Source: Sulfuritalea hydrogenivorans sk43H (GTDB taxonomy: Bacteria; Pseudomonadota; Gammaproteobacteria; Burkholderiales; Rhodocyclaceae). Taken from it: 64,000 nucleotides of DNA. Both the position numbers and the translations under genes were made by a program. The stretch is taken from positions 682,001-746,000 of the forward strand of contig NZ_AP012547.1 in NCBI RefSeq assembly GCF_000828635.1, read 5' to 3'. Below, in pieces: positions 1 to 64,000 of the stretch (its first letter is position 1; each line of letters opens with the position of its first letter). The notes below the pieces were generated by a model. The model made no database searches. It saw only the letters and a list, made by a program, of their open reading frames with translations, and had not been told where the DNA came from.

Positions 1-468
1 CGGGTAAGCAAGCCTGCGGCGGGGCATCTCGCCAAGGCGGGTGTCGAAGCGGGTGAGGTCCTCAGGGAATTCCGCGTCGCACCGGACCAGCTCGCCGGTT
101 TCAAGCCGGGCGATGTGGTTGCTGCAAGCATTTTCAGCGTGGGTCAAAAAGTTGATGTGAGTGGTACGTCGATCGGCAAGGGTTTTGCTGGTGCAATCAA
201 GCGTCACCACTTTTCATCGAATCGTGCTTCCCACGGTAATTCCTTGTCGCACAACTCGGCTGGTTCCATCGGCATGGCGCAGGATCCAGGTCGCGTATTT
301 CCCGGCAAGCGCATGGCTGGACATCTCGGCGATGTGGCGCGGACGACCCAGAATCTGGAGGTTGTTCGCATCGATGAGGCGCGCCAACTCCTGCTCGTCA
401 GGGGTGCGGTGCCTGGCGCCAAAGGGGGCGATGTGATTGTTGCCCCGGCCGTCAAGGCATCCAACTGA
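1..468 (+). CDS. rplC: 50S ribosomal protein L3, C-terminal part (5' truncated by window edge)
   Basis: The reading frame is open from base 1, and only the C-terminal 155 residues are present. It reads [15 protein letters not shown] and later [13 protein letters not shown] and [16 protein letters not shown], which are hallmark segments of bacterial L3, an early 23S rRNA-binding assembly protein. The conserved glutamine loop region ([18 protein letters not shown]) is intact. The gene ends 11 bases before rplD, the order expected in the S10 operon; rpsJ and the operon leader lie outside the window. Confidence 0.97.
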
Positions 469-479
469 GCGGGGATGAC

Positions 480-1100
480 ATGGAACTTAAACTAATCAAC
501 GCCCAAGGTCAGGCCGCATCAACCGTGACAGCTTCTGATGCGCTGTTCGGCCGCGACTTCAATGAAGCCCTGGTGCATCAGGTGGTGGTCGCCTATCAGG
601 CCAACGCCCGCGCCGGCAATCGCAAACAGAAAGACCGCGAAGAGGTGCATCACAGCACCAAGAAGCCCTTCCGTCAGAAGGGTACCGGCCGTGCGCGTGC
701 CGGTATGACCTCCTCGCCGTTGTGGCGTGGCGGCGGTCGAATCTTCCCGAACACGCCGGAAGAAAACTTCACGCAGAAAGTCAATCGCAAGATGTATCGC
801 GCCGGTCTGGCTGCGATCCTGTCGCAACTGGCCCGCGAGGACCGGCTGGTAGTGATTGACGACTTCACCATCGAAGCGCCGAAGACGCGTCTGTTTGCGC
901 AAAAGCTCAAGGCCATGGGCTTGGGTTCGGTGTTGCTGGTGACGGACAACATGGACGACAATCTGGAACTCGCTTCGCGCAACTTGCCGAATGTTCTGGT
1001 GCTTGAGGCGCAGCAGGCTGATCCAGTGTCCCTGGTTCGCTTCCCCAAGGTGATTTTCACCAAGGGTGCCGTGGCCAAGATCGAGGAGATGCTGGCATGA
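480..1100 (+). CDS. rplD: 50S ribosomal protein L4
   Basis: This 206-residue protein matches bacterial L4 in length (201 in E. coli). The extended loop is recognisable around residues 44-100, with [19 protein letters not shown] and [13 protein letters not shown], which lines the peptide exit tunnel. In enterobacteria L4 also represses its own operon through the S10 leader; that leader is outside this window, so such control cannot be judged here. A GGGGA ribosome-binding sequence precedes the ATG. The stop overlaps the start of rplW by four bases (ATGA). Confidence 0.98.
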
Positions 1101-1411
1101 GCAAGAACTTCAATCCGGAGCGTTTGCTGCAGGTTCTGGTGGCCCCCCAGATTTCAGAAAAGGCCACTTATATAGCTGACAAAAACGAGCAGGTGGTGTT
1201 CATCGTGACGCCCGACGCAACGAAGCCGGAGGTCAAGGCTGCGGTCGAGATGCTATTCAAGGTCGAGGTCAAGTCGGTTCAAATGGCCAACCTCAAGGGT
1301 AAGGTCAAGCGCGCTGGTCGCAACATTGGTCGCCGCAGCGACATCAGGAAGGCATTTGTCTGCCTCAAGCCCGGTCAGGAAATCAACTTTGCGGAAGGGG
1401 GGGCTGCTTAA
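1097..1411 (+). CDS. rplW: 50S ribosomal protein L23
   Basis: The 104-residue product carries the L23 pattern: [12 protein letters not shown] near the N-terminus, then [22 protein letters not shown] and the basic loop [23 protein letters not shown]23 sits at the exit of the ribosomal tunnel and is the docking site for trigger factor and SRP. The ATG overlaps the rplD stop, implying translational coupling, and rplB starts directly after the stop codon. Confidence 0.97.
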
Positions 1412-2245
1412 ATGGCTCTCGTAAAAGTCAAGCCGACCTCGCCTGGTCGTCGCGGCGTCGTCAAGGTGGTCAACCCGAATCTGCACAAGGGCCGCCCGCA
1501 CGACAAACTCGTCGAAAAGAAAACCAGAACCGCGGGTCGCAATGCGCATGGACATATCACCACGCGCCATATGGGTGGCGGTCACAAGAAGCATTATCGT
1601 GTGATCGACTTCCGCCGCGACAAGGACGGAATTCCGGGCAAGGTCGAGAATCTGCAGTACGACCCGAATCGCTCCGCCAACATTGCACTGGTGCTATATG
1701 CCGACGGCGAGCGCCGTTACATCATCGCCACCAAGGGAATGATTGTCGGCCAGGCGGTCATCAGCGGTCCCGAGGCCCCGATCAAGCCGGGCAACACACT
1801 GCCGATTCGCAGTATTCCTGTTGGTACGACCATCCATTGCGTCGAAATGATGCCGGGCAAAGGTGCCCAGATTGCCCGCTCGGCCGGAACATCGGCCCAG
1901 CTTCTGGCGCGTGAAGGTACCTACGCTCAGGTTCGGCTGCGTTCCGGCGAGATTCGCCGTATCCATGTTGAATGTCGCGCGACGATTGGCGAGGTGGGTA
2001 ACGAAGAGCATAGCCTGCGCAAGATCGGCAAGGCTGGTGCGATGCGTTGGCGCGGTGTTCGGCCGACCGTTCGCGGTGTGGCGATGAACCCGGTCGATCA
2101 CCCGCATGGTGGTGGCGAAGGACGTACTGGCGAAGGACGGGTTCCTGTCAGCCCTTGGGGTCAGCCGACCAAGGGCTATCGCACCCGCAACAACAAGCGC
2201 ACGGACGTCATGATTGTCCAACGCAGGCCGAAAGGTAAGAGGTAA
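1412..2245 (+). CDS. rplB: 50S ribosomal protein L2
   Basis: This 277-residue protein is a full-length L2 (273 in E. coli). It has [19 protein letters not shown] in the N-terminal half and the highly conserved C-terminal [17 protein letters not shown] segment, whose histidine lies near the peptidyl transferase centre. L2 binds 23S rRNA and helps join the subunits. The gene abuts rplW with no spacer and is followed three bases later by rpsS. Confidence 0.98.
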
Positions 2246-2248
2246 GAC

Positions 2249-2530
2249 ATGGCACGTTCTATCAAGAAGGGCCCGTTCATCGACGCCCACCTGCTGAAGC
2301 GGGTGGATGCAGCGCGCGCCTCCAACGACAAGCGCCCGATCAAGACCTGGTCGCGCCGTTCGACGATTCTTCCGGACTTCGTGGGATTGACCATAGCCGT
2401 GCATAACGGCAAGCAGCATATTCCGGTCTATGTGTCGGAAAACATGGTTGGTCACAAACTTGGCGAGTTCGCGCTGACGCGGACCTTCAAGGGCCACACG
2501 GGCGGCAAGAAGGCCGCTGCGAAGAAGTAA
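2249..2530 (+). CDS. rpsS: 30S ribosomal protein S19
   Basis: The 93-residue product begins [12 protein letters not shown] and contains [31 protein letters not shown] and the [16 protein letters not shown] block, the standard S19 signature. S19 forms part of the head of the 30S subunit with S13 and contacts the A-site finger. The length equals the family norm, and the gene lies between rplB and rplV as in other S10 operons. Confidence 0.98.
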
Positions 2531-2539
2531 GGAGCGATG

Positions 2540-2869
2540 ATGGAAACCAATGCAAACTTGCGCGGTGTCCGGCTTTCCGCCCAAAAAGGCCGGCTTGTTG
2601 CCGATCTGGTACGCGGCAAGCCGGTGGATCAGGCGCTCAGCATTCTGGGATTTTCGCCCAAAAAGGGCGCCGGGATCATCAAGAAAGTACTTGAGTCGGC
2701 GATTGCCAATGCGGAACACAACGACGGCGCTGATATCGATGCTTTGAAGATCACGCGTATCTACGTCGAAAAGGGCACGGTGCTCAAGCGCTTTACGGCG
2801 CGAGCCAAGGGACGCGGTAATCGCATCCTCAAGCCTACTTGTCACATTTACGTGACCGTCGGCGACTAA
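2540..2869 (+). CDS. rplV: 50S ribosomal protein L22
   Basis: Two ATG codons are adjacent (2537 and 2540). The second is preferred because the AGGAG sequence is only two bases from the first, and the family begins MET. The 109-residue product has [21 protein letters not shown] and [24 protein letters not shown], matching L22 closely. Its long beta hairpin ([21 protein letters not shown]) reaches into the exit tunnel and is the known site of macrolide-resistance changes in other species; nothing unusual is seen here. Confidence 0.97.
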
Positions 2870-2878
2870 GGAGGGCAC

Positions 2879-3760
2879 ATGGGACAAAAGATTCATCCGA
2901 CCGGTTTTCGTCTTTCGGTCACGCGCAACTGGACTTCCCGCTGGTACGCCAGCAGCAAGACTTTTCCGCAGATGCTCAAGGAAGACCTTGAGGTTCGCGA
3001 CTACCTGAAAAAGAAGCTGGCCCACGCATCGGTTGGTCGCGTGGTGATCGAGCGTCCGGCAAAGAATGCGCGAGTAACGGTTTATAGCGCACGCCCGGGT
3101 GTGGTCATCGGCAAGAAAGGCGAGGACATCGAGCATCTGAAGGCTGAGCTTCAGCGCAAGATGGGCGTGCCGGTGCATGTCAATATCGAAGAGATTCGCA
3201 AGCCGGAAATCGATGCGCAGCTCATCGCCGACTCGATTGCGCAACAGTTGGAAAAGCGCATCATGTTCCGCCGTGCCATGAAGCGGGCGATGCAGAATGC
3301 AATGCGCCTGGGCGCACAAGGCATCAAGATCATGAGTTCCGGACGTCTGAATGGCGCTGAAATCGCGCGGCGGGAATGGTATCGCGAAGGTCGCGTGCCC
3401 TTGCATACATTGCGTGCCGATATCGACTACGGTACTTCGGAAGCCAAGACCACTTACGGCATCATCGGCATCAAGGTCTGGGTGTTCAAGGGTGAGATTC
3501 TCTCGCGTAGTGACGCACTGCTGGCCACTCCGGAGCCTGCGGTTGATGATCAGCGCAAGCCGCGCCGCAGCCCTGGAAAGCCCCGGACCGAGACCGAAGG
3601 TGAAGCCAAGCCCGCCGCCCGCCGTAGCCCGGCCAAAAAGGCGGAGGAAGTGAAGCCGGAGGCTGCTGCCCCAGCGACCAAGACCCCCGTCAAGCGTGTT
3701 CGCAAGGCCCCGGCAAAGGCCGCGGGTGCCGATAGCGCGGCGAAAGAAGGCAAGGAGTAA
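2879..3760 (+). CDS. rpsC: 30S ribosomal protein S3 with long C-terminal tail
   Basis: The 293-residue protein has the S3 core: [12 protein letters not shown] at the start, the KH domain with [13 protein letters not shown] near residues 75-90, and the C-terminal domain [39 protein letters not shown]. coli S3 is 233 residues. From about residue 222 this protein carries an extra 70 residues rich in Lys, Ala, Pro and Glu, predicted to be disordered. Extended tails occur in other betaproteobacterial S3 proteins. S3 lies at the mRNA entry pore, and the tail would project from there. Confidence 0.97.
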
Positions 3761-3763
3761 AAC

Positions 3764-4177
3764 ATGCTGCAACCTGCCCGTAGAAAGTATCGCAAAGAGC
3801 AAAAGGGCCGCAATACCGGGCTCGCAACCAGGGGCGCCAAGGTGAGTTTTGGCGAGTATGGCCTCAAGGCTATCGGTCGTGGCCGCCTTACGGCTCGCCA
3901 GATCGAGGCCGCACGGCGTGCAATGACTCGTCATATCAAGCGCGGTGGTCGTATCTGGATTCGCATTTTCCCGGACAAGCCGATTTCGAAGAAGCCGCTC
4001 GAAGTTCGGATGGGTAACGGTAAAGGCTCCCCGGAGTATTGGGTCGCCGAGATCCAGCCTGGCAAGGTCCTTTACGAGATGGATGGCGTGGACGAGGTGC
4101 TGGCACGGGAGGCGTTCCGCCTGGCAGCTGCCAAGCTTCCGCTCGAAACCACTTTCGTTACCCGCCATTTGGGATAA
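3764..4177 (+). CDS. rplP: 50S ribosomal protein L16
   Basis: The 137-residue product starts [17 protein letters not shown] and contains [28 protein letters not shown] and [21 protein letters not shown], the expected L16 blocks. L16 helps position tRNA in the A site. Length and order (rpsC, rplP, rpmC) match the canonical operon, and an ATG with an AAGGAG sequence three codons upstream supports this start. Confidence 0.98.
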
Positions 4178-4180
4178 GTC

Positions 4181-4375
4181 ATGAAAACAAGTGAGCTGAG
4201 AGCAAAAAACAACGAGGATCTGCAGAAGGAGTTGCTGGAGTTGCGCAAGGCGCAATTCGGGCTTCGTATGCAGGTGGCTACACAACAGCTGACCAATACC
4301 AGTCAGGTCGGCAAGGTGCGCAAGGATATTGCGCGCATCAAAACCATTCAGCGTGAGAAGGCGGCAGCGAAATGA
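4181..4375 (+). CDS. rpmC: 50S ribosomal protein L29
   Basis: This is a 64-residue helical protein beginning [31 protein letters not shown] and ending in the L29 pattern [12 protein letters not shown]29 lies next to L23 at the tunnel exit. Its stop codon overlaps the start of rpsQ by four bases (ATGA), so the two are probably translationally coupled. Confidence 0.96.
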
Positions 4376-4644
4376 CGGATGCGACCACTCAAACCGTGCG
4401 GCGCACCCTTCAGGGTCGTGTCGTTTCGGACAAAATGCAGAAGACCGTGACGGTACTGGTTGAGCGCAAGGTGAAGCACCCAGTGATCGGCAAGATCATG
4501 ACGCGCTCGAAAAAGTATCACGCCCACGTCGAGGGAATGGAGACGGCGTCCGGCGATCTGGTACAGATCGAAGAATGCGCGCCGATTTCCAAGACCAAAG
4601 CATGGCGTGTTGCCAAGGTTATCGAAAAGGCCCGTGCTATCTGA
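4372..4644 (+). CDS. rpsQ: 30S ribosomal protein S17
   Basis: The 90-residue product has [27 protein letters not shown] and [22 protein letters not shown], the S17 OB-fold signature. S17 is a primary 16S rRNA binder. It is the last gene of the S10 group here. A 185-base gap with a good promoter follows before rplN, so this is the end of one transcriptional segment or a point where transcription is boosted. Confidence 0.97.
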
Positions 4645-4690
4645 TAGTGCAGTAGTTGGACACGCTGTTTGGCAATATTCGAAATAGTAG

Positions 4691-4718
4691 TTGACAACAA
4701 GGCGGCGGGATGTAAAAT
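4691..4718 (+). promoter_or_regulatory. Predicted sigma-70 promoter upstream of rplN (spc operon)
   Basis: A perfect -35 TTGACA (4691-4696) is followed after 16 bases by TAAAAT (4713-4718). It lies in the only long gap inside the S10-spc gene string and would start an mRNA about 105 bases upstream of rplN. A separate spc promoter at this place is established in E. coli; assignment here rests on the sequence match. Confidence 0.75.
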
Positions 4719-4829
4719 CTCGCCTCTTTACTCGGCCAGGGTATTCCCTCCTGGCATTCCAGCCCCTAGCGGGCTCCAAGACTGATCGCGAGACTTGAGT
4801 CAATCGCGGATTAAGTTGGAGATGAAAAA

Positions 4830-5198
4830 ATGATTCAAATGCAGTCTCTGCTGGATGTCGCCGACAATACTGGCGCGCGTTCGGTCATGTGCATCAAGGT
4901 GCTTGGTGGTTCCAAGCGCCGTTATGCCGGCATTGGTGATGTCATCAAGGTCAGCATCAAGGATGCCGCACCGCGTGGCCGTGTCAAAAAAGGCGAAGTC
5001 TATAGCGCGGTGGTGGTGCGTACGGCCAAGGGCGTGCGTCGCTCCGACGGATCGCTCATCAAGTTCGATGGCAACGCCGCAGTTTTGCTGAACAACAAAT
5101 TGGAACCGATTGGCACGCGCATCTTCGGCCCGGTGACGCGCGAGTTGCGCACTGAGCGATTTATGAAGATCGTCTCGCTGGCTCCCGAAGTTCTGTGA
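4830..5198 (+). CDS. rplN: 50S ribosomal protein L14
   Basis: The 122-residue product begins [33 protein letters not shown] and ends with [26 protein letters not shown], both diagnostic of L14. It forms part of a subunit bridge and is the binding site of the silencing factor RsfS. It is the first gene after the predicted spc promoter, and a GGAG sequence precedes the ATG. Confidence 0.98.
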
Positions 5199-5220
5199 CC
5201 CGGCAATCGAGGACTCGATC

Positions 5221-5538
5221 ATGAACAAGATTCGCAAGGGTGACGATGTGGTCGTCACCACAGGTAAAGACAAGGGCAAGCGCGGCGTCGTGCTGAACTG
5301 CCTTGATGCCGAACGGCTGCTGGTTGAGGGCATCAATCGGGTCAAGAAGCACACCAAGCCTAACCCCCTTAAGGGTAATCAGGGCGGCATTGTTGAGAAG
5401 GAAATGCCGATCAATATTTCCAATGTGGCGCTGTTCAATCCGGCCACCCAGAAAGCGGATCGCGTCGGCTTCAAGCAACTCGACGACGGTCGCAAGGTCC
5501 GGGTGTTCAAGTCGAACGGCGAAGTTGTTGACGCGTAA
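5221..5538 (+). CDS. rplX: 50S ribosomal protein L24
   Basis: The 105-residue protein has an N-terminal KOW motif ([21 protein letters not shown], about residues 3-24) and [32 protein letters not shown], typical of bacterial L24, an initiator of 50S assembly. Length equals the family norm. It lies between rplN and rplE, as in other spc operons. Confidence 0.98.
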
Positions 5539-5547
5539 GGATCAGTC

Positions 5548-6087
5548 ATGGCGCGCTTGCAGGAATACTATAAACAGACGGTGGTCCCCGAGCTTCTCGC
5601 GAAGTTTGGCTACAAGTCCATCATGGAAGTCCCACGCATTACCAAGATCACCCTGAACATGGGTGTCGGTGAGGCGGTTGGCGACAAGAAGGTGCTGGAT
5701 CACGCGGTCGGTGACATGACCAAAATCGCCGGCCAGAAGCCGGTCGTCACCAAGGCGCGCAAGGCAATTGCGGGCTTCAAGATTCGTGAAGGCTACCCGA
5801 TCGGCTGCATGCTGACCCTGCGTGGTAATCACATGTACGAGTTTCTTGATCGCCTGGTCACGATTGCCATGCCGCGTATCCGCGACTTCCGCGGTATTTC
5901 GGGCAAAGGCTTCGACGGGCGGGGCAACTACAATGTCGGGGTGAAAGAGCAAATCATTTTCCCCGAGATTGAGTACGACAAAATCGATGCGTTGCGTGGC
6001 ATGAATATCAGTATCACCACCACCGCGAAGAACGACGAAGAAGCGAAGGCGCTTCTCGCCGCATTCAAGTTCCCCTTCAAGAACTGA
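5548..6087 (+). CDS. rplE: 50S ribosomal protein L5
   Basis: The 179-residue product is exactly the E. coli length. It shows [59 protein letters not shown] and [22 protein letters not shown]5 binds 5S rRNA and contacts P-site tRNA. An AAGGA sequence lies upstream of the ATG, nine bases after the rplX stop. Confidence 0.98.
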
Positions 6088-6094
6088 GGGACGT

Positions 6095-6400
6095 ATGGCG
6101 AAACTAGCTCTTATTAACCGCGAAGAAAAGCGCGCAAAGATGGTTGCGAAGTATGCTGCCAAGCGCGCCGAACTTTTTGCCGTGATCAACGACGTCAAGC
6201 TGTCGGACGAGGAGCGCATGGATGCGCGCCTGAAACTCCAGCAGCTTCCCCGCAACGCGAGCCCGTCTCGTCAGCGCAATCGCTGCGCATTGACCGGACG
6301 TCCGCGCGGTGTGTTCCGCAAATTCGGTCTTTGCCGCAACAAGCTGCGCGAGATGGCAATGCGCGGCGAAGTGCCTGGCATGACCAAGGCAAGCTGGTAA
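6095..6400 (+). CDS. rpsN: 30S ribosomal protein S14 (zinc-free type)
   Basis: The 101-residue protein is the long, cysteine-poor form of S14. It lacks the CxxC-CxxC zinc motif found in the short form and carries the conserved block [38 protein letters not shown]. It belongs to the 30S head. No second zinc-binding paralogue is visible in this window. Confidence 0.97.
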
Positions 6401-6410
6401 GGAGAGCGAT

Positions 6411-6806
6411 ATGAGCATGACCGATCCAGTTGCCGACATGTTGACCCGCATCCGCAATGCGCAGATGGCGGAGAAGCAGTCCGTATCCATGCCTTCCTCC
6501 AAGCTCAAGGTGGCGATCGCCAAGGTGCTGAAGGACGAAGGTTATATTGATGATTTCGCTATTCGCGAGAATGGCGCCAAGCCTGAACTCGATGTGGCGC
6601 TCAAGTACTATGCCGGGCGTCCGGTAATCGAGCGCATCGAACGCGTTTCCAAGCCGGGCCTGCGTGTATACAAGGGCAAGGATGATTTGCCCCGCGTCAT
6701 GAACGGGCTGGGTGTTGCCATCGTCTCTACGCCGAAGGGCGTGATGACCGACCGCCGGGCGCGGGCTGGCAACATGGGCGGCGAAGTTCTCTGCATCGTC
6801 GCCTAA
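6411..6806 (+). CDS. rpsH: 30S ribosomal protein S8
   Basis: The 131-residue product begins [33 protein letters not shown] and ends with the S8 signature [27 protein letters not shown]8 binds helix 21 of 16S rRNA and in E. coli represses the spc operon at rplE; no claim is made for that control here. An AAGGAG six bases upstream supports this start over the methionine two codons later. Confidence 0.98.
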
Positions 6807-6818
6807 GGAGCTGCTGCC

Positions 6819-7352
6819 ATGTCACGTATTGCAAAATATCCCGTTGATGTGCCGAAGGGCGTCGAAGTGACGCTGTCCGACACCGAGGTCGCGGTCAAGG
6901 GGCCGCTGGGGACGCTGAAGCAGTTCATGCTGCCGGCGGTGAAGGTCGAGAGAGATGGCGAAAAGCTGCTCTGCCGCGCCGTCGAAGGCGCCCCGAATGC
7001 GGGTGCCATGTCGGGCACGATGCGCGCGTTGCTGAATAACATGGTGATCGGCGTCACCAAGGGCTTCGAGAAGAAGCTGACCCTGGTAGGCGTCGGATAT
7101 CGTGCGCAGGCGCAGGGAGCCAAGCTGAACCTCACGCTCGGCTTCTCGCACCCGGTGGTGCACGACATGCCGAACGGGATCAAAGTTGAAACGCCGACCC
7201 AGACGGAGATCCTGATCAAGGGGATCGACAAGCAAGTGGTAGGTCAGGTAGCCGCTGAAGTGCGTGCTTACCGGTCTCCGGAGCCCTACAAGGGCAAGGG
7301 CGTCCGGTATTCCGACGAAGTGGTTGTCATCAAGGAAACCAAGAAGAAATAA
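6819..7352 (+). CDS. rplF: 50S ribosomal protein L6
   Basis: The 177-residue product contains two L6 repeats and the C-terminal motif [24 protein letters not shown]. It binds near the sarcin-ricin loop and supports elongation factor binding. Length equals E. coli L6, and AAGGAG lies upstream of the ATG. Confidence 0.98.
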
Positions 7353-7367
7353 TCGAGGCGCTGAATC

Positions 7368-7721
7368 ATGGAAAAGAAACAGGCTCGTCTGCGCAGGGCG
7401 CGCAAAACCCGCGCCAAGATTGCGGAGCTCAAAGTGGTGCGCCTCGCGGTGCATCGCAGCAACTTGCATATCTCTGCCCAGATATTCTCCGGCTGCGGCA
7501 CGCGCGTGCTGGCCGCAGCTTCAACCATGGAGCCGGAAGTACGGAGCCAGGTTCCGAACGGCGGCAACGTCAATGCGGCCAAGACGGTTGGCAAGCTCAT
7601 CGCCGAGCGGGCCAAAGCGGCCGGCATCGAGCAGGTTGCGTTCGACCGCTCCGGTTTCCACTATCACGGCCGCGTCAAGGCGCTGGCCGAAGCCGCCCGT
7701 GAGGGCGGACTCAAGTTCTAA
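7368..7721 (+). CDS. rplR: 50S ribosomal protein L18
   Basis: The 117-residue protein has a basic N-terminus ([16 protein letters not shown]) and the L18 blocks [16 protein letters not shown] and [26 protein letters not shown]. With L5 it carries 5S rRNA into the large subunit. The length is identical to E. coli L18. Confidence 0.98.
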
Positions 7722-7732
7722 GCGAGACGGAC

Positions 7733-8260
7733 ATGGCTAAACCTCAAGGCAGGAAACAGCACCAGGCCCAGGAAGAGCGCGACGACGGCATGCGCGAAAA
7801 GATGGTGTCCATCAATCGCGTCACCAAGGTGGTGAAGGGCGGCCGGATTCTCGGTTTCGCCGCGCTGACCGTAGTGGGTGACGGCGATGGTGGCATCGGC
7901 ATGGGCAAGGGCAAGTCACGGGAAGTTCCCGTTGCCGTGCAGAAGGCGATGGAAGAAGCTCGTCGCAAGATGTCCAAGATCAGCCTCAAGGATGGAACCT
8001 TGCATCACACGGTCACCGGCAAGCATGGTGCAACGACCGTGTTGATGTCGCCCGCATCCCCCGGTACCGGAGTTATCGCCGGCGGCCCGATGCGCGCAGT
8101 ATTCGAAGTGATGGGTGTAACCGACGTGGTCGCCAAGACCATCGGCTCGACCAATCCTTACAACGTTGTTCGCGCGACGCTGCATGGCCTGCTGGCCATG
8201 AGCACCCCGGCCGAGATTGCTGCCAAGCGCGGCAAGGCCGTTGCTGAAATCCTGGAGTGA
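7733..8260 (+). CDS. rpsE: 30S ribosomal protein S5
   Basis: The 175-residue protein has the double-stranded RNA-binding-like N-terminal domain ([51 protein letters not shown]) and the C-terminal domain with [30 protein letters not shown]5 affects decoding fidelity at the S4-S5 interface. It is a few residues longer than E. coli S5 at the N-terminus, with a Gln- and Glu-rich lead. Confidence 0.98.
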
Positions 8261-8263
8261 GCC

Positions 8264-8446
8264 ATGGCTGAAAAGACAATCAAGGTCACGCTGGTAAAGA
8301 GCGTCATCGGCACCAAACAGGATCATCGCGCCACCGTGCGCGGACTTGGCCTGAAAAGGCTCAACAGTTCGGCTGTGCTTGAGGACACGCCCGCAGTGCG
8401 CGGCATGATCCGTAAAGTGGCCTATCTGGTGAAGTGCGAAGGCTAA
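8264..8446 (+). CDS. rpmD: 50S ribosomal protein L30
   Basis: The 60-residue product ([49 protein letters not shown]) is a complete bacterial L30. It follows rpsE by three bases and precedes rplO, the standard order. Confidence 0.96.
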
Positions 8447-8456
8447 GGGGATATCA

Positions 8457-8909
8457 ATGAGCATGGAACTTAACAATCTCAAGCCCGGCGAGGGCTCCAA
8501 GCACGCTGCGAAGCGTGTCGGACGAGGCATCGGTAGCGGCCTTGGCAAGACGGCTGGTCGTGGTCACAAAGGCCAGAAATCGCGTGCCGGTGGATTCCAC
8601 AAGGTCGGCTTCGAAGGCGGCCAGATGCCGTTGCAGCGTCGGTTGCCGAAGCGTGGCTTCGTCTCGCTGACCGCCAGTCGCAATGTTGAAGTGCGCCTGT
8701 CCGAATTGGACAAGCTGCCGGTCGAGGAAGTTGACTTGCTGGTACTGAAGCAGGCCGGCGTGATTGCCGGTGACGCCCTGTCGGCCAAGGTCATCCTGTC
8801 AGGCAAACTCAATCGCAAGATTGCGCTGAAAGGTGTTGGCGCGACCAAGGGTGCCCGTGCTGCGATCGAAGCAGCCGGTGGTTCCGTAGCAGACATCGCC
8901 GCTGCCTGA
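8457..8909 (+). CDS. rplO: 50S ribosomal protein L15
   Basis: The 150-residue protein has the glycine- and lysine-rich L15 N-terminus ([35 protein letters not shown]), followed by [18 protein letters not shown]. An AAGGGGA sequence five bases upstream favours the ATG at 8457 rather than the one two codons later. L15 is a late assembly protein. secY follows after 21 bases. Confidence 0.97.
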
Positions 8910-8930
8910 TAGCGGACGAGGATCGATCAC

Positions 8931-10259
8931 GTGGCAACTCCCCAGGCAGCAGCTCTTGGCAAGACCGGAAAGTTCGGCGATCTTTGGCGCCGACTCTGGT
9001 TTCTGCTGGGCGCGCTGGTGGTGTATCGGATCGGTGCGCATATCCCGGTACCCGGGATTGATCCGGTAAAGCTGGCGGAATTGTTCCAGGGCCAGCAAGG
9101 CGGCATTCTCGGTGTTTTCAACCTGTTCTCGGGCGGTGCGTTGTCACGCTTCACGCTGTTCGCGCTGGGCATCATGCCCTACATCTCATCCTCGATCATC
9201 ATGCAACTCATGACGATCGCAGTGCCGTCGATCGAGGCACTGAAGAAGGAGGGCGAGGCCGGCCGGCGCAAGATTACTCAATACACGCGTTACGGCACCG
9301 TCGCTCTGGCCCTGTTCCAGGGCTTGGGTATCGCCATCGCGCTTGAATCGCAGGCCGGGCTGGTGCTTGATCCGGGCCTGATGTTCCGTTTTGTTACCGT
9401 GCTTACCTTGCTTACCGGCACCATGTTCCTTATGTGGCTTGGCGAGCAGATTACCGAGCGTGGCCTTGGTAACGGGATTTCGATCATCATTTTTGCCGGT
9501 ATCGTAGCCGGGCTACCGAGCGCACTGGGTGGTCTCTTCGAACTGGTTCGTACCGGTGCCATGCATCCGCTGTCCGCGCTTTTCATTTGTGGCGTGGCGG
9601 TCCTGGTCACGGGTTTCGTGGTCTTTGTCGAAAAGGGCCAGCGCAAGATTCTGGTGAATTACGCCAAACGGCAGGTCGGCAACAAGGTCTATGGCGGCCA
9701 GAGTTCCCATCTGCCGCTGAAGCTGAACATGTCCGGTGTCATTCCCCCGATCTTTGCCTCTTCGATCATCCTGTTCCCGGCTACTGCCGCCGGCTGGTTC
9801 GGGTCGGGTGAGGGCATGACCTGGCTCAAGGACATCGCGGCAACGCTGTCGCCGGGCCAGCCGATCTATGTGATGCTGTACGCAACTGCCATTGTGTTTT
9901 TCTGCTTCTTCTACACTGCGCTGGTGTTCAACTCGAAGGAGACGGCGGACAACCTGAAGAAGAGCGGTGCGTTTGTTCCCGGCATTCGCCCCGGCGACCA
10001 GACCGCACGCTACATCGACAAGATACTGACCCGCCTCACGCTGGCAGGTGCCATCTACATCACGGCGGTTTGTCTGTTGCCCGAGTTTCTTATTCTGAAG
10101 TGGAACGTGCCCTTCTATTTCGGCGGCACGAGCCTGTTGATTATTGTTGTCGTGACGATGGACTTCATGTCGCAAGTCCAAGCCTACATAATGTCGCATC
10201 AGTATGAAAGTCTTCTGAAAAAGGCCAACTTCAAGGGGGCCGGGTTCCCGGCTCGCTGA
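8931..10259 (+). CDS. secY: Protein translocase subunit SecY
   Basis: The 442-residue integral membrane protein is the central channel of the Sec translocon. It starts at GTG. Ten membrane segments can be traced, beginning with [24 protein letters not shown] and the plug region [32 protein letters not shown]; the C-terminal cytoplasmic tail carries [22 protein letters not shown]. Length is as in E. coli (443). It partners SecE and SecG, which are not in this window. Placement after rplO is the usual spc arrangement. Confidence 0.98.
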
Positions 10260-10262
10260 TCC

Positions 10263-10481
10263 ATGTCCAAGGAAGACGTTATTGAAATGCAGGGAGAGGT
10301 TGTCGAGAATCTCCCGAATGCCACGTTCCGGATCAAGCTGGAGAACGGGCATGTGGTTCTTGGCCATATCTCCGGGAAGATGCGCATGCACTACATCCGC
10401 ATTCTTCCTGGCGACAAGGTCACCGTGCAACTTACGCCTTACGACTTTTCAAAAGGTCGCATCGTGTTCCGCGCCAAGTAG
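10263..10481 (+). CDS. infA: Translation initiation factor IF-1
   Basis: The 72-residue product [53 protein letters not shown] is a full-length IF-1 with the S1-like OB fold. IF-1 occupies the A site of the 30S subunit during initiation. In betaproteobacteria infA commonly lies between secY and rpmJ, as here. Confidence 0.98.
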
Positions 10482-10507
10482 TTTGGCAATTATTCCGGAG
10501 AACTCCA

Positions 10508-10621
10508 ATGAAAGTTCTGGCTTCGGTCAAGCGTATCTGTCGCAATTGCAAAGTCATCCGCCGCAAGGGCGTGGTGCGGGTCATCTGTACCGATCCGCGC
10601 CACAAGCAGCGTCAGGGTTGA
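10508..10621 (+). CDS. rpmJ: 50S ribosomal protein L36 (zinc-binding type)
   Basis: This 37-residue gene ([20 protein letters not shown], continuing [17 protein letters not shown]) has the three cysteines and one histidine (Cys11, Cys14, Cys27, His32) of the zinc-ribbon form of L36. A CCGGAG sequence lies upstream. Its TGA stop overlaps the -35 element of the predicted alpha-operon promoter. Confidence 0.96.
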
Positions 10622-10646
10622 TACAGCGATTCAGATCAGATACAAT
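10618..10646 (+). promoter_or_regulatory. Predicted sigma-70 promoter of the alpha operon (rpsM-rplQ)
   Basis: TTGATA (10618-10623) and TACAAT (10641-10646) are separated by exactly 17 bases. The -35 box overlaps the rpmJ stop codon. Transcription would begin near 10653 and leave a leader of about 62 bases before rpsM. In E. coli, S4 represses the alpha operon through an mRNA pseudoknot in this position; whether this leader can fold similarly was not tested. Confidence 0.8.
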
Positions 10647-10714
10647 CTACGGTTTCGCATTTTTCAGCTAGCCCACCACACCGCATTCACTAACGGCGAC
10701 GAACAGGTAAGCAC

Positions 10715-11080
10715 ATGGCTCGTATAGCAGGCGTCAACATCCCGAATCACCAGCACGCGGAAATCGCTCTGACAGCGATCTACGGTATTGGCCGTACCCG
10801 CGCACAGAAAATCTGCGACGCCGTCGGCGTCAAGCGTTCGACCAAGGTCAAGGAACTCACGGACAGCGAGATGGATCGCCTGCGTGAGGAAGTAGGCAAG
10901 TTCACCGTCGAAGGCGATCTGCGCCGCGAAACGACGATGAATATCAAGCGCCTGATGGATCTTGGCTGCTATCGCGGAGTGCGTCATCGTCGTGGCCTGC
11001 CCGTGCGCGGTCAGCGTACCCGCACCAACGCGCGCACCCGCAAGGGTCCGCGCAAGGCGATTTCGATGGGCAAGAAGTAA
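10715..11080 (+). CDS. rpsM: 30S ribosomal protein S13
   Basis: The 121-residue protein begins [39 protein letters not shown] and ends in the basic tail [28 protein letters not shown], typical of S13. It contacts P-site tRNA and S19 in the head of the 30S subunit. It is the first gene of the alpha operon. Confidence 0.98.
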
Positions 11081-11095
11081 ACCAGGACACCTTAC

Positions 11096-11485
11096 ATGGC
11101 CAAGACCGCAACCAAAGTTCGCAAGAAGGTTAAAAAGAACGTCGCTGAAGGCATCGCGCACGTTCACGCTTCCTTCAACAACACCATCATCACCATCACC
11201 GATCGTCAGGGCAATGCCTTGTCGTGGGCCACTTCCGGCGGTGCCGGATTCAAGGGCTCGCGCAAATCGACTCCGTTCGCCGCGCAGATTGCTGCTGAAG
11301 CTGCAGGCAAGGCGGCTCAGGAGTGTGGTGTCAAGAATCTCGAAGTTCGCATCAAAGGCCCCGGCCCCGGACGCGAATCAGCGGTGCGCGCACTCAATGC
11401 GCTCGGCATGAAGATCACCAGCATCACCGACATTACCCCGATTCCCCACAACGGATGCCGGCCGCCCAAGCGCCGCCGCATCTAA
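11096..11485 (+). CDS. rpsK: 30S ribosomal protein S11
   Basis: The 129-residue product has [44 protein letters not shown] and the C-terminal [18 protein letters not shown], the S11 signature, at exactly the E. coli length. S11 lies on the platform of the 30S subunit near the exit site. Confidence 0.98.
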
Positions 11486-11505
11486 GGCAATAAGGATACG
11501 ACACC

Positions 11506-12135
11506 ATGGCCCGCAACCTAGACGCCAAGTGCCGCCAGTGCCGCCGCGAGGGCGAGAAGCTGTTCCTCAAAGGCGAGAAGTGCTTCACTGACAAATGTTC
11601 CGTCGAGCGCCGTGCTTACGCGCCCGGCCAGCACGGCCAGAAATCCGGACAGCGGCTGTCCGGTTATGGCACCCAGCTGCGCGAAAAGCAGAAGATCCGC
11701 CGCATCTACGGCGTACTCGAGCGGCAGTTCCGCAAGGTATTCGGCGATGCCGAGCGCAAAAAGGGACAGACCGGCGAGAATCTGCTGAAGCTGCTTGAGG
11801 CACGTCTCGATACTGTGGCCTATCGCATGGGCTTTGGCGTCTCGCGCGCCGAGGCTCGCCAGGTAGTTCGTCACAACGGCGTGCTGATCAATGGCCGTCG
11901 CGTCGACATCCCGTCGTACAACGTGCGCCCCGGCGACGTCATCCAACTGCTCGAAAGCACCCGTGGCCAGTTGCGCACCAAGGCTGCCCTCGAAGCGGCC
12001 GAGTCGCGCGGCTTCCCGGCGTGGCTGGAAGTGGATGTCAAGGCCGGCAAGGGTATATTCAAGTCATACCCCGCACGCGAAGACCTGCCGCCCTCGATCA
12101 ACGAGGGTCTGGTCGTCGAACTGTATTCGCGCTAA
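11506..12135 (+). CDS. rpsD: 30S ribosomal protein S4
   Basis: The 209-residue protein has an N-terminal segment with a cysteine cluster (Cys9, Cys12, Cys26, Cys31: [26 protein letters not shown]), as in zinc-binding-type S4, then PGQHG and the S4 RNA-binding domain ([38 protein letters not shown], about residues 99-136). S4 is a primary 16S binder and regulates the alpha operon in E. coli. A strong hairpin follows the stop. Confidence 0.98.
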
Positions 12136-12147
12136 CACGTAGTTTTG

Positions 12148-12174
12148 CACCTGGCGTCCACCGGACGCCAGGTG
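12148..12174 (+). promoter_or_regulatory. Perfect 12-bp hairpin between rpsD and rpoA
   Basis: CACCTGGCGTCC (12148-12159) is exactly complementary to 12163-12174 with a three-base loop. The following bases (TCTTCC) are pyrimidine-rich but contain no T-run, so it is not a classical intrinsic terminator. It may set mRNA stability or processing between S4 and RpoA, or act as a weak attenuator. Confidence 0.6.
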
Positions 12175-12196
12175 TCTTCCATTTGAAGGAATGCAC

Positions 12197-13174
12197 ATGC
12201 ACACACTTCTGAAACCCCGCAGTATCGATGTCCAGCAGCTTTCGCCGCTGCATGCCCGCGTGGTCATGGAGCCGTTCGAACGCGGCTATGGGCACACGCT
12301 TGGCAATGCCCTGCGTCGTATCCTGCTGTCCTCGATGGAAGGCGTCGCTCCGACCGAAGTGTCGATCGAAGGCGTGCTTCACGAGTATTCGACGCTGGAC
12401 GGTGTGCGCGAGGACGTGGTCGACGTTCTGCTGAACCTCAAGGGCGTGGTGCTGAAGATGCACAACCGCCGCGAAGCAACGCTTACCCTTTCCCGTAATG
12501 GCGAGGGCGTAGTGACCGCGCGCGATATCGAAACCACGCATGACGTCGAAATCGTCAATCCGGATCATGTGATTGCCCACATCGCTCCTGGCGGCAAGCT
12601 GAACATGCAGATCCGCGTTGAATCCGGTCGTGGTTATGTTCCGGCCAACCAGCGCGAAATCGCCCGCGAGAATCGCGCCATCGGCCAGATCATGCTTGAC
12701 GCATCGTTCAGCCCGGTGCGCCGCGTCAGCTATTCCGTTGAGTCGGCCCGCGTCGAACAGCGTACCGACCTCGACAAGCTGATTCTCGACATCGAAACCA
12801 ACGGTGCCATCGACAACGCCGAAGAGGCAGTGCGCACCGCGGCCCGCATCCTGATGGAACAGCTGTCGGTGTTCGCCGACCTCGAAGGCACGCCGATGTC
12901 CGCCGAAGCGCCGAAGCAGACCTCCGTCGACCCGGTGCTGGTGCGTCCGGTGGATGACCTGGAACTGACGGTTCGTTCCGCCAACTGCCTCAAGGCCGAG
13001 AACATTTATTACATCGGCGACCTGATTCAGCGCACCGAAACCGAATTGCTCAAGACCCCGAACCTGGGTCGCAAGTCGCTCAACGAAATCAAGGAAGTGC
13101 TCGCATCGCGCGGCCTGACCCTGGGCATGAAGCTCGAAAGCTGGCCGCCCGCCGGCCTCGAGAAGCTGGCCTGA
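12197..13174 (+). CDS. rpoA: DNA-directed RNA polymerase subunit alpha
   Basis: The 325-residue product has the N-terminal dimerisation domain ([23 protein letters not shown]), the [19 protein letters not shown] block, and the C-terminal domain that binds UP elements ([63 protein letters not shown]). Two in-frame ATGs occur at 12191 and 12197. The GAAGGA sequence touches the first and is six bases from the second, so 12197 is chosen. Location between rpsD and rplQ is canonical. Confidence 0.98.
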
Positions 13175-13184
13175 TTCGTTTGAC

Positions 13185-13202
13185 ACCGGGCTTCGGCCCG
13201 GT
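13185..13202 (+). promoter_or_regulatory. UUCG-tetraloop hairpin after rpoA
   Basis: CCGGGC (13186-13191), loop TTCG, then GCCCGG (13196-13201), extended by an A-T pair, forms a very stable hairpin 11 bases after the rpoA stop. Only a loose T-rich stretch follows. It may partly terminate transcription or protect the 3' end of rpoA mRNA before rplQ. Confidence 0.6.
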
Positions 13203-13320
13203 TGCTTCATCTGTCGTATTTGTTTGACTTGTTTTACTTGCTGCACCGATTCACCAAACTCGATAACCATTAACCGGCCATTTGCATTGCGCGGTGGCCG
13301 CAAAAAACGAGGACATCAAA

Positions 13321-13716
13321 ATGCGTCACGGTAACGGACTTCGCAAACTCAATCGCACCTCGGCGCACCGCCAGGCGATGCTGCGCAACATGGCAGTCTC
13401 CCTGCTGCGTCACGAGGCAATCAAGACCACCCTGCCCAAGGCCAAGGAATTGCGCCGCGTGGTCGAACCCCTGATCACGCTGGGCAAGAAGCCCAGCCTG
13501 GCCAATCGTCGCCTGGCATTCGATCGCACGCGCGATCGCGACATCGTCGGCAAGCTGTTCGACGTGCTCGGCCCGCGCTATGCAACGCGCAACGGCGGCT
13601 ATCTGCGCATTTTGAAGATGGGCTTCCGCGACGGCGACAATGCGCCGATGGCCTTCGTCGAACTGCTGGATCGTCCGGCTGTTGAAGAAGCCGCCGAGGC
13701 GCCCACCGCCGAGTAA
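13321..13716 (+). CDS. rplQ: 50S ribosomal protein L17
   Basis: The 131-residue product begins [46 protein letters not shown], the highly conserved L17 start. This fixes the ATG at 13321, although the frame is open further upstream. An acidic tail ([11 protein letters not shown]) ends the protein. It is the last gene of the ribosomal supercluster and is closed by a strong terminator. Confidence 0.98.
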
Positions 13717-13734
13717 GACTCTCGTGGCGGGGAC

Positions 13735-13763
13735 AAAAAGGCCAGGCAATGCCTGGCCTTTTT
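13735..13763. terminator. Bidirectional intrinsic terminator between rplQ and cysN
   Basis: AAAAAGGCCAGGC (13735-13747) pairs perfectly with 13751-13763 across a three-base AAT loop, giving a GC core flanked by A-run and T-run. It can therefore terminate transcription from rplQ on the plus strand and from cysN on the minus strand. Confidence 0.92.
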
Positions 13764-13778
13764 GCTTTTGCGGGTGAC

Positions 13779-15059
13779 TCAAAGAATCATGCCGGCGCCG
13801 ACGGTATTGTTGTTGGTTTCGTCGATCACGATGAATGCCCCGGTGCTGCGATTGTCGGCATAGGTATCGACGCACAGGGGCTGCGCAAGTTTGAAGAAGA
13901 CACGGGCGATGTCGTTCATGCCAAGCCGTTCCGCAGGCATCTGTTGCAAACTGTTGATGTCCAGTCGATAACCGATGGCCTCGACGGCCGCCCGGGTTTC
14001 TCGCGTGGTCTGGCGGATCAGGTATTTGCGTTGCGGGTCAAGCGGTGCTTCACCCAGCCAGCAGAGCATGGCCTCGATTCGCCGTGTCACCAGCGCCGAC
14101 TTCTGGGCGCGGACAATCATGTCGCCGCGGGACACGTCGACTTCGTCCTCCAGAAGCAGCGTGACCGACTGCTCGGCAATCGCGCGCGGAAGTGAAGTGC
14201 CGTAAATCTCGATGGCCTTGACGCGTGTTCGTTGTTCCGATGGCAACACCAGCACTTCGTCGCCAACGGCGATCTCGCCTGATTCAACGCGACCCATGAA
14301 GCCACGATAGTCGTGGAGCTTCGGGTCGCCGGCCTTCTGCGGGCGGCAGACGAACTGCACCGGGAAACGGAAAGCTTCATCGCGCTCGCTATGGGCGGTG
14401 GGCGCATTTTCGAGGATGTCGAGCAGTGTCGGACCTTGATACCAGGCGAGTCGTTCGCCGCGATCGACGATCATGTCGCCATTGAGCGCAGACAGTGGAA
14501 TGAATCTGACGTCGCCGATGCCGAGTGTCGCGGCAAACTCCAGGTAGTCGCTGCGGATGCGCTCGTAGCTTGTCCGATCGTAATCCACCAGGTCCATCTT
14601 GTTGATCGCCACGATGATGTGCGGGATGCCGACCAGGTGCGCCAGGTACGAGTGCCGCCGGGTCTGGGTCAGCACTCCCTTGCGGGCGTCGATCAGGATG
14701 ATCGCCAGGTTCGCCGTCGAGGCCGCGGTGACCATGTTGCGGGTGTACTGCTCGTGGCCGGGGGCGTCGGCGATGATGTACTTGCGCCGTCCGGTGCTGA
14801 AGTAGCGGTAGGCGACATCGATGGTGATGCCCTGCTCGCGTTCCGCCTGCAGGCCGTCGGTGAGCAGCGACAGGTCGACCGTCTCCAGCCCGCGCCGCTC
14901 CGAGGTACGTGTAATCGCGTGCAGGGTGTCGGCGAGAATGGTCCTGGTGTCGTAAAGCAGCCGCCCGATCAGCGTGCTCTTGCCGTCGTCAACACTGCCG
15001 CAGGTGAGGAAGCGCAGCAAACCGTTGTCGATCCCCGGCAGGTGTTCGATGGCGCTCAT
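13779..15059 (-). CDS. cysN: Sulfate adenylyltransferase subunit 1 (GTPase)
   Basis: The 426-residue GTPase subunit of ATP sulfurylase couples GTP hydrolysis to formation of adenosine 5'-phosphosulfate. The P-loop GSVDDGKS lies at about residues 21-28, DAPGHEQY forms the G3 box and NKMD the G4 box. The C-terminal half is the EF-Tu-like beta-barrel pair. There is no fused APS kinase (CysC) domain. The start overlaps the cysD stop by one base (TGATG). The segment KSALVTRRI near residues 320-328 is encoded by a copy of the 26-bp dispersed repeat. Confidence 0.95.
   Translation of the reverse strand: MSAIEHLPGIDNGLLRFLTCGSVDDGKSTLIGRLLYDTRTILADTLHAITRTSERRGLETVDLSLLTDGLQAEREQGITIDVAYRYFSTGRRKYIIADAPGHEQYTRNMVTAASTANLAIILIDARKGVLTQTRRHSYLAHLVGIPHIIVAINKMDLVDYDRTSYERIRSDYLEFAATLGIGDVRFIPLSALNGDMIVDRGERLAWYQGPTLLDILENAPTAHSERDEAFRFPVQFVCRPQKAGDPKLHDYRGFMGRVESGEIAVGDEVLVLPSEQRTRVKAIEIYGTSLPRAIAEQSVTLLLEDEVDVSRGDMIVRAQKSALVTRRIEAMLCWLGEAPLDPQRKYLIRQTTRETRAAVEAIGYRLDINSLQQMPAERLGMNDIARVFFKLAQPLCVDTYADNRSTGAFIVIDETNNNTVGAGMIL
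14076..14104 (-). repeat. 26-bp dispersed repeat, copy in cysN
   Basis: On the minus strand it reads AGAAGTCGGCGCTGG then TGACACGGCGAAT, matching the window-wide consensus. It lies in the sense orientation in cysN and encodes KSALVTRRI. Confidence 0.6.
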
Positions 15060-15982
15060 CAAAAGTATCCTTCCTTCTTGCGCTGTTCCATGGAGGCTTC
15101 GGAGGTCTGGTCGTCGAGGCGGGTTTCGCCGCGCTCGGTAATGGTCGTCGTTGCGGTTTCCTCGATGATGCGGGCCACCGTGTCTGCGTCGGACAGCACC
15201 GGTGCGGTGCAGGTGATGTCGCCCACGGTGCGAAAGCGCACGGTCAGTTCTTCGACGACATCGCCCGGCTGCGCCGGCGTCAGTTCGGTCACCGGCTGCA
15301 GCAGGCCGTTCTTTCGCACCACCGCGCGCGGGTGCGCGAAGTAAATCGAAGGCAGTTGCAGGTCTTCGCGTTCGATGTACTGCCACACATCGAGTTCGGT
15401 CCAGTTCGAAATGGGGAAGGCGCGGATGTTTTCGCCCTTGTGCACGCGAGCATTGAACAGGTCCCACAATTCGGGCCGCTGATTTTTCGGATCCCACTGG
15501 CCGAACTCATCACGAAAGGAAAAAATCCGTTCCTTGGCACGGGCCTTTTCCTCATCGCGACGCGCCCCGCCGATGCAGCAGTCGAAGCCGAACTCCTCGA
15601 TCGCTTCGAGCAGCGTCACCGACTGATGCTTGTTGCGCGATTCACCGGGCGTCTTCAGCACGACGGTGCCGCGCTTGATCGAATCCTCGACCGAGCGCAC
15701 GATCAGCCGCTCGTTCAACTGGCAGGCGCGAAAGTCACGAAAGTCGATGACTTCGCTGTAGTTGTGGCCGGTGTCGATGTTGAGCAGCGGAAACGGAAAG
15801 CGACCTGGGCGAAAGGCCTTTTCCGCCAGGCGCAGCAGCACCAGCGAATCCTTGCCACCGGAAAACAGCAGCGCGGGGTTGGCGCACTGGCCGGCAACTT
15901 CGCGCAGGATATGGATAGCCTCGGCCTCCAGCCAATCCAGGTGCGAAAGCGTGGCATGTTGCTGCAGGGCGAGTAAGCTCAT
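15059..15982 (-). CDS. cysD: Sulfate adenylyltransferase subunit 2
   Basis: The 307-residue protein is the catalytic subunit of ATP sulfurylase. It has the PP-loop SGGKDSLVLLRLA near residue 46, VLKTPGESRNKHQSVTLLEAIEEFGFDCCIGGARRDEEKARAKERIFSFRD and FPISNWTELDVWQYI, all typical of CysD. The start ATG overlaps the cysH stop by four bases. The protein acts with CysN to activate sulfate in the cytoplasm. Confidence 0.96.
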   Translation of the reverse strand: MSLLALQQHATLSHLDWLEAEAIHILREVAGQCANPALLFSGGKDSLVLLRLAEKAFRPGRFPFPLLNIDTGHNYSEVIDFRDFRACQLNERLIVRSVEDSIKRGTVVLKTPGESRNKHQSVTLLEAIEEFGFDCCIGGARRDEEKARAKERIFSFRDEFGQWDPKNQRPELWDLFNARVHKGENIRAFPISNWTELDVWQYIEREDLQLPSIYFAHPRAVVRKNGLLQPVTELTPAQPGDVVEELTVRFRTVGDITCTAPVLSDADTVARIIEETATTTITERGETRLDDQTSEASMEQRKKEGYF

Positions 15983-16743
15983 GCTGCAATTTCCTGCTGC
16001 GCAACGCGTTGCAGTTTCCCACCCACCAGATGCAGGCCGCACTCCTTGGTCTCCGGGGTTTCCCACCACCAGCGGCCGGCGCGAACGTCTTCGCCGGGCT
16101 GGATGGCGCGGGTGCAGGGCGCGCAACCGATGCTGGGGTAGCCGCGGTCGTGCAGGCGGTTGTAGGGCACCTCGTTGGCGCGCAGATAAACCCAAACTTC
16201 CGCCTCGCTCCAGTCGGCCAAGGGGCTGGCCTTGACGAGATTGTTCGCCGTGTCCTGGCTGATGACTTTGAGCTTGTCGCGGGTGGTCGACTGCGCGGCG
16301 CGCAGGCCGGTGACCCAGGCGCCCTTGCCGGCCAGTGCGCGCTGCAGGGGTTCTACCTTGCGCGCATGGCAGCAGGCCTTGCGTGCTTCCACCGAGTCGT
16401 AGAAGCCATGGCTGCCGTGGGCGCGGGCGTAGGCCTCGACGGCGTCATGGCGCGGAAAGAAAATGTCCAGCTTGCGGCCGTAGTGCTTTTCCGTCTGGCG
16501 AATGAGGTCGTAGGTTTCCACCGGCAGCCGGCCGGTATCGAGCGAGAACACGCCGATGTTGATGTTCTCGCGCCAGATCAGGTCGGTCAGCACCATGTCT
16601 TCGGCGCCCAGGCTGTTGGCGAAGACCACGGGCGCGTAGTCGCGCGCGATGTTGTGCAGGAGCGCGGCGGCGCGTGTGGCCTTGTCGGCGACGACGTCGA
16701 GCAACTCGGGATTGTCCTGATCGGGCAGGGATTCTCGGATCAT
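15979..16743 (-). CDS. cysH: Assimilatory adenylyl-sulfate (APS) reductase
   Basis: The 254-residue protein reduces activated sulfate to sulfite. It carries the pair Cys124-Cys125 (KACCHARK), Cys207-x2-Cys210 (GCAPC) and the catalytic ECGLH (Cys235). The CC and CxxC cysteines bind a [4Fe-4S] cluster and mark the APS-using form, as opposed to the cluster-free PAPS reductase of E. coli. This fits the absence of a CysC kinase in the operon. It lies between the DUF934 gene and cysD. Confidence 0.95.
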   Translation of the reverse strand: MIRESLPDQDNPELLDVVADKATRAAALLHNIARDYAPVVFANSLGAEDMVLTDLIWRENINIGVFSLDTGRLPVETYDLIRQTEKHYGRKLDIFFPRHDAVEAYARAHGSHGFYDSVEARKACCHARKVEPLQRALAGKGAWVTGLRAAQSTTRDKLKVISQDTANNLVKASPLADWSEAEVWVYLRANEVPYNRLHDRGYPSIGCAPCTRAIQPGEDVRAGRWWWETPETKECGLHLVGGKLQRVAQQEIAA

Positions 16744-16753
16744 GATGTTCTCG

Positions 16754-17281
16754 TCAGGCTACGCGGCGGCGGAAAAGCGGATCGGGCTGGTCGGTGCTCG
16801 CCTGATACACCTCGGGGAAATCGTCGAAGGCAGCCAGCGCTTCTTCGGCACTGCGACCCTCGCCGATCACGAAGGCATCGAAGCCGACGCGCTTGAGGTA
16901 GAACAACTGGTCGCGGCCGATGTCGCCGAAGGCGCGCAGTTCGCCGTCGTAGCCATGGCGTTCGCGCAGCAGGCGCGCGGTGGAGAAGCCGCGGCCGTCC
17001 GCGGCCTTGGGGAAATGCACGGCGATCACCGTGAAATCGTCGATGTCATTGGCGATCTCGGCGACGTCGTCCCCGGGTGAGAGCCAGATGCCGAGCGGCG
17101 TGCCGTGTTCGTACTCGCGGGCGATCAGGCAGGACTTCTTCGCCTTCCAGACCGAGATCGGCACCAGCAGCGGGCCGACCGGCAGGCAGACGTCGAACGG
17201 CGCTTCGCCATCGACCAGGGTCACGATTTTCCACGCGTCATCCTGCAGGCGACGCTCCTTGATGATCTGTTTGTTAGCCAT
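16754..17281 (-). CDS. DUF934 family protein of sulfite reduction operons
   Basis: The 175-residue protein begins MANKQIIKERRLQDDAWKIV and contains PVGPLLVPISVWKAKK, GIWLSPGDDVAEIANDIDDFTVIAVHFPKAADGRGFSTARLLRERHGYDGELRAFGDIGRDQLFYLKRVGFDAF. This is the pattern of DUF934 (COG3749), found next to cysI-type genes in many proteobacteria. Its biochemical role is not established; an auxiliary or electron-transfer role is only inferred from context. It starts eight bases inside the 3' end of the sulfite reductase gene. Confidence 0.85.
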   Translation of the reverse strand: MANKQIIKERRLQDDAWKIVTLVDGEAPFDVCLPVGPLLVPISVWKAKKSCLIAREYEHGTPLGIWLSPGDDVAEIANDIDDFTVIAVHFPKAADGRGFSTARLLRERHGYDGELRAFGDIGRDQLFYLKRVGFDAFVIGEGRSAEEALAAFDDFPEVYQASTDQPDPLFRRRVA

Positions 17282-18968
17282 TTGCGACTCTCCTTGATTG
17301 ATGGGGGTGGGGCTGGGTTTGGGTATATGCAGCGTGACGGAAGGGCTCTTCGCCGATACGATCGAAGGTGTCGATGAAGCGTTCGTCGGCATGACGGTGC
17401 GCGAGATAGACGCCAATCAGGCGCTCGATTGCGTCGGGCACCTCGGCGGCGGCGAAGGCGCGGCCGATCACTTCGCCGATGCGCGCGCCATTGCCCTGGC
17501 GGCCGCCCAGCGTGACCTGGTACCACTCCTCGCCGTTCTTGTCGACGCCGAGGATGCCGATCGCGCCAAGGTGATGGTGGCCGCAGGAATTCATGCAGCC
17601 GGAGATGTTGAGTTCCAGTTCGCCGATGTCATGCTGGTAGTCGAGGTCTTCGAAGCGTTCCTGGATCGCGGCAGCCAGTGGCAACGAGCGGGCATTGGCC
17701 AGGCCGCAGAAGTCGCCGCCGGGGCAGGCGATCAAGTCCTGAATCAGGCCCACGGTGGGCGATGCCAGGCGGGCCGCCTTGGCGCGATGCCAGACGGTGT
17801 AGAGCTCGCGCTGCGGCACGTTGGCGAGGATCAGGTTCTGCTCGTGCGAAACGCGGATTTCGCCGAAACTGAAACGCTCGGCCAGTTCTGCGGCCGCTTC
17901 CATCTGTTCGCTGGTCGCGTCGCCGGGCGCGGCCCCCAGCTTCTTCAGCGACAGCGTGACCGCCGCATACCCGGCGATCTTGTGCGCATGCACGTTGCAT
18001 TCGACCCAGCGGGCAAAGGCCTTGTCTTCGCGCAGGTGAGCAAGGTGGCACAGATCGTCGGGTGCCAGGGTTTCGTAGTTCGGCGGGGCAAACTGCGCCG
18101 AGACGCGGGCGACTTCGGTTGCGGTCAGGGTCGCCGGGCCGTCCTGGAGATGCGACCACTCTTCTTCGACCTGGCGGGAAAATTCCTCGATACCGACGGC
18201 CTTGACCAGGATCTTGATGCGCGCCTTGTAGGCATTGTCGCGGCGGCCGTGGCGATTGAATACGCGCACCAGTGCCTCGGTGTAGCTCAGCAGATGCTGC
18301 CAGGGTAGGAACGCGCGCACCACCTGGCCCAGCAGCGGAGTGCGGCCGAGGCCGCCGCCGGCATACACCTTGAAACCGAGTTCGCCCGAGTCGTTGCGCA
18401 CGAGTTGCAGGCCGAGGTCATGCACCTGGATCGCGGCGCGGTCTTGGGCGGCGCCCGAGATCGCGACCTTGAACTTGCGCGGCAGGTAAGCGAACTCGGG
18501 ATGGAAAGTCGACCACTGGCGCAGCAATTCGGCCCAGGGGCGCGGGTCGGCGATCTCGTCGGCGGCGACGCCGGCAAAGTGGTCGGTGGTCACATTGCGG
18601 ATGCAATTGCCCGAAGTCTGGATCGCATGCAGTTCGGCCTCGGCCAGTTCGGCAAGAATCTCCGGCACCTGCGGCAGTTGCACCCAGTTCAGTTGCAGGT
18701 TGTGGCGCGTGGTGAAGTGTCCGAAGCCGCGGTCGTAGCGGCGGGCGATGTCGGCGAACTTGCGCAGTTGCGTCGCCGAGAGCAGGCCGTAAGGCACGGC
18801 GAGCCGCAGCATGGGACCGTGACGCTGGATGTAAAGGCCGTTTTGCAGGCGTAGCGGGCGGAATTCGTCGTCGGAAAGCTTGCCGGCGAGATAGCGCTCG
18901 GTCTGACCGCGAAACTGGGCAACGCGGGCCCGGACAATGGTGTGGTCGTAGTCGTCGTAGCGGTACAT
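17274..18968 (-). CDS. cysI: Sulfite (nitrite/sulfite) reductase, sirohaem protein
   Basis: The 564-residue protein reduces sulfite to sulfide in six one-electron steps. The sirohaem-[4Fe-4S] ligands are Cys415-x5-Cys421 (CPGGDFC) and Cys458-x3-Cys462 (CMNSC). The N-terminal half contains the ferredoxin-like half-domain motif YGLLSATQLRKFADIARRYDRGFGHFTTRHNLQLNWVQL. No CysJ flavoprotein is encoded nearby, so the electron donor is probably a ferredoxin; that is inference. The order sulfite reductase, DUF934, APS reductase, CysD, CysN is a typical betaproteobacterial arrangement. Confidence 0.93.
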   Translation of the reverse strand: MYRYDDYDHTIVRARVAQFRGQTERYLAGKLSDDEFRPLRLQNGLYIQRHGPMLRLAVPYGLLSATQLRKFADIARRYDRGFGHFTTRHNLQLNWVQLPQVPEILAELAEAELHAIQTSGNCIRNVTTDHFAGVAADEIADPRPWAELLRQWSTFHPEFAYLPRKFKVAISGAAQDRAAIQVHDLGLQLVRNDSGELGFKVYAGGGLGRTPLLGQVVRAFLPWQHLLSYTEALVRVFNRHGRRDNAYKARIKILVKAVGIEEFSRQVEEEWSHLQDGPATLTATEVARVSAQFAPPNYETLAPDDLCHLAHLREDKAFARWVECNVHAHKIAGYAAVTLSLKKLGAAPGDATSEQMEAAAELAERFSFGEIRVSHEQNLILANVPQRELYTVWHRAKAARLASPTVGLIQDLIACPGGDFCGLANARSLPLAAAIQERFEDLDYQHDIGELELNISGCMNSCGHHHLGAIGILGVDKNGEEWYQVTLGGRQGNGARIGEVIGRAFAAAEVPDAIERLIGVYLAHRHADERFIDTFDRIGEEPFRHAAYTQTQPHPHQSRRVANG

Positions 18969-18976
18969 GTCAATTC

Positions 18977-19768
18977 CTATACAAAAATCAGTTTGCCGCC
19001 GACCAGCAGCAGCACGGAGGCGAGCAGGCCGCGCAGCGCCCGTTCCGGCACCTTGGCGGCGAAGTGGGCACCGAGGGCGATGCCCGGCAGCGAGCCGATC
19101 AACAGCGATACGAGCAGCACCACGTCGACCGTGCCCAGCCACCAGTGGCCGAGGCCGGCGACCAGCGTCAGCGGCACGGCGTGGGCGATGTCGGAGCCGA
19201 CGATGCGGCGTGCGGCGAGTTGCGGATAGAGGAAGGTCAGCGCCGTGACGCCCAGCGCGCCGGCACCCACCGAAGAAATCGTCACCAGTACGCCGACGGC
19301 GGCGCCGACGGCGACCGTGAGGCCGGCGACGTGACGATGGGAGAAGTCGGCGCTGGCGCTACGGCGATGCGCCAAGTCCAGCAGGCGCTGGCGAAAGATC
19401 AGCGACGCGGCGGTGAGCAGCAGGGCGACGCCGAGCACGACCGAGATCAATCCCGTGGCGCCATGATCTTTTACGCCGAGCTGCGCCAGCAGCAGCACGG
19501 TCAGGCCGGCGGCTGGAACGCTGCCCAGCGCGAGCCGGCCGGTGATCGCCCAGTCGATGTTGTCATGGCGGTGATGCACCCAGGAACCGCCGCTCTTGGT
19601 GATTGCCGCGTAGAGCAAGTCAGTGCCCACTGCGGTCGCCGGCTTGAAGCCGAACAGCAGGACCAGCAGCGGCGTCATCAGCGAGCCGCCGCCGACACCG
19701 GTCAGTCCGACCAGGAGGCCGACGGCGAAGCCGGACAGCGGAAGCAGGGGATTGAGGATGAATTCCAT
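18977..19768 (-). CDS. TauE/SafE family sulfite or sulfonate exporter-like membrane protein
   Basis: The 263-residue protein has about eight membrane helices and the family glycine-rich signature VGLLVGLTGVGGGSLMTPLLVLLFGFKPATAVGTDLLYAA near the N-terminus, repeated as SSVGAGALGVTALTFLYPQLAARRIVGSDIAHAVPL. Such proteins are proposed to move sulfite, sulfonates or other sulfur anions. The ATG at 19768 is chosen over one four codons upstream. It is the first gene of the sulfur operon, eight bases before the reductase, and may prevent sulfite build-up. A dispersed-repeat copy lies inside it. Confidence 0.88.
   Translation of the reverse strand: MEFILNPLLPLSGFAVGLLVGLTGVGGGSLMTPLLVLLFGFKPATAVGTDLLYAAITKSGGSWVHHRHDNIDWAITGRLALGSVPAAGLTVLLLAQLGVKDHGATGLISVVLGVALLLTAASLIFRQRLLDLAHRRSASADFSHRHVAGLTVAVGAAVGVLVTISSVGAGALGVTALTFLYPQLAARRIVGSDIAHAVPLTLVAGLGHWWLGTVDVVLLVSLLIGSLPGIALGAHFAAKVPERALRGLLASVLLLVGGKLIFV
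19343..19368 (+). repeat. 26-bp dispersed repeat, copy in tauE-like gene
   Basis: It reads GAAGTCGGCGCTGGCG then CTACGGCGAT, very close to the consensus. It is antisense to the gene and encodes HRRSASADF in a loop of the membrane protein. Confidence 0.65.
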
Positions 19769-19805
19769 GATGCAGCGCATCGTAGCGATGTCTTATAGTT
19801 CTGAA

Positions 19806-19824
19806 AAATACTTAATTAGTATTT
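19806..19824. promoter_or_regulatory. LysR-type operator between tauE-cys operon and cysB
   Basis: AAATACT (19806-19812) and AGTATTT (19818-19824) form an inverted repeat around TAATT. It contains ATAC-N7-GTAT and the T-N11-A rule of LysR-family boxes. It lies between the divergent cys operon and cysB, so it is the natural candidate for CysB binding and autoregulation. A TATAAT (19841-19846) lies downstream toward cysB and a TATAAG on the minus strand (19797-19792) toward tauE. Confidence 0.65.
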
Positions 19825-19852
19825 ATATATAACCAGAAGATATAATTTGCCC

Positions 19853-20794
19853 GTGAAACTCCAACAGCTACGTTATCTGGTCGAAGTCGAGCGGCGCGGC
19901 TTGAACGTCTCCGCCGCGGCCGAGGCGCTATTCACGTCGCAGCCGGGTGTGTCCAAGCAGATCGGTCTGCTCGAAGAAGAGCTCGGGCTGACGATTTTCG
20001 AGCGCAGCGGCAAGCGGCTTACGGCGATAACTGCTCCCGGCCGCATCGTGCTGGCGATGGCGCAGCGCATGCTCGTCGAAGCGCAGAACATGAAGCGGGT
20101 CGGGGAGGATTTCGCCGCCGAAAGCAGCGGCACGCTATCCATTGCCACGACGCACACCCAGGCGCGCTACACCCTGCCGCCGGTGATCCAGCGTTTCGTC
20201 CGGCGCCATCCGGCAATTCGCTTGCACATCCAGCAGGGCAGCCCGCTGCAGGTGGCCGAGTGGGTCATGGACGGCAGCGTCGATCTCGGCATCGCCACCG
20301 AGGCGCTGGACCGCTATCCCGATCTTGTGACCCTGCCGTGCTTCCAGTGGGCGCACAAGGTGGTGACTCCGCGCGATCACCCCTTGCTGGCCATGCAGCC
20401 GCTGACGCTGGCGGCACTGGCCGGGTATCCGCTGATTACCTATGACGCGACCTTCACCGGCCGCTCAAGGATTGACCGGGCGTTCGAACGCCAGAATCTG
20501 CGGCCCAATGTGATGTTGACCGCCATCGATTCCGACGTGATCAAAACCTATGTGGCGCTCGGGCTGGGCGTCGGCATCATTGCCGAAATGGCCTTCGATC
20601 CGGCGCGCGACGAGGCGCTCGCCGCAATGCCGGTTTCCCATCTGTTCGAGGGCAACACGACGCGTGTCGGCTTTCGCCGCGACATCTGGCTGCGCGGCTA
20701 CGAATACGACTTCATGGAACTGCTGGCGCCGCAACTGACGCGGCGCATGGTCGAGGCCACGCTGAAAGGCGAGGGCGCCGACCCCGGCCTGTGA
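19853..20794 (+). CDS. cysB: LysR-type regulator CysB
   Basis: The 313-residue protein begins MKLQQLRYLVEVERRGLNVSAAAEALFTSQPGVSKQI, the CysB-type winged helix-turn-helix, then a substrate-binding domain with TTHTQARYTLPPVIQRFVRRHP, as in CysB/Cbl. In enterobacteria CysB activates cys genes with N-acetylserine as inducer. The GTG at 19853 is chosen by alignment with CysB. A TATAAT ends seven bases before it, so the transcript could be leaderless. It is divergent from the sulfate assimilation operon it most likely controls. Confidence 0.93.
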   Translation: MKLQQLRYLVEVERRGLNVSAAAEALFTSQPGVSKQIGLLEEELGLTIFERSGKRLTAITAPGRIVLAMAQRMLVEAQNMKRVGEDFAAESSGTLSIATTHTQARYTLPPVIQRFVRRHPAIRLHIQQGSPLQVAEWVMDGSVDLGIATEALDRYPDLVTLPCFQWAHKVVTPRDHPLLAMQPLTLAALAGYPLITYDATFTGRSRIDRAFERQNLRPNVMLTAIDSDVIKTYVALGLGVGIIAEMAFDPARDEALAAMPVSHLFEGNTTRVGFRRDIWLRGYEYDFMELLAPQLTRRMVEATLKGEGADPGL

Positions 20795-20905
20795 TTTCTT
20801 GCGGCGTGGGAGATTTCATTGCCGGTGAAGACGATGCTGGCGGATACCGAAGCTAGAATGGAGTCAGTCCGCGATTGCCACACATTCAAGAGAGCGAGGT
20901 TTGCC

Positions 20906-21163
20906 ATGCCCTATACGCCTGATCTTGTCCATGAACTGAATACCCTGATCCGCTTCGATCTGGAGACCAGCCAGCATGGCATCAAGGTGCACAAGACCGC
21001 TGATCCCGAAGTGATTGCGGCCGTGAGTCGCCTGCACGCCAAGGGCTTGCTGACGCAGGTCGATGGCGGCTATCTGACCGGGCTGGGGCGGGATGCGGCC
21101 GAGGCCGCGCAGGCCTTGCTGACCATACTGACGTCGAGCTCGACCGCAACGGCAACGTCCTGA
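20906..21163 (+). CDS. TIGR02647 family conserved protein
   Basis: The 85-residue protein begins MPYTPDLVHELNTLIRFDLETSQHGIKVHKTADPEVIAAVSRLHAKGLLTQVDGGYLTGLG. This is the pattern of the small family TIGR02647, described as possibly DNA-binding; no function is known. The start is set by the match and by a GAGCGAGG sequence upstream. It stands alone, 112 bases after cysB, and faces the convergent yjgA/darP. Confidence 0.75.
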   Translation: MPYTPDLVHELNTLIRFDLETSQHGIKVHKTADPEVIAAVSRLHAKGLLTQVDGGYLTGLGRDAAEAAQALLTILTSSSTATATS

Positions 21164-21174
21164 CGAGCTGTCGC

Positions 21175-21714
21175 CTACGGATTCTCGTCCGCGGCGTCGT
21201 CTGTTTCCGGCTTGCCTTCGAGCGCGCGCAACTCCCTGAACAACTCGCGGTAAGCCCGCGGCGGCTTGCCCTGTTGTGCTTCCTTCAATGCGTTGCGGCG
21301 CAACTGCCGCAGGTGTTGCATGTCGGCATGCGGATAATCGCGGGCGACTTCGCTGAACACCGCTTCGTCTTCCATCAGGCGCGTGCGCAGCCTTTCCAGT
21401 TGGTGCTGGCGAATGTTGGCCGCTTCGGAAACACCCTTGATCTCGTCCATCGCGGCGCGCAAGGGCGCGGCATCGATATCGCGCATGATCTTGCCGATGT
21501 ACTGCATCTGGCGGCGCTTGGCTTCGTGTTTGGTGAAACGCTGCGCATCGAGCAGGGCATCGCGCAAGCGTTCCGGCATCTCGATTTTCGCCAGCCGATC
21601 CTTCGATAGCGCGACCAACTCCGCGCCGAGATCCTGCAAGGCGGTCATCTCGCGCTTGAGTTGCGATTTGCTGGGGCCGGAATACGCGTCCGGTTCGTTG
21701 TAAATGTCATCCAC
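21175..21714 (-). CDS. darP: YjgA/DarP family ribosome-associated protein (DUF615)
   Basis: The protein of about 179 residues contains GPSKSQLKREMTALQDLGAELVALSKDRLAKIEMPERLRDALLDAQRFTKHEAKRRQMQYIGKIMRDID, the DUF615 pattern. In E. coli, DarP (YjgA) acts late in 50S assembly. It is rich in charged helices. The GTG at 21714 is chosen; a TTG at 21738 would add eight residues. Neither has a strong ribosome-binding sequence. The gene is divergent from pmbA with a gap of about 80 bases. Confidence 0.9.
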   Translation of the reverse strand: MDDIYNEPDAYSGPSKSQLKREMTALQDLGAELVALSKDRLAKIEMPERLRDALLDAQRFTKHEAKRRQMQYIGKIMRDIDAAPLRAAMDEIKGVSEAANIRQHQLERLRTRLMEDEAVFSEVARDYPHADMQHLRQLRRNALKEAQQGKPPRAYRELFRELRALEGKPETDDAADENP

Positions 21715-21795
21715 GGCGAAGTACCCGGAGTTTGCCAAGGGGAGAGTACCCCCGGTGGGATATGATTATAGCTTCGCCAATTGAAGGGTTCCTGC

Positions 21796-23133
21796 ATGTC
21801 CCAGGCTTTTGCTCATTCCCAGGAGGAATTGCGCGCGTTGGCGCAGACCGTTCTCGATCATGCCGCTGCCCAGGGTGCCACGGCCTGCGAGGTCGATGTC
21901 TCGGAAGGCTGCGGCCAGTCGGTCAGCGTGCGCCGACAGGACGTGGAAACCATCGAGTACAACCGCGACAAGGGGCTCGGCGTCTCGGTGTATATCGGCC
22001 AGCGGCGCGGCCATGCCAGCAGTTCCGATTTCTCGCCGGCCGCGCTGAGAGCGTCCGTCGAAGCCGCGCTGTCGATCGCGCGCTTCACTGCCGAAGATGA
22101 TTGCGCCGGTTTGCCCGACGCACGACTGCTGGCGAAGCGCAGCATGGATCTCGACCTGTTTCATCCCTGGGACGTTTCCGTGGACGCTGCGATCGATATT
22201 GCGCGGCGTTGCGAACAGGCCGCCTTCGATGTCAGCCCGATGGTGAAAAACTCCGAAGGCGCCAGTGTTTCGGCGCAGTCCTCGCACTTTGTTTCCGCCA
22301 ACAGCCTGGGTTTCATGGGCGGCTTTGCCACCTCGCGGCATTACATCTCCTGCTCGGTAATCGCCGGCGAGGGCGAGGACATGCAGCGCGACGACTGGTA
22401 TGCCACGCGCCGCAATGCGGATGAATTTCCCGATGCGGCGCGGATCGGCGACTACGCGGCACGGCGCGCACTGTCACGCCTCGGCGCCCGCAAGCTGAAG
22501 ACGCGCAAATGTCCGGTGATTTTCGAAGCGCCGCTGGCGGCGGGCCTGATCGGCAGTTTCGTGCATGCGATCTCGGGCGGCTCGCTGTACCGCAAGACGT
22601 CCTTCCTGCTTGACAGCCTCGGTCGGCAACTGTTTCCGGACTTCGTCCAGATCAGCGAGCGGCCGCATATCCGTGGCGCTTTCGCCTCGTCGCCCTTCGA
22701 TGACGATGGCGTGGGGACGCATGATCGCGAAGTGGTCAGGAACGGCGTGCTGCAGGGTTACTTCCTCTCCACCTATTCGGCGCGCAAGCTCGGCATGCAG
22801 ACCACCGGCAATGCCGGTGGTTCGCACAACCTGCTGGTGCAGCCGGGGCGGCACGACCTCAAGGGCTTGCTGCACGAAATGGGCACCGGCCTGCTGGTCA
22901 CCGAACTGCTCGGCCAGGGCGTGAATTATGTGACCGGCGACTATTCGCGCGGCGCGGCGGGATACTGGGTGGAAAAGGGCGAGATCGCCTATCCGGTGGA
23001 AGAGATCACCATTGCCGGCAATCTGCGCGATATGCTGCGCGGCATTGTCGCCATCGGCAACGACATCGAAGTGCGCGGATCGAAGCAGGTGGGTTCGGTG
23101 CTGGTCGAGCGCATGACGATCGCCGGCAACTGA
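21796..23133 (+). CDS. pmbA: Metalloprotease-like protein PmbA/TldE
   Basis: The 445-residue protein has the PmbA/TldD N-terminal domain (VSVRRQDVETIEYNRDKGLGVSVYIGQRRGHASSSDFS) and the C-terminal PVIFEAPLAAGLIGSFVHAISGG and NLLVQPG motifs. TldE forms a heterodimer with TldD, which carries the zinc site; TldE itself lacks the HExxxH motif, and none is seen here. The pair processes peptides such as microcins and helps degrade CcdA in E. coli. tldD is not in this window. The divergent neighbour yjgA is a common genomic partner. Confidence 0.94.
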   Translation: MSQAFAHSQEELRALAQTVLDHAAAQGATACEVDVSEGCGQSVSVRRQDVETIEYNRDKGLGVSVYIGQRRGHASSSDFSPAALRASVEAALSIARFTAEDDCAGLPDARLLAKRSMDLDLFHPWDVSVDAAIDIARRCEQAAFDVSPMVKNSEGASVSAQSSHFVSANSLGFMGGFATSRHYISCSVIAGEGEDMQRDDWYATRRNADEFPDAARIGDYAARRALSRLGARKLKTRKCPVIFEAPLAAGLIGSFVHAISGGSLYRKTSFLLDSLGRQLFPDFVQISERPHIRGAFASSPFDDDGVGTHDREVVRNGVLQGYFLSTYSARKLGMQTTGNAGGSHNLLVQPGRHDLKGLLHEMGTGLLVTELLGQGVNYVTGDYSRGAAGYWVEKGEIAYPVEEITIAGNLRDMLRGIVAIGNDIEVRGSKQVGSVLVERMTIAGN

Positions 23134-23171
23134 TTCCAATTCGAATCGGAATGAGGCCACGCAGCATTTAA

Positions 23172-23197
23172 AAAGTCGGCGCTGGCGACACGGCGAT
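23172..23197 (+). repeat. 26-bp dispersed repeat, intergenic copy after pmbA
   Basis: It reads AAAGTCGGCGCTGGCG then ACACGGCGAT and lies between the convergent pmbA and the spermidine-synthase-like gene. A second partial unit (GCTACGGCGA) follows at 23214-23223, over the stop codon of the minus-strand gene. Confidence 0.65.
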
Positions 23198-23214
23198 CCT
23201 GCTGATCCGTGGTG

Positions 23215-24555
23215 CTACGGCGAGCGGGCGCTGTCCAGGTCGGCCAGATTCCGTTCGTCGACATAGATTCTGGCTGCTTCGCCGGCTTCGCTCGCGAAGC
23301 AGCTGACAATCACGTTGCTGCGCTCGGCTGCTTTCCACAGCACTTCGACGGCGCAGCGGCCGTAGGCACTCTCGATGGTGGCCAGCAGGTTGCGCGCGTA
23401 GGGGCTGGCGAGCTTGCCGTCGAGAATCAGGTTGGCCAGCATCACGCCGCCGGGCTTCAGCGCATGCCGCGTATCGCGCCAGAATTCGCGTGTCACCAGA
23501 TGGCCGGGAATCGAGGTGCGTGCGCTATAGACATCCACCACCACGGCGTCGAAGCGGCGTGCGGTTTCGATCACGAAACGGCGCGCGTCGGTCGCGACGA
23601 ATTCGCCGCGCGCGGGTTCGCGCAGGAAATCCCGCTCGGCGATGGCGCGGATTGCCGGGTCGATGTCCACATAGGTGTAGCGGTTGGCGGGCTCGCGGTG
23701 CGACAGCGTGAATCCACCGGCACCCAGCACCAGGATGTCGCGATCGCGGAATCCGAGATCATCGAGCAGGACCTGTCGCAGATGCTGCACGTAGCGGGTA
23801 TGGCGGGGTGGTTCGCTGCTGTCGATCAGCGACGCCACCTGGTTGTTCACGCGGAAGACGCGGGGCGACTGCATGCCTTCGCGCGCGACGGCTTCCACCT
23901 CGTAGTCGGCATAGGCCGTGTCGGCGCGCTGCCGGTCATCGAGATTGGCGGCGATGCCGAGCCCGGCCACGGCAACCAGCAGTGCCGCCGCCAGCGGCCG
24001 GGGGCGCTGCACCAGCACCGCGCCGCCGACCAGCATCAGCGCGCCGAGCAGCACGGCGGCCCAGACGCCGAACAACTGCATGACGCCGAGCGAGAGCGTG
24101 ACCGAGCCGAGAAAGGAGCCGAGCGTAGACCAGTAGAGCGCGCGTCCGGCGGCTTCGCCGCTGCGCTGTGCGCGCATCAGGTTGGTCAGGATCGGCACCG
24201 TCTGTCCCAGCAGCCAGGCCAGGGGACACAGGATGGCGCCGACAAAAATCAGGTAGGCCATCACCGCCGATGTTCCGGCGAAGATGGCGCTGACGCTGCC
24301 GCCGGCCAGGCCGGCGCCCATCAGTGCCGCCGAGATGAGGAAGTTGCGCGCCACCACCGCGCGGTAATCCGCCGCGACGCGGCTGCCCGAGTGGTAGCCG
24401 AGCGCGAGGGCGAGCAGGAACAGGCCGATGGTCGGCGCCGTGATCACGATGGAACTGCCGACATGCGGGATCAGCCGGCGCAAGGCGATGATTTCGGCGC
24501 CGAGCGAGCAGTAGCCCTCGATGAAAACAATGGTGAACAGCAAGCGTGGATGCAT
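23215..24555 (-). CDS. Membrane-anchored spermidine-synthase-like protein
   Basis: The 446-residue protein joins a membrane region of about six helices (residues 1-200, for example LLFTIVFIEGYCSLGAEIIALRRLIPHVGSSIVIT) to a Rossmann methyltransferase-like domain of the spermidine synthase family (ILVLGAGGFTLSHREPANRYTYVDIDPAIRAIAE at about residues 275-310 and DAVVVDVYSARTSIPGHLVTREFW). Fused proteins of this type occur widely, and their substrate is unknown. It is divergent from another predicted methyltransferase gene. Confidence 0.8.
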   Translation of the reverse strand: MHPRLLFTIVFIEGYCSLGAEIIALRRLIPHVGSSIVITAPTIGLFLLALALGYHSGSRVAADYRAVVARNFLISAALMGAGLAGGSVSAIFAGTSAVMAYLIFVGAILCPLAWLLGQTVPILTNLMRAQRSGEAAGRALYWSTLGSFLGSVTLSLGVMQLFGVWAAVLLGALMLVGGAVLVQRPRPLAAALLVAVAGLGIAANLDDRQRADTAYADYEVEAVAREGMQSPRVFRVNNQVASLIDSSEPPRHTRYVQHLRQVLLDDLGFRDRDILVLGAGGFTLSHREPANRYTYVDIDPAIRAIAERDFLREPARGEFVATDARRFVIETARRFDAVVVDVYSARTSIPGHLVTREFWRDTRHALKPGGVMLANLILDGKLASPYARNLLATIESAYGRCAVEVLWKAAERSNVIVSCFASEAGEAARIYVDERNLADLDSARSP

Positions 24556-24594
24556 GGCGGCAAGGCGAGTCGCGGGGATTGCGACTTTACCCCA

Positions 24595-24681
24595 GAGAGT
24601 CGGCGCTGATGAGGCAACTGCGCTACAAGGCGGTCGAGCAAGAAACGCTCTCCTCGCCGTAGCGGATGGCGGTACGGCGAT
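24595..24681 (+). repeat. Split or degenerate dispersed repeat
   Basis: GAGAGTCGGCGCTG (24595-24608) matches the first half of the repeat and GGCGGTACGGCGAT (24668-24681) the second half, with 59 bases between them. It may be an interrupted copy or two partial copies. It lies in the divergent intergenic region. Confidence 0.35.
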
Positions 24682-24704
24682 GCGCGTCCGGTGGATGATT
24701 TTCG

Positions 24705-25931
24705 TTGCCGAAGATCGTGCGTCCAGGCCCCGAAAAAATTTACAGGGTCGCCGTGGCAACGTACCATGCGGCGAAGAGTCACTCGGTGGTAATCGTGGCA
24801 CCTGAAGACAAATTCATCTCGTGGAGCGAGAACGGCGAGACTTGCTCCGCCCGCTGGCATTCGGAGGGCGGCACGCCGCCGCCGAAGCGGGTGGTCGTTG
24901 CCGATGATCGCATCACCGCCGACGCGGCTTACCGCCTGGCATGCGAAGGCACGGCCTTGTTGTGGCGCGGCGATTTCCAGAACGCCCGCCAGTTGCTGCA
25001 GGCCATGGCGCGGCGCCTCGACCGCAAGCCGCGCAAGGCCACGGCGACGACAGCGGCCGCCGCCGAGGCCTTTCATCTGTATCGACAGTCCCAGTCGCAG
25101 CGGGCCCGCACCCTGGGCATGCTGCTGCTGCCATTCGACGACGATTACCGGGTGCCGTTGCGCCGGGCGCCCGACGTGAGCCAAGCTTGCGTCGAGGCCT
25201 ATGGCGCCGCTGCCGGCCCGCTCGTCGCATCGCTGCGTGAATTGCTGGGACTGATCGGCGCGCACGAGTGGCGCAAGAAAGGCGTCGAGATTCCCGCGCT
25301 GGGCGAACGCATCCATCCGCACTACGGCGTTTTCGCACCGGTGCGCGGCGAATACGTCGACCTGGTCGCCGCCGCACCTTTGCCGGCGGGATGCGCTCAG
25401 GCTTTCGACATCGGCACCGGCACCGGCGTCCTGGCCGCGGTGCTGGCGCAGCGGGGTATCGCGCACGTCGTCGCCACCGACCAGGATCCGCGCGCGCTGG
25501 CCTGCGCCACCGAGAACATCGAACGGCTGGGGTTGGCGGCGCAGGTGGAGGTGGTGGCTGCCGACATGTTCCCGCCGGGGCGTGCGTCCCTGGTCGTGTG
25601 CAACCCGCCCTGGGTGCCGGCCCGCGCCGGTTCGCCGCTCGAACGCGCGGTGTATGACCCCGACAGTCGCATGCTGACGGGATTCATCAGGGGTCTCGCC
25701 GCGCATCTGGAACCGGGCGGTGAGGGCTGGCTGGTGCTGTCCGACCTCGCCGAGCATCTGGGATTGCGCTCGCGCACCGAACTCCTGGCGGCTTTCGACG
25801 CAGCCGGTTTGCGGGTGGTCGGGCGAATGGATGCCAAGCCGACCCATCCGCGGGCAACGGACGCCACCGATCCGCTGCATGCCGCACGCGCGGCTGAACT
25901 GACTTCCCTCTGGCGCCTGGGGGCGCGCTGA
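24705..25931 (+). CDS. Class I SAM-dependent methyltransferase
   Basis: The protein of about 408 residues has an N-terminal domain of about 200 residues without a recognised family, followed by a Rossmann domain: AFDIGTGTGVLAAVLAQRG (motif I, about residues 234-252), VVATDQDPRALACA (motif II) and LVVCNPPWVPA (motif IV). The NPPW motif is typical of N- or amino-group methyltransferases such as PrmC/HemK relatives, but the target is unknown. The start is uncertain: TTG at 24705 or GTG at 24717 are possible. The divergent gene is the spermidine-synthase-like protein. Confidence 0.75.
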   Translation: MPKIVRPGPEKIYRVAVATYHAAKSHSVVIVAPEDKFISWSENGETCSARWHSEGGTPPPKRVVVADDRITADAAYRLACEGTALLWRGDFQNARQLLQAMARRLDRKPRKATATTAAAAEAFHLYRQSQSQRARTLGMLLLPFDDDYRVPLRRAPDVSQACVEAYGAAAGPLVASLRELLGLIGAHEWRKKGVEIPALGERIHPHYGVFAPVRGEYVDLVAAAPLPAGCAQAFDIGTGTGVLAAVLAQRGIAHVVATDQDPRALACATENIERLGLAAQVEVVAADMFPPGRASLVVCNPPWVPARAGSPLERAVYDPDSRMLTGFIRGLAAHLEPGGEGWLVLSDLAEHLGLRSRTELLAAFDAAGLRVVGRMDAKPTHPRATDATDPLHAARAAELTSLWRLGAR

Positions 25932-26011
25932 CGGATGCGAGGCACGCGGGAAGTCGCCGGGGTGCGGGGGAACGTCGTATATGATTTGCCAAATTGCCCA
26001 GGCAAGAAACC

Positions 26012-29000
26012 ATGACTCTCCGAGACAGGATGCAAGCATTCCCACGCAAGTTCTGGCCGACGCTGGCCATGTTTCTTGCGCTTGCCGTTACTTTTGTGGT
26101 TTACGTCGATTCTGAAAAGCATATCGACCGCGCCAATGAATTGCGGCATCTTTCCTTGTTGCGGGCAGGCCAATTGCGGCAGTCGTCATACGATCTGACG
26201 CAGATGGCCAGAAGCTATGTGGTGACCGGTGAGCCGCTCTACAAAAAGTACTATCAGGACATTCTGGACATTCGCGACGGCAAGAAGTCGCGACCGCCGG
26301 GCTACCTGTATTCCTACTGGGACATGGTGCTGGCTGGCACCCAATCGCCCCCGGCTACCGAGGGGGAAGCCATCCCCCTGCTGGACCTGATGCGCCAGAC
26401 CGGATTCACCGAGGAGGAACTGCGCCATCTGGCATTGGCCAAGGCAAATTCCGATGCCTTGGCCGCTATCGAATTCGAAGCCATGAAGCTGGTCGAAAGC
26501 GCCGGACCGGATGCCGCAGCCAACCGATCCAGGGCGCTGCAGATGATGCACGATGCCGCCTACCTTCAAGCCAAGGCGGCCATCGTGAGACCGATCAATG
26601 AAGCCTACAAGTTGATGGACCAGCGTACCGTTGACCGGATTCGTTCGGCCGAACGCCAGGCTGTCATGTTCCGGATCATGTTCATCGCCTGCGTTTTCGG
26701 AGCGCTGCTGGTGCTTTGGCAGGCGTATGTCGCCTTGCGAAAAATCCTGGGAGGGTCCGCGGACGAGGTACGCGCGCAAATGCGCAGGATCGGGCAGGGG
26801 GATTTGTCGTCGATCATAGCGATCACACCCGGCATGGAAGACACTGTACTGGCCGATTTGTTGGCCATGCAGGTCCGGTTGAAGACCATCGAGGCCGAGC
26901 GTGAAGCGGCTGCTCATGTGCTGCGGCAGTCTGAGCGGAGATTCTCCACGGCTTTCAGTTCGTGCCCCATTGCGGCGTCGATTGCCACGGTAGAGGGTGG
27001 CCGTTTCATCGAGGCAAACGATAATTATGAGCGGGATTTCGGCTGGCCCCGAGTCGATCTGATCGGCAAGACTTCAGTGGAAGTAGGCATCTGGCCGGAT
27101 TCGGCGACGCGACAGCAATGGGTAAATGCACTCACCCGCGAAGGCCGGTTGGTCGATTTTGAAACCAGCTGGATGCACAAGAATGGGCAGCGACGGAATG
27201 TCAGCATTTCGGCAGAGATTACCCAGCTGGATGGAAAGGCCTGCATCCTGGCCTACTCCGCGGACATCACTCCCCGAAAGCAGGTGGAGCAGGCCCTGAT
27301 AGCCAACAGAACGCGCCTGCGCGCAGTGCTGGATGGCGTTCAGAACGGGGTAATCACGATCACCGAGAGCGGCGTCATCGAATCCTTGAACCAGTCTGCG
27401 CAACAGATGTTTGGCTACGGCGCGGACGAAGTGGAGGGCAAGAACGTCAGCATGTTGATGCCTGAACCCTACAGCGCAGCGCATGATGGCTACCTCGAGA
27501 GTTATCGGCGCAGCGGCATCAAGAAGATCATTGGCCGAAGAACCGAGGTCATCGCCCGGCACAAGGATGGCTCGACTTTCCCGATCGAGCTGGGTGTGAC
27601 TGAAACCTGGCTGAATGACGAGAGGATATTCATCGGCAGCATCAGCGACATCAGCTTTCGCAGGAAAGCCGAGGCCGAGCTTCGCATCGCTGCCACCGCC
27701 TTCGAGTCGCGGGAAGGCACCATCGTTACTGATGCCAATGGCGTGATTCTGAGAGTCAATCAGGCTTTTGTCGATAGTACCGGCTATTCGGCGGAAGAAG
27801 TCATCGGCCAGACACCGAAAATTCTCAAATCGGGTCGACACGATGCAGCGTTCTATGCAGCGATGTGGGATTGCATCGGCAGGACCGGAACATGGCAGGG
27901 CGAAATCTGGGATCGACGCAAAAATGGCGAGATCTATCTGAAGTGGCTCACCATCTCCGCGGTAAGGGGGGAAGAAGGGAGCATTACCCACTATGTGAGT
28001 ACGCATCACGACATTACCGAGCGCAAGAAGGCAGAAGAGAGAATCCAGGAACTGGCTTTTTTCGACTCCCTTACCCACTTGCCCAATCGCACGCTGCTGA
28101 TGGATCGCCTGAAACAGGCCATGACTGTCGGCAACCGCAACAGCAGCTTTGGCGCCGTGCTGTTCATCGACCTCGATCATTTCAAGACGCTGAACGACAC
28201 GCTCGGCCACGACAAGGGCGATCTGTTGCTGCTGCAGGTTGCGCAACGTCTTTCTTCCAGCGTGCGAGAGGGCGACACGGTGGCGCGGCTGGGGGGCGAT
28301 GAATTCGTGGTGGTGCTGGGGAACCTGAACAAGACCTCGCAGGAGGCGGCCAGCCAGACTGAAGCCGTGGGTGAAAAGATTCTCGCTGTTCTCGGCAAGT
28401 TGTATCAGCTCGGCGATATCGATTATCGCAGCTCGGCAAGCATAGGCGCGACGCTGTTTCGCGGGCATGAGACGTCCATCGACGACTTGTTGAAACAGGC
28501 CGACCTGGCCATGTACAAGTCCAAGGCCACGGGGCGCAATGCGCTGCATTTCTTCGATCCCGCCATGCAGACGGTGGTGATTGAGCGCGCCGCCCTTGAG
28601 GTCGGTCTGCGCAGGGCCATCGAGGGGCAGCAGCTGGTGCTTCACTATCAGGCCCAGGTAGTTGGGGATGGTCAGGTCATGGGCGCGGAAGCGCTGGTTC
28701 GCTGGCAGCATCCCGAGCGCGGCATGATATCGCCCGCCGAGTTCATCCCACTCGCCGAGGAAACCGGGCTGATACTGCCTTTGGGTGAATGGGTGCTGGA
28801 TACCGTCTGCTCCCAGCTCGCCTCATGGGCAGCGCAGACCGGCATGGCCCATCTCACGGTGGCCGTCAATGTCAGCGCCCAGCAGTTCCGGGATTCTGAC
28901 TTTGTCCATAAGGTCTTGGCGATCCTCAATAAAAGGGGCGCCAACCCGAGCCGGCTCAAGCTGGAGTTGACCGAGAGCCTGCTGGTGGACAACGTCGAGG

Positions 29001-29350
29001 ACATCATCGAAAAAATGTTTGCGTTGAAAGCCAAGGGGGTCGGTTTCGCGCTCGATGACTTCGGCACCGGGTATTCCTCGTTGTCCTACCTGAAGCGCCT
29101 GCCGCTGGACCAGCTGAAGATCGACCAGTCGTTCGTGCGCGACATTCTGGTCGATCCCAACGACGCGGCAATCGCCAGAACCGTCGTGGCACTGGCACAA
29201 AGCTTGGGGCTGGGGGTAATCGCCGAGGGCGTCGAGACCGAGGCACAGCGCGCCTTGCTGGCCAGCTCGGGTTGTCATGTCTATCAGGGCTATTTCTTCA
29301 GCCGGCCGTTGCCGCTGGCGAGTTTCGAGGAGTTTGTGCGGCGCGGTTGA
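26012..29350 (+). CDS. Membrane sensor with PAS, GGDEF and EAL domains (c-di-GMP turnover)
   Basis: The 1112-residue protein has two membrane helices (about residues 16-34 and 207-230). They enclose a periplasmic sensor region with the pattern SSYDLTQMARSYVVTGEPLYKKYY. Three PAS domains follow (about 305-680), then a GGDEF domain with intact GGDEF at 761-765 and an RxxD inhibitory site (REGD) five residues before it. The EAL domain has EAL at 893-895, DDFGTGYSS and GVETE. Both cyclase and phosphodiesterase motifs look intact. The ATG at 26012 is preferred over an upstream TTG. Confidence 0.92.
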   Translation: MTLRDRMQAFPRKFWPTLAMFLALAVTFVVYVDSEKHIDRANELRHLSLLRAGQLRQSSYDLTQMARSYVVTGEPLYKKYYQDILDIRDGKKSRPPGYLYSYWDMVLAGTQSPPATEGEAIPLLDLMRQTGFTEEELRHLALAKANSDALAAIEFEAMKLVESAGPDAAANRSRALQMMHDAAYLQAKAAIVRPINEAYKLMDQRTVDRIRSAERQAVMFRIMFIACVFGALLVLWQAYVALRKILGGSADEVRAQMRRIGQGDLSSIIAITPGMEDTVLADLLAMQVRLKTIEAEREAAAHVLRQSERRFSTAFSSCPIAASIATVEGGRFIEANDNYERDFGWPRVDLIGKTSVEVGIWPDSATRQQWVNALTREGRLVDFETSWMHKNGQRRNVSISAEITQLDGKACILAYSADITPRKQVEQALIANRTRLRAVLDGVQNGVITITESGVIESLNQSAQQMFGYGADEVEGKNVSMLMPEPYSAAHDGYLESYRRSGIKKIIGRRTEVIARHKDGSTFPIELGVTETWLNDERIFIGSISDISFRRKAEAELRIAATAFESREGTIVTDANGVILRVNQAFVDSTGYSAEEVIGQTPKILKSGRHDAAFYAAMWDCIGRTGTWQGEIWDRRKNGEIYLKWLTISAVRGEEGSITHYVSTHHDITERKKAEERIQELAFFDSLTHLPNRTLLMDRLKQAMTVGNRNSSFGAVLFIDLDHFKTLNDTLGHDKGDLLLLQVAQRLSSSVREGDTVARLGGDEFVVVLGNLNKTSQEAASQTEAVGEKILAVLGKLYQLGDIDYRSSASIGATLFRGHETSIDDLLKQADLAMYKSKATGRNALHFFDPAMQTVVIERAALEVGLRRAIEGQQLVLHYQAQVVGDGQVMGAEALVRWQHPERGMISPAEFIPLAEETGLILPLGEWVLDTVCSQLASWAAQTGMAHLTVAVNVSAQQFRDSDFVHKVLAILNKRGANPSRLKLELTESLLVDNVEDIIEKMFALKAKGVGFALDDFGTGYSSLSYLKRLPLDQLKIDQSFVRDILVDPNDAAIARTVVALAQSLGLGVIAEGVETEAQRALLASSGCHVYQGYFFSRPLPLASFEEFVRRG

Positions 29351-29461
29351 ATGTGTGACGGCTGCCGCAAATGTCGTCGGCTGAGCGATTTTGCTTGTTT
29401 GCCCTAAGGTTTTTCCCCTGACAGCCGTAAAAGAAGTACGGATTCGGCAGGGGGACAGAAC

Positions 29462-29608
29462 ATGAAATTCAGAGTGAATTACAAGGGCATCCAGAAATAC
29501 ATCGGCCAGCTGGAAATGGCAAACGCCTATCTGGCGAAGCATTGGGGGTCGGTTTCACGGGCCTATGAATTCGGCGTAAAGCTGGAGCTTGTGCAGCAGG
29601 TCAGATAG
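29462..29608 (+). CDS. Small hypothetical protein of 48 residues
   Basis: An ATG with a GGGGGACA sequence upstream opens a 48-codon frame beginning MKFRVNYKGIQKYIGQLEMA and ending VKLELVQQVR. I do not recognise it. The composition (aromatic residues, balanced charge, one predicted helix) looks like a genuine small protein. It follows the GGDEF-EAL gene by 111 bases and precedes a long terminator hairpin. Confidence 0.4.
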   Translation: MKFRVNYKGIQKYIGQLEMANAYLAKHWGSVSRAYEFGVKLELVQQVR

Positions 29609-29669
29609 CTGCCGCTTGCAGGGACCTCGCCCGATAGAAACGCTTGCCCTGCGTGCCACGCACGCTTCC

Positions 29670-29719
29670 CCGGCACCAAAAACAAACCCCGCCATGGCGG
29701 GGTTTGTTTTTGGTGCCGG
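29670..29719. terminator. Very long bidirectional terminator (24-bp perfect inverted repeat)
   Basis: Bases 29670-29693 pair without mismatch with 29696-29719 around a two-base AT centre. The GC core (CCCCGCC/GGCGGGG) is flanked by AAAAACAAA and TTTGTTTTT tracts, so it can stop transcription from both sides. It separates the plus-strand GGDEF-EAL region from the minus-strand TRAP operon. Confidence 0.88.
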
Positions 29720-29745
29720 CCGTTTCCGGCCGGGCTCATGCTGTC

Positions 29746-30861
29746 TTACTTCTTCTTCGGCGCAGCTTTGGTGGTGGCGAAGCGGCCGCTCTGCATGAAG
29801 TTGTCGAAGCCGGCTTCGGTGAAACGGAACCACAGGTGCTGCTCGTCGCGGAAGGCGGCGTAGTCCTCGTAGACCTTCTTCCATGCCGGGTTCTTGGCCG
29901 ACAGGTCGGAGTAAAGCGCCATTGCCGCCTGATAGGCCGCCGTCATGATGCTCTTGTCGAACTGGTGCAGTTTGGCGCCGGCCGACACCAGGCGCTTGAG
30001 GGCTGCGGGGTTCTTCGCGTCGTACTTGGCCTGCATGTCGATGTGGGCGTGCGAGGCGGCAGCGGCGAGGATCGCCTTGTATTCGGCGGGCAGTCCGTCG
30101 TAGGCCTTCTGGTTGACGTAGAGCGAGAGCTGCGGACCACCTTCCCACCAGCCCGGGTAGTAGTAGTGCTTGGCAACCTTGACGAAGCCGAGCTTCTCGT
30201 CGTCATAGGGGCCGACCCATTCCGTGGCGTCGATGGTGCCTTTTTCCAGGGCCTGGTAGATTTCGCCGCCGGGGATGTTCTGCGGCACGCCGCCGATGGC
30301 CGACAGCACCTTGCCGCCGAAGCCGCCGATGCGCATCTTGAGGCCCTTGATGTCGGCCAGGCTCCTGATCTCCTTGCGGTACCAGCCGCCCATCTGGGCG
30401 CCGGTGTTGCCCATCGGGAAATTCACGATGTTGTAGGGCTTGTAGAACTCGCGCAGCAGCTTCATGCCGTTGCCTTCGTACATCCAGGCGGTCATCTGGC
30501 GGCTGTTGAGGCCGAAGGGAATCGCGCAGTCGATGGCGAAGGTGTCATCCTTGCCGAAGAAGTAGTAGGGCGCGGTATGCGCGCACTCGACGGTACCCTG
30601 CTGCACGCCATCCACCACGCCGAAGGCGGGCATCAGTTCGCCGCCGGCATGCACGGAGATGGTGAACTTGCCACCGGTGGCCTCGGAGACGGTCTTCGAG
30701 AAGACGTCGGCGGCGCCGAAGATGGTGTCGAGCGCCTTGGGGAAGCTCGATGCCAGCCGCCAGCGGATGGTGGGAGCGCCCTGGGCGTGCACCGCCGGTG
30801 CGGCACCGGCGGCCAGGATGCCGGCAATACCGGCGTTTTGCAGAAATTTGCGACGTTCCAT
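29746..30861 (-). CDS. dctP: TRAP transporter substrate-binding protein (DctP family, TakP-like)
   Basis: The 371-residue periplasmic protein begins MERRKFLQNAGIAGILAAGAAPAVHA, a twin-arginine signal with cleavage near AQG. The mature part has WRLASSFPKALDTIFGAADVFSKTVSEATGGKF and GTIDATEWVGPYDDEKLGF, resembling the TakP group that binds 2-oxo acids or other carboxylates; the ligand is not certain. A lysine-rich tail ends the protein. It is the last gene of the dctQ-dctM-dctP operon, 82 bases after dctM. Confidence 0.92.
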   Translation of the reverse strand: MERRKFLQNAGIAGILAAGAAPAVHAQGAPTIRWRLASSFPKALDTIFGAADVFSKTVSEATGGKFTISVHAGGELMPAFGVVDGVQQGTVECAHTAPYYFFGKDDTFAIDCAIPFGLNSRQMTAWMYEGNGMKLLREFYKPYNIVNFPMGNTGAQMGGWYRKEIRSLADIKGLKMRIGGFGGKVLSAIGGVPQNIPGGEIYQALEKGTIDATEWVGPYDDEKLGFVKVAKHYYYPGWWEGGPQLSLYVNQKAYDGLPAEYKAILAAAASHAHIDMQAKYDAKNPAALKRLVSAGAKLHQFDKSIMTAAYQAAMALYSDLSAKNPAWKKVYEDYAAFRDEQHLWFRFTEAGFDNFMQSGRFATTKAAPKKK

Positions 30862-30943
30862 GTATGAATCTCCTCGATGTTGTTTAACCAAAACGGCGGT
30901 GCCGGAATGGCCTGTCGCCGGATACTACACCACAACTTTTTTC

Positions 30944-32674
30944 TTATTTGCCCTTGTTGATGGACTGCTGCAAGGCCTTCGCGGGATCGTCTTCCTCTTC
31001 CTTCTCGCGCTCGGCTTTGGCCTCCTCGGACTCTTCCTTGCCGTCTGCCGCAAGCTCCGGTTCGGCCGCAGGCGGTGCTTCGAGCTGGATCGTTTGCGCG
31101 TCGGCCTTGGGCGCATCGACGCTGCCGGTGACCAGTTGCGGGAAGGCGATGATCAGGCCGACCATGATCACCTGGATGATGACGAAGGGTACCGCGCCCC
31201 AGTAGATCTGGGTGGTGGTGACCGGCGCGATGGTCTTCCTGGTCAGGCGATCGATGTACTCGTTGTGTGGTGCCACGCTGCGCAGATAGAACAGCGCGAA
31301 GCCGAAGGGCGGGTGCATGAACGAGGTCTGCATGTTCACCGCCATCAGCACGCCGAACCAGACCAGATCGATGCCCAGTTTCTCCGCCACCGGCCCCAGC
31401 AGGGGAATCACGATGAAGGCCAGCTCGAAGAAGTCGAGGAAGAAGGCCAGGAAGAAGACCAGGATGTTCACCACGATCAGGAAGCCGATCTGGCCGCCGG
31501 GCAGTCCGGTCAGCAGGTGTTCGACCCAGATCGAGCCATCGACGGCCTGGAAGGTCAGGCTGAAGACCGTGGCGCCAAGCAGGATGAAGACCACGAAGCA
31601 GGACAGTTTCATGGTCGCGTCCATCGCCTGCTTCATCAGGCTGATGCTCAGGCGGCGGCGAGACATGGCCATGATCAATGCGCCGGAGGCGCCCATGGCG
31701 CCGCCTTCGGTCGGCGTTGCGATGCCGAGGAAAATGGTGCCGAGCACCAGGAAGATCAGTGCCAGCGGCGGAATCAGGACGAAGGTGACGCGTTCGGCCA
31801 TGCGCGAGAGCAGGCCCAGCTTGGTCACGCGGTTGAGCATGGCCAGCGCGAAGGCGACGCCGACACCGACGCACATGGAAATCACGATCTTCTCGTCCAG
31901 CGCCGTGTCCGCCGGGCGGGTCTTGGCGTAGGCGATTGCAGCAGCGATGGATACCACCGCCAGCGCCAGTACCGAGCGCAGACCGGCACTGCCGTCGTCC
32001 TCGCGGATGGTGCGGGCTTCCAGCGGCAGGGCCGGAACATAGGCCGGCTTGATCAGGCTGATGATGAATACCCAGCCGACGTAGAGTCCGGTCAGGACGA
32101 AGCCGGGGATGAAGGCGCCGGCATACAGGTCGCCGACGCTGCGGCCGAGCTGGTCGGCGATCACGATCAGCACCAGCGAGGGCGGGATGATCTGCGCCAG
32201 CGTGCCCGAGGCGGCAATCACGCCCGAGGCGATGCGCCGGTCGTAGCCGTAGCGCAGCATGATCGGCAGCGAGATCAGGCCCATCGAGATCACCGAGGCC
32301 GCCACCACGCCGGTGGTCGCGGCGAGCATGGCGCCGACGAAGATTACCGCATAGGCCAGGCCGCCGCGGATCGGGCCGAACAGCTGGCCGATGGTATCGA
32401 GCAGGTCCTCGGCCATGCCCGAGCGTTCGAGGATCAGGCCCATGAAGGTGAAGAAGGGAATCGCCAGCAGCGTATCGTTCTGCATGATGCCGAAGATGCG
32501 CAGCGGCAGCGCCTGCAGCAGCGAGTGCGGCAGCAGGCCGAGTTCGACGCCGAGCCAGCCGAAGAACAGGCCGCAGGCCGCCAGCGAAAAGGCCACCGAA
32601 TAGCCCATCAGCAGGAAGATGATCAGGCCGCCGAACATGATCGGCGCCATGTTGTGCTGGAGGATTTCGATCAT
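30944..32674 (-). CDS. dctM: TRAP transporter large permease DctM, extended type
   Basis: The 576-residue membrane protein is longer than the usual DctM (about 430). It has an extra membrane stretch after residue 230 (KPAYVPALPLEARTIREDDGSAGL and following helices) and a charged C-terminal tail ending DDPAKALQQSINKGK. N-terminal helices begin APIMFGGLIIFLLMGYSVAFSLAACGLFFGWLGVELG, and the family motif GIATPTEGGAMGASGALIMA is present. This long form belongs to the group annotated for mannitol/chloroaromatic or 2-oxo-acid substrates. Its start overlaps the dctQ stop by four bases. Confidence 0.92.
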   Translation of the reverse strand: MIEILQHNMAPIMFGGLIIFLLMGYSVAFSLAACGLFFGWLGVELGLLPHSLLQALPLRIFGIMQNDTLLAIPFFTFMGLILERSGMAEDLLDTIGQLFGPIRGGLAYAVIFVGAMLAATTGVVAASVISMGLISLPIMLRYGYDRRIASGVIAASGTLAQIIPPSLVLIVIADQLGRSVGDLYAGAFIPGFVLTGLYVGWVFIISLIKPAYVPALPLEARTIREDDGSAGLRSVLALAVVSIAAAIAYAKTRPADTALDEKIVISMCVGVGVAFALAMLNRVTKLGLLSRMAERVTFVLIPPLALIFLVLGTIFLGIATPTEGGAMGASGALIMAMSRRRLSISLMKQAMDATMKLSCFVVFILLGATVFSLTFQAVDGSIWVEHLLTGLPGGQIGFLIVVNILVFFLAFFLDFFELAFIVIPLLGPVAEKLGIDLVWFGVLMAVNMQTSFMHPPFGFALFYLRSVAPHNEYIDRLTRKTIAPVTTTQIYWGAVPFVIIQVIMVGLIIAFPQLVTGSVDAPKADAQTIQLEAPPAAEPELAADGKEESEEAKAEREKEEEDDPAKALQQSINKGK

Positions 32675-33336
32675 TTTTTGCTCCCGGCGCCGTCGTTTCT
32701 GTTCTGGTCGGCTACCATGTCAATCGCATCTTCGACACGGTCGACCACTTCGGGGGCAACTTGATGCTTGAGAATTTCCTCGGCCAGTTCCTCCTCGGCC
32801 GTCTTGGTTTGTACGGGTTGCGTCGGGTCGACTGCCAGTCCCATGAGGAAGCCGATGCGCTTGATCAGTTCCGACAGGCCTTGCAGTCCCAGCAGGATAA
32901 AGCCGGCCGGGACCAGGGCATAAACCGGCCAGCGGATCAGGCCGCCGGCATTCTGCGACATCTCGCCGCTGTTGTAGGCCTGGATCACCAGCGGCCAGAC
33001 CAGTTCGTTGACCTTGTAGACGAAGGGCAGCAGGAAGAAGACGATGCCGACGCACTCGACGATAATCTGCGTGCGCTTGGAAAAGCGTCCGACGATGACG
33101 TCGATCTTGACGTGACCCTGGCGCAGCATGGTGTAGGCCGAGCCAAGCAGGACCACGGCGGCGAACAGGTACCACTGGATTTCGAGGAAGGCGTTCGAAC
33201 TCATGTCGAAGGCCTTGCGTATCACGGCATTGACGGCCGAGATGATCACGGCGAAGAGCACCAGCCACATCAGGCTGCGACCGACGCGTTCATTGAGGCC
33301 GTCGATCAGTTGCGACAGCTTGAGCATGGCATTCAT
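32671..33336 (-). CDS. dctQ: TRAP transporter small permease DctQ
   Basis: The 221-residue protein has four membrane helices and the DctQ block SNAFLEIQWYLFAAVVLLGSAYTMLRQGHVKIDVIVGRFSKRTQ. It bridges the binding protein and DctM. A GAGGAG sequence precedes the ATG. The acidic C-terminal tail of about 45 residues is longer than in many DctQ proteins. It is the first gene of the operon, reading away from the GntR regulator across a 335-base control region. Confidence 0.9.
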   Translation of the reverse strand: MNAMLKLSQLIDGLNERVGRSLMWLVLFAVIISAVNAVIRKAFDMSSNAFLEIQWYLFAAVVLLGSAYTMLRQGHVKIDVIVGRFSKRTQIIVECVGIVFFLLPFVYKVNELVWPLVIQAYNSGEMSQNAGGLIRWPVYALVPAGFILLGLQGLSELIKRIGFLMGLAVDPTQPVQTKTAEEELAEEILKHQVAPEVVDRVEDAIDMVADQNRNDGAGSKK

Positions 33337-33534
33337 GTGCGGTTCTCCTCCCGGATTTCGCATCTGTCGCGCCGTGCGCGCAGTGCTGTTCTCTTGTTGG
33401 CAGAAGGCATATTAACCCGAGCTCTCAACATTAGTTGATTCAAGAACTTCTCCTTGATGCATCAGTATCTTGCGGAGGATCGCCAGTGCCGGATGGGGAC
33501 GCGATCGACCAGCCGGGCATTCTTGGTGGGTCAG

Positions 33535-33545
33535 TGGTCTGACCA
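33535..33545. promoter_or_regulatory. FadR/GntR-family operator 1
   Basis: TGGTCTGACCA is a perfect palindrome around the central T and matches the TGGTNNNACCA rule of GntR regulators with FCD domains. It lies 98 bases from the second copy. Confidence 0.8.
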
Positions 33546-33623
33546 AATGTTTGCGGATGTTAGTGATCGCGAGAGGCGATGTCAACAGCTACTGGCCATA
33601 TCGGCTTGTTTGATCCCGTCCGG

Positions 33624-33653
33624 TTGATATTGTGGTCAGACCAATGTTATATT
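33624..33653 (+). promoter_or_regulatory. Predicted promoter of the GntR gene
   Basis: TTGATA (33624-33629) and TATATT (33648-33653) are 18 bases apart. Operator 2 lies between them, so regulator binding should block polymerase and give autorepression. Confidence 0.7.
33633..33643. promoter_or_regulatory. FadR/GntR-family operator 2
   Basis: TGGTCAGACCA is a palindrome of the same class as operator 1, placed between the -35 and -10 boxes of the regulator gene. Confidence 0.82.
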
Positions 33654-33671
33654 GAAAAAATGGAGACGAAA

Positions 33672-34391
33672 ATGACGGCCCCGCGGCTTGCCGATGTGGT
33701 GGCCCGGGAGATCGAGCAGCGGATGCTGGAGGGCGGCTTGAAGGCTGGCGATCGCCTGCCTTCCGAAAGGGACTTGTCCCTGGAGTTGGGCGTTTCGCGC
33801 GCTTCCCTGCGTGAGGCGATCCACAAGCTGGCGGCACGTGGATTGCTGGAAAGCCGGCATGGGGGAGGTACCTTTGTCACCGACCGGCTCGACGCCAGCT
33901 TCGGCAACCTGTGGGAGGAAATTCTGCGTGACCATCCCGCGGTGCATGAGGACATGCTGGAGTTTCGCCACATGCTGGAAGGGCGCGCCGCGGAATCCGC
34001 CGCCCATCGCGCCACCGCGGCCGATCGTGAGCGCGTCCGGCAGAACCTGGCAATGCTGGAAGCGGCTTTTGCCGGTGATGACCTGGATGCCCAGGTCGAT
34101 ACCGATCTGGCGTTTCACCAGGCCATCGCCGAAGCTTCGCACAATGTCATCATCGGCCACCTGACCGCGAGCCTGCTGCGCCTGATGCGCGACAACCTGC
34201 GGCGCAACCTGAGCGAACTGATGCAGATTCCGGCCGCGAAGGAACAATTGCTCGATCAGCATCGTGCGGTGTGGCGGGCGATCGAACACGGCGATGCGGG
34301 ACAGGCGATGGAGGCGGCGGCCGACCACATCGGCTACGTGCGCCAGAACCTCAGCCGCCTGCTGCGCAGTGCCGCGCGCCACAAGTCCTGA
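33672..34391 (+). CDS. GntR family regulator with FCD domain (FadR subfamily)
   Basis: The 239-residue protein has an N-terminal winged helix (VVAREIEQRMLEGGLKAGDRLPSERDLSLELGVSRASLREAIHKLAARGLLESRHGGGTFV, about residues 7-68) and an all-helical FCD domain (about 85-225) with DTDLAFHQAIAEASHN and HRAVWRAIEHGDAGQAMEAAADHIGYV, whose histidines bind metal in this family. The ATG at 33672 is chosen because GGAG lies six bases upstream; an ATG at 33660 would be almost leaderless. It is divergent from the TRAP operon and probably represses it, with the transported acid as inducer. Confidence 0.9.
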   Translation: MTAPRLADVVAREIEQRMLEGGLKAGDRLPSERDLSLELGVSRASLREAIHKLAARGLLESRHGGGTFVTDRLDASFGNLWEEILRDHPAVHEDMLEFRHMLEGRAAESAAHRATAADRERVRQNLAMLEAAFAGDDLDAQVDTDLAFHQAIAEASHNVIIGHLTASLLRLMRDNLRRNLSELMQIPAAKEQLLDQHRAVWRAIEHGDAGQAMEAAADHIGYVRQNLSRLLRSAARHKS

Positions 34392-34401
34392 AACCCGAAG
34401 C

Positions 34402-35046
34402 ATGAGCACGGCACGGATCACCCGGTTCTGTTTCGTCCGTCACGGCGAGACCGACTGGAACGGCGAGAAGCGGATTCAGGGGCAGATCGACATCGACCTC
34501 AACGCAGCCGGCGAAGCGCAGGCCCGGGCGGTGGGTGTGGGCCTGGCGAAGCATTCCTTTGCCGCCGCATACAGCAGCGATTTGCTGCGCGCCTGGCGCA
34601 CGGCGCAGATCGCCACCCGCGGCCTCGGCCTCGCCGTGTCGCCAGCGCCGACTCTTCGCGAACGCAATTTCGGCGTATTGCAGGGCATCACCGTGCAGGA
34701 AGCCAGCGTCCAGCGTCCGGAGGCGCATCGCCACCATCAGGCGCGGACACCGGATTACAACTATGAATCCGGCGAATCCCTGATTGCCTTCGCGGCCCGG
34801 GTCGCGACCGGGCTCGAAGCCATGGCCGCACGCCACGTCGGCCAGAGTGTGCTGGCTTTTACCCACGGCGGCGTGCTTGACGTCGTCTATCGCGCCGCTG
34901 CCGGCAGGGCGCTGGATGTGCCGCGCGATTTTCAGTTGCCGAACGCGGCATTCAACTGGCTGGAATACGACGACAAGGGTTGGCGGCTGATTTCCTGGGC
35001 CGATTGCAGCCATCTTCAGCGGGTGCTCGACGAGATGCTCGAATAA
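34402..35046 (+). CDS. Histidine phosphatase family protein (phosphoglycerate mutase-like)
   Basis: The 214-residue protein carries the catalytic RHGETDWNGEKRIQGQIDIDLNAAGEAQA (RHG at about residues 12-14), the second arginine motif SDLLRAWRTA, LRERNFG, and the second histidine in FTHGGVLDVV. It belongs to the branch including GpmB, CobC and broad phosphatases; the substrate cannot be told from sequence. The segment AVSPAPTL just before LRERNFG is encoded by an antisense copy of the dispersed repeat. It follows the GntR gene by 10 bases. Confidence 0.88.
   Translation: MSTARITRFCFVRHGETDWNGEKRIQGQIDIDLNAAGEAQARAVGVGLAKHSFAAAYSSDLLRAWRTAQIATRGLGLAVSPAPTLRERNFGVLQGITVQEASVQRPEAHRHHQARTPDYNYESGESLIAFAARVATGLEAMAARHVGQSVLAFTHGGVLDVVYRAAAGRALDVPRDFQLPNAAFNWLEYDDKGWRLISWADCSHLQRVLDEMLE
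34630..34657 (-). repeat. 26-bp dispersed repeat, copy in phosphatase gene
   Basis: On the minus strand it reads GAAGAGTCGGCGCTGGCG then ACACGGCGAG. It lies antisense to the gene and encodes AVSPAPTL. Confidence 0.6.
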
Positions 35047-35136
35047 CCGCCTGGCGACAGGGTTTCAGGGGGATTTCTGACGGGCGGGGCCGGATGCTAA
35101 AATTCGCGCCTTCCCATCCCTCTCCGGATTCCCGCC

Positions 35137-36381
35137 ATGTTTCTCAAGCAGAACACCCTTGCCAAGAGCGATCCCGAACTCTGGACCGCGATTCAGAACG
35201 AAAACCGCCGCCAGGAAGATCACATCGAACTGATCGCCTCGGAGAACTATGTGTCCTGGCCCGTGATGGAAGCCCAGGGTTCGCAACTGACCAACAAGTA
35301 TGCCGAGGGGTATCCGGGCAAGCGCTACTACGGCGGCTGCGAGAACGTGGATGTGGTCGAGCAGTTGGCCATCGACCGGGCCAAGAAGCTGTTCGGCGCC
35401 GATGCCGCCAATGTCCAGCCGAACTCCGGCTCGCAGGCCAACCAGGCCGTGTTCTTCGCCTTCCTCAAGCCCGGCGACACCATCCTCGGCATGAACCTGT
35501 CGATGGGTGGCCACCTGACCCACGGCATGCCGCTCAACATCAGCGGCAAGTGGTTCAACATCGTGCCCTACGGCCTCGACGCCAACGAGGAAATCGACTA
35601 CGCCGAGATGGAGCGGCTGGCGCACGAGCACAAGCCCAAGCTGATCATCGCCGGCGCTTCGGCCTATGCGCTGAAGATCGATTTCGAGCGCTTCGCCAAG
35701 GTGGCGAAGGCTGTCGGCGCGATCTTCATGGTGGATATGGCGCACTATGCCGGTCTCGTCGCCGCTGGTTTCTACCCGAATCCGGTGCCGCATGCCGATG
35801 TCGTCACCACCACCACCCACAAGACCCTGCGCGGACCGCGCGGCGGCCTGATCCTGATGCGCGCCGAACACGAAAAGGCGATCAATTCGTCGATTTTCCC
35901 CGGCATTCAGGGTGGGCCGCTGGAGCATGTGATCGCCGCCAAGGCGGTGGCGCTGAAGGAGGCCATGACGCAGGAATTCAAGAACTACCAGGAACAGGTG
36001 ATCGACAACGCCCAGGTGATGGCCAAGGTGCTGAAGGCGCGCGGCTTGCGCATTGTCTCGGGCCGCACCGAATCGCATGTGTTCCTGGTTGATCTGCGCG
36101 CCAAGAACCTCACCGGCAAGGAAGCCGAAGCCGCGTTGGGCCGCGCCCATCTGACGGTGAACAAGAACACCATTCCCAATGATCCGCAGAAGGCCCTGGT
36201 CACTTCCGGCATCCGCCTCGGCACGCCGGCCATGACCACGCGCGGCTTCACCGAGATCGAGGCCGAACAGGTCGCCAACCTGATCGCCGATGTGCTCGAT
36301 GCGCCGAACGACGAGGCGGTATTGGCGCGGGTGCGCGGCGAAGTCTCGGCGCTGTGCAAGAAGTTTCCGGTGTATGGCTGA
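35137..36381 (+). CDS. glyA: Serine hydroxymethyltransferase
   Basis: The 414-residue PLP enzyme interconverts serine and glycine with transfer of a one-carbon unit to tetrahydrofolate. It has [44 protein letters not shown] and the PLP lysine motif [16 protein letters not shown]. Length is typical. The gene is followed immediately by nrdR and ribD, a string widely conserved in proteobacteria. Confidence 0.97.
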
Positions 36382-36386
36382 CCGTC

Positions 36387-36860
36387 ATGAAATGCCCGTA
36401 TTGCGCCGAGCCTAATACCCAGGTCGTCGACACACGGGAAAACGAGGACGGCGACACGGTTCGTCGCCGTCGTCGCTGCCTCGCCTGCGACAAGCGCTTC
36501 ACCACCTACGAGCGTGTCGAGCTGCAACTGCCGCAGGTGGTCAAGAAGAACGGCAGCCGCACCGACTACGACCGCGACAAGCTCAAGGCCAGCATGATGC
36601 TGGCCATGCGCAAGCGTCCGGTCACCACCGAAAGCATCGACCTGGCGCTGGATCGCATCGAGGAAAAACTGGTGCAGCTGGCGCTGCGCGAAGTCGCGTC
36701 GGACCGCATCGGCGAACTGGTGATGCGCGAGCTGAAGAAGCTCGACAAGGTGGCTTACATCCGCTTCGCTTCGGTGTATCGCAACTTCGAGGACGTCGAC
36801 GAATTTTCCGACGCGATACGCGAAATCAAGAAGCCGCGGCAGCCCCGGGCGAAGTCTTGA
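36387..36860 (+). CDS. nrdR: Transcriptional repressor NrdR
   Basis: The 157-residue protein has an N-terminal zinc ribbon ([45 protein letters not shown]) and an ATP-cone domain ([29 protein letters not shown]). It represses ribonucleotide reductase genes in response to ATP/dATP. It begins six bases after glyA and precedes ribD by 13 bases. Confidence 0.96.
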
Positions 36861-36873
36861 ACGCTCGTCGCGC

Positions 36874-37971
36874 ATGAGTTTTTCGGCCGTCGACCATGGC
36901 TTCATGGCGCGCGCCCTGCAACTGGCGCGGCGCGGCCTGTACAGCACCACTCCGAATCCCCGCGTCGGCTGCGTCATGGTCCGAGATGGCAGCGTGATCG
37001 GCGAGGGCTGGCACGAGCAGGCCGGCCTGCCGCATGCGGAAGCCGTCGCGCTGAATGCAATAGTCGGCGCTGACGGTACGGCGAAGGGCGCCACTGCCTA
37101 CGTCACGCTGGAACCCTGCAGCCATTTCGGCCGCACGCCGCCGTGCGCCGATGCGCTGATCGAGGCCGGTGTCGCCCGTGTCGTGGTCGCGATGCAGGAT
37201 CCGAATCCGCTGGTGGCCGGGCAGGGCATGGCCAGGCTGGCCGCCGCCGGCATCGAGGTTGCCAGCGGCCTGCTTGAAGCCGAGGCGCGGGAACTCAACA
37301 TCGGTTTCGTTTCGCGCATGACGCGCGGCCGGCCCTGGCTGCGGCTGAAAGTGGCGGCCAGCCTCGACGGCAAGACCGCGCTCAACAACGGTGTCTCGCA
37401 ATGGATCACCGGGCCCGACGCGCGACGCGACGCCCACGCCTGGCGTGCCCGTTCCTGCGCGGTGCTGACCGGCATCGGCACGGTTCGGGACGACAATCCG
37501 CGACTTACCGTGCGCGAGGTTCAGACCACGCGCCAGCCGCTGCGGGTGGTGATCGACAGCCGGCTCGAAACGCCGCCGGATGCCGCCGTGCTGGAAGGCG
37601 GCCACGTGCTGATCGCCGCGGCACGGGACGATGCCGCGCGCAGCGCCGCGCTGCGCGCACGCGGCGCCGAGATCGTGCTGCTGCCCAATGCCGAAGGCAA
37701 AGTGGAACTCGCCGGCCTCATGCAGGAGCTCGGCCGGCGCGGCATCAACGAAGTGCTGGCCGAAGCGGGCACGCGGCTCAACGGCTCGCTGCTGCGCGAA
37801 GGCTGCGTCGACGAGCTGCTGATCTATCAGGCACCGATGCTGATCGGCGACGCCGCGCGCGGGATGTTCGGCCTGGCGGAACTCAGCGATCTGGCGGGGG
37901 CACGACGTCTCAACATCATCGAACGCCGTGTCGTCGGCGCCGACTTTCGCATTCGAGCCCGTTTTGCGTGA
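36874..37971 (+). CDS. ribD: Riboflavin biosynthesis bifunctional deaminase/reductase RibD
   Basis: The 365-residue enzyme carries two steps of riboflavin synthesis. The deaminase domain has the zinc motifs PHAEAVALN and TLEPCSHFGRTPPCADALI. The reductase domain begins near residue 148 (PWLRLKVAASLDGKTALNNGVSQWITGPDARRDAHAWRARSCAVLTGIGTV). Between the zinc motifs, IVGADGTAK (codons 63-71) is encoded by a dispersed-repeat copy and looks like extra residues compared with E. coli RibD. A second copy lies antisense at the 3' end and encodes RVVGADF. Confidence 0.95.
   Translation: MSFSAVDHGFMARALQLARRGLYSTTPNPRVGCVMVRDGSVIGEGWHEQAGLPHAEAVALNAIVGADGTAKGATAYVTLEPCSHFGRTPPCADALIEAGVARVVVAMQDPNPLVAGQGMARLAAAGIEVASGLLEAEARELNIGFVSRMTRGRPWLRLKVAASLDGKTALNNGVSQWITGPDARRDAHAWRARSCAVLTGIGTVRDDNPRLTVREVQTTRQPLRVVIDSRLETPPDAAVLEGGHVLIAAARDDAARSAALRARGAEIVLLPNAEGKVELAGLMQELGRRGINEVLAEAGTRLNGSLLREGCVDELLIYQAPMLIGDAARGMFGLAELSDLAGARRLNIIERRVVGADFRIRARFA
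37060..37085 (+). repeat. 26-bp dispersed repeat, internal copy in ribD
   Basis: It reads ATAGTCGGCGCTGACG then GTACGGCGAA, sense to ribD, encoding VGADGTAK between the two zinc-binding motifs. Confidence 0.6.
37922..37948 (-). repeat. 26-bp dispersed repeat, copy at ribD 3' end
   Basis: On the minus strand it reads GAAAGTCGGCGCCGACG then ACACGGCGTT. It overlaps the last codons of ribD and the possible start of the next gene. Confidence 0.55.
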
Positions 37972-38332
37972 TCGCGAGGATGACGGCCATCGTGACTTTC
38001 CCGGCCGCGGACTGCTGATCAACGTACTGCGCGTGTTTCACATCGCCGGCCTCGCGGGGGTGTCGGCGGTGATTCTGGCCGGCATGGGCGGTGCCGAACG
38101 CTGGGGCGCGTTGATGCTGGTTTCTGGCCTCGGCATCGTCACCCTCGATGCCTGGGCGAACCCGTTCTACTTCAGGCAGGCCAAGGGCCTGGGCACGCTG
38201 CTGAAGATTGCACTGGTGATGCTGCTGGTGGTCTGGGAGGCGGGGCGTCTGCCGCTGTTCTGGTTCGTCCTGGCGTTTTCCGTCGCGCTCAGCCATGCGC
38301 CGGGGCGCTTGCGCCACAAGCAGCTGTTCTGA
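37964..38332 (+). CDS. Small hypothetical membrane protein
   Basis: The product of about 122 residues has four hydrophobic segments (INVLRVFHIAGLAGVSAVILAGM, WGALMLVSGLGIVTLDAWANPFYF, LLKIALVMLLVVWEA, LPLFWFVLAFSVALS) and a basic C-terminus (HAPGRLRHKQLF). I do not recognise a named family. The start is uncertain: TTG at 37964 overlapping the ribD end by eight bases is used, and a GTG at 37928 is also open. It faces the convergent MoeB/ThiF-like gene with no gap. Confidence 0.6.
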   Translation: MRDREDDGHRDFPGRGLLINVLRVFHIAGLAGVSAVILAGMGGAERWGALMLVSGLGIVTLDAWANPFYFRQAKGLGTLLKIALVMLLVVWEAGRLPLFWFVLAFSVALSHAPGRLRHKQLF

Positions 38333-39088
38333 TCAGGACGTCTTCGCGGAACACACGGTGCAGCCCGGATCCCTGGGCACGCGAATCTCGCGCCATTCCA
38401 TGCCGAGGCCGTCGAGCAGCAGCAAGCGCCCGGCGAGGCTGGTACCGCACCCGATCACCAGCTTCAGGGCTTCGGCCGCCTGCACCGTGCCGATGATGCC
38501 GGTCAGCGGCGCGAACACGCCCATCACCGCGCAGCGCACTTCCTCGGCATCCTGGCCTTCCGGAAACAGGCAGTGGTAGCACGGCGCGTTCGGCTGGCGC
38601 GAATCGAATACCGCCACCTGGCCGTCGAAACGGATCGCGGCGCCGGACACCAGGGGCTTGCCGAACTTGACGCAGGCGCGATTGACCGCATGGCGCGTGG
38701 CAAAGTTGTCGCAGCAGTCGAGGACGATGTCGGCCTGCGCGACTTCCTCGTCCAGGCGTGCGCCGGAAAGGCGCTCGCCGAGCGCGACGACGCGGCATTC
38801 GGGATTGATCTCGTTCAGCGTGCGCTTGCCGGATGCGCTCTTCGCCATGCCGACGGCGTCGGTGCGATGCAGGATCTGGCGTTGCAGATTGGTCAGGTCC
38901 ACCGTGTCGCCATCGGCCAGCACCAGCGTGCCGATGCCGGCTGACGCAAGGTAGTAGGCAGCGGGGGAACCCAGGCCGCCGGCGCCGATGACCAGGGCAC
39001 GCGCATTGACGATGTTTTCCTGCCCTTCGATGCCGATCTGCGGCAGCAGGATGTGGCGGCTGTAGCGGAGCAGCTGCTCGTCGGTCAA
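38333..39088 (-). CDS. moeB: MoeB/ThiF family adenylyltransferase
   Basis: The 251-residue E1-like enzyme has the nucleotide-binding GAGGLGSPAAYYLASAGIGTLVLADGDTVDLTNLQRQILH, the zinc pairs CYHC and CTVC, and the C-terminal LLLLDGLGMEWREIRVPRDPGC. Such enzymes adenylate the C-terminus of MoaD or ThiS for sulfur transfer in molybdopterin or thiazole synthesis; which partner is used here cannot be told. It starts at TTG seven bases after the upstream hypothetical gene and is last in the gpmA-envC-ctpA direction. Confidence 0.88.
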   Translation of the reverse strand: MTDEQLLRYSRHILLPQIGIEGQENIVNARALVIGAGGLGSPAAYYLASAGIGTLVLADGDTVDLTNLQRQILHRTDAVGMAKSASGKRTLNEINPECRVVALGERLSGARLDEEVAQADIVLDCCDNFATRHAVNRACVKFGKPLVSGAAIRFDGQVAVFDSRQPNAPCYHCLFPEGQDAEEVRCAVMGVFAPLTGIIGTVQAAEALKLVIGCGTSLAGRLLLLDGLGMEWREIRVPRDPGCTVCSAKTS

Positions 39089-39095
39089 GGCTCGA

Positions 39096-39578
39096 CTACC
39101 TGTCCTGCCTCAATTCGGGTGGCGTCTCGTCGTGATCGCCGTGCGGATGATGTTCCCAGGCCTTGGAGTAGACCTCGTGCGATTTCTTGATCAGGCGCTC
39201 GGGAACCCGCATGTTGCGCATCTGGGTTTCTTCACAGAAATATACGACGGCCCGCATCACCTTGCTGTAGACGCTGCCATCCAGGTGAAAGCCCTGGCGC
39301 ATCAGCGCGGCTTCGAGCCCTTCCAGCGAGTAGTCGCTGATTTCGTACCAGATCGAAAGGCTGTAGGGCGCCAGTCCGTCGTCGATTTCCATGCCCTCGA
39401 GCCCGGAGAGCAGCTTGCGGGCTTCCTCGACGTGTTCCGGATGCCGGTGGTCGAAGCGCAGCTCGCGATGCTTGCGCGTGCCGGGTTGCGGAACGAAGGC
39501 CGCGGGCCGCACGCGATGCTTGCCGTCGCGCTTTTCATCGCGCAACTCGCGGGCCTTTTCCGGATTCATTTTGCTCAT
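39096..39578 (-). CDS. Conserved hypothetical protein
   Basis: The 160-residue soluble protein is highly charged and His-rich. It starts MSKMNPEKARELRDEKRDGKHRVRPAAFVPQPGTRKHRELRFDH and ends HHPHGDHDETPPELRQDR. The middle part (GLAPYSLSIWYEISDYSLEGLEAALMRQGFHLDGSVYSKVMRAVVYFCEETQ) looks like a compact alpha/beta domain. I recognise no function. It lies between the CtpA-like protease and the MoeB-like gene on the same strand. Confidence 0.65.
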   Translation of the reverse strand: MSKMNPEKARELRDEKRDGKHRVRPAAFVPQPGTRKHRELRFDHRHPEHVEEARKLLSGLEGMEIDDGLAPYSLSIWYEISDYSLEGLEAALMRQGFHLDGSVYSKVMRAVVYFCEETQMRNMRVPERLIKKSHEVYSKAWEHHPHGDHDETPPELRQDR

Positions 39579-39594
39579 CGCAGGCGTCCCGCCA

Positions 39595-41001
39595 TCAGCG
39601 CTTGATGATCTGCCAGGCCTTCAGCAGGTTCACGGCCTGGCCGAGCTGGTAGTCTTTCTTCGAGGCGAATTCGATCGGTGCATGCGCTGCCTCATCGGCC
39701 TCGTCCGTCTTGCCCTTCTTGCCGTTTTTGGTTTGCGGCTTGGGCGGCGCCGGCTCCACGGGTTTGTCCTTGTCGCCGCCGAGATGGCGTTCCAGGTCGG
39801 CCTCGCGCACGCGTTCGCGCGATTCGCCGTTGGCGGTTTCCTCGACGACGATGTCCGGGGTGATGCCCTTGGCCTGGATCGAGCGGCCCGACGGGGTGAA
39901 GTAGCGCGCCGTGGTGAGCTTGATCGCCGCGTTGTTGGACAGCGGAAGGACGGTTTGCACCGAGCCCTTGCCAAAGGTCTGCGTTCCCATTACCACGGCC
40001 CGCTTGTGATCCTGCAGCGCGCCGGCGACAATTTCGGAGGCCGATGCCGAGCCGCCGTTGACCAGCACCACGATCGGCGTGGTCTTGGCGAAGGCCGGCA
40101 GGTTCTTCATGAAGTCGTCCTTGTAGCCGCGCTGGTAGTCCTCCGGGCTGGCCGTGTAGCGGCGCTTGGCGTCCTCGGTGCGGCCGTCGGTCGACGTGAC
40201 CAGCGTCTTGGGCGGCAGGAAGGCGGCGGAAACCCCGACGGCGCCGTTGAGCAGGCCGCCCGGGTCGTTGCGCAGGTCGAGCACCAGCCCCTTGATGCCA
40301 TCACCCTTGGCGTCCTTGTCGGCCTTCGCCAGTTTCTCCAGGTGCTTCACCACGTCCGGCGCGGTTTCTTCCTGGAACTGGGTGACCCGCAGGTAACCCA
40401 GGCCGCCTTCGAGCAGCTTGGACTTGACGCTGGCGACCTTGATTTTTTCGCGCGTCAGCGTGACTTCGAAGGGCTTGGCCTCGCCCTTGCGCACGATGGT
40501 GAGCCGGATCTGGGTCTTGGGCTTGCCGCGCATTTTCTTCACGGCGTCGTTCAGGGTCAGGCCCTTGACCGGGGTGTCGTCGAGCTTGATGATCAGATCG
40601 CCCGGCTTGAGGCCGGCGCGGAAGGCCGGGGTGTCCTCGATCGGCGATACCACCTTGACGAAGCCGTCTTCCATGCCGACTTCGATGCCGAGCCCGCCGA
40701 ACTCGCCCTGGGTGCTGACTTGCAGATCCTTGAAGGCATCCGCGTCGAGATACGCCGAATGCGGATCGAGGTTGGCCAGCATGCCGCTGATGGCGTGGGT
40801 GATCAGCTTCTTGTCTTCCACCGGTTCGACGTAGCCCTGCTTGATGGCGTTATAGACGTCGGCGAAGCTGCGCAACTCCTCGATCGGCAATGCCGAGGCG
40901 GCTGAATCCTTGCTGGCGACGGCGGAAAAATTCAGACTGACGAGGACGCCGGCGATCAGACCGGACACCACCAGACCCACTTGTTGCAGCTTGCTGCTCA
41001 T
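39595..41001 (-). CDS. ctpA: Carboxyl-terminal processing protease (S41 family)
   Basis: The 468-residue periplasmic protease has an N-terminal signal anchor (QVGLVVSGLIAGVLVSLNF), a PDZ domain (about residues 90-170, with GLGIEVGMEDGFVKVVSPIEDTPAFRAGLKPGDLIIKLDD) and the catalytic core with serine in GGSASASEIVAGAL and lysine in TFGKGSVQTV. A Lys/Pro-rich tail of about 60 residues follows. In other bacteria, Ctp proteases act on cell-wall hydrolases, which fits the upstream EnvC-like gene. Confidence 0.93.
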   Translation of the reverse strand: MSSKLQQVGLVVSGLIAGVLVSLNFSAVASKDSAASALPIEELRSFADVYNAIKQGYVEPVEDKKLITHAISGMLANLDPHSAYLDADAFKDLQVSTQGEFGGLGIEVGMEDGFVKVVSPIEDTPAFRAGLKPGDLIIKLDDTPVKGLTLNDAVKKMRGKPKTQIRLTIVRKGEAKPFEVTLTREKIKVASVKSKLLEGGLGYLRVTQFQEETAPDVVKHLEKLAKADKDAKGDGIKGLVLDLRNDPGGLLNGAVGVSAAFLPPKTLVTSTDGRTEDAKRRYTASPEDYQRGYKDDFMKNLPAFAKTTPIVVLVNGGSASASEIVAGALQDHKRAVVMGTQTFGKGSVQTVLPLSNNAAIKLTTARYFTPSGRSIQAKGITPDIVVEETANGESRERVREADLERHLGGDKDKPVEPAPPKPQTKNGKKGKTDEADEAAHAPIEFASKKDYQLGQAVNLLKAWQIIKR

Positions 41002-41035
41002 AGGAACTCCGAAGGACACAAAGGCAATTTGAACA

Positions 41036-41061
41036 CCCCCACTCCCCCGCCCGGGTGGGGG
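41036..41061. repeat. GC-rich hairpin between envC-like gene and ctpA
   Basis: CCCCCAC (41036-41042) pairs with GTGGGGG (41055-41061), with a CCCGGG core between. It resembles part of the hairpin cluster at 58567-58642. It lies in the 113-base gap between two genes of one operon and may act on mRNA stability. Confidence 0.45.
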
Positions 41062-41114
41062 CTACCGGTTGGCTCGCAACGCTCGAAAATCAAGAGCCAC
41101 ACCTGTGAAGCACA

Positions 41115-42398
41115 CTAGCGATTGCTGGCCCATTTCAGGGGATCGAACGGCTGGCCCCGATGCCTGAGTTCAAAGTATAAACCCGAGTCCGGGTTGCCGC
41201 CGCTGTTTCCCACCGTGGCGACGGATTCACCACTTTTCACCGTGGCGCCCACGGCTGCCAGCAGGGATTCGTTATTGCCGTAGACGGAGAGGAAATCGTC
41301 GCCGTGATCGATGATCAGCAGGTTGCCGAAGCCGCGCAGCCAGTCCGAGAAAACCACCGCGCCGGCCGCCACCGCCTTGACCTCGGCGCCTTCGGCGGCG
41401 CGGATGAAGACGCCTTTCCAGCTGGCGCCGCCTTCCGCGCGCGGACTGCCGAAGCGCCCGGCGATGCTGCCCTTGATCGGCAGGCGGAGTTGCCCGCGCA
41501 GGGCGCCAAATGCGCCCCCGACATTGCCCGGATCGTGGCTTTTGAGCTTCGGGGTTCGTGCAATCGCCGTACCGCCAGCGCCGACTCTCGGGGCCGCCCG
41601 TTTTGTCGCGGCGATGCGGGCCAGTCCTTCGATCAGCCTGGCCAGGCGCTGCTCGTCGCGCTTGAGCGTGGTGATTTCACGGCGCTGTGCCTTGAGCTTC
41701 TCGGCAATCGCCGCCAGCGTCGTCAGTCGCTGCTTCTTGCGTTCGAGCAACTGGGCGCGGCTTTCCTGTTGCCGACGTTCGATCTCGGCCAGCTGCGCCT
41801 GCCGCTCGCGCGCGGCGTCGGCCAGCCGCTTCTTTTCGGCGGCGACGGCGCGCAATTGCTGGATCAGGTCGGCCTTGGCGCGTGAAAGCTGGGTCAGGAA
41901 GTATTTGTCGCGTGCCGACTGGTTGGGGTCGCGGCCGGACAGCAGGAGCTTCAGCGCATCCGAATCGCCGCCGACAAACTGGCGGTTCAGCAAACGGGCC
42001 AGCTGGTTCTGCTGGGCACCTGCCTGGCGGTCCAGGCGCTGACCCTGCACATCGAGATCGGCCAGTTCGGCTTTCAGCTCGGTGCGTTCGGCACCGAGTT
42101 CATGCAGGCGCCGGTTGGCGTTCGAGATGGCCGATTCGGTCTCGCGCAACTGGTCGGCGGCATAGGTTTTCGATTCCTCGGCCGCCGCCATGTCGCGACG
42201 CAAGGCTTCGATGCGGCTTTTCAGGTCCTGCAGTTCGCCCTTCTTCGAATCGACGCTGGCGGCGAAGGCCGTCGAAGCGAGAAGAGAGGCAAGGCAAAGA
42301 GCTTTGACGCAAAGACGCAAAGACGCAAAGAAAATCGAAAGAACTGTTTTAGCTTGTGCCTTCCTTTGCGTCTTTGCGTCTTGGCGTCTAGGAATCAC
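41115..42398 (-). CDS. envC: Murein hydrolase activator EnvC-like (peptidase M23)
   Basis: The 427-residue periplasmic protein has a signal region ending SLLASTAFA, a long coiled coil (about residues 47-260, [26 protein letters not shown] onward) and a C-terminal LytM domain ([25 protein letters not shown] to [19 protein letters not shown]). The expected zinc histidines are incomplete: the first HxxxD position is replaced (SWKGVFI), so it is probably a catalytically inactive activator like EnvC. The N-terminal 30 codons come from a GACGCAAAG palindromic repeat, and residues about 270-279 come from the 26-bp repeat. Confidence 0.85.
41562..41589 (-). repeat. 26-bp dispersed repeat, copy in envC-like gene
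   Basis: On the minus strand it reads GAGAGTCGGCGCTGGCG then GTACGGCGATT, sense to the gene, encoding [10 protein letters not shown] in the linker between coiled coil and LytM domain. Confidence 0.65.
42303..42390. repeat. Palindromic repeat of GACGCAAAG units at the envC start
   Basis: The left arm (42305-42331) has three GACGCAAAG units. The right arm (42364-42388) has the complementary CTTTGCGTC units with small differences. About 30 bases lie between. The element would fold into a long hairpin and encodes DAKTQRK and FASLRLCVK in the minus-strand gene. Similar coding segments recur in many unrelated genomes from memory, where they mark a dispersed palindromic repeat. Confidence 0.75.
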
Positions 42399-43144
42399 GC
42401 CTTGGCTTTTCCCTGATTCGCCACTGCCTGCATGGCTGCCTTGATCGCTTCGGCGTCACCCAGGTAGTAATTGCGGATCGGCTTCAGGTCGGCATCCAGC
42501 TCATAGACCAAGGGCTGCGCGGTGGGGATGTTGAGGCCGACGATGTCGGCGTCCGAGACTTTGTCGAGGTACTTGATCAGCGCCCGCAGGCTGTTGCCGT
42601 GGGCGGCGATGATGACTTTCTTGCCCGACTTGACCATCGGCGCGATGGTTTCGTGCCAGTAGGGCAGGAAGCGCTCGACGGTGTCCTTGAGGCATTCCGT
42701 GCGCGGAAACTGGGCGGCGGGAAGGTCGGCGTAGCGCGGGTTGCCGGTCTCCAGGCGCGGATCGTCCTCGGCCAGCGGCGGCGGCGGCGTGTCGTAGGCG
42801 CGGCGCCAGACCAGCACCTGCTCGTCGCCGAACTTGGCCGCGGTCTCGGCCTTGTTGAGCCCCTGCAGCGCGCCGTAGTGGCGCTCGTTGAGCCGCCACG
42901 AATGCTGTACCGGAATCCACATGCGGTCCATTTCCTCCAGCACCGTCCATAGCGTCTTGATTGCGCGCCGCAGCACCGAGGTATAGGCGATGTCGAAGGC
43001 GTAGCCTTCCTTTTTCAGCAATTGCCCGGCGGCGACCGCTTCGGCCATGCCCTTTTCGGTGAGGCCGACGTCGGTCCAGCCGGTGAAACGGTTTTCCTGG
43101 TTCCAGGTGGATTCGCCGTGGCGAAGCAGAACGATCTTGTACAT
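42395..43144 (-). CDS. gpmA: 2,3-bisphosphoglycerate-dependent phosphoglycerate mutase
   Basis: The 249-residue glycolytic enzyme has the phosphohistidine motif [27 protein letters not shown] (RHG at residues 8-10), [19 protein letters not shown], and the second histidine in [16 protein letters not shown]. Length equals E. coli GpmA. Its TGA overlaps the GTG start of the envC-like gene (GTGA), so the two are probably coupled. It is divergent from the ArsR regulator. Confidence 0.96.
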
Positions 43145-43233
43145 GGAGAAAGCCTCAACGTGGAGCAAAGCAGTATTCTATAATATTCAAAATTGCCGTC
43201 ACAAACGACACCACCATTCGGGACCAGCATGGC

Positions 43234-43560
43234 ATGCATACAGCGATCAACGAATTGATAGACAAACAGGAGCACATAGAAACTGCGGCGCGGGCGCTGA
43301 AGGCCATCTCGCACCCCTTGCGCCTGAAAATTCTTTGCGTGGTAGGCGACCAGGAAACCTGCGTCCAGGACATCGTCGAAGCCGTCGGCACTTCGCAGAG
43401 CAATATCTCGCAACACCTCGCGATTTTGCGCGACAAGGGCGTCCTGCAAACCCGCAAGGATGCCAACCGGGTTTTTTATCGCATTGCCGACCAGCGCACC
43501 CTCCAGCTCATCGCCCTGATGCGCGAGGTGTTCTGCGGCATCTCCGTTCACAGGGAATAG
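43234..43560 (+). CDS. ArsR family regulator, possibly persulfide-sensing (SqrR/BigR-like)
   Basis: The 108-residue winged-helix protein has ALKAISHPLRLKILCVVGDQETCVQDIVEAVGTSQSNISQHLAILRDKGVLQTRKDANRVFYRI. It lacks the metal motif ELCVCDL of ArsR but has Cys43 and Cys101 at the two places used for tetrasulfide formation in SqrR and BigR. Cys35 is an extra cysteine. It precedes a rhodanese gene by six bases and a glutaredoxin gene, which fits a sulfur-stress role. A TATAAT lies at 43179-43184 upstream. Confidence 0.85.
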   Translation: MHTAINELIDKQEHIETAARALKAISHPLRLKILCVVGDQETCVQDIVEAVGTSQSNISQHLAILRDKGVLQTRKDANRVFYRIADQRTLQLIALMREVFCGISVHRE

Positions 43561-43566
43561 ACAACA

Positions 43567-43977
43567 ATGGAATTTCTGCAACAGAACATCATGTGGGTGG
43601 CTCTTGCCGCCGTCAGCGGCGGCATGCTGGTATGGCCGATGATTGCCGGCGGGACGGTGGCGCACCTGACCACCGCCGAGGCAACTCTGCTGATGAACCG
43701 GGAAGATGCGCTGGTACTCGATGTGCGTGAAACCGGCGAGTGGGGTTCCGGCCACATCCACGGAGCGCGCCACATCACCCTCGGCCAGCTGGGAAATCGC
43801 ATGTCCGAGATCGAGAAATTCAAGGACAAGCCGATCATTGTCATCTGCGCCTCCGGCAATCGTTCGTCTTCTGCCTGCAACCAGCTGAAAAAAGCCGGCT
43901 TCGACAAGGTGTATAGCCTCGATGGAGGCATCTCGGCCTGGGTCGGCGCCAATCTTCCCCTGACCACGAAGTCCTGA
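43567..43977 (+). CDS. Membrane-anchored rhodanese-like sulfurtransferase
   Basis: The 136-residue protein has one N-terminal membrane helix (IMWVALAAVSGGMLVWPMIAGG) and a single rhodanese domain (about residues 33-130) with LDVRETGEWGSGHIHGARHI and the active loop CASGNRS, whose cysteine carries the persulfide. It is cotranscribed with the ArsR regulator and the glutaredoxin gene. Confidence 0.9.
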   Translation: MEFLQQNIMWVALAAVSGGMLVWPMIAGGTVAHLTTAEATLLMNREDALVLDVRETGEWGSGHIHGARHITLGQLGNRMSEIEKFKDKPIIVICASGNRSSSACNQLKKAGFDKVYSLDGGISAWVGANLPLTTKS

Positions 43978-43991
43978 GCACGGAGCGAAAA

Positions 43992-44249
43992 ATGGCCAAG
44001 GTTCTGATGTACTCCACCGCGGTTTGCCCGTATTGCGTGCGCGCCGAACAGTTGCTGACGCGCAAGGGCATCACCGACATCGAGAAAGTTCGCGTTGACC
44101 TGGAACCGCAGCGGCGCGAGGAAATGATGCAGCGGACCGGTCGCCGCACGGTGCCGCAGATCTACATCGGCGAGACCCATGTCGGCGGCTGCGACGACCT
44201 CTACGAACTGGAGCATCAGGGCAAACTGGATTCGTTGCTGGCCGCGTAG
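43992..44249 (+). CDS. grxC: Glutaredoxin 3
   Basis: The 85-residue protein has the CPYC active site (residues 11-14), RRTVPQIYIGETHVGGCDDLYELEHQGKLD and the cis-proline of the thioredoxin fold. It reduces glutathione mixed disulfides. The gene string grxC-secB-gpsA-trmL is common in proteobacteria. Confidence 0.95.
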   Translation: MAKVLMYSTAVCPYCVRAEQLLTRKGITDIEKVRVDLEPQRREEMMQRTGRRTVPQIYIGETHVGGCDDLYELEHQGKLDSLLAA

Positions 44250-44284
44250 AATTACCCCCTTTTCACCCCACCCAAGAATTCATC

Positions 44285-44740
44285 ATGAGCGACGAGCAGC
44301 CGGTTTTCAGCATCGAAAAGATTTACGTCAAGGATCTTTCCATCGAAGTGCCCAATGCGCCGCAGATCTTCCTGGAGCGCGAGACCCCGAGCATCGAAGT
44401 GCAGATCCAGAGCACGGCGAACACCATTGGCGAAGGCATGTATGAAGTGGCGCTGACGGTCACGGTGAGCGCCAAGGAAGGCGAAAAGGCGTTCTTCCTG
44501 GTCGAGGTGGTGAAGGCCGGCATCTTCCAGGTGCGCAACGTGCCGGAAGGCGATCTGGAACCGATCCTCGCCGTGGCCTGCCCGAACATTCTCTTCCCCT
44601 ATGCCCGCGAAACGGTGTCCGACGCGATCAATCGCGCCGGCTTCCCGCCGGTGATCCTGGCCCCGGTCAACTTCGAATCGCTCTACCAGCAACGCCTGAT
44701 GGAACAGCAGCAGGGCGAAAGCCGGATCCAGCTGCAATAG
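44285..44740 (+). CDS. secB: Protein-export chaperone SecB
   Basis: The 151-residue cytosolic chaperone has FSIEKIYVKDLSIEVPNAPQIF, the family start, and CPNILFPYARETVSDAINRAGFPPVILAPVNFESLY. SecB keeps precursors unfolded and hands them to SecA. It follows grxC by 35 bases. A dispersed-repeat copy begins two bases after its stop. Confidence 0.96.
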   Translation: MSDEQPVFSIEKIYVKDLSIEVPNAPQIFLERETPSIEVQIQSTANTIGEGMYEVALTVTVSAKEGEKAFFLVEVVKAGIFQVRNVPEGDLEPILAVACPNILFPYARETVSDAINRAGFPPVILAPVNFESLYQQRLMEQQQGESRIQLQ

Positions 44741-44742
44741 TC

Positions 44743-44770
44743 GAAAGTCGGCGTTGGCGCTACGGCGATT
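44743..44770 (+). repeat. 26-bp dispersed repeat, copy at the start of the SH3 gene
   Basis: It reads GAAAGTCGGCGTTGGCG then CTACGGCGATT, directly after the secB stop. The TTG at 44754, inside it, is the likely start codon of the next gene. Confidence 0.7.
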
Positions 44771-45194
44771 CCCCACCTTTTTGATGGCTCTGGCGGCCAG
44801 CCTGCCGGCATGGGCACTGGATTACCGCAGCGTCGCCGAGGCGGCGCCGATGTACGACGCGCCGTCGACCAAGTCCAAACCTTTGTTCGTGGCGCTTGCC
44901 GGTACGCCGGTGGAACTGGTGGTCAGCCTCGACGGCTGGTCCAAGGTGCGCGACAGCCGGGGCGACCTGACCTGGATCGAAAAGAAGTATCTGGCGGAAA
45001 AGCGCAATGTCATCGTGCGTTTCGATCGCGCCCAGGTCCGCGCCGCTGCCGACGACAAGGCGGCGCTGGTGTTCGAAGCGGAACGCGACGTGGTGCTGGA
45101 ACTGCTTGAAGCCGCTTCCGGCGGCTGGGTCAGGGTGAGGCATCGCGACGGGCAATCCGGTTTCATCAAGGCGCCCCAGGTCTGGGGCTTGTAA
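44754..45194 (+). CDS. Exported SH3 domain protein
   Basis: From the TTG at 44754 the product has 146 residues with a good signal peptide (MALRRFPTFLMALAASLPAW, cleaved after AWA). Two SH3-like units follow (YRSVAEAAPMYDAPSTKSKPLFVALAGTPVELVVSLDGWSKVRDSRGDLTWIEKKYL and the second half ending DGQSGFIKAPQVWGL). Such proteins bind cell-wall material. The only ATG nearby (44784) would leave a signal peptide without its arginine pair. The n-region is encoded by the repeat. The gene lies between secB and gpsA. Confidence 0.82.
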   Translation: MALRRFPTFLMALAASLPAWALDYRSVAEAAPMYDAPSTKSKPLFVALAGTPVELVVSLDGWSKVRDSRGDLTWIEKKYLAEKRNVIVRFDRAQVRAAADDKAALVFEAERDVVLELLEAASGGWVRVRHRDGQSGFIKAPQVWGL

Positions 45195-45238
45195 GGTTCG
45201 CGCCGGCGCGCCATGAGCAAATCGATGGAGCGTGCGCG

Positions 45239-46219
45239 ATGCGGATAGCGGTGCTGGGCGCCGGCGCCTGGGGTACCGCGCTGGCCATTGCTTTCGCCGG
45301 TCGCCACACCGTCAGCCTGTGGGCTCGCGATGCGATGCGTGTCGATGAGATGGCGCGTCAGCGCGAGAACCGTCGCTATCTTCCAGCCTGTGCTTTTCCC
45401 GATGCCGTGCAGGTCACTGCGGACCTGCGCGCGGCACTGGCCGGTGCCGACCTGGCGATTGTCGCCGCGCCGCTGGCCGGCCTGCGGCCGCTGCTGCAAC
45501 AGCTGAAGACCCTCGCTCCGGTCCTGCCCTTCCTCTGGGTGTGCAAGGGACTCGAAGCCGGCAGCGGCCTGTTGCCGCACCAAGTGGTGGCCGAGGTGAT
45601 GGGCAAGGCGGTTTGCGGCGTGCTCACCGGGCCGAGCTTTGCGCTAGAGGTGGCGCGCGGCCTGCCGACCGCGATCACACTGGTGGCGACGGATGCAGCC
45701 TTTGCCGAGGCCATGGCGCAGAGTTTGCACGGCGGCAATTTGCGCATCTATGCCAACCAGGACTTGATCGGCGCCGAAGTCGGCGGCGCGGTAAAGAACG
45801 TCCTGGCGATCGCCACCGGCATCTGCGACGGTCTCGGACTCGGCCTCAATGCGCGGGCGGCGCTGATCACGCGCGGCCTGGCGGAAATCACCCGGTTCGG
45901 CGAGGCGTTGGGCGCCCGGCGTGAAACCTTCATGGGGCTGGCCGGCATGGGCGACCTGATCCTTACCTGTACCGGCGACCTCTCGCGCAATCGCCGCGTG
46001 GGTTTGTTGCTGGCCGAAGGAAAGGCGCTGGAGGATATCTCCAGGGAGCTTGGCCACGTCGCGGAGGGCGTGCCTGCTGCCCGCGAAGTTGCTCGCCGCG
46101 CCACCGAGCTTGGCATCGACATGCCGATCACGCGGGCGGTGGCCGCCGTGCTTGATGGGTGCATCACGCCGCGCGTCGCCGTCGAACAATTGATGGCACG
46201 CGATCCGACGCACGAATGA
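45239..46219 (+). CDS. gpsA: Glycerol-3-phosphate dehydrogenase (NAD(P)+)
   Basis: The 326-residue enzyme makes sn-glycerol 3-phosphate for phospholipid synthesis. It has the nucleotide-binding GAGAWGTALAIAFAGRHTV, FLWVCKGLEAGSG, VLTGPSFALEVARGLPTAITL and the catalytic-domain motif GGAVKNVLAIATGICDGLGLG. It sits downstream of secB and the SH3 gene, and trmL is convergent. Confidence 0.95.
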   Translation: MRIAVLGAGAWGTALAIAFAGRHTVSLWARDAMRVDEMARQRENRRYLPACAFPDAVQVTADLRAALAGADLAIVAAPLAGLRPLLQQLKTLAPVLPFLWVCKGLEAGSGLLPHQVVAEVMGKAVCGVLTGPSFALEVARGLPTAITLVATDAAFAEAMAQSLHGGNLRIYANQDLIGAEVGGAVKNVLAIATGICDGLGLGLNARAALITRGLAEITRFGEALGARRETFMGLAGMGDLILTCTGDLSRNRRVGLLLAEGKALEDISRELGHVAEGVPAAREVARRATELGIDMPITRAVAAVLDGCITPRVAVEQLMARDPTHE

Positions 46220-46223
46220 AGCG

Positions 46224-46688
46224 CTACGAGCCGCCGGCGTATCCCTGTTGCCGCCAGGCTTCATAGACCATCACGGCCACGGCGTTCGACAGATTCAGGC
46301 TGCGATTGCCGGGGATCAGCGGCAGTCGCAGGCGATGGTCCGGGTCGATATCGGCCAGCACGTGTTCAGGCAGTCCGCGCGATTCGGAACCGAAGACGAA
46401 GGCATCACCCGGTCGGCAGTCGGCGCCGGCATGACGGCGCATTCCCTTGGTGGTCAGCGCAAACAGCCGGGCGCCGCCGAGCGCGGTGCGGCACGCCGCC
46501 CAGTCCGGGTGCACCGTGACGCATGCCATCTCGGCGTAATCCAGCCCCGCGCGGCGCAACTGGGCGTCGGACAGGTCGAAGCCGAGCGGTTCGATCAGAT
46601 GCAGTTTTGCCCCCGTATTCGCGCAAAGCCGAATGACATTCCCTGTGTTGGGCGGGATCTCCGGGGCGACGAGCACGACATGGAACAC
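46224..46688 (-). CDS. trmL: tRNA (cytidine/uridine-2'-O)-methyltransferase TrmL
   Basis: The 154-residue SPOUT enzyme begins (GTG start) MFHVVLVAPEIPPNTGNVIRLCANTGAKLHLIEPLGF. It has LTTKGMRRH, FGSESRGLPEHVL and IPGNRSLNLSNAVAVMVYEAWRQ, the three SPOUT motifs. It methylates the wobble position 34 of tRNALeu. Residues HAGADCRPGD between the second and third motifs overlap an antisense copy of the dispersed repeat. Confidence 0.94.
   Translation of the reverse strand: MFHVVLVAPEIPPNTGNVIRLCANTGAKLHLIEPLGFDLSDAQLRRAGLDYAEMACVTVHPDWAACRTALGGARLFALTTKGMRRHAGADCRPGDAFVFGSESRGLPEHVLADIDPDHRLRLPLIPGNRSLNLSNAVAVMVYEAWRQQGYAGGS
46417..46445 (+). repeat. 26-bp dispersed repeat, copy in trmL
   Basis: It reads CAGTCGGCGCCGGC then ATGACGGCGCATTCC, antisense to trmL, with one base shifted compared with the consensus. 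It encodes RRHAGAD. Confidence 0.5.
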
Positions 46689-46804
46689 TTGCGGACACCT
46701 CCGAAAACTGCTGCTTCTGTAAAATCAGATGATTAGCGTATGACTTTCGTGCAAAATCACAGCTGCAATGGCCCCGATTTTAAGGCCGCTTTGGAGATCG
46801 CCTG

Positions 46805-48511
46805 ATGGCACGTCCGGAAAAAATCCGCCTTGGTGACATGCTGGTGCAGCAAAACCTTGTCACCGGCGAGCAACTCAAGCTCGCGCTTGACGAGCAAAAG
46901 CGCTCGGGCCGCAAGCTTGGCCGGGTTCTGGTGGAAAACGGTTATGTCACCGAAGAGGGTATTTCGACGGGATTGGCGCGCCAGCTCGGTGCGGATTTCA
47001 TCGACCTCAAGACCTTCAAGCTCCAGCCCGAGCTGATCAAGCTGTTGCCGGAAGCCCAGGCCCGGCGACATCGCGCGCTGGTGCTGGCCGAACGCGCCGG
47101 CATGCTGGTGGTCGGCATGGCCGACCCGACCGATCTTACGGCGTTCGACGAACTGGCCCGGGTGCTCAAGCGCGAGATCGACCTTGCCGTGGTGACCGAG
47201 AGCCAGTTGCTCTCCTCGATCGATCGCGTCTACAGTCGTGCGGCGGAAATCAGCGGCCTGGCCAAGGAGCTCACCGCCGACATGGGCGATGTTTCGACCG
47301 AGTTCGGCAACCTCCTCGGTCTCACCGCCGGCGCCGAGGACGCGCCGGTCGTCAAGCTGCTGAACTCGGTGTTCGAAGAGGCGCTGAAGATGCGCGCGTC
47401 CGACATCCACATCGAGCCGCAGGAAAAATCGCTGCTGATCCGCTTTCGCATCGACGGTGTGCTGCATGTACAGACCGAAGCCGATTCTAAGATTTCCACG
47501 GCGCTGGTGCTGCGCTTGAAGCTGATGTCCGGCCTGGACATTTCCGAGAAACGCCTGCCGCAGGATGGCCGCTTCGCCATCAAGCTGCGCAACACGGCGA
47601 TCGACATCCGCATCTCGTCGATGCCGACCCAGCATGGCGAATCCGTCGTCATGCGTCTGCTGGCGCAGAACACCGGCCTGCTGCAACTCGACAAGCTGCA
47701 AATGCCGCCGCATGTCCTGGAGCGGTTTCGCCATGCCATCACGCGACCATCCGGCATCGTGCTGGTGACCGGGCCGACCGGATCGGGCAAGACCACCACG
47801 CTGTATGCCGCGCTCAACGAACTGAATACCCCGGAAAAGAAGATCATCACCGTCGAGGATCCGGTCGAGTATCGCCTGCCAGGCCTCAATCAGGTGCAGG
47901 TGCACGAGAAGATCGACCTGTCCTTCAGTCGCGTGCTGCGCACCGCCTTGCGGCAAGACCCGGACATCATCCTGCTGGGTGAAATGCGCGACCAGGAAAC
48001 CGCCGAGATCGGCATGCGCGCTTCGATGACGGGCCACCTGGTGTTGTCGACACTGCACACCAACGATGCGCTGTCGACCCCGATTCGCCTGCTGGACATG
48101 GGCGTGCCGCGCTACATGGTCGCCTTGTCGATCCAGATGGTCCTGGCGCAGCGCCTGGTTCGCGTCATCTGCAGCAACTGCTCCACTCCCCACACGCCGG
48201 CGCCGCACGAGCATTTATGGCTCAAGATGGAACTCGGCGACCGCGTCGACGGCATTTCGTATCAGCGCGGAATGGGTTGCAGCCATTGTGCCAACACGGG
48301 CTACCAGGGCCGCCAGGCGGTGTATGAACTTCTCGACATGAGCAATGCGCTGGTCGAAGCGGTGAACCGGGGCGATCCCAACGAGTTCATGCAGATCGGT
48401 CGCGAACAGATGGCCGGCAACACGCTGCGCCGCGATGCCGTGCGTCTCGTGGTCAGCGGACGCACCACCATCGAGGAAGCCATGCGCATCAGCACGCAGC
48501 TGGAAGAATAG
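46805..48511 (+). CDS. mshE: MSHA pilus assembly ATPase MshE (GspE/PilB family)
   Basis: The 568-residue ATPase powers pilus extension. The N-terminal MshEN domain (about residues 8-72, RLGDMLVQQNLVTGEQLKLALDEQ and KLGRVLVENGYVTEEGISTGLARQ) has the two 24-residue motifs that bind c-di-GMP in Vibrio MshE; the central Gly of the first motif is Asn. The core has Walker A GPTGSGKT at 323-330, an Asp box and DPDIILLGEMRD. Two CxxC pairs (CSNC, CSHC) bind zinc. It opens the pilus locus, followed by mshG after seven bases. Confidence 0.93.
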   Translation: MARPEKIRLGDMLVQQNLVTGEQLKLALDEQKRSGRKLGRVLVENGYVTEEGISTGLARQLGADFIDLKTFKLQPELIKLLPEAQARRHRALVLAERAGMLVVGMADPTDLTAFDELARVLKREIDLAVVTESQLLSSIDRVYSRAAEISGLAKELTADMGDVSTEFGNLLGLTAGAEDAPVVKLLNSVFEEALKMRASDIHIEPQEKSLLIRFRIDGVLHVQTEADSKISTALVLRLKLMSGLDISEKRLPQDGRFAIKLRNTAIDIRISSMPTQHGESVVMRLLAQNTGLLQLDKLQMPPHVLERFRHAITRPSGIVLVTGPTGSGKTTTLYAALNELNTPEKKIITVEDPVEYRLPGLNQVQVHEKIDLSFSRVLRTALRQDPDIILLGEMRDQETAEIGMRASMTGHLVLSTLHTNDALSTPIRLLDMGVPRYMVALSIQMVLAQRLVRVICSNCSTPHTPAPHEHLWLKMELGDRVDGISYQRGMGCSHCANTGYQGRQAVYELLDMSNALVEAVNRGDPNEFMQIGREQMAGNTLRRDAVRLVVSGRTTIEEAMRISTQLEE

Positions 48512-48518
48512 GAACGAT

Positions 48519-49751
48519 ATGGCCAGCTTCGCCTATCGCGGCCGCAACGGCGACGGAGACATCGTGCAGGGCGTCATGGAGGGCGCGACTGCCGGTGCGG
48601 TGGCCGATCTGATAGTCGGCAGCGGCGTCACGCCGATCGAGATCAAGCCGGCGGCCACTGCGGCAAGGGCCGAAGCCGGCGCTGCTACGGGCTTCCAACT
48701 GCTCAGGCAGAAAGTCGAGCACATCGACGTGCTGCTGTTTTCGCGGCAGATCCATACCCTGTTGCGTGCCGGCGTGCCGATCATGCGCGCGCTGGCCGGC
48801 TTGCAGGAATCCAGTGCCAATCCGGCGATGAAGGACGTCTTGCAGGATGTGCGCGAAAGCCTGGATTCCGGGCGCGAACTCTCGCTGTCGCTGGCCCGCC
48901 ACCCCAAGGTGTTCTCGCCCTTCTATCTGTCGATGGTGCGCGTGGGCGAAATGACGGGCCGGCTGGAGGAGGTCTTCATCCGCCTGTTCGACCACCTGGC
49001 GTTCGAGCGCTTCATGAAGGATCAGGTCAAGTCCGCGCTGCGCTACCCCTCGTTCGTCGTCGCTGCCATGGCCATTGCCATCGTCATCGTCAATATTTTC
49101 GTGATTCCGGCCTTCGCCAAGGTGTTCAAGGGCTTCGGCGCCGAACTGCCCCTGATGACGCGCATCCTGATCGGATTTTCGGACTTCATGCTGAACTGGT
49201 GGCATGTCTTGCTGCTTGGCGCCATTGTCGGGATTTTCGGCTTCAAGGCCTGGCTGAAAACGACCAATGGCCGCTACACATGGGATCGCTTAAAGCTACG
49301 GATTCCGATTGCCGGCAAGATCATCCGCAAAGCCACTCTGGCGCGCTTTGCAGCCAGCTTCGCCCTGGCATCGCGCAGCGGCGTGCCGATCATCCAGGCC
49401 CTGACCAACGTGGCGGAAACCGTGGACAACGCCTACATCGCGGATAAGGTCGAAAGAATGCGCGACGGTGTCGAGCGCGGCGAGAGCATCCTGCGCACCT
49501 CGATCACGGCCGGTGTGTTCACCCCCGTCGTGCTGCAGATGATAGCCGTCGGCGAAGAGTCGGGCGCGCTGGACGACATGATGAAGGAAGTCGCCGACAT
49601 GTACCAGAGCGAGGTCGAGTACGAACTGAAGACGCTGGCGCAACAGATCGAGCCGATTCTCATTCTTGCGCTGGGCATCATGGTTCTGATCCTGGCGCTT
49701 GGCATCTTCCTGCCCTTGTGGGACCTGGGCAAGGTGACCATGAAGAGATGA
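48519..49751 (+). CDS. mshG: MSHA pilus platform protein MshG (PilC/GspF family)
   Basis: The 410-residue inner-membrane protein has two T2SF domains: VLLFSRQIHTLLRAGVPIMRALAGLQESSANPAMKDVL and ARFAASFALASRSGVPIIQALTNVAETVDNAYI. Helices lie near residues 173-200, 222-245 and 375-400. It anchors the ATPase in the membrane. It begins seven bases after mshE and is followed by a pilin-like gene. Confidence 0.93.
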   Translation: MASFAYRGRNGDGDIVQGVMEGATAGAVADLIVGSGVTPIEIKPAATAARAEAGAATGFQLLRQKVEHIDVLLFSRQIHTLLRAGVPIMRALAGLQESSANPAMKDVLQDVRESLDSGRELSLSLARHPKVFSPFYLSMVRVGEMTGRLEEVFIRLFDHLAFERFMKDQVKSALRYPSFVVAAMAIAIVIVNIFVIPAFAKVFKGFGAELPLMTRILIGFSDFMLNWWHVLLLGAIVGIFGFKAWLKTTNGRYTWDRLKLRIPIAGKIIRKATLARFAASFALASRSGVPIIQALTNVAETVDNAYIADKVERMRDGVERGESILRTSITAGVFTPVVLQMIAVGEESGALDDMMKEVADMYQSEVEYELKTLAQQIEPILILALGIMVLILALGIFLPLWDLGKVTMKR

Positions 49752-49752
49752 C

Positions 49753-50199
49753 ATGAGGCGTCAGCGCGGTGCCAGCAAGTTCGAGTTCGCCGTCACGGTG
49801 GCGATCTTCGGCGTGCTTGCCACGGCGCTGTTGCTGCGCCTGAACGTCATCCAGGAGGATGCGGAGCGCACCGAAGTCGACCTCACCGTGCGCAACATCC
49901 GTGTCGGCATCCAGTTGGCGATAGGCGAGCGCATCATGCGCGGCGAGGAATATCGAATAGCTGAAGTCGCGGCGGCCAGTCCGGTAGACTTTCTCGGGCA
50001 TCGGCCGCGAGGTTTCCGCGAAGGTCGCACGCCGTCCGGGCCGGGTCAGTGGTCTTACGACGCCGCGAACCGCGAACTTGTCTATTTCCCCCGCTTGCCA
50101 CAGGCGTTTGCCGATGCAACGGAGCTGCGCTGGCGCTATGTTGCGCGCAACGATTCATCGGGGCGCCCCGTCGGTGCAAGCCTGGTAGGGATAAACTGA
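49753..50199 (+). CDS. mshF: Pilin-like protein, MshF-like
   Basis: The 148-residue protein has a short basic leader and a single N-terminal helix (GASKFEFAVTVAIFGVLATALLLRLNVIQ) resembling a type IV pilin. Its cleavage region lacks the usual FTLIE: it reads KFEFAV, and whether the prepilin peptidase acts on it is unclear. The rest (VRNIRVGIQLAIGERIMRGEEY and WSYDAANRELVYFPRLP) matches MshF of Vibrio/Shewanella in position and style. The family call rests mainly on context. Confidence 0.6.
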   Translation: MRRQRGASKFEFAVTVAIFGVLATALLLRLNVIQEDAERTEVDLTVRNIRVGIQLAIGERIMRGEEYRIAEVAAASPVDFLGHRPRGFREGRTPSGPGQWSYDAANRELVYFPRLPQAFADATELRWRYVARNDSSGRPVGASLVGIN

Positions 50200-50279
50200 A
50201 TGCTTCCACGGCTGATAATCATCAAAATGGCTCCCGGTTTACCTGTTATTTTTCGCCAGTCAATGAACGGAAATCCTCC

Positions 50280-50798
50280 ATGACCCTGAAATCAGGCCGC
50301 ACTTCATCGCTTGCACGTGGCTTCACACTCATCGAACTGGTGATCGTCATCACCATCATCGGCATTCTTGCCGCCGTCGCCCTGCCGCGCCTGATCGACG
50401 CTCAGCGCGATGCGCGCATCGCCAAGGCCAATGCGATTTATGGCTCGATCCGCTCTGCTGTCGCTTTGGCCCGCTCGCGCTGCGAGCTGGATATTTCAGG
50501 CGTGGCACCGAGCGCCACCGCAGTCAATTGCGCATCGACACCGCCCAAGGTGAACATGGACGGCACCATGGTGGATATCGTCAATCGCTACCCGGCGGCC
50601 ACGGCGGCCGGTATCGACGTCGCCGCAGCCTTGAACCCGACCGCCGATGGCCTGACGCCCGGCGGAACGGGAACCACCCGGACTTTCGACGTGGCCGGCG
50701 GCACCCTGCCCAACTGCCGGATTACCTATCAGGAGGCGACACTCAGCGGCACAGCCATTGTTGCGCCGGTGATTTCGGTGGTAAGTTCAGGCTGCTAG
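50280..50798 (+). CDS. mshB: Type IV pilin, MshB-like
   Basis: The 172-residue prepilin has the leader MTLKSGRTSSLARG and cleavage before FTLIELVIVITIIGILAAVALPRLIDAQRDAR, the class IVa pattern with Glu5. The mature part has a cysteine pair region (RCELDIS and NCASTPPK, then NCRITYQ and a final SGC) for a C-terminal disulfide loop. It ends VISVVSSGC. It is longer than the next pilin and probably the minor one. It lies in the mshE-mshG operon. Confidence 0.85.
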   Translation: MTLKSGRTSSLARGFTLIELVIVITIIGILAAVALPRLIDAQRDARIAKANAIYGSIRSAVALARSRCELDISGVAPSATAVNCASTPPKVNMDGTMVDIVNRYPAATAAGIDVAAALNPTADGLTPGGTGTTRTFDVAGGTLPNCRITYQEATLSGTAIVAPVISVVSSGC

Positions 50799-50851
50799 CG
50801 GTAAAGTATTGCAAAAGATTCAGGCAGGACTCAATTTCTCGGGAGATGGAT

Positions 50852-51208
50852 ATGAAACAAAAAGGTTTTACGCTGATCGAATTGGTAGTGGTGATCGTGA
50901 TACTCGGCATTCTGGCGGCCACCGCATTGCCGAAGTTCATTGACCTGTCGGGTGACGCCAAAACGGCGGCGGTTGACGGGGTAGCGGGCGCAATGGGATC
51001 GGCAATGTCCGTGAACTACGCGTCGCGGAAGGTGAACTCAAGTTATGGAACCGCCGTGACCGATTGCAATACCGGAGCGGTGTTGCAGGGGGGGTTGCCG
51101 ACCGGCTATGTGGTTACAGGGGGCGCCATTTCCGCCGACGGCACGGCGACGTGCACCGTAACCGGTAACGGAATCGGCCGGACGTTCACTGGCATGGGCA
51201 TCAATTAA
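50852..51208 (+). CDS. mshA: Type IV pilin, MshA-like (probable major pilin)
   Basis: The 118-residue prepilin has a very short leader (MKQKG) and the mature start FTLIELVVVIVILGILAATALPKFIDLSGDAKTAAVDGVAGAMGSAMSVNYAS, close to Vibrio MshA. A GGGAG lies six bases upstream of the ATG. The pair of cysteines (DCNTG and TCTVT) could form the D-loop disulfide. It is the last gene of the first msh operon, and a terminator follows within 50 bases. Confidence 0.85.
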   Translation: MKQKGFTLIELVVVIVILGILAATALPKFIDLSGDAKTAAVDGVAGAMGSAMSVNYASRKVNSSYGTAVTDCNTGAVLQGGLPTGYVVTGGAISADGTATCTVTGNGIGRTFTGMGIN

Positions 51209-51210
51209 GC

Positions 51211-52971
51211 TCAGCGCACAGGAAAAACCCCGGCCTTTGCGCCGGGGTTTTTTTTCGCCGCAAGTTCCAGCGCCGTGCCAATCGCCGCTTGTTTCGACGA
51301 ATCGCGGTAGGCCGCGAGGGCCATTTCCAGCAGTTCTTTTCCTTCGGCCGTGCGCCCCGTCAAGTGACGCAGATAGGCGCAGCGAGCAATGATGGCCGCA
51401 TCGGGCCAGAGTTTCATTGCGCGCTCGCAGACGTGGCTTTGCGCAGCGGCCAGTCGTTCTTCCGGTTCCAGCAGAGATCCGAGCGCTATATAGGCATAAG
51501 AGCCCAGCCCTGAATTTTTGGCGATATCGGCAACCGTGTCGATGCGCTGCTTCCAGTCGGCGGCAGTTGGCGTGCCTGGAATGCGATTGGTCGCTTCGTC
51601 AAGCCGAGCATAGTCCAGCCTGAGAGGCATCAGCGCCAATACTCCCGCTGCAAGTGCGGCCGGAAGTATCGGGCGGCGAGCCGGGTACGCGACTGAGGCG
51701 GCGCGAGGATCGATGGCGCCCAGGACAAGGCAGAAGATTCCCAGCGCATCCGTGTACCACAAGGGGTATTCGAGCAGGGAATGGATGGCCCATACGATCA
51801 GCACCGCCAGGCCGAAACACATGCTGCCGTCCAGTCGCGACTTGCGCAGGTGAAACAGCCAGATGGCAAGAATTGCCGCGGACAGCGCAAGCAAGGGTAT
51901 GCCGAAATCGGCGGCGACTTGCAGGGCGATGTTATGCGAGTGTTCGGCGCCGGGATGGGTTGCAGCGCCTGCCGGTGCTCGGGCCGCGGCCTCGACCATG
52001 CGCCATGGGAAGTTGCCGGCACCGTTGCCGACCCAGGGGTGGTCGCCGATGATGGTCAGTGTGTCGCGCCATAGCTCGATCCGCGCGTCACCGCCGATAT
52101 TTGATTCGGTCAGGCGTTCCGCCGCGGATACCGGCTCCATGCCCGTCCTCGGCAGATTCGAGAAAAGCGGTTTTGCACCAAGCAGCATTGCCAGAGCAAG
52201 GAGCAGGAATGAAATCCGGAACCGGTTGTCACTGCGCGTACCGATGCGATAGGCGAAACAGGCGGCAAGCACCAGCGCAACCCCGTTGGCCAGAGCCATG
52301 CGCGAGCCGGTGAGCCCTGTTGCCGTACCAAGCAAGAGCACGAAGACAAATGCGGCAAGGTTGGAGACCGCCTTCTGTTCGCGCAGATACAGGACGGAGA
52401 GGATGCCCAGCCAAAGGTAACTGCCCAGTTTGTTTGATTGCGCAATGTTTCCCAGCATTCGCCCCCCCCGCTGCGGAAACATCAGTTCGGGGCTGATGGA
52501 CAGATTCAGTCGCTGGGCAAAGGCAATTCCGGCACTGAGCAGGGCACCGACAAGAATCGCTGCCGCAATCGACCGAAACAGGCGATCCCGCCCGATCCGA
52601 TCCGACAGAGTCGCGCTCATTGTGACGATTACCGCAGCCCATGCCAGGTATCCGATATGGAACAGGGCAAACTCGGGATAGGCGATCATCCCGGCAAGCC
52701 ATTGAACCAGAACGACCGCCAGGAAGAGGGCGGGCAATTTCAGGATGGATGGCAGAACCAGCCGCACAGGCGCCGCCAGAAGCCCCGCCGTTGCCGCCAG
52801 CAGGCCAAGAACCAGCGCCCACCACTCGCCATAGAACGAAGGTATGGGGTGGTGATGGATCGGATTCAGAAAAGGCACCGTCACCATCAGCCCGAGCAGA
52901 AGCAGGCTGATCTGCATCCAGATTGTCTGTGAGCGAGTACTCCCCAGCTTGGTGTTCCGGGACATGGACAT
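51211..52971 (-). CDS. PglL/O-antigen ligase-like O-oligosaccharyltransferase
   Basis: The 586-residue membrane protein has about 12 helices. The central Wzy_C region (GTATGLTGSRMALANGVALVLAACF, then a periplasmic loop with RIELWRDTLTIIGDHPWVGNGAGNF and EHSHNIALQVAADFGIPLL) is typical of O-antigen ligases and PglL/TfpO pilin O-OTases. It ends in a periplasmic helical tail of about 140 residues with the Wzy_C_2 pattern. It lies antisense inside the pilus locus, directly after the pilins. Its likely role is glycan transfer to pilins; a general O-antigen ligase role is the alternative. Confidence 0.82.
   Translation of the reverse strand: MSMSRNTKLGSTRSQTIWMQISLLLLGLMVTVPFLNPIHHHPIPSFYGEWWALVLGLLAATAGLLAAPVRLVLPSILKLPALFLAVVLVQWLAGMIAYPEFALFHIGYLAWAAVIVTMSATLSDRIGRDRLFRSIAAAILVGALLSAGIAFAQRLNLSISPELMFPQRGGRMLGNIAQSNKLGSYLWLGILSVLYLREQKAVSNLAAFVFVLLLGTATGLTGSRMALANGVALVLAACFAYRIGTRSDNRFRISFLLLALAMLLGAKPLFSNLPRTGMEPVSAAERLTESNIGGDARIELWRDTLTIIGDHPWVGNGAGNFPWRMVEAAARAPAGAATHPGAEHSHNIALQVAADFGIPLLALSAAILAIWLFHLRKSRLDGSMCFGLAVLIVWAIHSLLEYPLWYTDALGIFCLVLGAIDPRAASVAYPARRPILPAALAAGVLALMPLRLDYARLDEATNRIPGTPTAADWKQRIDTVADIAKNSGLGSYAYIALGSLLEPEERLAAAQSHVCERAMKLWPDAAIIARCAYLRHLTGRTAEGKELLEMALAAYRDSSKQAAIGTALELAAKKNPGAKAGVFPVR
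51223..51255 (+). terminator. Terminator of the mshE-mshA operon, inside the antisense PglL-like gene
   Basis: AAAAACCCCGGC (51223-51234) pairs with GCCGGGGTTTTT (51241-51252) across a six-base loop, with eight T in total. It lies 15 bases after the mshA stop and inside the last codons of the convergent gene, where it encodes AKKNPGAKA. Confidence 0.85.
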
Positions 52972-53188
52972 TCAGGGTCGGCAGCTTTGGCGGCAGGAAG
53001 AGTCTGTCGATGAGCCTAGCATCTATTTCGGCTCTTCCGGCAGTTGATTGCACTACATGTACTCGGGGCGGACAATTCCAGATTTTCGCCCTTGCTTCGC
53101 GAACCTTCCAATTGAGCGCCGTTCCCGCCTGATATCCCTGCTTTCTCTATCGCCTTCGGCTAGTATAGTCGGCCAAAAACGGGTGTCG

Positions 53189-54130
53189 ATGCGTCAAGTG
53201 CCAAATTTCCTTAAGCCAAGAACCGAGCCAGGCTGGTTGTCCGTCGCGATGAGGGAGGGGCGCGTCGATCTGGTTCATATGCGTCGCGAACCCGGTCGCA
53301 AGCCAGCGGTATTGCTGGCCGACTCGGTCGAAAAAGGCGTCGATGACGAGGCAACCCTGAGCGCGCTGAAGAAACCGATGCGACTCGACCATTACCGCTG
53401 CACCACATTGCTCAGCCACGGCAAGTACCAGCTCATCCAGACCGACGCGGTCGCCGGCGCGCCCGACGAAGCCCGAGAAGTGGTGCGCTGGAAGCTGAAG
53501 GATCAGGTCGAGTTTCCGGTCGATACGGCGGCCATCGACCTGTTGCCGATCCCGTCCGATGGCCGGACGCCGCAGGTGTTTGCCGCGATCTCGCCCGAAT
53601 CGGCCATCGCGCCTTTGGTTCAGGCGTTCCAGGCGGCCAGGGTGCCGCTGGCGGCGATCGATCTGCCAGAGATGTCCCAGCGCAATCTTGCGACCCTGTT
53701 CGCGGAAGAGGGCCGCGGCCAGGCGACCCTGATTTTCGATGAAGACGAAGGCCTGCTTACCTTCACCCGGGACGGCGAATTGCTGGTGGTGCGCCACGTC
53801 GAGCTTACCGCACGCCAGTTGATGACCGCCGACGGCGATCGTCGCGGCATGCTGTTCGAGCGAATTGCGCTGGATGTGCAGCGCTCGCTGGACAATTTCG
53901 ACCGCATGTACAGCGCAATTCCACTGGCCCATCTTCTGGTGGCGCCGATTCCCGGCGTCGATGGTTTCCTTGCTCATCTGCGTGCCAACCTGACGATCTC
54001 GGTGGTGCCGCTGGACGTTTCGCGCGTCCTGGACCTCGGTGCCGTACCGGCCCTGCTGGATCCCTTGCGCCAGTTTCAATGCCTGCGTGCAATCGGCGCC
54101 GCGCTGCGCGACGAACCGGCGGCGGCATGA
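53189..54130 (+). CDS. mshI: MSHA biogenesis protein MshI (PilM-like)
   Basis: The 313-residue protein has a partial actin-like fold similar to PilM: GWLSVAMREGRVDLVHMRR, EAREVVRWKLKDQVEFPVDTAAIDLLPIP, FAAISPESAIAPLVQAFQAARVPLAAIDLPEMSQRNLATLF and LIFDEDEGLLTFTRDGELLVVRHVEL. It has no membrane helix and probably sits at the cytoplasmic ring. The ATG at 53189 fits the family; GTG at 53183 is possible. It starts the second msh operon, and four more genes overlap or closely follow. Confidence 0.85.
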   Translation: MRQVPNFLKPRTEPGWLSVAMREGRVDLVHMRREPGRKPAVLLADSVEKGVDDEATLSALKKPMRLDHYRCTTLLSHGKYQLIQTDAVAGAPDEAREVVRWKLKDQVEFPVDTAAIDLLPIPSDGRTPQVFAAISPESAIAPLVQAFQAARVPLAAIDLPEMSQRNLATLFAEEGRGQATLIFDEDEGLLTFTRDGELLVVRHVELTARQLMTADGDRRGMLFERIALDVQRSLDNFDRMYSAIPLAHLLVAPIPGVDGFLAHLRANLTISVVPLDVSRVLDLGAVPALLDPLRQFQCLRAIGAALRDEPAAA

Positions 54131-54840
54131 GCGCACAGATCAATCTCTACCATCCGCGCTTTCTCAAGCAGCACGAACTGCTCACGCTGCGCAATCTGGC
54201 GCTTGCCGCCGCCGCGCTCTACGGCTTGCTGGCGGTGGCCGGCGGCTGGGCCTGGCAGGATGCCGCTGCGCGCAGGGAAGCGGCGGCGGCGGTCGAGACC
54301 CAGCTGAAGACAGCCAGGGACCAGGTGGAAGCCGCGACCAAGGCCGCGGCGACACGCAAACCCGGCGTGCAACTGATTGCCGAAGTGGACAGCGCCGAGG
54401 CGCTGTTGCGTCGTCGCGGCGAAATTGCCCGCCTGCTGGAAAGCGGAGCCGTCGGCAGTGCCGGCGGTTTTTCCGAGTATCTGCGCGGTTTTGCCCGCCA
54501 GGCACCGGACGGCCTCTGGCTGACGGGTTTCACCATCGGTGCCGGCGGTAATGACATGGAGATACGTGGCAGCATGCTGAATCCCGCCACCTTGCCCGAT
54601 TACATTCGCCGCCTGGGCACGGAGAAAGCTTTTCAGGGGCGCAGTTTTGCTTCCCTGACCTTGAATCGCGCCGATCCGCCCCCGGCGGTTCGCCCCGTGG
54701 GAGCAGGTGTCGCCGTGCTACCAGTGCCCTCCGCAAGGGATGCCGCCCCTGGCTCTGCCGGGGGCATGACTCTTGCGCCGCGCCCGGTCGATTTCATCCT
54801 GATGCCGAAGATGGCCGAGGCGAAGGACGCCAGGCAATGA
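54127..54840 (+). CDS. PilN-like pilus protein (MshI2-like)
   Basis: The 237-residue protein has a short cytoplasmic lead with INLYHPRFLKQHELLT, the conserved PilN start, one membrane helix (LALAAAALYGLLAVAGGWAW) and a periplasmic part with a coiled coil and LRRRGEIARLLESGAVGSAGGFSEYLRGFARQAPDGLWLTGF, the PilN pattern. It would bind MshI through the INLY peptide. It overlaps mshI by four bases. In Vibrio the equivalent part is fused or named mshI2. Confidence 0.8.
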   Translation: MSAQINLYHPRFLKQHELLTLRNLALAAAALYGLLAVAGGWAWQDAAARREAAAAVETQLKTARDQVEAATKAAATRKPGVQLIAEVDSAEALLRRRGEIARLLESGAVGSAGGFSEYLRGFARQAPDGLWLTGFTIGAGGNDMEIRGSMLNPATLPDYIRRLGTEKAFQGRSFASLTLNRADPPPAVRPVGAGVAVLPVPSARDAAPGSAGGMTLAPRPVDFILMPKMAEAKDARQ

Positions 54841-55562
54841 GCGCCATGTCCGCGCAATGGGCGCAGTGGGCCGACAAATTTGCCGCGCTGACGCGCCGCG
54901 AGCGCATCATCGTTGCCAGTGCCTTGTTGTTGGGCGGGGGCTTCCTGATATTCAACTTCTGGATCGACCCGTTCATGATCGCGGCACGCGGGGCATCCAA
55001 AGCGGAGCTTGCGGCGCGTACCGAACTCGTTCAGCAGCAGGCGCAGATCGCCGCGCTCGCGGCGCAGAATGCGGATCCGGATGCATCCAATCGCAAGCGC
55101 CTGGCACAGGCCAGGCAGGAACTGGCGAAGGTCGGCGAGCGTCTCGCGAGCTTCGAGGCGGGCATGGTGCCGCCGGCGCGGATGCAGGCATTCCTCGAAG
55201 GACTCCTGGCGCGGAATCGCGCGATAGAGCTGCTCGGCCTGAAAACATTGCCGGTAACGCTGGTAGGCGCTCCGGCCCCGGCGGAAAAACCCGCGGCGGC
55301 GGTTGGTGCGATCGCCCAGCCGGCGCAGGACCCGGACAAGAACAAGCCCGGTGGCGCGGCCGAAGGCATCTATCAGCATGGTATCGAGATCAGGCTGGCG
55401 GGCAGTTACAATGACTTGCTGAACTATCTGGCGGAGCTCGAACGCATGCCGCAGCGCGTGATGTGGAATAGCGTCAGCCTCACGGTGGAGAAGCATCCGC
55501 GCAACATCATGGTGTTGCGTGTGTACACCCTGAGCCTTGATCGCAACTGGTTGATTGTATGA
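54837..55562 (+). CDS. mshJ: MSHA biogenesis protein MshJ (PilO/GspM-like)
   Basis: The 241-residue protein has one membrane helix (RIIVASALLLGGGFLIFNFWID), then a coiled coil (AQIAALAAQNADPDASNRKRLAQARQELAKVGERLASFE) and a ferredoxin-like domain with GIEIRLAGSYNDLLNYLAELERMPQRVMWNSVSLTVEKHPRNIMVLRVYTLSLD. This matches MshJ. Both ends overlap neighbouring genes by four bases, so it is part of a tightly coupled operon. Confidence 0.82.
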   Translation: MSAMSAQWAQWADKFAALTRRERIIVASALLLGGGFLIFNFWIDPFMIAARGASKAELAARTELVQQQAQIAALAAQNADPDASNRKRLAQARQELAKVGERLASFEAGMVPPARMQAFLEGLLARNRAIELLGLKTLPVTLVGAPAPAEKPAAAVGAIAQPAQDPDKNKPGGAAEGIYQHGIEIRLAGSYNDLLNYLAELERMPQRVMWNSVSLTVEKHPRNIMVLRVYTLSLDRNWLIV

Positions 55563-55942
55563 TGCGCCACGACCTGTTATTGCTGCTGTTGACGGGGCTC
55601 GCCGGAACGGCCTCGGCGCTGGCCCAGATGCCGGACCCGACGCGTCCGCCCGGGGTCTTGATGCCGGAGGCGGCGGGCGGTGCGGCAGCGTCGGTGGAGA
55701 GCGGGGTGCAGACAGTGATCCTGCGTCCTGGTGGAAAGTCGGTGGCGGTGGTCAACGGCCAGCATGTTACGGTCGGCGGCAAGCTCGGCGACAAGCGGGT
55801 GGTGAAGATTACCGAAAGCGAAGTGGTTTTGAAGGGGGAGAGCGGGCGCGAAGTCATAAAAGTGACGCCCGACATTGAAAAAGTGCCGGTAAAGAAGACG
55901 GCCGCCGCAAAACGGCGCACGACGGGAACCACGGAAAAATGA
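55559..55942 (+). CDS. mshK: MSHA biogenesis protein MshK (PilP/GspC-like)
   Basis: The 127-residue protein has a signal peptide (LLLLLLTGLAGTASALA) and begins its mature part with MPDPTRPPG, the MshK hallmark. The body (VQTVILRPGGKSVAVVNGQHVTVGGKLGDKRVVKITESEVVLKGESGREVIKVTPDIEK) is the small HR domain that links the inner-membrane ring to the secretin. A lysine-rich tail follows. ATG codons at 55559 and 55562 are both possible. Confidence 0.82.
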   Translation: MMRHDLLLLLLTGLAGTASALAQMPDPTRPPGVLMPEAAGGAAASVESGVQTVILRPGGKSVAVVNGQHVTVGGKLGDKRVVKITESEVVLKGESGREVIKVTPDIEKVPVKKTAAAKRRTTGTTEK

Positions 55943-57675
55943 GACACGCAATCCACGCGCACTGGATGCTGCTGCTCCTTGCAGGGACGCTGGCTGGCTG
56001 CGCCGTACCGCAGCGCCCCGGCAACGAAGTGCTGGGACAGATCAACGACGTCCTGCTGAAATCCGCGACGGAGCGCAAGGCGCCTCCTCCCGACGTCACC
56101 GACAAGTCGCTGATGCCGCCGCTGGCGCCGCAGGCGGCTGCTGAAATTGCGGCAACCGAACCGCGCTTCGATCTCTCGGTGGTCAATGCGCCGGCCACGC
56201 AGGTCTTCATGGCCCTGGTGTCGGGTACCCGTTACAGCATGCTGCTGCCGCCCGATATCAGCGGCAGCATCACGGTCAACCTCAAGGACGTGACCGTGAT
56301 GGAGGCGCTGGACACCATCCGCGAACTCTATGGCTATGAATTCCGCCTGCAGGGCAAGCGCATCTTCATCGAGCCCAACACGATCAAGACTCGCGTCTTC
56401 CATATCAACTACCTCGCCAGTCGTCGCCAGGGCAGCAGCGACCTGCGGGTCACCGGCAGTTCGATGACCGCCGGCGGCGGCACGGCGGGAAGCGGCACGA
56501 CATCGACGCCGACCACCAGCCAGACCATTCCGGCCGGCACCGGCACCTCGACCTCCGCGCGCGGCAACGATACCAGTCGCGTCAGCATGACCACCGACAG
56601 CGATTTCTGGGGCGACCTGAATCGCGCGCTGGGCACCATTGTCGGCGCCGCCGAAGGCCGCAGCGTGGTCGTCAACGCTTCATCGGGGGTGGTTCTGGTG
56701 CGCGCCCTGCCGCACGAGTTGCGCAACGTCGAGAAGTATCTGCGGGCGACCCAGCTGGTTGCCGAGCGGCAAGTCATGCTCGAGGCCAAGATCATTGACG
56801 TGACGCTGTCCGAGGACTTCCAGGCCGGCGTGAACTGGGGCGCCTTCAAGAGCGGTCCGAACAGTTTCTCCGGCGTCGGCGTGGGCCAGCCCGGCGCCAC
56901 GCTTACCGCGGGTGCCGGCACGGCACAGGTGATAGGCACGACCGCCACGCCAACGCTATCGGTGACGCCGGGGCAGTTCGGCTCGATCGCGGCGTCGGTG
57001 CTGGGCAAGGGCTTTATCGGCCTCGCTTTCCAGACCTCGAATTTCGCGGCGCTGCTGAATTTCCTGGAAACCCAGGGCAGCGTCTCCGTGCTGTCGTCGC
57101 CGCGCATCGCCACGCTCAACAACCAGAAGGCGGTACTCAAGGTCGGCACCGACGAGTTGTTCGTGACCAACGTCACCTCGTCGACCACGACCACGACGAC
57201 CGGCTCGGTGTCGTCGCCCAGCGTGACGCTGCAACCCTATTTCTCGGGGATCTCGCTCGATGTCACGCCGCAGATCGACGAGGACGGCAACATCATCCTG
57301 CACGTGCATCCGGCGATCAGCACGGTGGTGGAAAAGGAAAAGACCATCAACCTGGGCGCGCTTGGCACCTACGTTCTTCCGCTCGCGGCCAGCAGCATCA
57401 ATGAAACCGACAGCATCGTCCGCGTCCAGGATGGCAACATCGTGGCCATCGGCGGCCTGATGCGCCAGGAACAGACCTCCGACCGCTCGCAGTTGCCGGG
57501 CGCCACCGGGTTTATCTCCAACGCACTGGGCCAGCGCTCATCTGCGTTGCGCAAACGCGAACTGGTCATCCTGATCAAACCCACCATGATCGACAATGAC
57601 CGGGCCTGGACCAAGGATATTCAGGACGTTCAGGAGCGTGTGCGGGCCTACCCGTCAGTCAGACCCGCGCAATAG
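55939..57675 (+). CDS. mshL: MSHA pilus secretin MshL
   Basis: The 578-residue outer-membrane secretin is a lipoprotein, with lipobox LAGC at about residues 18-21. It has a periplasmic N-domain (FDLSVVNAPATQVFMALVSGTRYSMLLPPDISGSITVNLKDVTVMEALDTI), a Ser/Thr/Gly-rich linker near residues 175-215 and the secretin core with VLSSPRIATLNNQKAVLKVGTDELFVTN and IVRVQDGNIVAIGGLM. MshL forms the pore through which the pilus leaves the cell. Confidence 0.93.
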   Translation: MRHAIHAHWMLLLLAGTLAGCAVPQRPGNEVLGQINDVLLKSATERKAPPPDVTDKSLMPPLAPQAAAEIAATEPRFDLSVVNAPATQVFMALVSGTRYSMLLPPDISGSITVNLKDVTVMEALDTIRELYGYEFRLQGKRIFIEPNTIKTRVFHINYLASRRQGSSDLRVTGSSMTAGGGTAGSGTTSTPTTSQTIPAGTGTSTSARGNDTSRVSMTTDSDFWGDLNRALGTIVGAAEGRSVVVNASSGVVLVRALPHELRNVEKYLRATQLVAERQVMLEAKIIDVTLSEDFQAGVNWGAFKSGPNSFSGVGVGQPGATLTAGAGTAQVIGTTATPTLSVTPGQFGSIAASVLGKGFIGLAFQTSNFAALLNFLETQGSVSVLSSPRIATLNNQKAVLKVGTDELFVTNVTSSTTTTTTGSVSSPSVTLQPYFSGISLDVTPQIDEDGNIILHVHPAISTVVEKEKTINLGALGTYVLPLAASSINETDSIVRVQDGNIVAIGGLMRQEQTSDRSQLPGATGFISNALGQRSSALRKRELVILIKPTMIDNDRAWTKDIQDVQERVRAYPSVRPAQ

Positions 57676-57713
57676 ATTTGCGCGGAGCATGATTTCTGCT
57701 GAAATAGGCTCCC

Positions 57714-58550
57714 ATGTACCTCAATCACTTCGGCCTCCATGAATTTCCATTCGGCATCACGCCGGACACCAGCTTCATCTATTCCGCCGACGCGCACCAG
57801 GAAGCCCTCAACACCCTGTTGATCGGCCTTAATACGGGTGAGGGCTTCATCAAGATCACGGGTGAAGTCGGTACCGGCAAGACTTTGCTGTGCCGTCGCT
57901 TTCTGGCAACGCTCGGCGATGACCAGGTGGTCGCCTACCTGCCCAATCCGATGCTGGAGCCACGCATCCTGCTTATCGCGATCGCCGAGGAACTCGGCCT
58001 CAAGCTTCAGGGCCTCGACTACCAGTTCCATCTCCTGAAGGAGTTCAACCAGCATCTGCTGGACATGGCCGCACAGGGAAAGAAGGTGGTGATCTGCATC
58101 GACGAGGCGCAATCCATGCCGCTGGCAAGTCTGGAGGCGCTGCGGCTGCTGTCGAATCTTGAAACCGAAAAATCCAAGCTGCTGCAAGTTGTGATGTTCG
58201 GCCAGCCAGAACTCGACGAGAAGCTGTCCAATCCCGCAGTGCGCCAACTACGTCAGCGCATCGTGTTTCACTACCGGATGCCGGGGCTCAAGCAGCAGGA
58301 GTCGGCGCATTACCTGGCCCATCGGTTGCGCGTGGCCGGGCATCGCGATGGGGACGTTTTTCAGCCGGGCAGTGCGCGCTTGCTGTTTCGCCTGTCCAGC
58401 GGCACGCCGCGCCTGGTGAATGTGCTGGCACACAAGTCGATGCTGCTGGCCTACGGCGAGGGCAAGACCCGCGTGAGCCGCAACCACGTCCTGCTGGCGG
58501 GCCGCGATACCGAAGGCCTGCCCCCGCTGCACTGGTGGCAACGGTGGTGA
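57714..58550 (+). CDS. mshM: MSHA biogenesis ATPase MshM (ExeA-like AAA)
   Basis: The 278-residue AAA ATPase begins MYLNHFGLHEFPFGITPDTSFIYSADAHQEAL. It has Walker A GEVGTGKT (residues 50-57) and Walker B VVICIDEAQ (about 124-132), with a sensor region GTPRLVNVLAHKSMLLAYGEG. ExeA-type proteins help place secretins. The gene follows mshL by 38 bases. Confidence 0.92.
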   Translation: MYLNHFGLHEFPFGITPDTSFIYSADAHQEALNTLLIGLNTGEGFIKITGEVGTGKTLLCRRFLATLGDDQVVAYLPNPMLEPRILLIAIAEELGLKLQGLDYQFHLLKEFNQHLLDMAAQGKKVVICIDEAQSMPLASLEALRLLSNLETEKSKLLQVVMFGQPELDEKLSNPAVRQLRQRIVFHYRMPGLKQQESAHYLAHRLRVAGHRDGDVFQPGSARLLFRLSSGTPRLVNVLAHKSMLLAYGEGKTRVSRNHVLLAGRDTEGLPPLHWWQRW

Positions 58551-58566
58551 TCGCCCTCCGCCGGGC

Positions 58567-58642
58567 CGCCCCAAGGGGGCGCAGCCATCTTATGGAGCCG
58601 CTTAGCGGCGAACCACCGTCACCCCCTGCCTTGGGCAGGGGG
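58567..58642. repeat. Three tandem GC-rich hairpins upstream of mshN
   Basis: Hairpins are CGCCCC/GGGGCG (58567-58581), GCCGC/GCGGC (58597-58609) and CCCCCTGCC/GGCAGGGGG (58622-58642). They fill the mshM-mshN gap. The pattern recalls a betaproteobacterial intergenic palindromic repeat, from memory. It may stop, pause or stabilise the transcript. Confidence 0.6.
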
Positions 58643-58662
58643 GTGGGGGGGAGGGTAGTTCG

Positions 58663-59733
58663 ATGAGCCTGGTCAACAAGATGTTGCGCGACCTCGATGC
58701 GCGCCGCGCCGGAGAAAGCGACCGTGCCGCCTTGCCCGCGGCGGTGACGCCCCTGGCGGCGCGTCAGGAACCGCGCCGGGGTCTGCCGCCGCTGTGGTTC
58801 GGCCTCGCGTTGGCGGCCGCGGGCCTCGGTGCCGCGGCGTGGTACGGAATGCAGCCGGCCATCCCCGAGCCGGCAGTCGCAACGCCCGTCGCGGCAGCAC
58901 CCGCAGCGGCTCCGAAACCCGAACGTGTCGAGCCTGCCGTTGCACCGGAGGCGGAGAAGCCCGCTTCGATGTCCTTGCGCATGGCCGATGCGCTGTCAAT
59001 GACTCCGGCGGCTGGCAGCGCGCCGCCGCGCAAGGCCGTGGCGGCTGCGCCGAAGCTGCCCGAGCAAGCGGCCGTTGCTGTTGTGCCGCCGCGTCAGCCG
59101 GTGGTGGCTTTGCCCAGGGTTCCGGCGACTGCGCCCGATGCTCGCATCGACAAGCAGGTGCGCTTGCCGTCACCGGCTGAACGGGCGGAGCTTGAATACC
59201 GGCGCGGCGTTCAGGCACAGCGCCAGGGCCACGTGGAAGACGCCGCTGCCAGCTATCGCGTGGCACTTGAGGGCTATCCCGAACATGCCGCGGCACGCCA
59301 GACACTGGCCGCACTGCTGATCGAGCTAAGGCATTACGACGACGCGGAAGAACTCTTGCGCAAGGGCGCCGAACTGGCCCCGGTGCGTTTGGCGTCGGCC
59401 CTGGCCCTGGCGCGACTGAAGGTCGAGCGCAACCAGGCGCCGGCTGCGCTGGATATCCTCCTGAAACATGCGGCCGCTGGCGAGGGCAGCGCCGAGTACC
59501 AGGGATTTGCCGGCGCGCTGCTGAATCGTGCCGGTCGCGTTCAGGAAGCGGTCGAGCGCTACAAGGCGGCGACGCGCCTGGCGCCCGGCGAAGGCCGCTG
59601 GTGGGCGGCTCTGGGCATTGCGCTCGACGCCTCGGGGAAAATTCCGGAAGCGCGCGATGCATATCTGAAAGCGCGTTCGCTGCCGGGCCTGCCGGCCGAT
59701 CTGGCGCAGCACATCGAGCAGCGCTTGCGTTAG
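58663..59733 (+). CDS. mshN: MSHA biogenesis protein MshN (TPR)
   Basis: The 356-residue protein starts MSLVNKMLRDLDARR, close to the MshN start SVINKMLQDLDKR. It has one membrane helix (LWFGLALAAAGLGAAAWYG, about residues 44-62), an Ala/Pro-rich linker to about residue 165 and TPR repeats from residue 175 (YRRGVQAQRQGHVEDAAASYRVALEGYPEH and later units). It is the last gene of the second msh operon, separated from mshM by a hairpin cluster. Confidence 0.85.
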   Translation: MSLVNKMLRDLDARRAGESDRAALPAAVTPLAARQEPRRGLPPLWFGLALAAAGLGAAAWYGMQPAIPEPAVATPVAAAPAAAPKPERVEPAVAPEAEKPASMSLRMADALSMTPAAGSAPPRKAVAAAPKLPEQAAVAVVPPRQPVVALPRVPATAPDARIDKQVRLPSPAERAELEYRRGVQAQRQGHVEDAAASYRVALEGYPEHAAARQTLAALLIELRHYDDAEELLRKGAELAPVRLASALALARLKVERNQAPAALDILLKHAAAGEGSAEYQGFAGALLNRAGRVQEAVERYKAATRLAPGEGRWWAALGIALDASGKIPEARDAYLKARSLPGLPADLAQHIEQRLR

Positions 59734-59747
59734 CCGGCGCGCCTCGA

Positions 59748-60137
59748 CTAACCGATCTGCTGTTCCGCCACCGCCAGTTTGCTTTGCGCCCAGGTACGAA
59801 GCGGCCCCAGTGGCCCGGTGAGATTGGCCCACGAATCGAACATCGAACGTTTCTGCTTTTCGCGCAGATTGTCCTCGGCGCGGACGAAGTTCTGGATCTG
59901 CTCCTGAATCAGTTCCCGTGCCCGGTCTTCGGCCCGGGTCTGCACCATGCGCAGCGCGTCCCGCGCCGAGTATTCGGCGGAGATCGCATACGGCAGCGGC
60001 ATCGAGGTCGCCAGGCGCGCAACTTCTCGCAGCGTGTCGGCGCGCTCGATGGAGGCAATTTGCGCATCGCAGCGTGCGGTGAATCGACGCACTTCCATGC
60101 GTATCAGGTTTTTGTCGACAGGATCGCGAAGCGCCAT
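59748..60137 (-). CDS. Hypothetical protein of 129 residues
   Basis: The soluble, mainly helical protein starts MALRDPVDKNLIRMEVRRFTARCDAQIASIERADTLREVARL and contains RAEDRARELIQEQIQNFVRAEDNLREKQKRSMFDSW. I recognise no family. It is convergent with mshN and lies 36 bases downstream of comF on the same strand. Confidence 0.6.
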   Translation of the reverse strand: MALRDPVDKNLIRMEVRRFTARCDAQIASIERADTLREVARLATSMPLPYAISAEYSARDALRMVQTRAEDRARELIQEQIQNFVRAEDNLREKQKRSMFDSWANLTGPLGPLRTWAQSKLAVAEQQIG

Positions 60138-60173
60138 GATTGTCTATCCCGGAGTCATTCGATGGCGCTGATT

Positions 60174-60887
60174 CTACAGCGGCCCCCGGTCCTTCAGCGC
60201 CCGCGCCAGCACGCGATTCTCCACGCGCGACGCGCCATGCGCCTTGAGCGTTCGCGCCAGTTCGTCGAGGGTGGCACCGGTGGTCATCACGTCATCGACC
60301 ACCAGCACGGTCTTGCCGCCAAGGTCGAGATCGCATTCGAAGGCGTGGCGGATGTTTTTCGCCCGCTCCTTCCATGGCAGGCTGGCTTGCGGTCGGGTGT
60401 CGCGGCGACGGTGAATATGGTCGAGTTCCAGAGCTGTTCCCAGGGCGCGTGCCAGCGGCCGCGCAATCTCAACGGCTTGATTGAAGCCACGTTCCACGAG
60501 GCGTGCGCGGGAGAGGGGCACGGGCACGATCAGGTCGGGGCGCAGCGGTACGGCGATTTGTGCGAGGGCGCTGCCGAGAAAGTCGGCGCTGGCGAGACGG
60601 TGAGCGTATTTGAGCGCCTGGACCAGGCTGTCGATCGGAGCTTCGTAGCGGAAGACGGCGTGCGTCGCATCGAAATGCGGCGGTTGCTTCAGGCAGGCCC
60701 CGCAGACGCTGGAATCCGGGGTCGGCAGCGCGCAGACGGGGCAGCGTGCGGCGCTCAAATACGGCAGCCCGGCGGCGCACGATGGGCACAGCAGCTTGTC
60801 GTCGGCAGGCGCCGCGCAGAGGAAGCAGTCCTGCGGCAGCAGGGCGGCTGCGCAGCTTTTCACCGCCTTGGCCAGACCTGTGGCCAT
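60174..60887 (-). CDS. comF: ComF family phosphoribosyltransferase-like protein
   Basis: The 237-residue protein has an N-terminal zinc finger region ([46 protein letters not shown]) and a PRTase domain with [26 protein letters not shown] and [18 protein letters not shown], the PRPP-binding loop. ComF aids DNA uptake in natural transformation. The segment [10 protein letters not shown] is encoded by an antisense copy of the dispersed repeat. An ATG at 60887 is used; TTG at 60905 would add six residues. It is divergent from bioB. Confidence 0.9.
60578..60603 (+). repeat. 26-bp dispersed repeat, copy in comF
   Basis: It reads GAAAGTCGGCGCTGGCG then AGACGGTGA, antisense to comF. A related fragment GGTACGGCGATT lies 30 bases before it (60546-60557). 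Confidence 0.6.
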
Positions 60888-60961
60888 ACCCGCTGCAATT
60901 GACAAGCCCGGCTCCTTCCACCAAGATTCGCGCCTTCCCGCATTCTAGCGAGTCCGCTGCG

Positions 60962-61963
60962 ATGACCGCCACAGCCGCCCCCCAAACCGCATCCCCCGCC
61001 GCATCTTCCTCCACATCCTCCGCCTTTGTTCCGGCCCCGCGCTGGACCACCGAGGCCCTCGTCGCCCTGTTCGAGCTGCCTTTCAGCGACCTGATGTTTC
61101 GCGCCCAGGAAGTGCATCGGGCCAACCACAAGGCCAATGCCATCCAGCGCTCGACCCTGCTGTCGATCAAGACCGGCGGTTGTTCGGAGGATTGTGGCTA
61201 CTGCTCGCAATCGGCGCATCACGGCGAAGCGCAGCGCGAAGCGCTGCTGGAAGTCACCGATGTGGTTGCCGCGGCGCAGGCCGCCAGGGACAAGGGCGCC
61301 ACGCGCTTCTGCATGGGCGCCGCCTGGCGTGGTCCGAAGGACAAGGATCTCGACCGCGTCACCGACATGATCGTTGCGGTCAAGGCGCTCGGCATGGAAA
61401 CCTGCGTCACGCTCGGCATGCTGAAGGAAGGCCAGGCCAAGCGGCTGAAGGAAGCCGGGCTCGACTACTACAACCACAACCTGGATACGGCGCCGGAGTT
61501 CTACGGCCAGGTCATCACCACCCATGCCCAGAGCGAACGCTTCGACACCCTCGATCGCGCCCGCGAGGCAGGCATCAAGCTGTGCTGCGGCGGCATCGTT
61601 GGCATGGGCGAAACGCGGCGCCAGCGCGCCTCGCTGCTGGTCGAGCTGGCCAACATGAGCCCGCCGCCCGAGTCGGTGCCGATCAACGAGCTGGTGCCGA
61701 TGCCCGGCACGCCGCTGGAAAACGCGCCACCGCTCGATCCCTTCGAGTTCGTCCGTACCATCGCGGTGGCGCGCATCACCATGCCCGGCTCGATGGTGCG
61801 ACTCTCCGCCGGTCGTCAGGAGATGAGCGACGAGTTGCAGGCACTGTGTTTCCTCGCCGGCGCCAATTCGATTTTCTACGGCGACAAGCTGCTGACGGCA
61901 GGCAACCCCGAAGCCGATCGCGACGAAGCCTTGTTCGCGCGGCTGGGACTGACTTCCGCCTGA
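60962..61963 (+). CDS. bioB: Biotin synthase
   Basis: The 333-residue radical SAM enzyme inserts sulfur into dethiobiotin. The CxxxCxxC cluster motif is CSEDCGYC (about residues 73-80), with downstream [15 protein letters not shown] and RLSAGRQEM, including the [2Fe-2S]-binding arginine. The N-terminus has a low-complexity Ala/Ser/Thr stretch of about 25 residues. The ATG at 60962 is chosen. bioC follows after seven bases. Confidence 0.96.
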
Positions 61964-61970
61964 CCGCCCC

Positions 61971-62789
61971 ATGCGCGACGACTTCGCGCGCGCGGCCGAA
62001 TCCTACGACTCGGCTGCGGTCCTGGCCCGCGAAGTGGGCGCTCGCATGGCGGCCCGGCTCGATCTGGTAAAGATCGCTCCCGCGCGCGTTGCCGACATCG
62101 GCTGCGCCACGGGCGACGGCATCCGCGAACTGCAGCAGCGCTATCCGAAGGCGCAGGCGCTGGCGGTCGATTACGCGCTGCCCATGCTGCGCGCCGTCAA
62201 GGACCGCACGCCGCTCACCCAGCGCATCATGCGCCGCGCGCCGCGGCTGGTAAATGCCGATGTGCGTGCCTTGCCGCTGGCCGCCAACTCCCTGGGCCTG
62301 GTCTGGTCGAATCTGATGCTGCACTGGTTGGACGATCCGCTGCCGGCCTTGCGCGAATTGCACCGCGTGCTGGAAGTCGGCGGCCTGCTCAGCTTTGCCA
62401 CGCTCGGCCCCGACACGCTGAAGGAATTGCGTGCCGCGGCGGCGAAAGTCGGCGCCGGCGATACGGCGCGGCGCTTCCTCGACATGCACGATCTGGGCGA
62501 CATGCTGGTGGCCGCCGGCTTTGGCGATCCGGTGATGGACATGGAGCTCGTTACGCTGACCTATGCGGCGCCGCGTGCCTTTCTCGCCGATCAGCGCCAC
62601 CTCGGTGTACGCGATGCATTGCTCGGTCATCAGGGCTGGCGCGACTGGCGGCGCTTGCTCGGCGCCTGGCCGCGGGATGCCGAAGGGCGGCTTCCGGCCA
62701 GTTTTGAAATCGTCCATGGCCATGCCTGGAAACCCGAGCCGCGGCAGATCGCCGACGGGCGCGCGGTGGTGAAGTTCCATTCGCGATGA
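61971..62789 (+). CDS. bioC: Malonyl-ACP O-methyltransferase BioC
   Basis: The 272-residue methyltransferase has FARAAESYDSAAVLAREVGARMAARLDLV, motif I VADIGCATGDGIRELQQRYPKAQALAVDYALPML, LVWSNLMLHWLDDPLPALRELHRVLEVGGLLSFATLGPDTLKELR, the BioC hallmark. It masks malonyl-ACP to start pimelate synthesis. KVGAGDTAR (codons 158-166) is encoded by a copy of the dispersed repeat, just after the DTLKELR motif. It ends overlapping a small basic gene by four bases. Confidence 0.92.
   Translation: MRDDFARAAESYDSAAVLAREVGARMAARLDLVKIAPARVADIGCATGDGIRELQQRYPKAQALAVDYALPMLRAVKDRTPLTQRIMRRAPRLVNADVRALPLAANSLGLVWSNLMLHWLDDPLPALRELHRVLEVGGLLSFATLGPDTLKELRAAAAKVGAGDTARRFLDMHDLGDMLVAAGFGDPVMDMELVTLTYAAPRAFLADQRHLGVRDALLGHQGWRDWRRLLGAWPRDAEGRLPASFEIVHGHAWKPEPRQIADGRAVVKFHSR
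62444..62468 (+). repeat. 26-bp dispersed repeat, copy in bioC
   Basis: It reads GAAAGTCGGCGCCGGCG then ATACGGCG, sense to bioC, encoding KVGAGDTA. Confidence 0.6.
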
Positions 62790-62938
62790 AGCGGGCCAAA
62801 CAACGCGCGATCCGTCCGCGCAATCCATTGGTGCTCGATCCATTGCTGAAGAAGGGCGGCGCCCATGGTCGCCGGGACAAGCGCGCCAGCCGGGCGCGGC
62901 AGAAGGCGGCGCTGCGGCGTCGAACCGACGAAACCTGA
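62786..62938 (+). CDS. Small basic protein of 50 residues after bioC
   Basis: The frame opens with an ATG overlapping the bioC stop (ATGA) and encodes MKRAKQRAIRPRNPLVLDPL, continuing LLKKGGAHGRRDKRASRARQ and ending ALRRRTDET. It is strongly basic (about one third Arg and Lys) and resembles a small betaproteobacterial hypothetical I have seen, with no assigned function; nucleic acid or ribosome binding is only suggested by charge. A strong terminator follows 15 bases later. Confidence 0.6.
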   Translation: MKRAKQRAIRPRNPLVLDPLLKKGGAHGRRDKRASRARQKAALRRRTDET

Positions 62939-62951
62939 ATGTGGCGTCGGG

Positions 62952-63005
62952 AAGGGCGGGAGGGTGGAGCTGAAGATTTATCGGCTCCACCCTCCCGCCC
63001 TTTTT
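62952..63005 (+). terminator. Strong intrinsic terminator after the bioB-bioC operon
   Basis: A 17-bp perfect stem (62954-62970 with 62984-63000, GC-rich) with a 13-base loop is followed by TTTTT. It separates the biotin genes from aceE. Confidence 0.9.
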
Positions 63006-63020
63006 GCCGGGAAAATCATA

Positions 63021-63049
63021 TTGCGCAATGTGAATTGTTGTTTTACAAT
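63021..63049 (+). promoter_or_regulatory. Predicted aceE promoter
   Basis: TTGCGC (63021-63026) and TACAAT (63044-63049) are 17 bases apart. A palindrome ATTGCGCAAT (63020-63029) overlaps the -35 box and could be a regulator site. The leader to aceE would be about 105 bases. A good AAAGGAGGA lies before the ATG. Confidence 0.6.
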
Positions 63050-63159
63050 GCGAAACAAACGCGGTGTGCCGAATCATGAACTAGGTCTATGCTGCGCAAA
63101 AGAAGTCTGTCCGGATAACACCCGGCAGACTCCGACAACTCTCAAAAGGAGGAGACCCG

Positions 63160-64000
<841 letters not shown>

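Follow-up and report, generated by a model that had tools for sequence, protein, structure and literature searches.

A Dispersed 26-bp Motif in Sulfuritalea as a Candidate Self-Recognition Signal of the DNA Uptake Sequence Kind

The stretch of Sulfuritalea DNA analyzed here (64 kb in all, referred to below as the window) raises the question of why one short sequence should recur in it at eleven dispersed places and what process keeps it there. A preliminary description, made from the letters of this stretch, had offered two answers, namely, an element, mobile or amplified, that loops can tolerate and a DNA uptake-type signal.

Copies of the motif in the window

The motif was recovered at all 11 places previously listed, in nine of them with at most two mismatches and in the remaining two (37922 and 46417) in a degenerate form with four; the nine comprise two exact copies, four with one mismatch, and three with two (Table 1). 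The shared core, AGTCGGCG, is present in 11/11 copies, and the variable gap between the first and second halves of the motif, previously given as one base, measures two. By the gene caller run in this analysis, nine copies are genic and two are intergenic, in line with the earlier impression that they lie mostly inside genes. The first 13.7 kb, the ribosomal region said to lack the repeat, indeed has no copy at ≤5 mismatches. The reversed pattern gives no match in the window at ≤4 mismatches and one at 5 mismatches, and because of the latter we regard two further 5-mismatch places, 24658 and 48614, as being at chance level. Taken by itself, the 8-mer AGTCGGCG occurs 19 times in the window, three of these in the ribosomal region, versus 5.07 expected and a maximum of 12 in 100 shuffles. 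A known RNA family was also considered and rejected, since no Rfam model reached its gathering score in the window.

Table 1. Motif copies in the window; mismatches are counted against the 22 specified bases of AGTCGGCGCTGGCGNTACGGCGA
Feature	Position	Strand	Mismatches	Context
Motif copy	14079..14104	-	2	Sense in 13779-15059(-), EF-Tu-type GTPase domains
Motif copy	19342..19367	+	0	Antisense in TauE/SafE-family gene 18977-19780(-)
Motif copy	23171..23196	+	1	Intergenic
Motif copy	34631..34656	-	1	Antisense in histidine-phosphatase-family gene 34402-35046(+)
Motif copy	37059..37084	+	1	Sense in ribD-type gene 36874-37971(+)
Degenerate motif copy	37923..37948	-	4	Antisense, near end of ribD-type gene 36874-37971(+)
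Motif copy	41564..41589	-	0	Sense; variable linker ahead of M23 domain, 41115-42320(-)
Motif copy	44743..44768	+	1	Intergenic, between secB-type gene 44285-44740 and gene called at 44784
Degenerate motif copy	46415..46440	+	4	Antisense in SpoU-methylase-family gene 46224-46688(-)
Motif copy	60578..60603	+	2	Antisense in ComF-like gene 60174-60887(-), double zinc ribbon and phosphoribosyltransferase domains
Motif copy	62444..62469	+	2	Sense in methyltransferase-domain gene 61971-62789(+)

Number and distribution in the genome

The full consensus, RRRAGTCGGCGCTGGCGNNACGGCGA, is 26 bp long, carries 35 bits, and has sharp edges with hardly any conservation in the flanks. It begins with three purine-rich positions, is GC-rich with ACGGCGA as its second block, and is not self-complementary. 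The complete Sulfuritalea genome contains 638 copies at ≤3 mismatches versus 0 for the reversed-pattern control, which bears out the earlier expectation of hundreds of copies, and in an 861-kb sample AGTCGGCGCT ranks first among the over-represented 10-mers (123 observed versus 9.3 expected). The density amounts to about 1 copy per 5-6 kb. Core positions are invariant among the copies, without the uniform decay of a degenerating repeat, and the base after ACGGC is G in 156/161 copies of genome G000, a count in which the search pattern itself favored G.

The copies had been described as lying on both strands and in at least three reading frames; in the present analysis, all six frames are occupied, as are intergenic regions, the latter more often than their extent predicts (60/161 copies versus a non-coding share of about 20%). 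The commonest frame, accounting for 43/100 genic copies, yields a Gly/Ala-rich peptide. With the terminus set by the GC skew of the sample, the leading strand carries 83/161 copies (P = 0.75), i.e., there is no replication or replichore bias. Two adjacent inverted pairs, each forming a hairpin, are found among the 161 copies. Counts per 20 kb revealed no excess of empty stretches, and a Pfam comparison of the zero-copy stretch 475001-495000 (10/15 called genes) with the nine-copy stretch 570001-590000 (10/13) showed no clear contrast. Fourteen low-GC 5-kb bins, low GC standing in here as no more than a proxy for foreign origin, hold 1 copy versus 13.1 expected; since the motif is GC-rich and becomes denser as GC rises across the full set of 172 bins (Spearman 0.37), this scarcity may partly be one of composition. 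An exact copy occurs in 36 IMG/VR stretches, which may be proviral flanks; copies at 1-3 mismatches number 63 per Mb in these stretches, whereas the host sample has 130 per Mb.

Spread and dialects

All 31 genomes of the genus that were searched carry the motif, with 35-697 copies each; three are copy-poor (G016 with 35, G021 with 134, and G025 with 195), and the other 28 have 315-697. Other genera of the family are represented in the same draw by six genomes, with 0-2 copies each, and genomes outside the family have 0-5. Orthologous copies are common to several species. The motif has dialects that are fixed by lineage: genus g32 of the same family has a variant ending in ACGGCA, and, among the copies listed, ACGGC is followed by A in 27/27 for G186 and 14/14 for G061 and by G in 15/16 for G284, several of the stretches in this comparison having been picked because known matches lay there. 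When 12 window genes are concatenated, the resulting tree places the copy-poor G025 together with G016; some of the 12 appear to be paralogs or to have been transferred, so the tree is weak and does not settle between loss of the motif and its non-gain.

Origin of the copies and conservation at the DNA level

The copies arose in place and not by insertion. At 46 copies in seven genes, 0/150 genus/outgroup protein pairs have an insertion of at least 7 residues, and the outgroup alignments include orthologs of the same length that lack the motif. Gaps of any size are seen in 20/150 pairs (13%) at copies versus 2% in controls, the latter being windows drawn at random from the same genes without regard to looseness, and the mean net gain is 0.4 residues; at 34631..34656, both gap and motif are absent from the three outgroup orthologs aligned there. 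One motif copy, in ribD of G023, contains a 12-residue insertion whose sequence has no ready explanation. The positions occupied by the copies are loosely constrained in the proteins, with 27% amino acid identity to the outgroup from other genera versus 55% in control windows. Of the first answer offered for these repeats, then, the tolerance at loose positions survives, whereas the mobile or amplified element does not.

In copy-rich species, the motif is kept at synonymous sites: at identical degenerate amino acids, codon identity is 536/644 inside copies versus 9,435/14,890 outside. Copy-poor relatives do not share this conservation (53/82 inside versus 2,071/3,423 outside in comparisons with G025/G016). 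It is greater inside copies at 8/8 sites, at one of them by only 0.69 versus 0.68. These figures come from 14 copies (≤1 mismatch) or 28 copies (≤2 mismatches) at the 8 sites, with pairs that are not independent, and copies were chosen in one species only, choice by match in both species being biased.

Competence machinery

ComEC was found in 30/31 genomes of the genus and DprA in 12/13 genomes tested, and G000 has 11 pilin-type N termini, one of them unconfirmed. A ComF-like gene lies in the window itself; we agree with the preliminary description that comF proves nothing. A search for ComEA with TIGR00426 gave a match above the cut-off in 0/31 genus genomes; matches below it, in 19/31, fall in open frames that are 550-940 aa long and that we take to be Tex. 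With HHH_3, neither G000 nor G012 has a match at E ≤ 1e-5. The copy-poor G016, by contrast, has three such matches, in frames of lesser length (181-314 aa), which may represent ComEA-like proteins; this is the reverse of what an uptake signal would predict. As ComEC, DprA, and pilins are found also in G016 and in motif-free genera, the competence genes do not track the motif. FimT gained no support as a conserved receptor: the minor-pilin operon in which a FimT-like gene lies is present in copy-rich and copy-poor species alike and is highly diverged. No receptor for the motif was found among the candidates considered, the FimT-like gene not tracking copy number.

What maintains the motif

The GC-richness of the motif and the Gly/Ala-rich peptides of its commonest frame are what one would expect of chance, a codon-usage artifact, or a common protein motif. 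However, the empty reversed control, the use of all six frames together with intergenic DNA, and the near absence of copies outside the family leave this explanation with practically no credence; a chance origin is ruled out by the reversed patterns and shuffles. A 26-bp mobile or amplified element that inserted in frame and then decayed, in the manner of Rickettsia palindromic elements or REP, would account for hundreds of dispersed near-identical copies, their intergenic excess, and the short gaps that accompany them, and the motif is indeed a target for insertion of a genuine REP-like element (see below). Yet none of the 150 pairs shows an insertion of 7 or more residues, motif-free orthologs are of equal length, the core is invariant, synonymous sites are conserved, and orthologous copies are shared across species, all of which render a mobile origin very improbable.

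A stronger competitor holds that an intracellular protein, acting in nucleoid organization or recombination/repair or in a Chi-like manner, binds the motif on the chromosome, and that selection keeps this site at about 640 places. A long, information-rich, sharply bounded motif conserved at the DNA level fits such a site, as does its bipartite structure, which suits any DNA-binding protein, and the absence of canonical ComEA points the same way. Chi and KOPS show an orientation bias along replichores, whereas the motif is evenly divided between the strands, and a Chi-type or replication-oriented site was rejected on that ground. The low counts in G016, G021, and G025 show that these organisms live with few copies, whether these were lost or never gained, and the motif sequence differs between genera. 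With these observations set against it, an intracellular binding site appears unlikely, though far less so than a mobile element.

On the basis of its distribution and mode of conservation, we suggest that the motif is probably a self-recognition signal of the DNA uptake sequence kind. This second of the initial answers is the best-supported reading, although it lacks proof and the set of competence genes departs in part from the canonical one. The process maintaining the motif would then be biased DNA uptake, and a motif-specific receptor should exist. A DNA receptor at the cell surface, belonging to the competence apparatus, would favor double-stranded DNA with RRRAGTCGGCGCTGGCGNNACGGCGA, such that fragments of kin DNA bearing the motif would be taken up and recombined more often. 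Motif-bearing alleles could thereby spread and mutated copies be overwritten, and hundreds of copies could accumulate by substitution and recombination, on both strands, wherever gene function allows.

Uptake sequences have so far been described for Neisseriaceae and Pasteurellaceae, and the portion of the literature available to us places them in two bacterial families (PMC5031613); the features of the motif resemble the evolution of these sequences. As described in PMC2397512 and PMC3630211, the Neisseriaceae DUS has hundreds to thousands of dispersed copies, occupies permissive places of the core genome, is highly conserved, is absent from recently acquired genes, and forms dialects between genera. 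The motif likewise has many dispersed, self-conserved copies at permissive places, with inverted pairs and genus dialects; for the lack of DUS in recently acquired genes, the possible counterpart is only the low-GC proxy. The two differ in length (10-12 bp for DUS versus 26 bp) and in density, which is about 1 per 1 kb in Neisseria and Haemophilus (PMC2397512, PMC7811141), denser than in Sulfuritalea. The DUS of Neisseria also occurs as inverted pairs (PMC2397512). Such pairs lie at transcription terminators in Neisseria; in Sulfuritalea, they number two among 161 copies. The DUS receptor is the minor pilin ComP, whereas neither a receptor nor canonical ComEA was found in Sulfuritalea. The Pasteurellaceae USS, according to PMC7811141 and PMC12616744, consists of a core plus flanking contributing segments, an arrangement that the motif appears to share, with a GC-rich second block (ACGGCGA) in place of the AT tracts of USS.

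Knowing uptake sequences from two families leaves open how they originated and whether they depend in any way on a mucosal lifestyle. Here, a single genus with no known mucosal habitat offers a series of genomes with hundreds and with dozens of copies, plus a variant in another genus, and such a series would let the origin, loss, and receptor coevolution of uptake sequences be tested. If the uptake reading is true, frequent sex among the largely uncultured Rhodocyclales is implied. More tentatively, we raise the possibility that Sulfuritalea, together with further genera of the same family, represents a third, independently evolved uptake sequence lineage, with a long 26-bp signal, a putative receptor, a route to competence that dispenses with canonical ComEA, and a REP-like element for which the motif may serve as an in-frame docking site where insertion does no harm.

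A REP-like element inside motif copies

REP sequences and Rickettsia palindromic elements are dispersed short repeats, some of them intragenic. The motif is likewise a dispersed short repeat with some copies inside genes, and it differs from them in arising without insertion and in lacking a self-complementary consensus. Some of its copies are interrupted by a REP-like hairpin element (TATG-stem-GGTATCC..GA) at one exact position, and the length of these insertions is usually a multiple of three.

Copy number, shape, and layout of the motif

At all eleven places in the window where the preliminary description saw the same sequence, we confirmed a single motif, a bipartite 26-bp word with two variable middle bases. 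The window (682001-746000) belongs to a complete genome of 3.80 Mb (G000), and in an 861-kb sample of it, consisting of the window and 40 further stretches, the motif occurs 161 times at up to four mismatches (24, 44, 52, 20, and 21 copies with zero to four mismatches, respectively), with the reversed pattern yielding none. Its 26 positions carry 35 bits of information, and the adjoining flanks only 0.1 to 0.2 bits per position. With the first A of AGTCGG numbered 0, G1, C3, G4, and C17 are invariant in 161 of 161 copies; variation is found in the two middle bases, the purines at the 5' end, and the final base. Because core positions are fixed while these others vary, the profile is that of a recognized site and not of a decaying repeat.

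Our own gene caller assigned about 80% of the sample to coding sequence; 100 copies lie within called genes, 60 are intergenic, and 1 sits at a gene edge. All six reading frames are used, three of them holding 86 of the 100 genic copies, and the leading strand carries 83 of the 161. Spacing is that of chance (mean of 3.7 and variance of 4.0 copies per 20 kb), and two pairs of copies form adjacent inverted repeats. Bins below 59% GC hold 1 copy against 13.1 expected; since density climbs with GC in the other bins as well (Spearman coefficient, 0.37; 172 bins in all), this scarcity may partly reflect composition.

Locations of individual features
Feature	Genome or contig	Location	Observation
Interrupted motif copies	G000:C1	Stretches starting 190001, 380001, 570001, 1425001, 1710001, 2565001, 3040001	
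Interrupted motif copies		Further stretches L139, L159, L083, L222	
Low-GC stretch (L268)	G000:C1	1900001-1920000	About 55% GC (sample, 63%); typical codon usage almost absent; no motif copy; probably acquired DNA
Type IV pilin-like genes	Window	50280-51208	Two neighboring genes, 172 and 118 aa; first has 82-89% identity in five genus members
Motif copies in another family of the order	G071:C3	26363 and 30923	Exact or near exact
ribD orthologue	G023	L211-L213 block	12-residue in-frame insertion splits motif copy; position differs from that of the REP-like element

Phylogenetic spread and conservation as DNA

The consensus also recurs in the relatives, where the preliminary description had proposed looking for it: all 31 genus genomes, G000 included, have copies (35 to 697 each). 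Counts do not exceed 2 in six genomes representing other genera of the family, or 4 in 24 genomes representing other families of the order. With the two middle bases free, the motif was found in at least 120 stretches of named genomes, many of them Sulfuritalea, Rhodocyclaceae, or Rhodocyclales and some others. A broader search, covering 349 genomes of the order at up to two mismatches, took in 10 other family members: the two genomes of genus g32 contain 72 and 166 copies, that of genus g36 contains 172, and the remaining seven have 0 to 2. The g32 motif ends 3' in ACGGCA, not ACGGCGA, in 27 of 27 and 14 of 14 copies. Beyond the family, the motif turns up 1 to 5 times per genome in 35 genomes, little above the reversed control, which occurs once in each of 24 genomes. 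Five of these outside genomes hold an exact copy (G071, G181, G184, G331, and G338), and the exact or near-exact copies there perhaps mark transferred DNA.

For a codon test, copies with at most one mismatch were picked in one species only and identical degenerate amino acids were scored; the comparisons are not mutually independent. Among copy-rich species, codons were identical in 536 of 644 cases inside copies versus 9,435 of 14,890 outside; against the copy-poor members G025 and G016, the figures were 53 of 82 versus 2,071 of 3,423, and against other genera, 34 of 90 versus 2,290 of 4,648. Amino acid identity was 0.83 at copies and 0.84 outside among copy-rich species, and 0.47 and 0.82 against G025 and G016. 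Codon identity was higher inside copies at 8 of 8 orthologous sites (up to two mismatches), at one of them merely 0.69 versus 0.68. As judged from these codons, the motif is maintained as DNA in copy-rich species.

Origin and possible function

The preliminary description offered two readings, a mobile or amplified element tolerated in loops and a DNA uptake-type signal. Orthologues of window genes, taken from ten further members of the genus and from six genomes belonging to other genera, gave alignments that speak against the inserted element: none of 150 motif-free outgroup comparisons, covering 46 coding copies in 7 genes, shows an insertion of seven or more residues. Outgroup proteins aligned for the comF-like, methyltransferase, and histidine-phosphatase genes are ungapped at the copy, which replaces poorly conserved residues. 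Overall, identity to the outgroup is 27% at copies versus 55% in control windows, and gaps of any size affect 13% of pairs at copies versus 2% in the controls, as is expected of loops. Copies may have arisen by single substitutions or by recombination.

Uptake sequences have been described in Neisseriaceae and Pasteurellaceae (PMC2397512, PMC3630211, PMC12616744, PMC7811141, PMC8897410, PMC4212676, PMC5031613, PMC1626085), and sequence-limited uptake is suspected in another betaproteobacterium, Verminephrobacter, for which the text concerned names no motif (PMC4212676). The openly licensed PMC literature yielded no report of them in Sulfuritalea or Rhodocyclaceae; among the matches listed, titles and abstract openings of related literature gave none for this group, and those with part of the motif core in print (15 of 16 listed) bear unrelated titles. 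Of 31 genus genomes, 30 have ComEC, and DprA occurs in 12 of 13 genomes tested; a ComF-like gene lies in the window, and pilin-type N termini number 11 in G000 and 10 to 26 in ten other genomes. No ComEA exceeds the TIGR00426 cutoff in any of the 31 genus genomes, though 30 have ComEC. HHH_3 has no match in G000 and G012; its matches in other genomes are mostly in frames of 778 to 836 aa, and the copy-poor G016 has three in shorter frames. The FimT-like minor pilin, which occurs in 27 of the 31, is strongly diverged and fails to distinguish copy-rich species from copy-poor ones. We lean toward the motif being an uptake sequence, and put it no more strongly because no ComEA passes the cutoff and the FimT-like pilin does not track the copies.

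A REP-like element inside the motif

Of 224 right-half matches in the G000 sample, 63 are without AGT; with 49 in the reversed control, most are chance, and 10 of the 63 have REP-like words upstream. Across all the DNA analyzed, a stricter pattern gave 12 interrupted copies, of which 8 lie in the 861-kb sample and the other 4 come from relatives. The insert (TATG-stem-GGTATC..GA) starts with TATG or CATG, followed by a short stem and GGTATC, and enters at one exact position, between the RAAAGT-like (AAAGT) side and the CGGCGCTGG-like side. Its length is a multiple of three in 11 of 12 cases (24, 27, 39, or 42 bp; the other is 22), and the SpoU-type gene of G004 has a similar insert of 8 residues. 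This suggests that the element uses the motif as a tolerated target. Alignments thus do reveal REP-like insertions at motif places, which strengthens the negative insertion result for the motif itself. The REP-like hairpin is also found free-standing and in tandem. A second dispersed, tandem-like word in the G000 sample reads about ATCTGCGNAATCTGCGNAATCTGCGGA, around AATCTGCGGA; its 10-mer occurs at 17 places in the 861 kb, with at least two facing pairs less than 100 bases apart.
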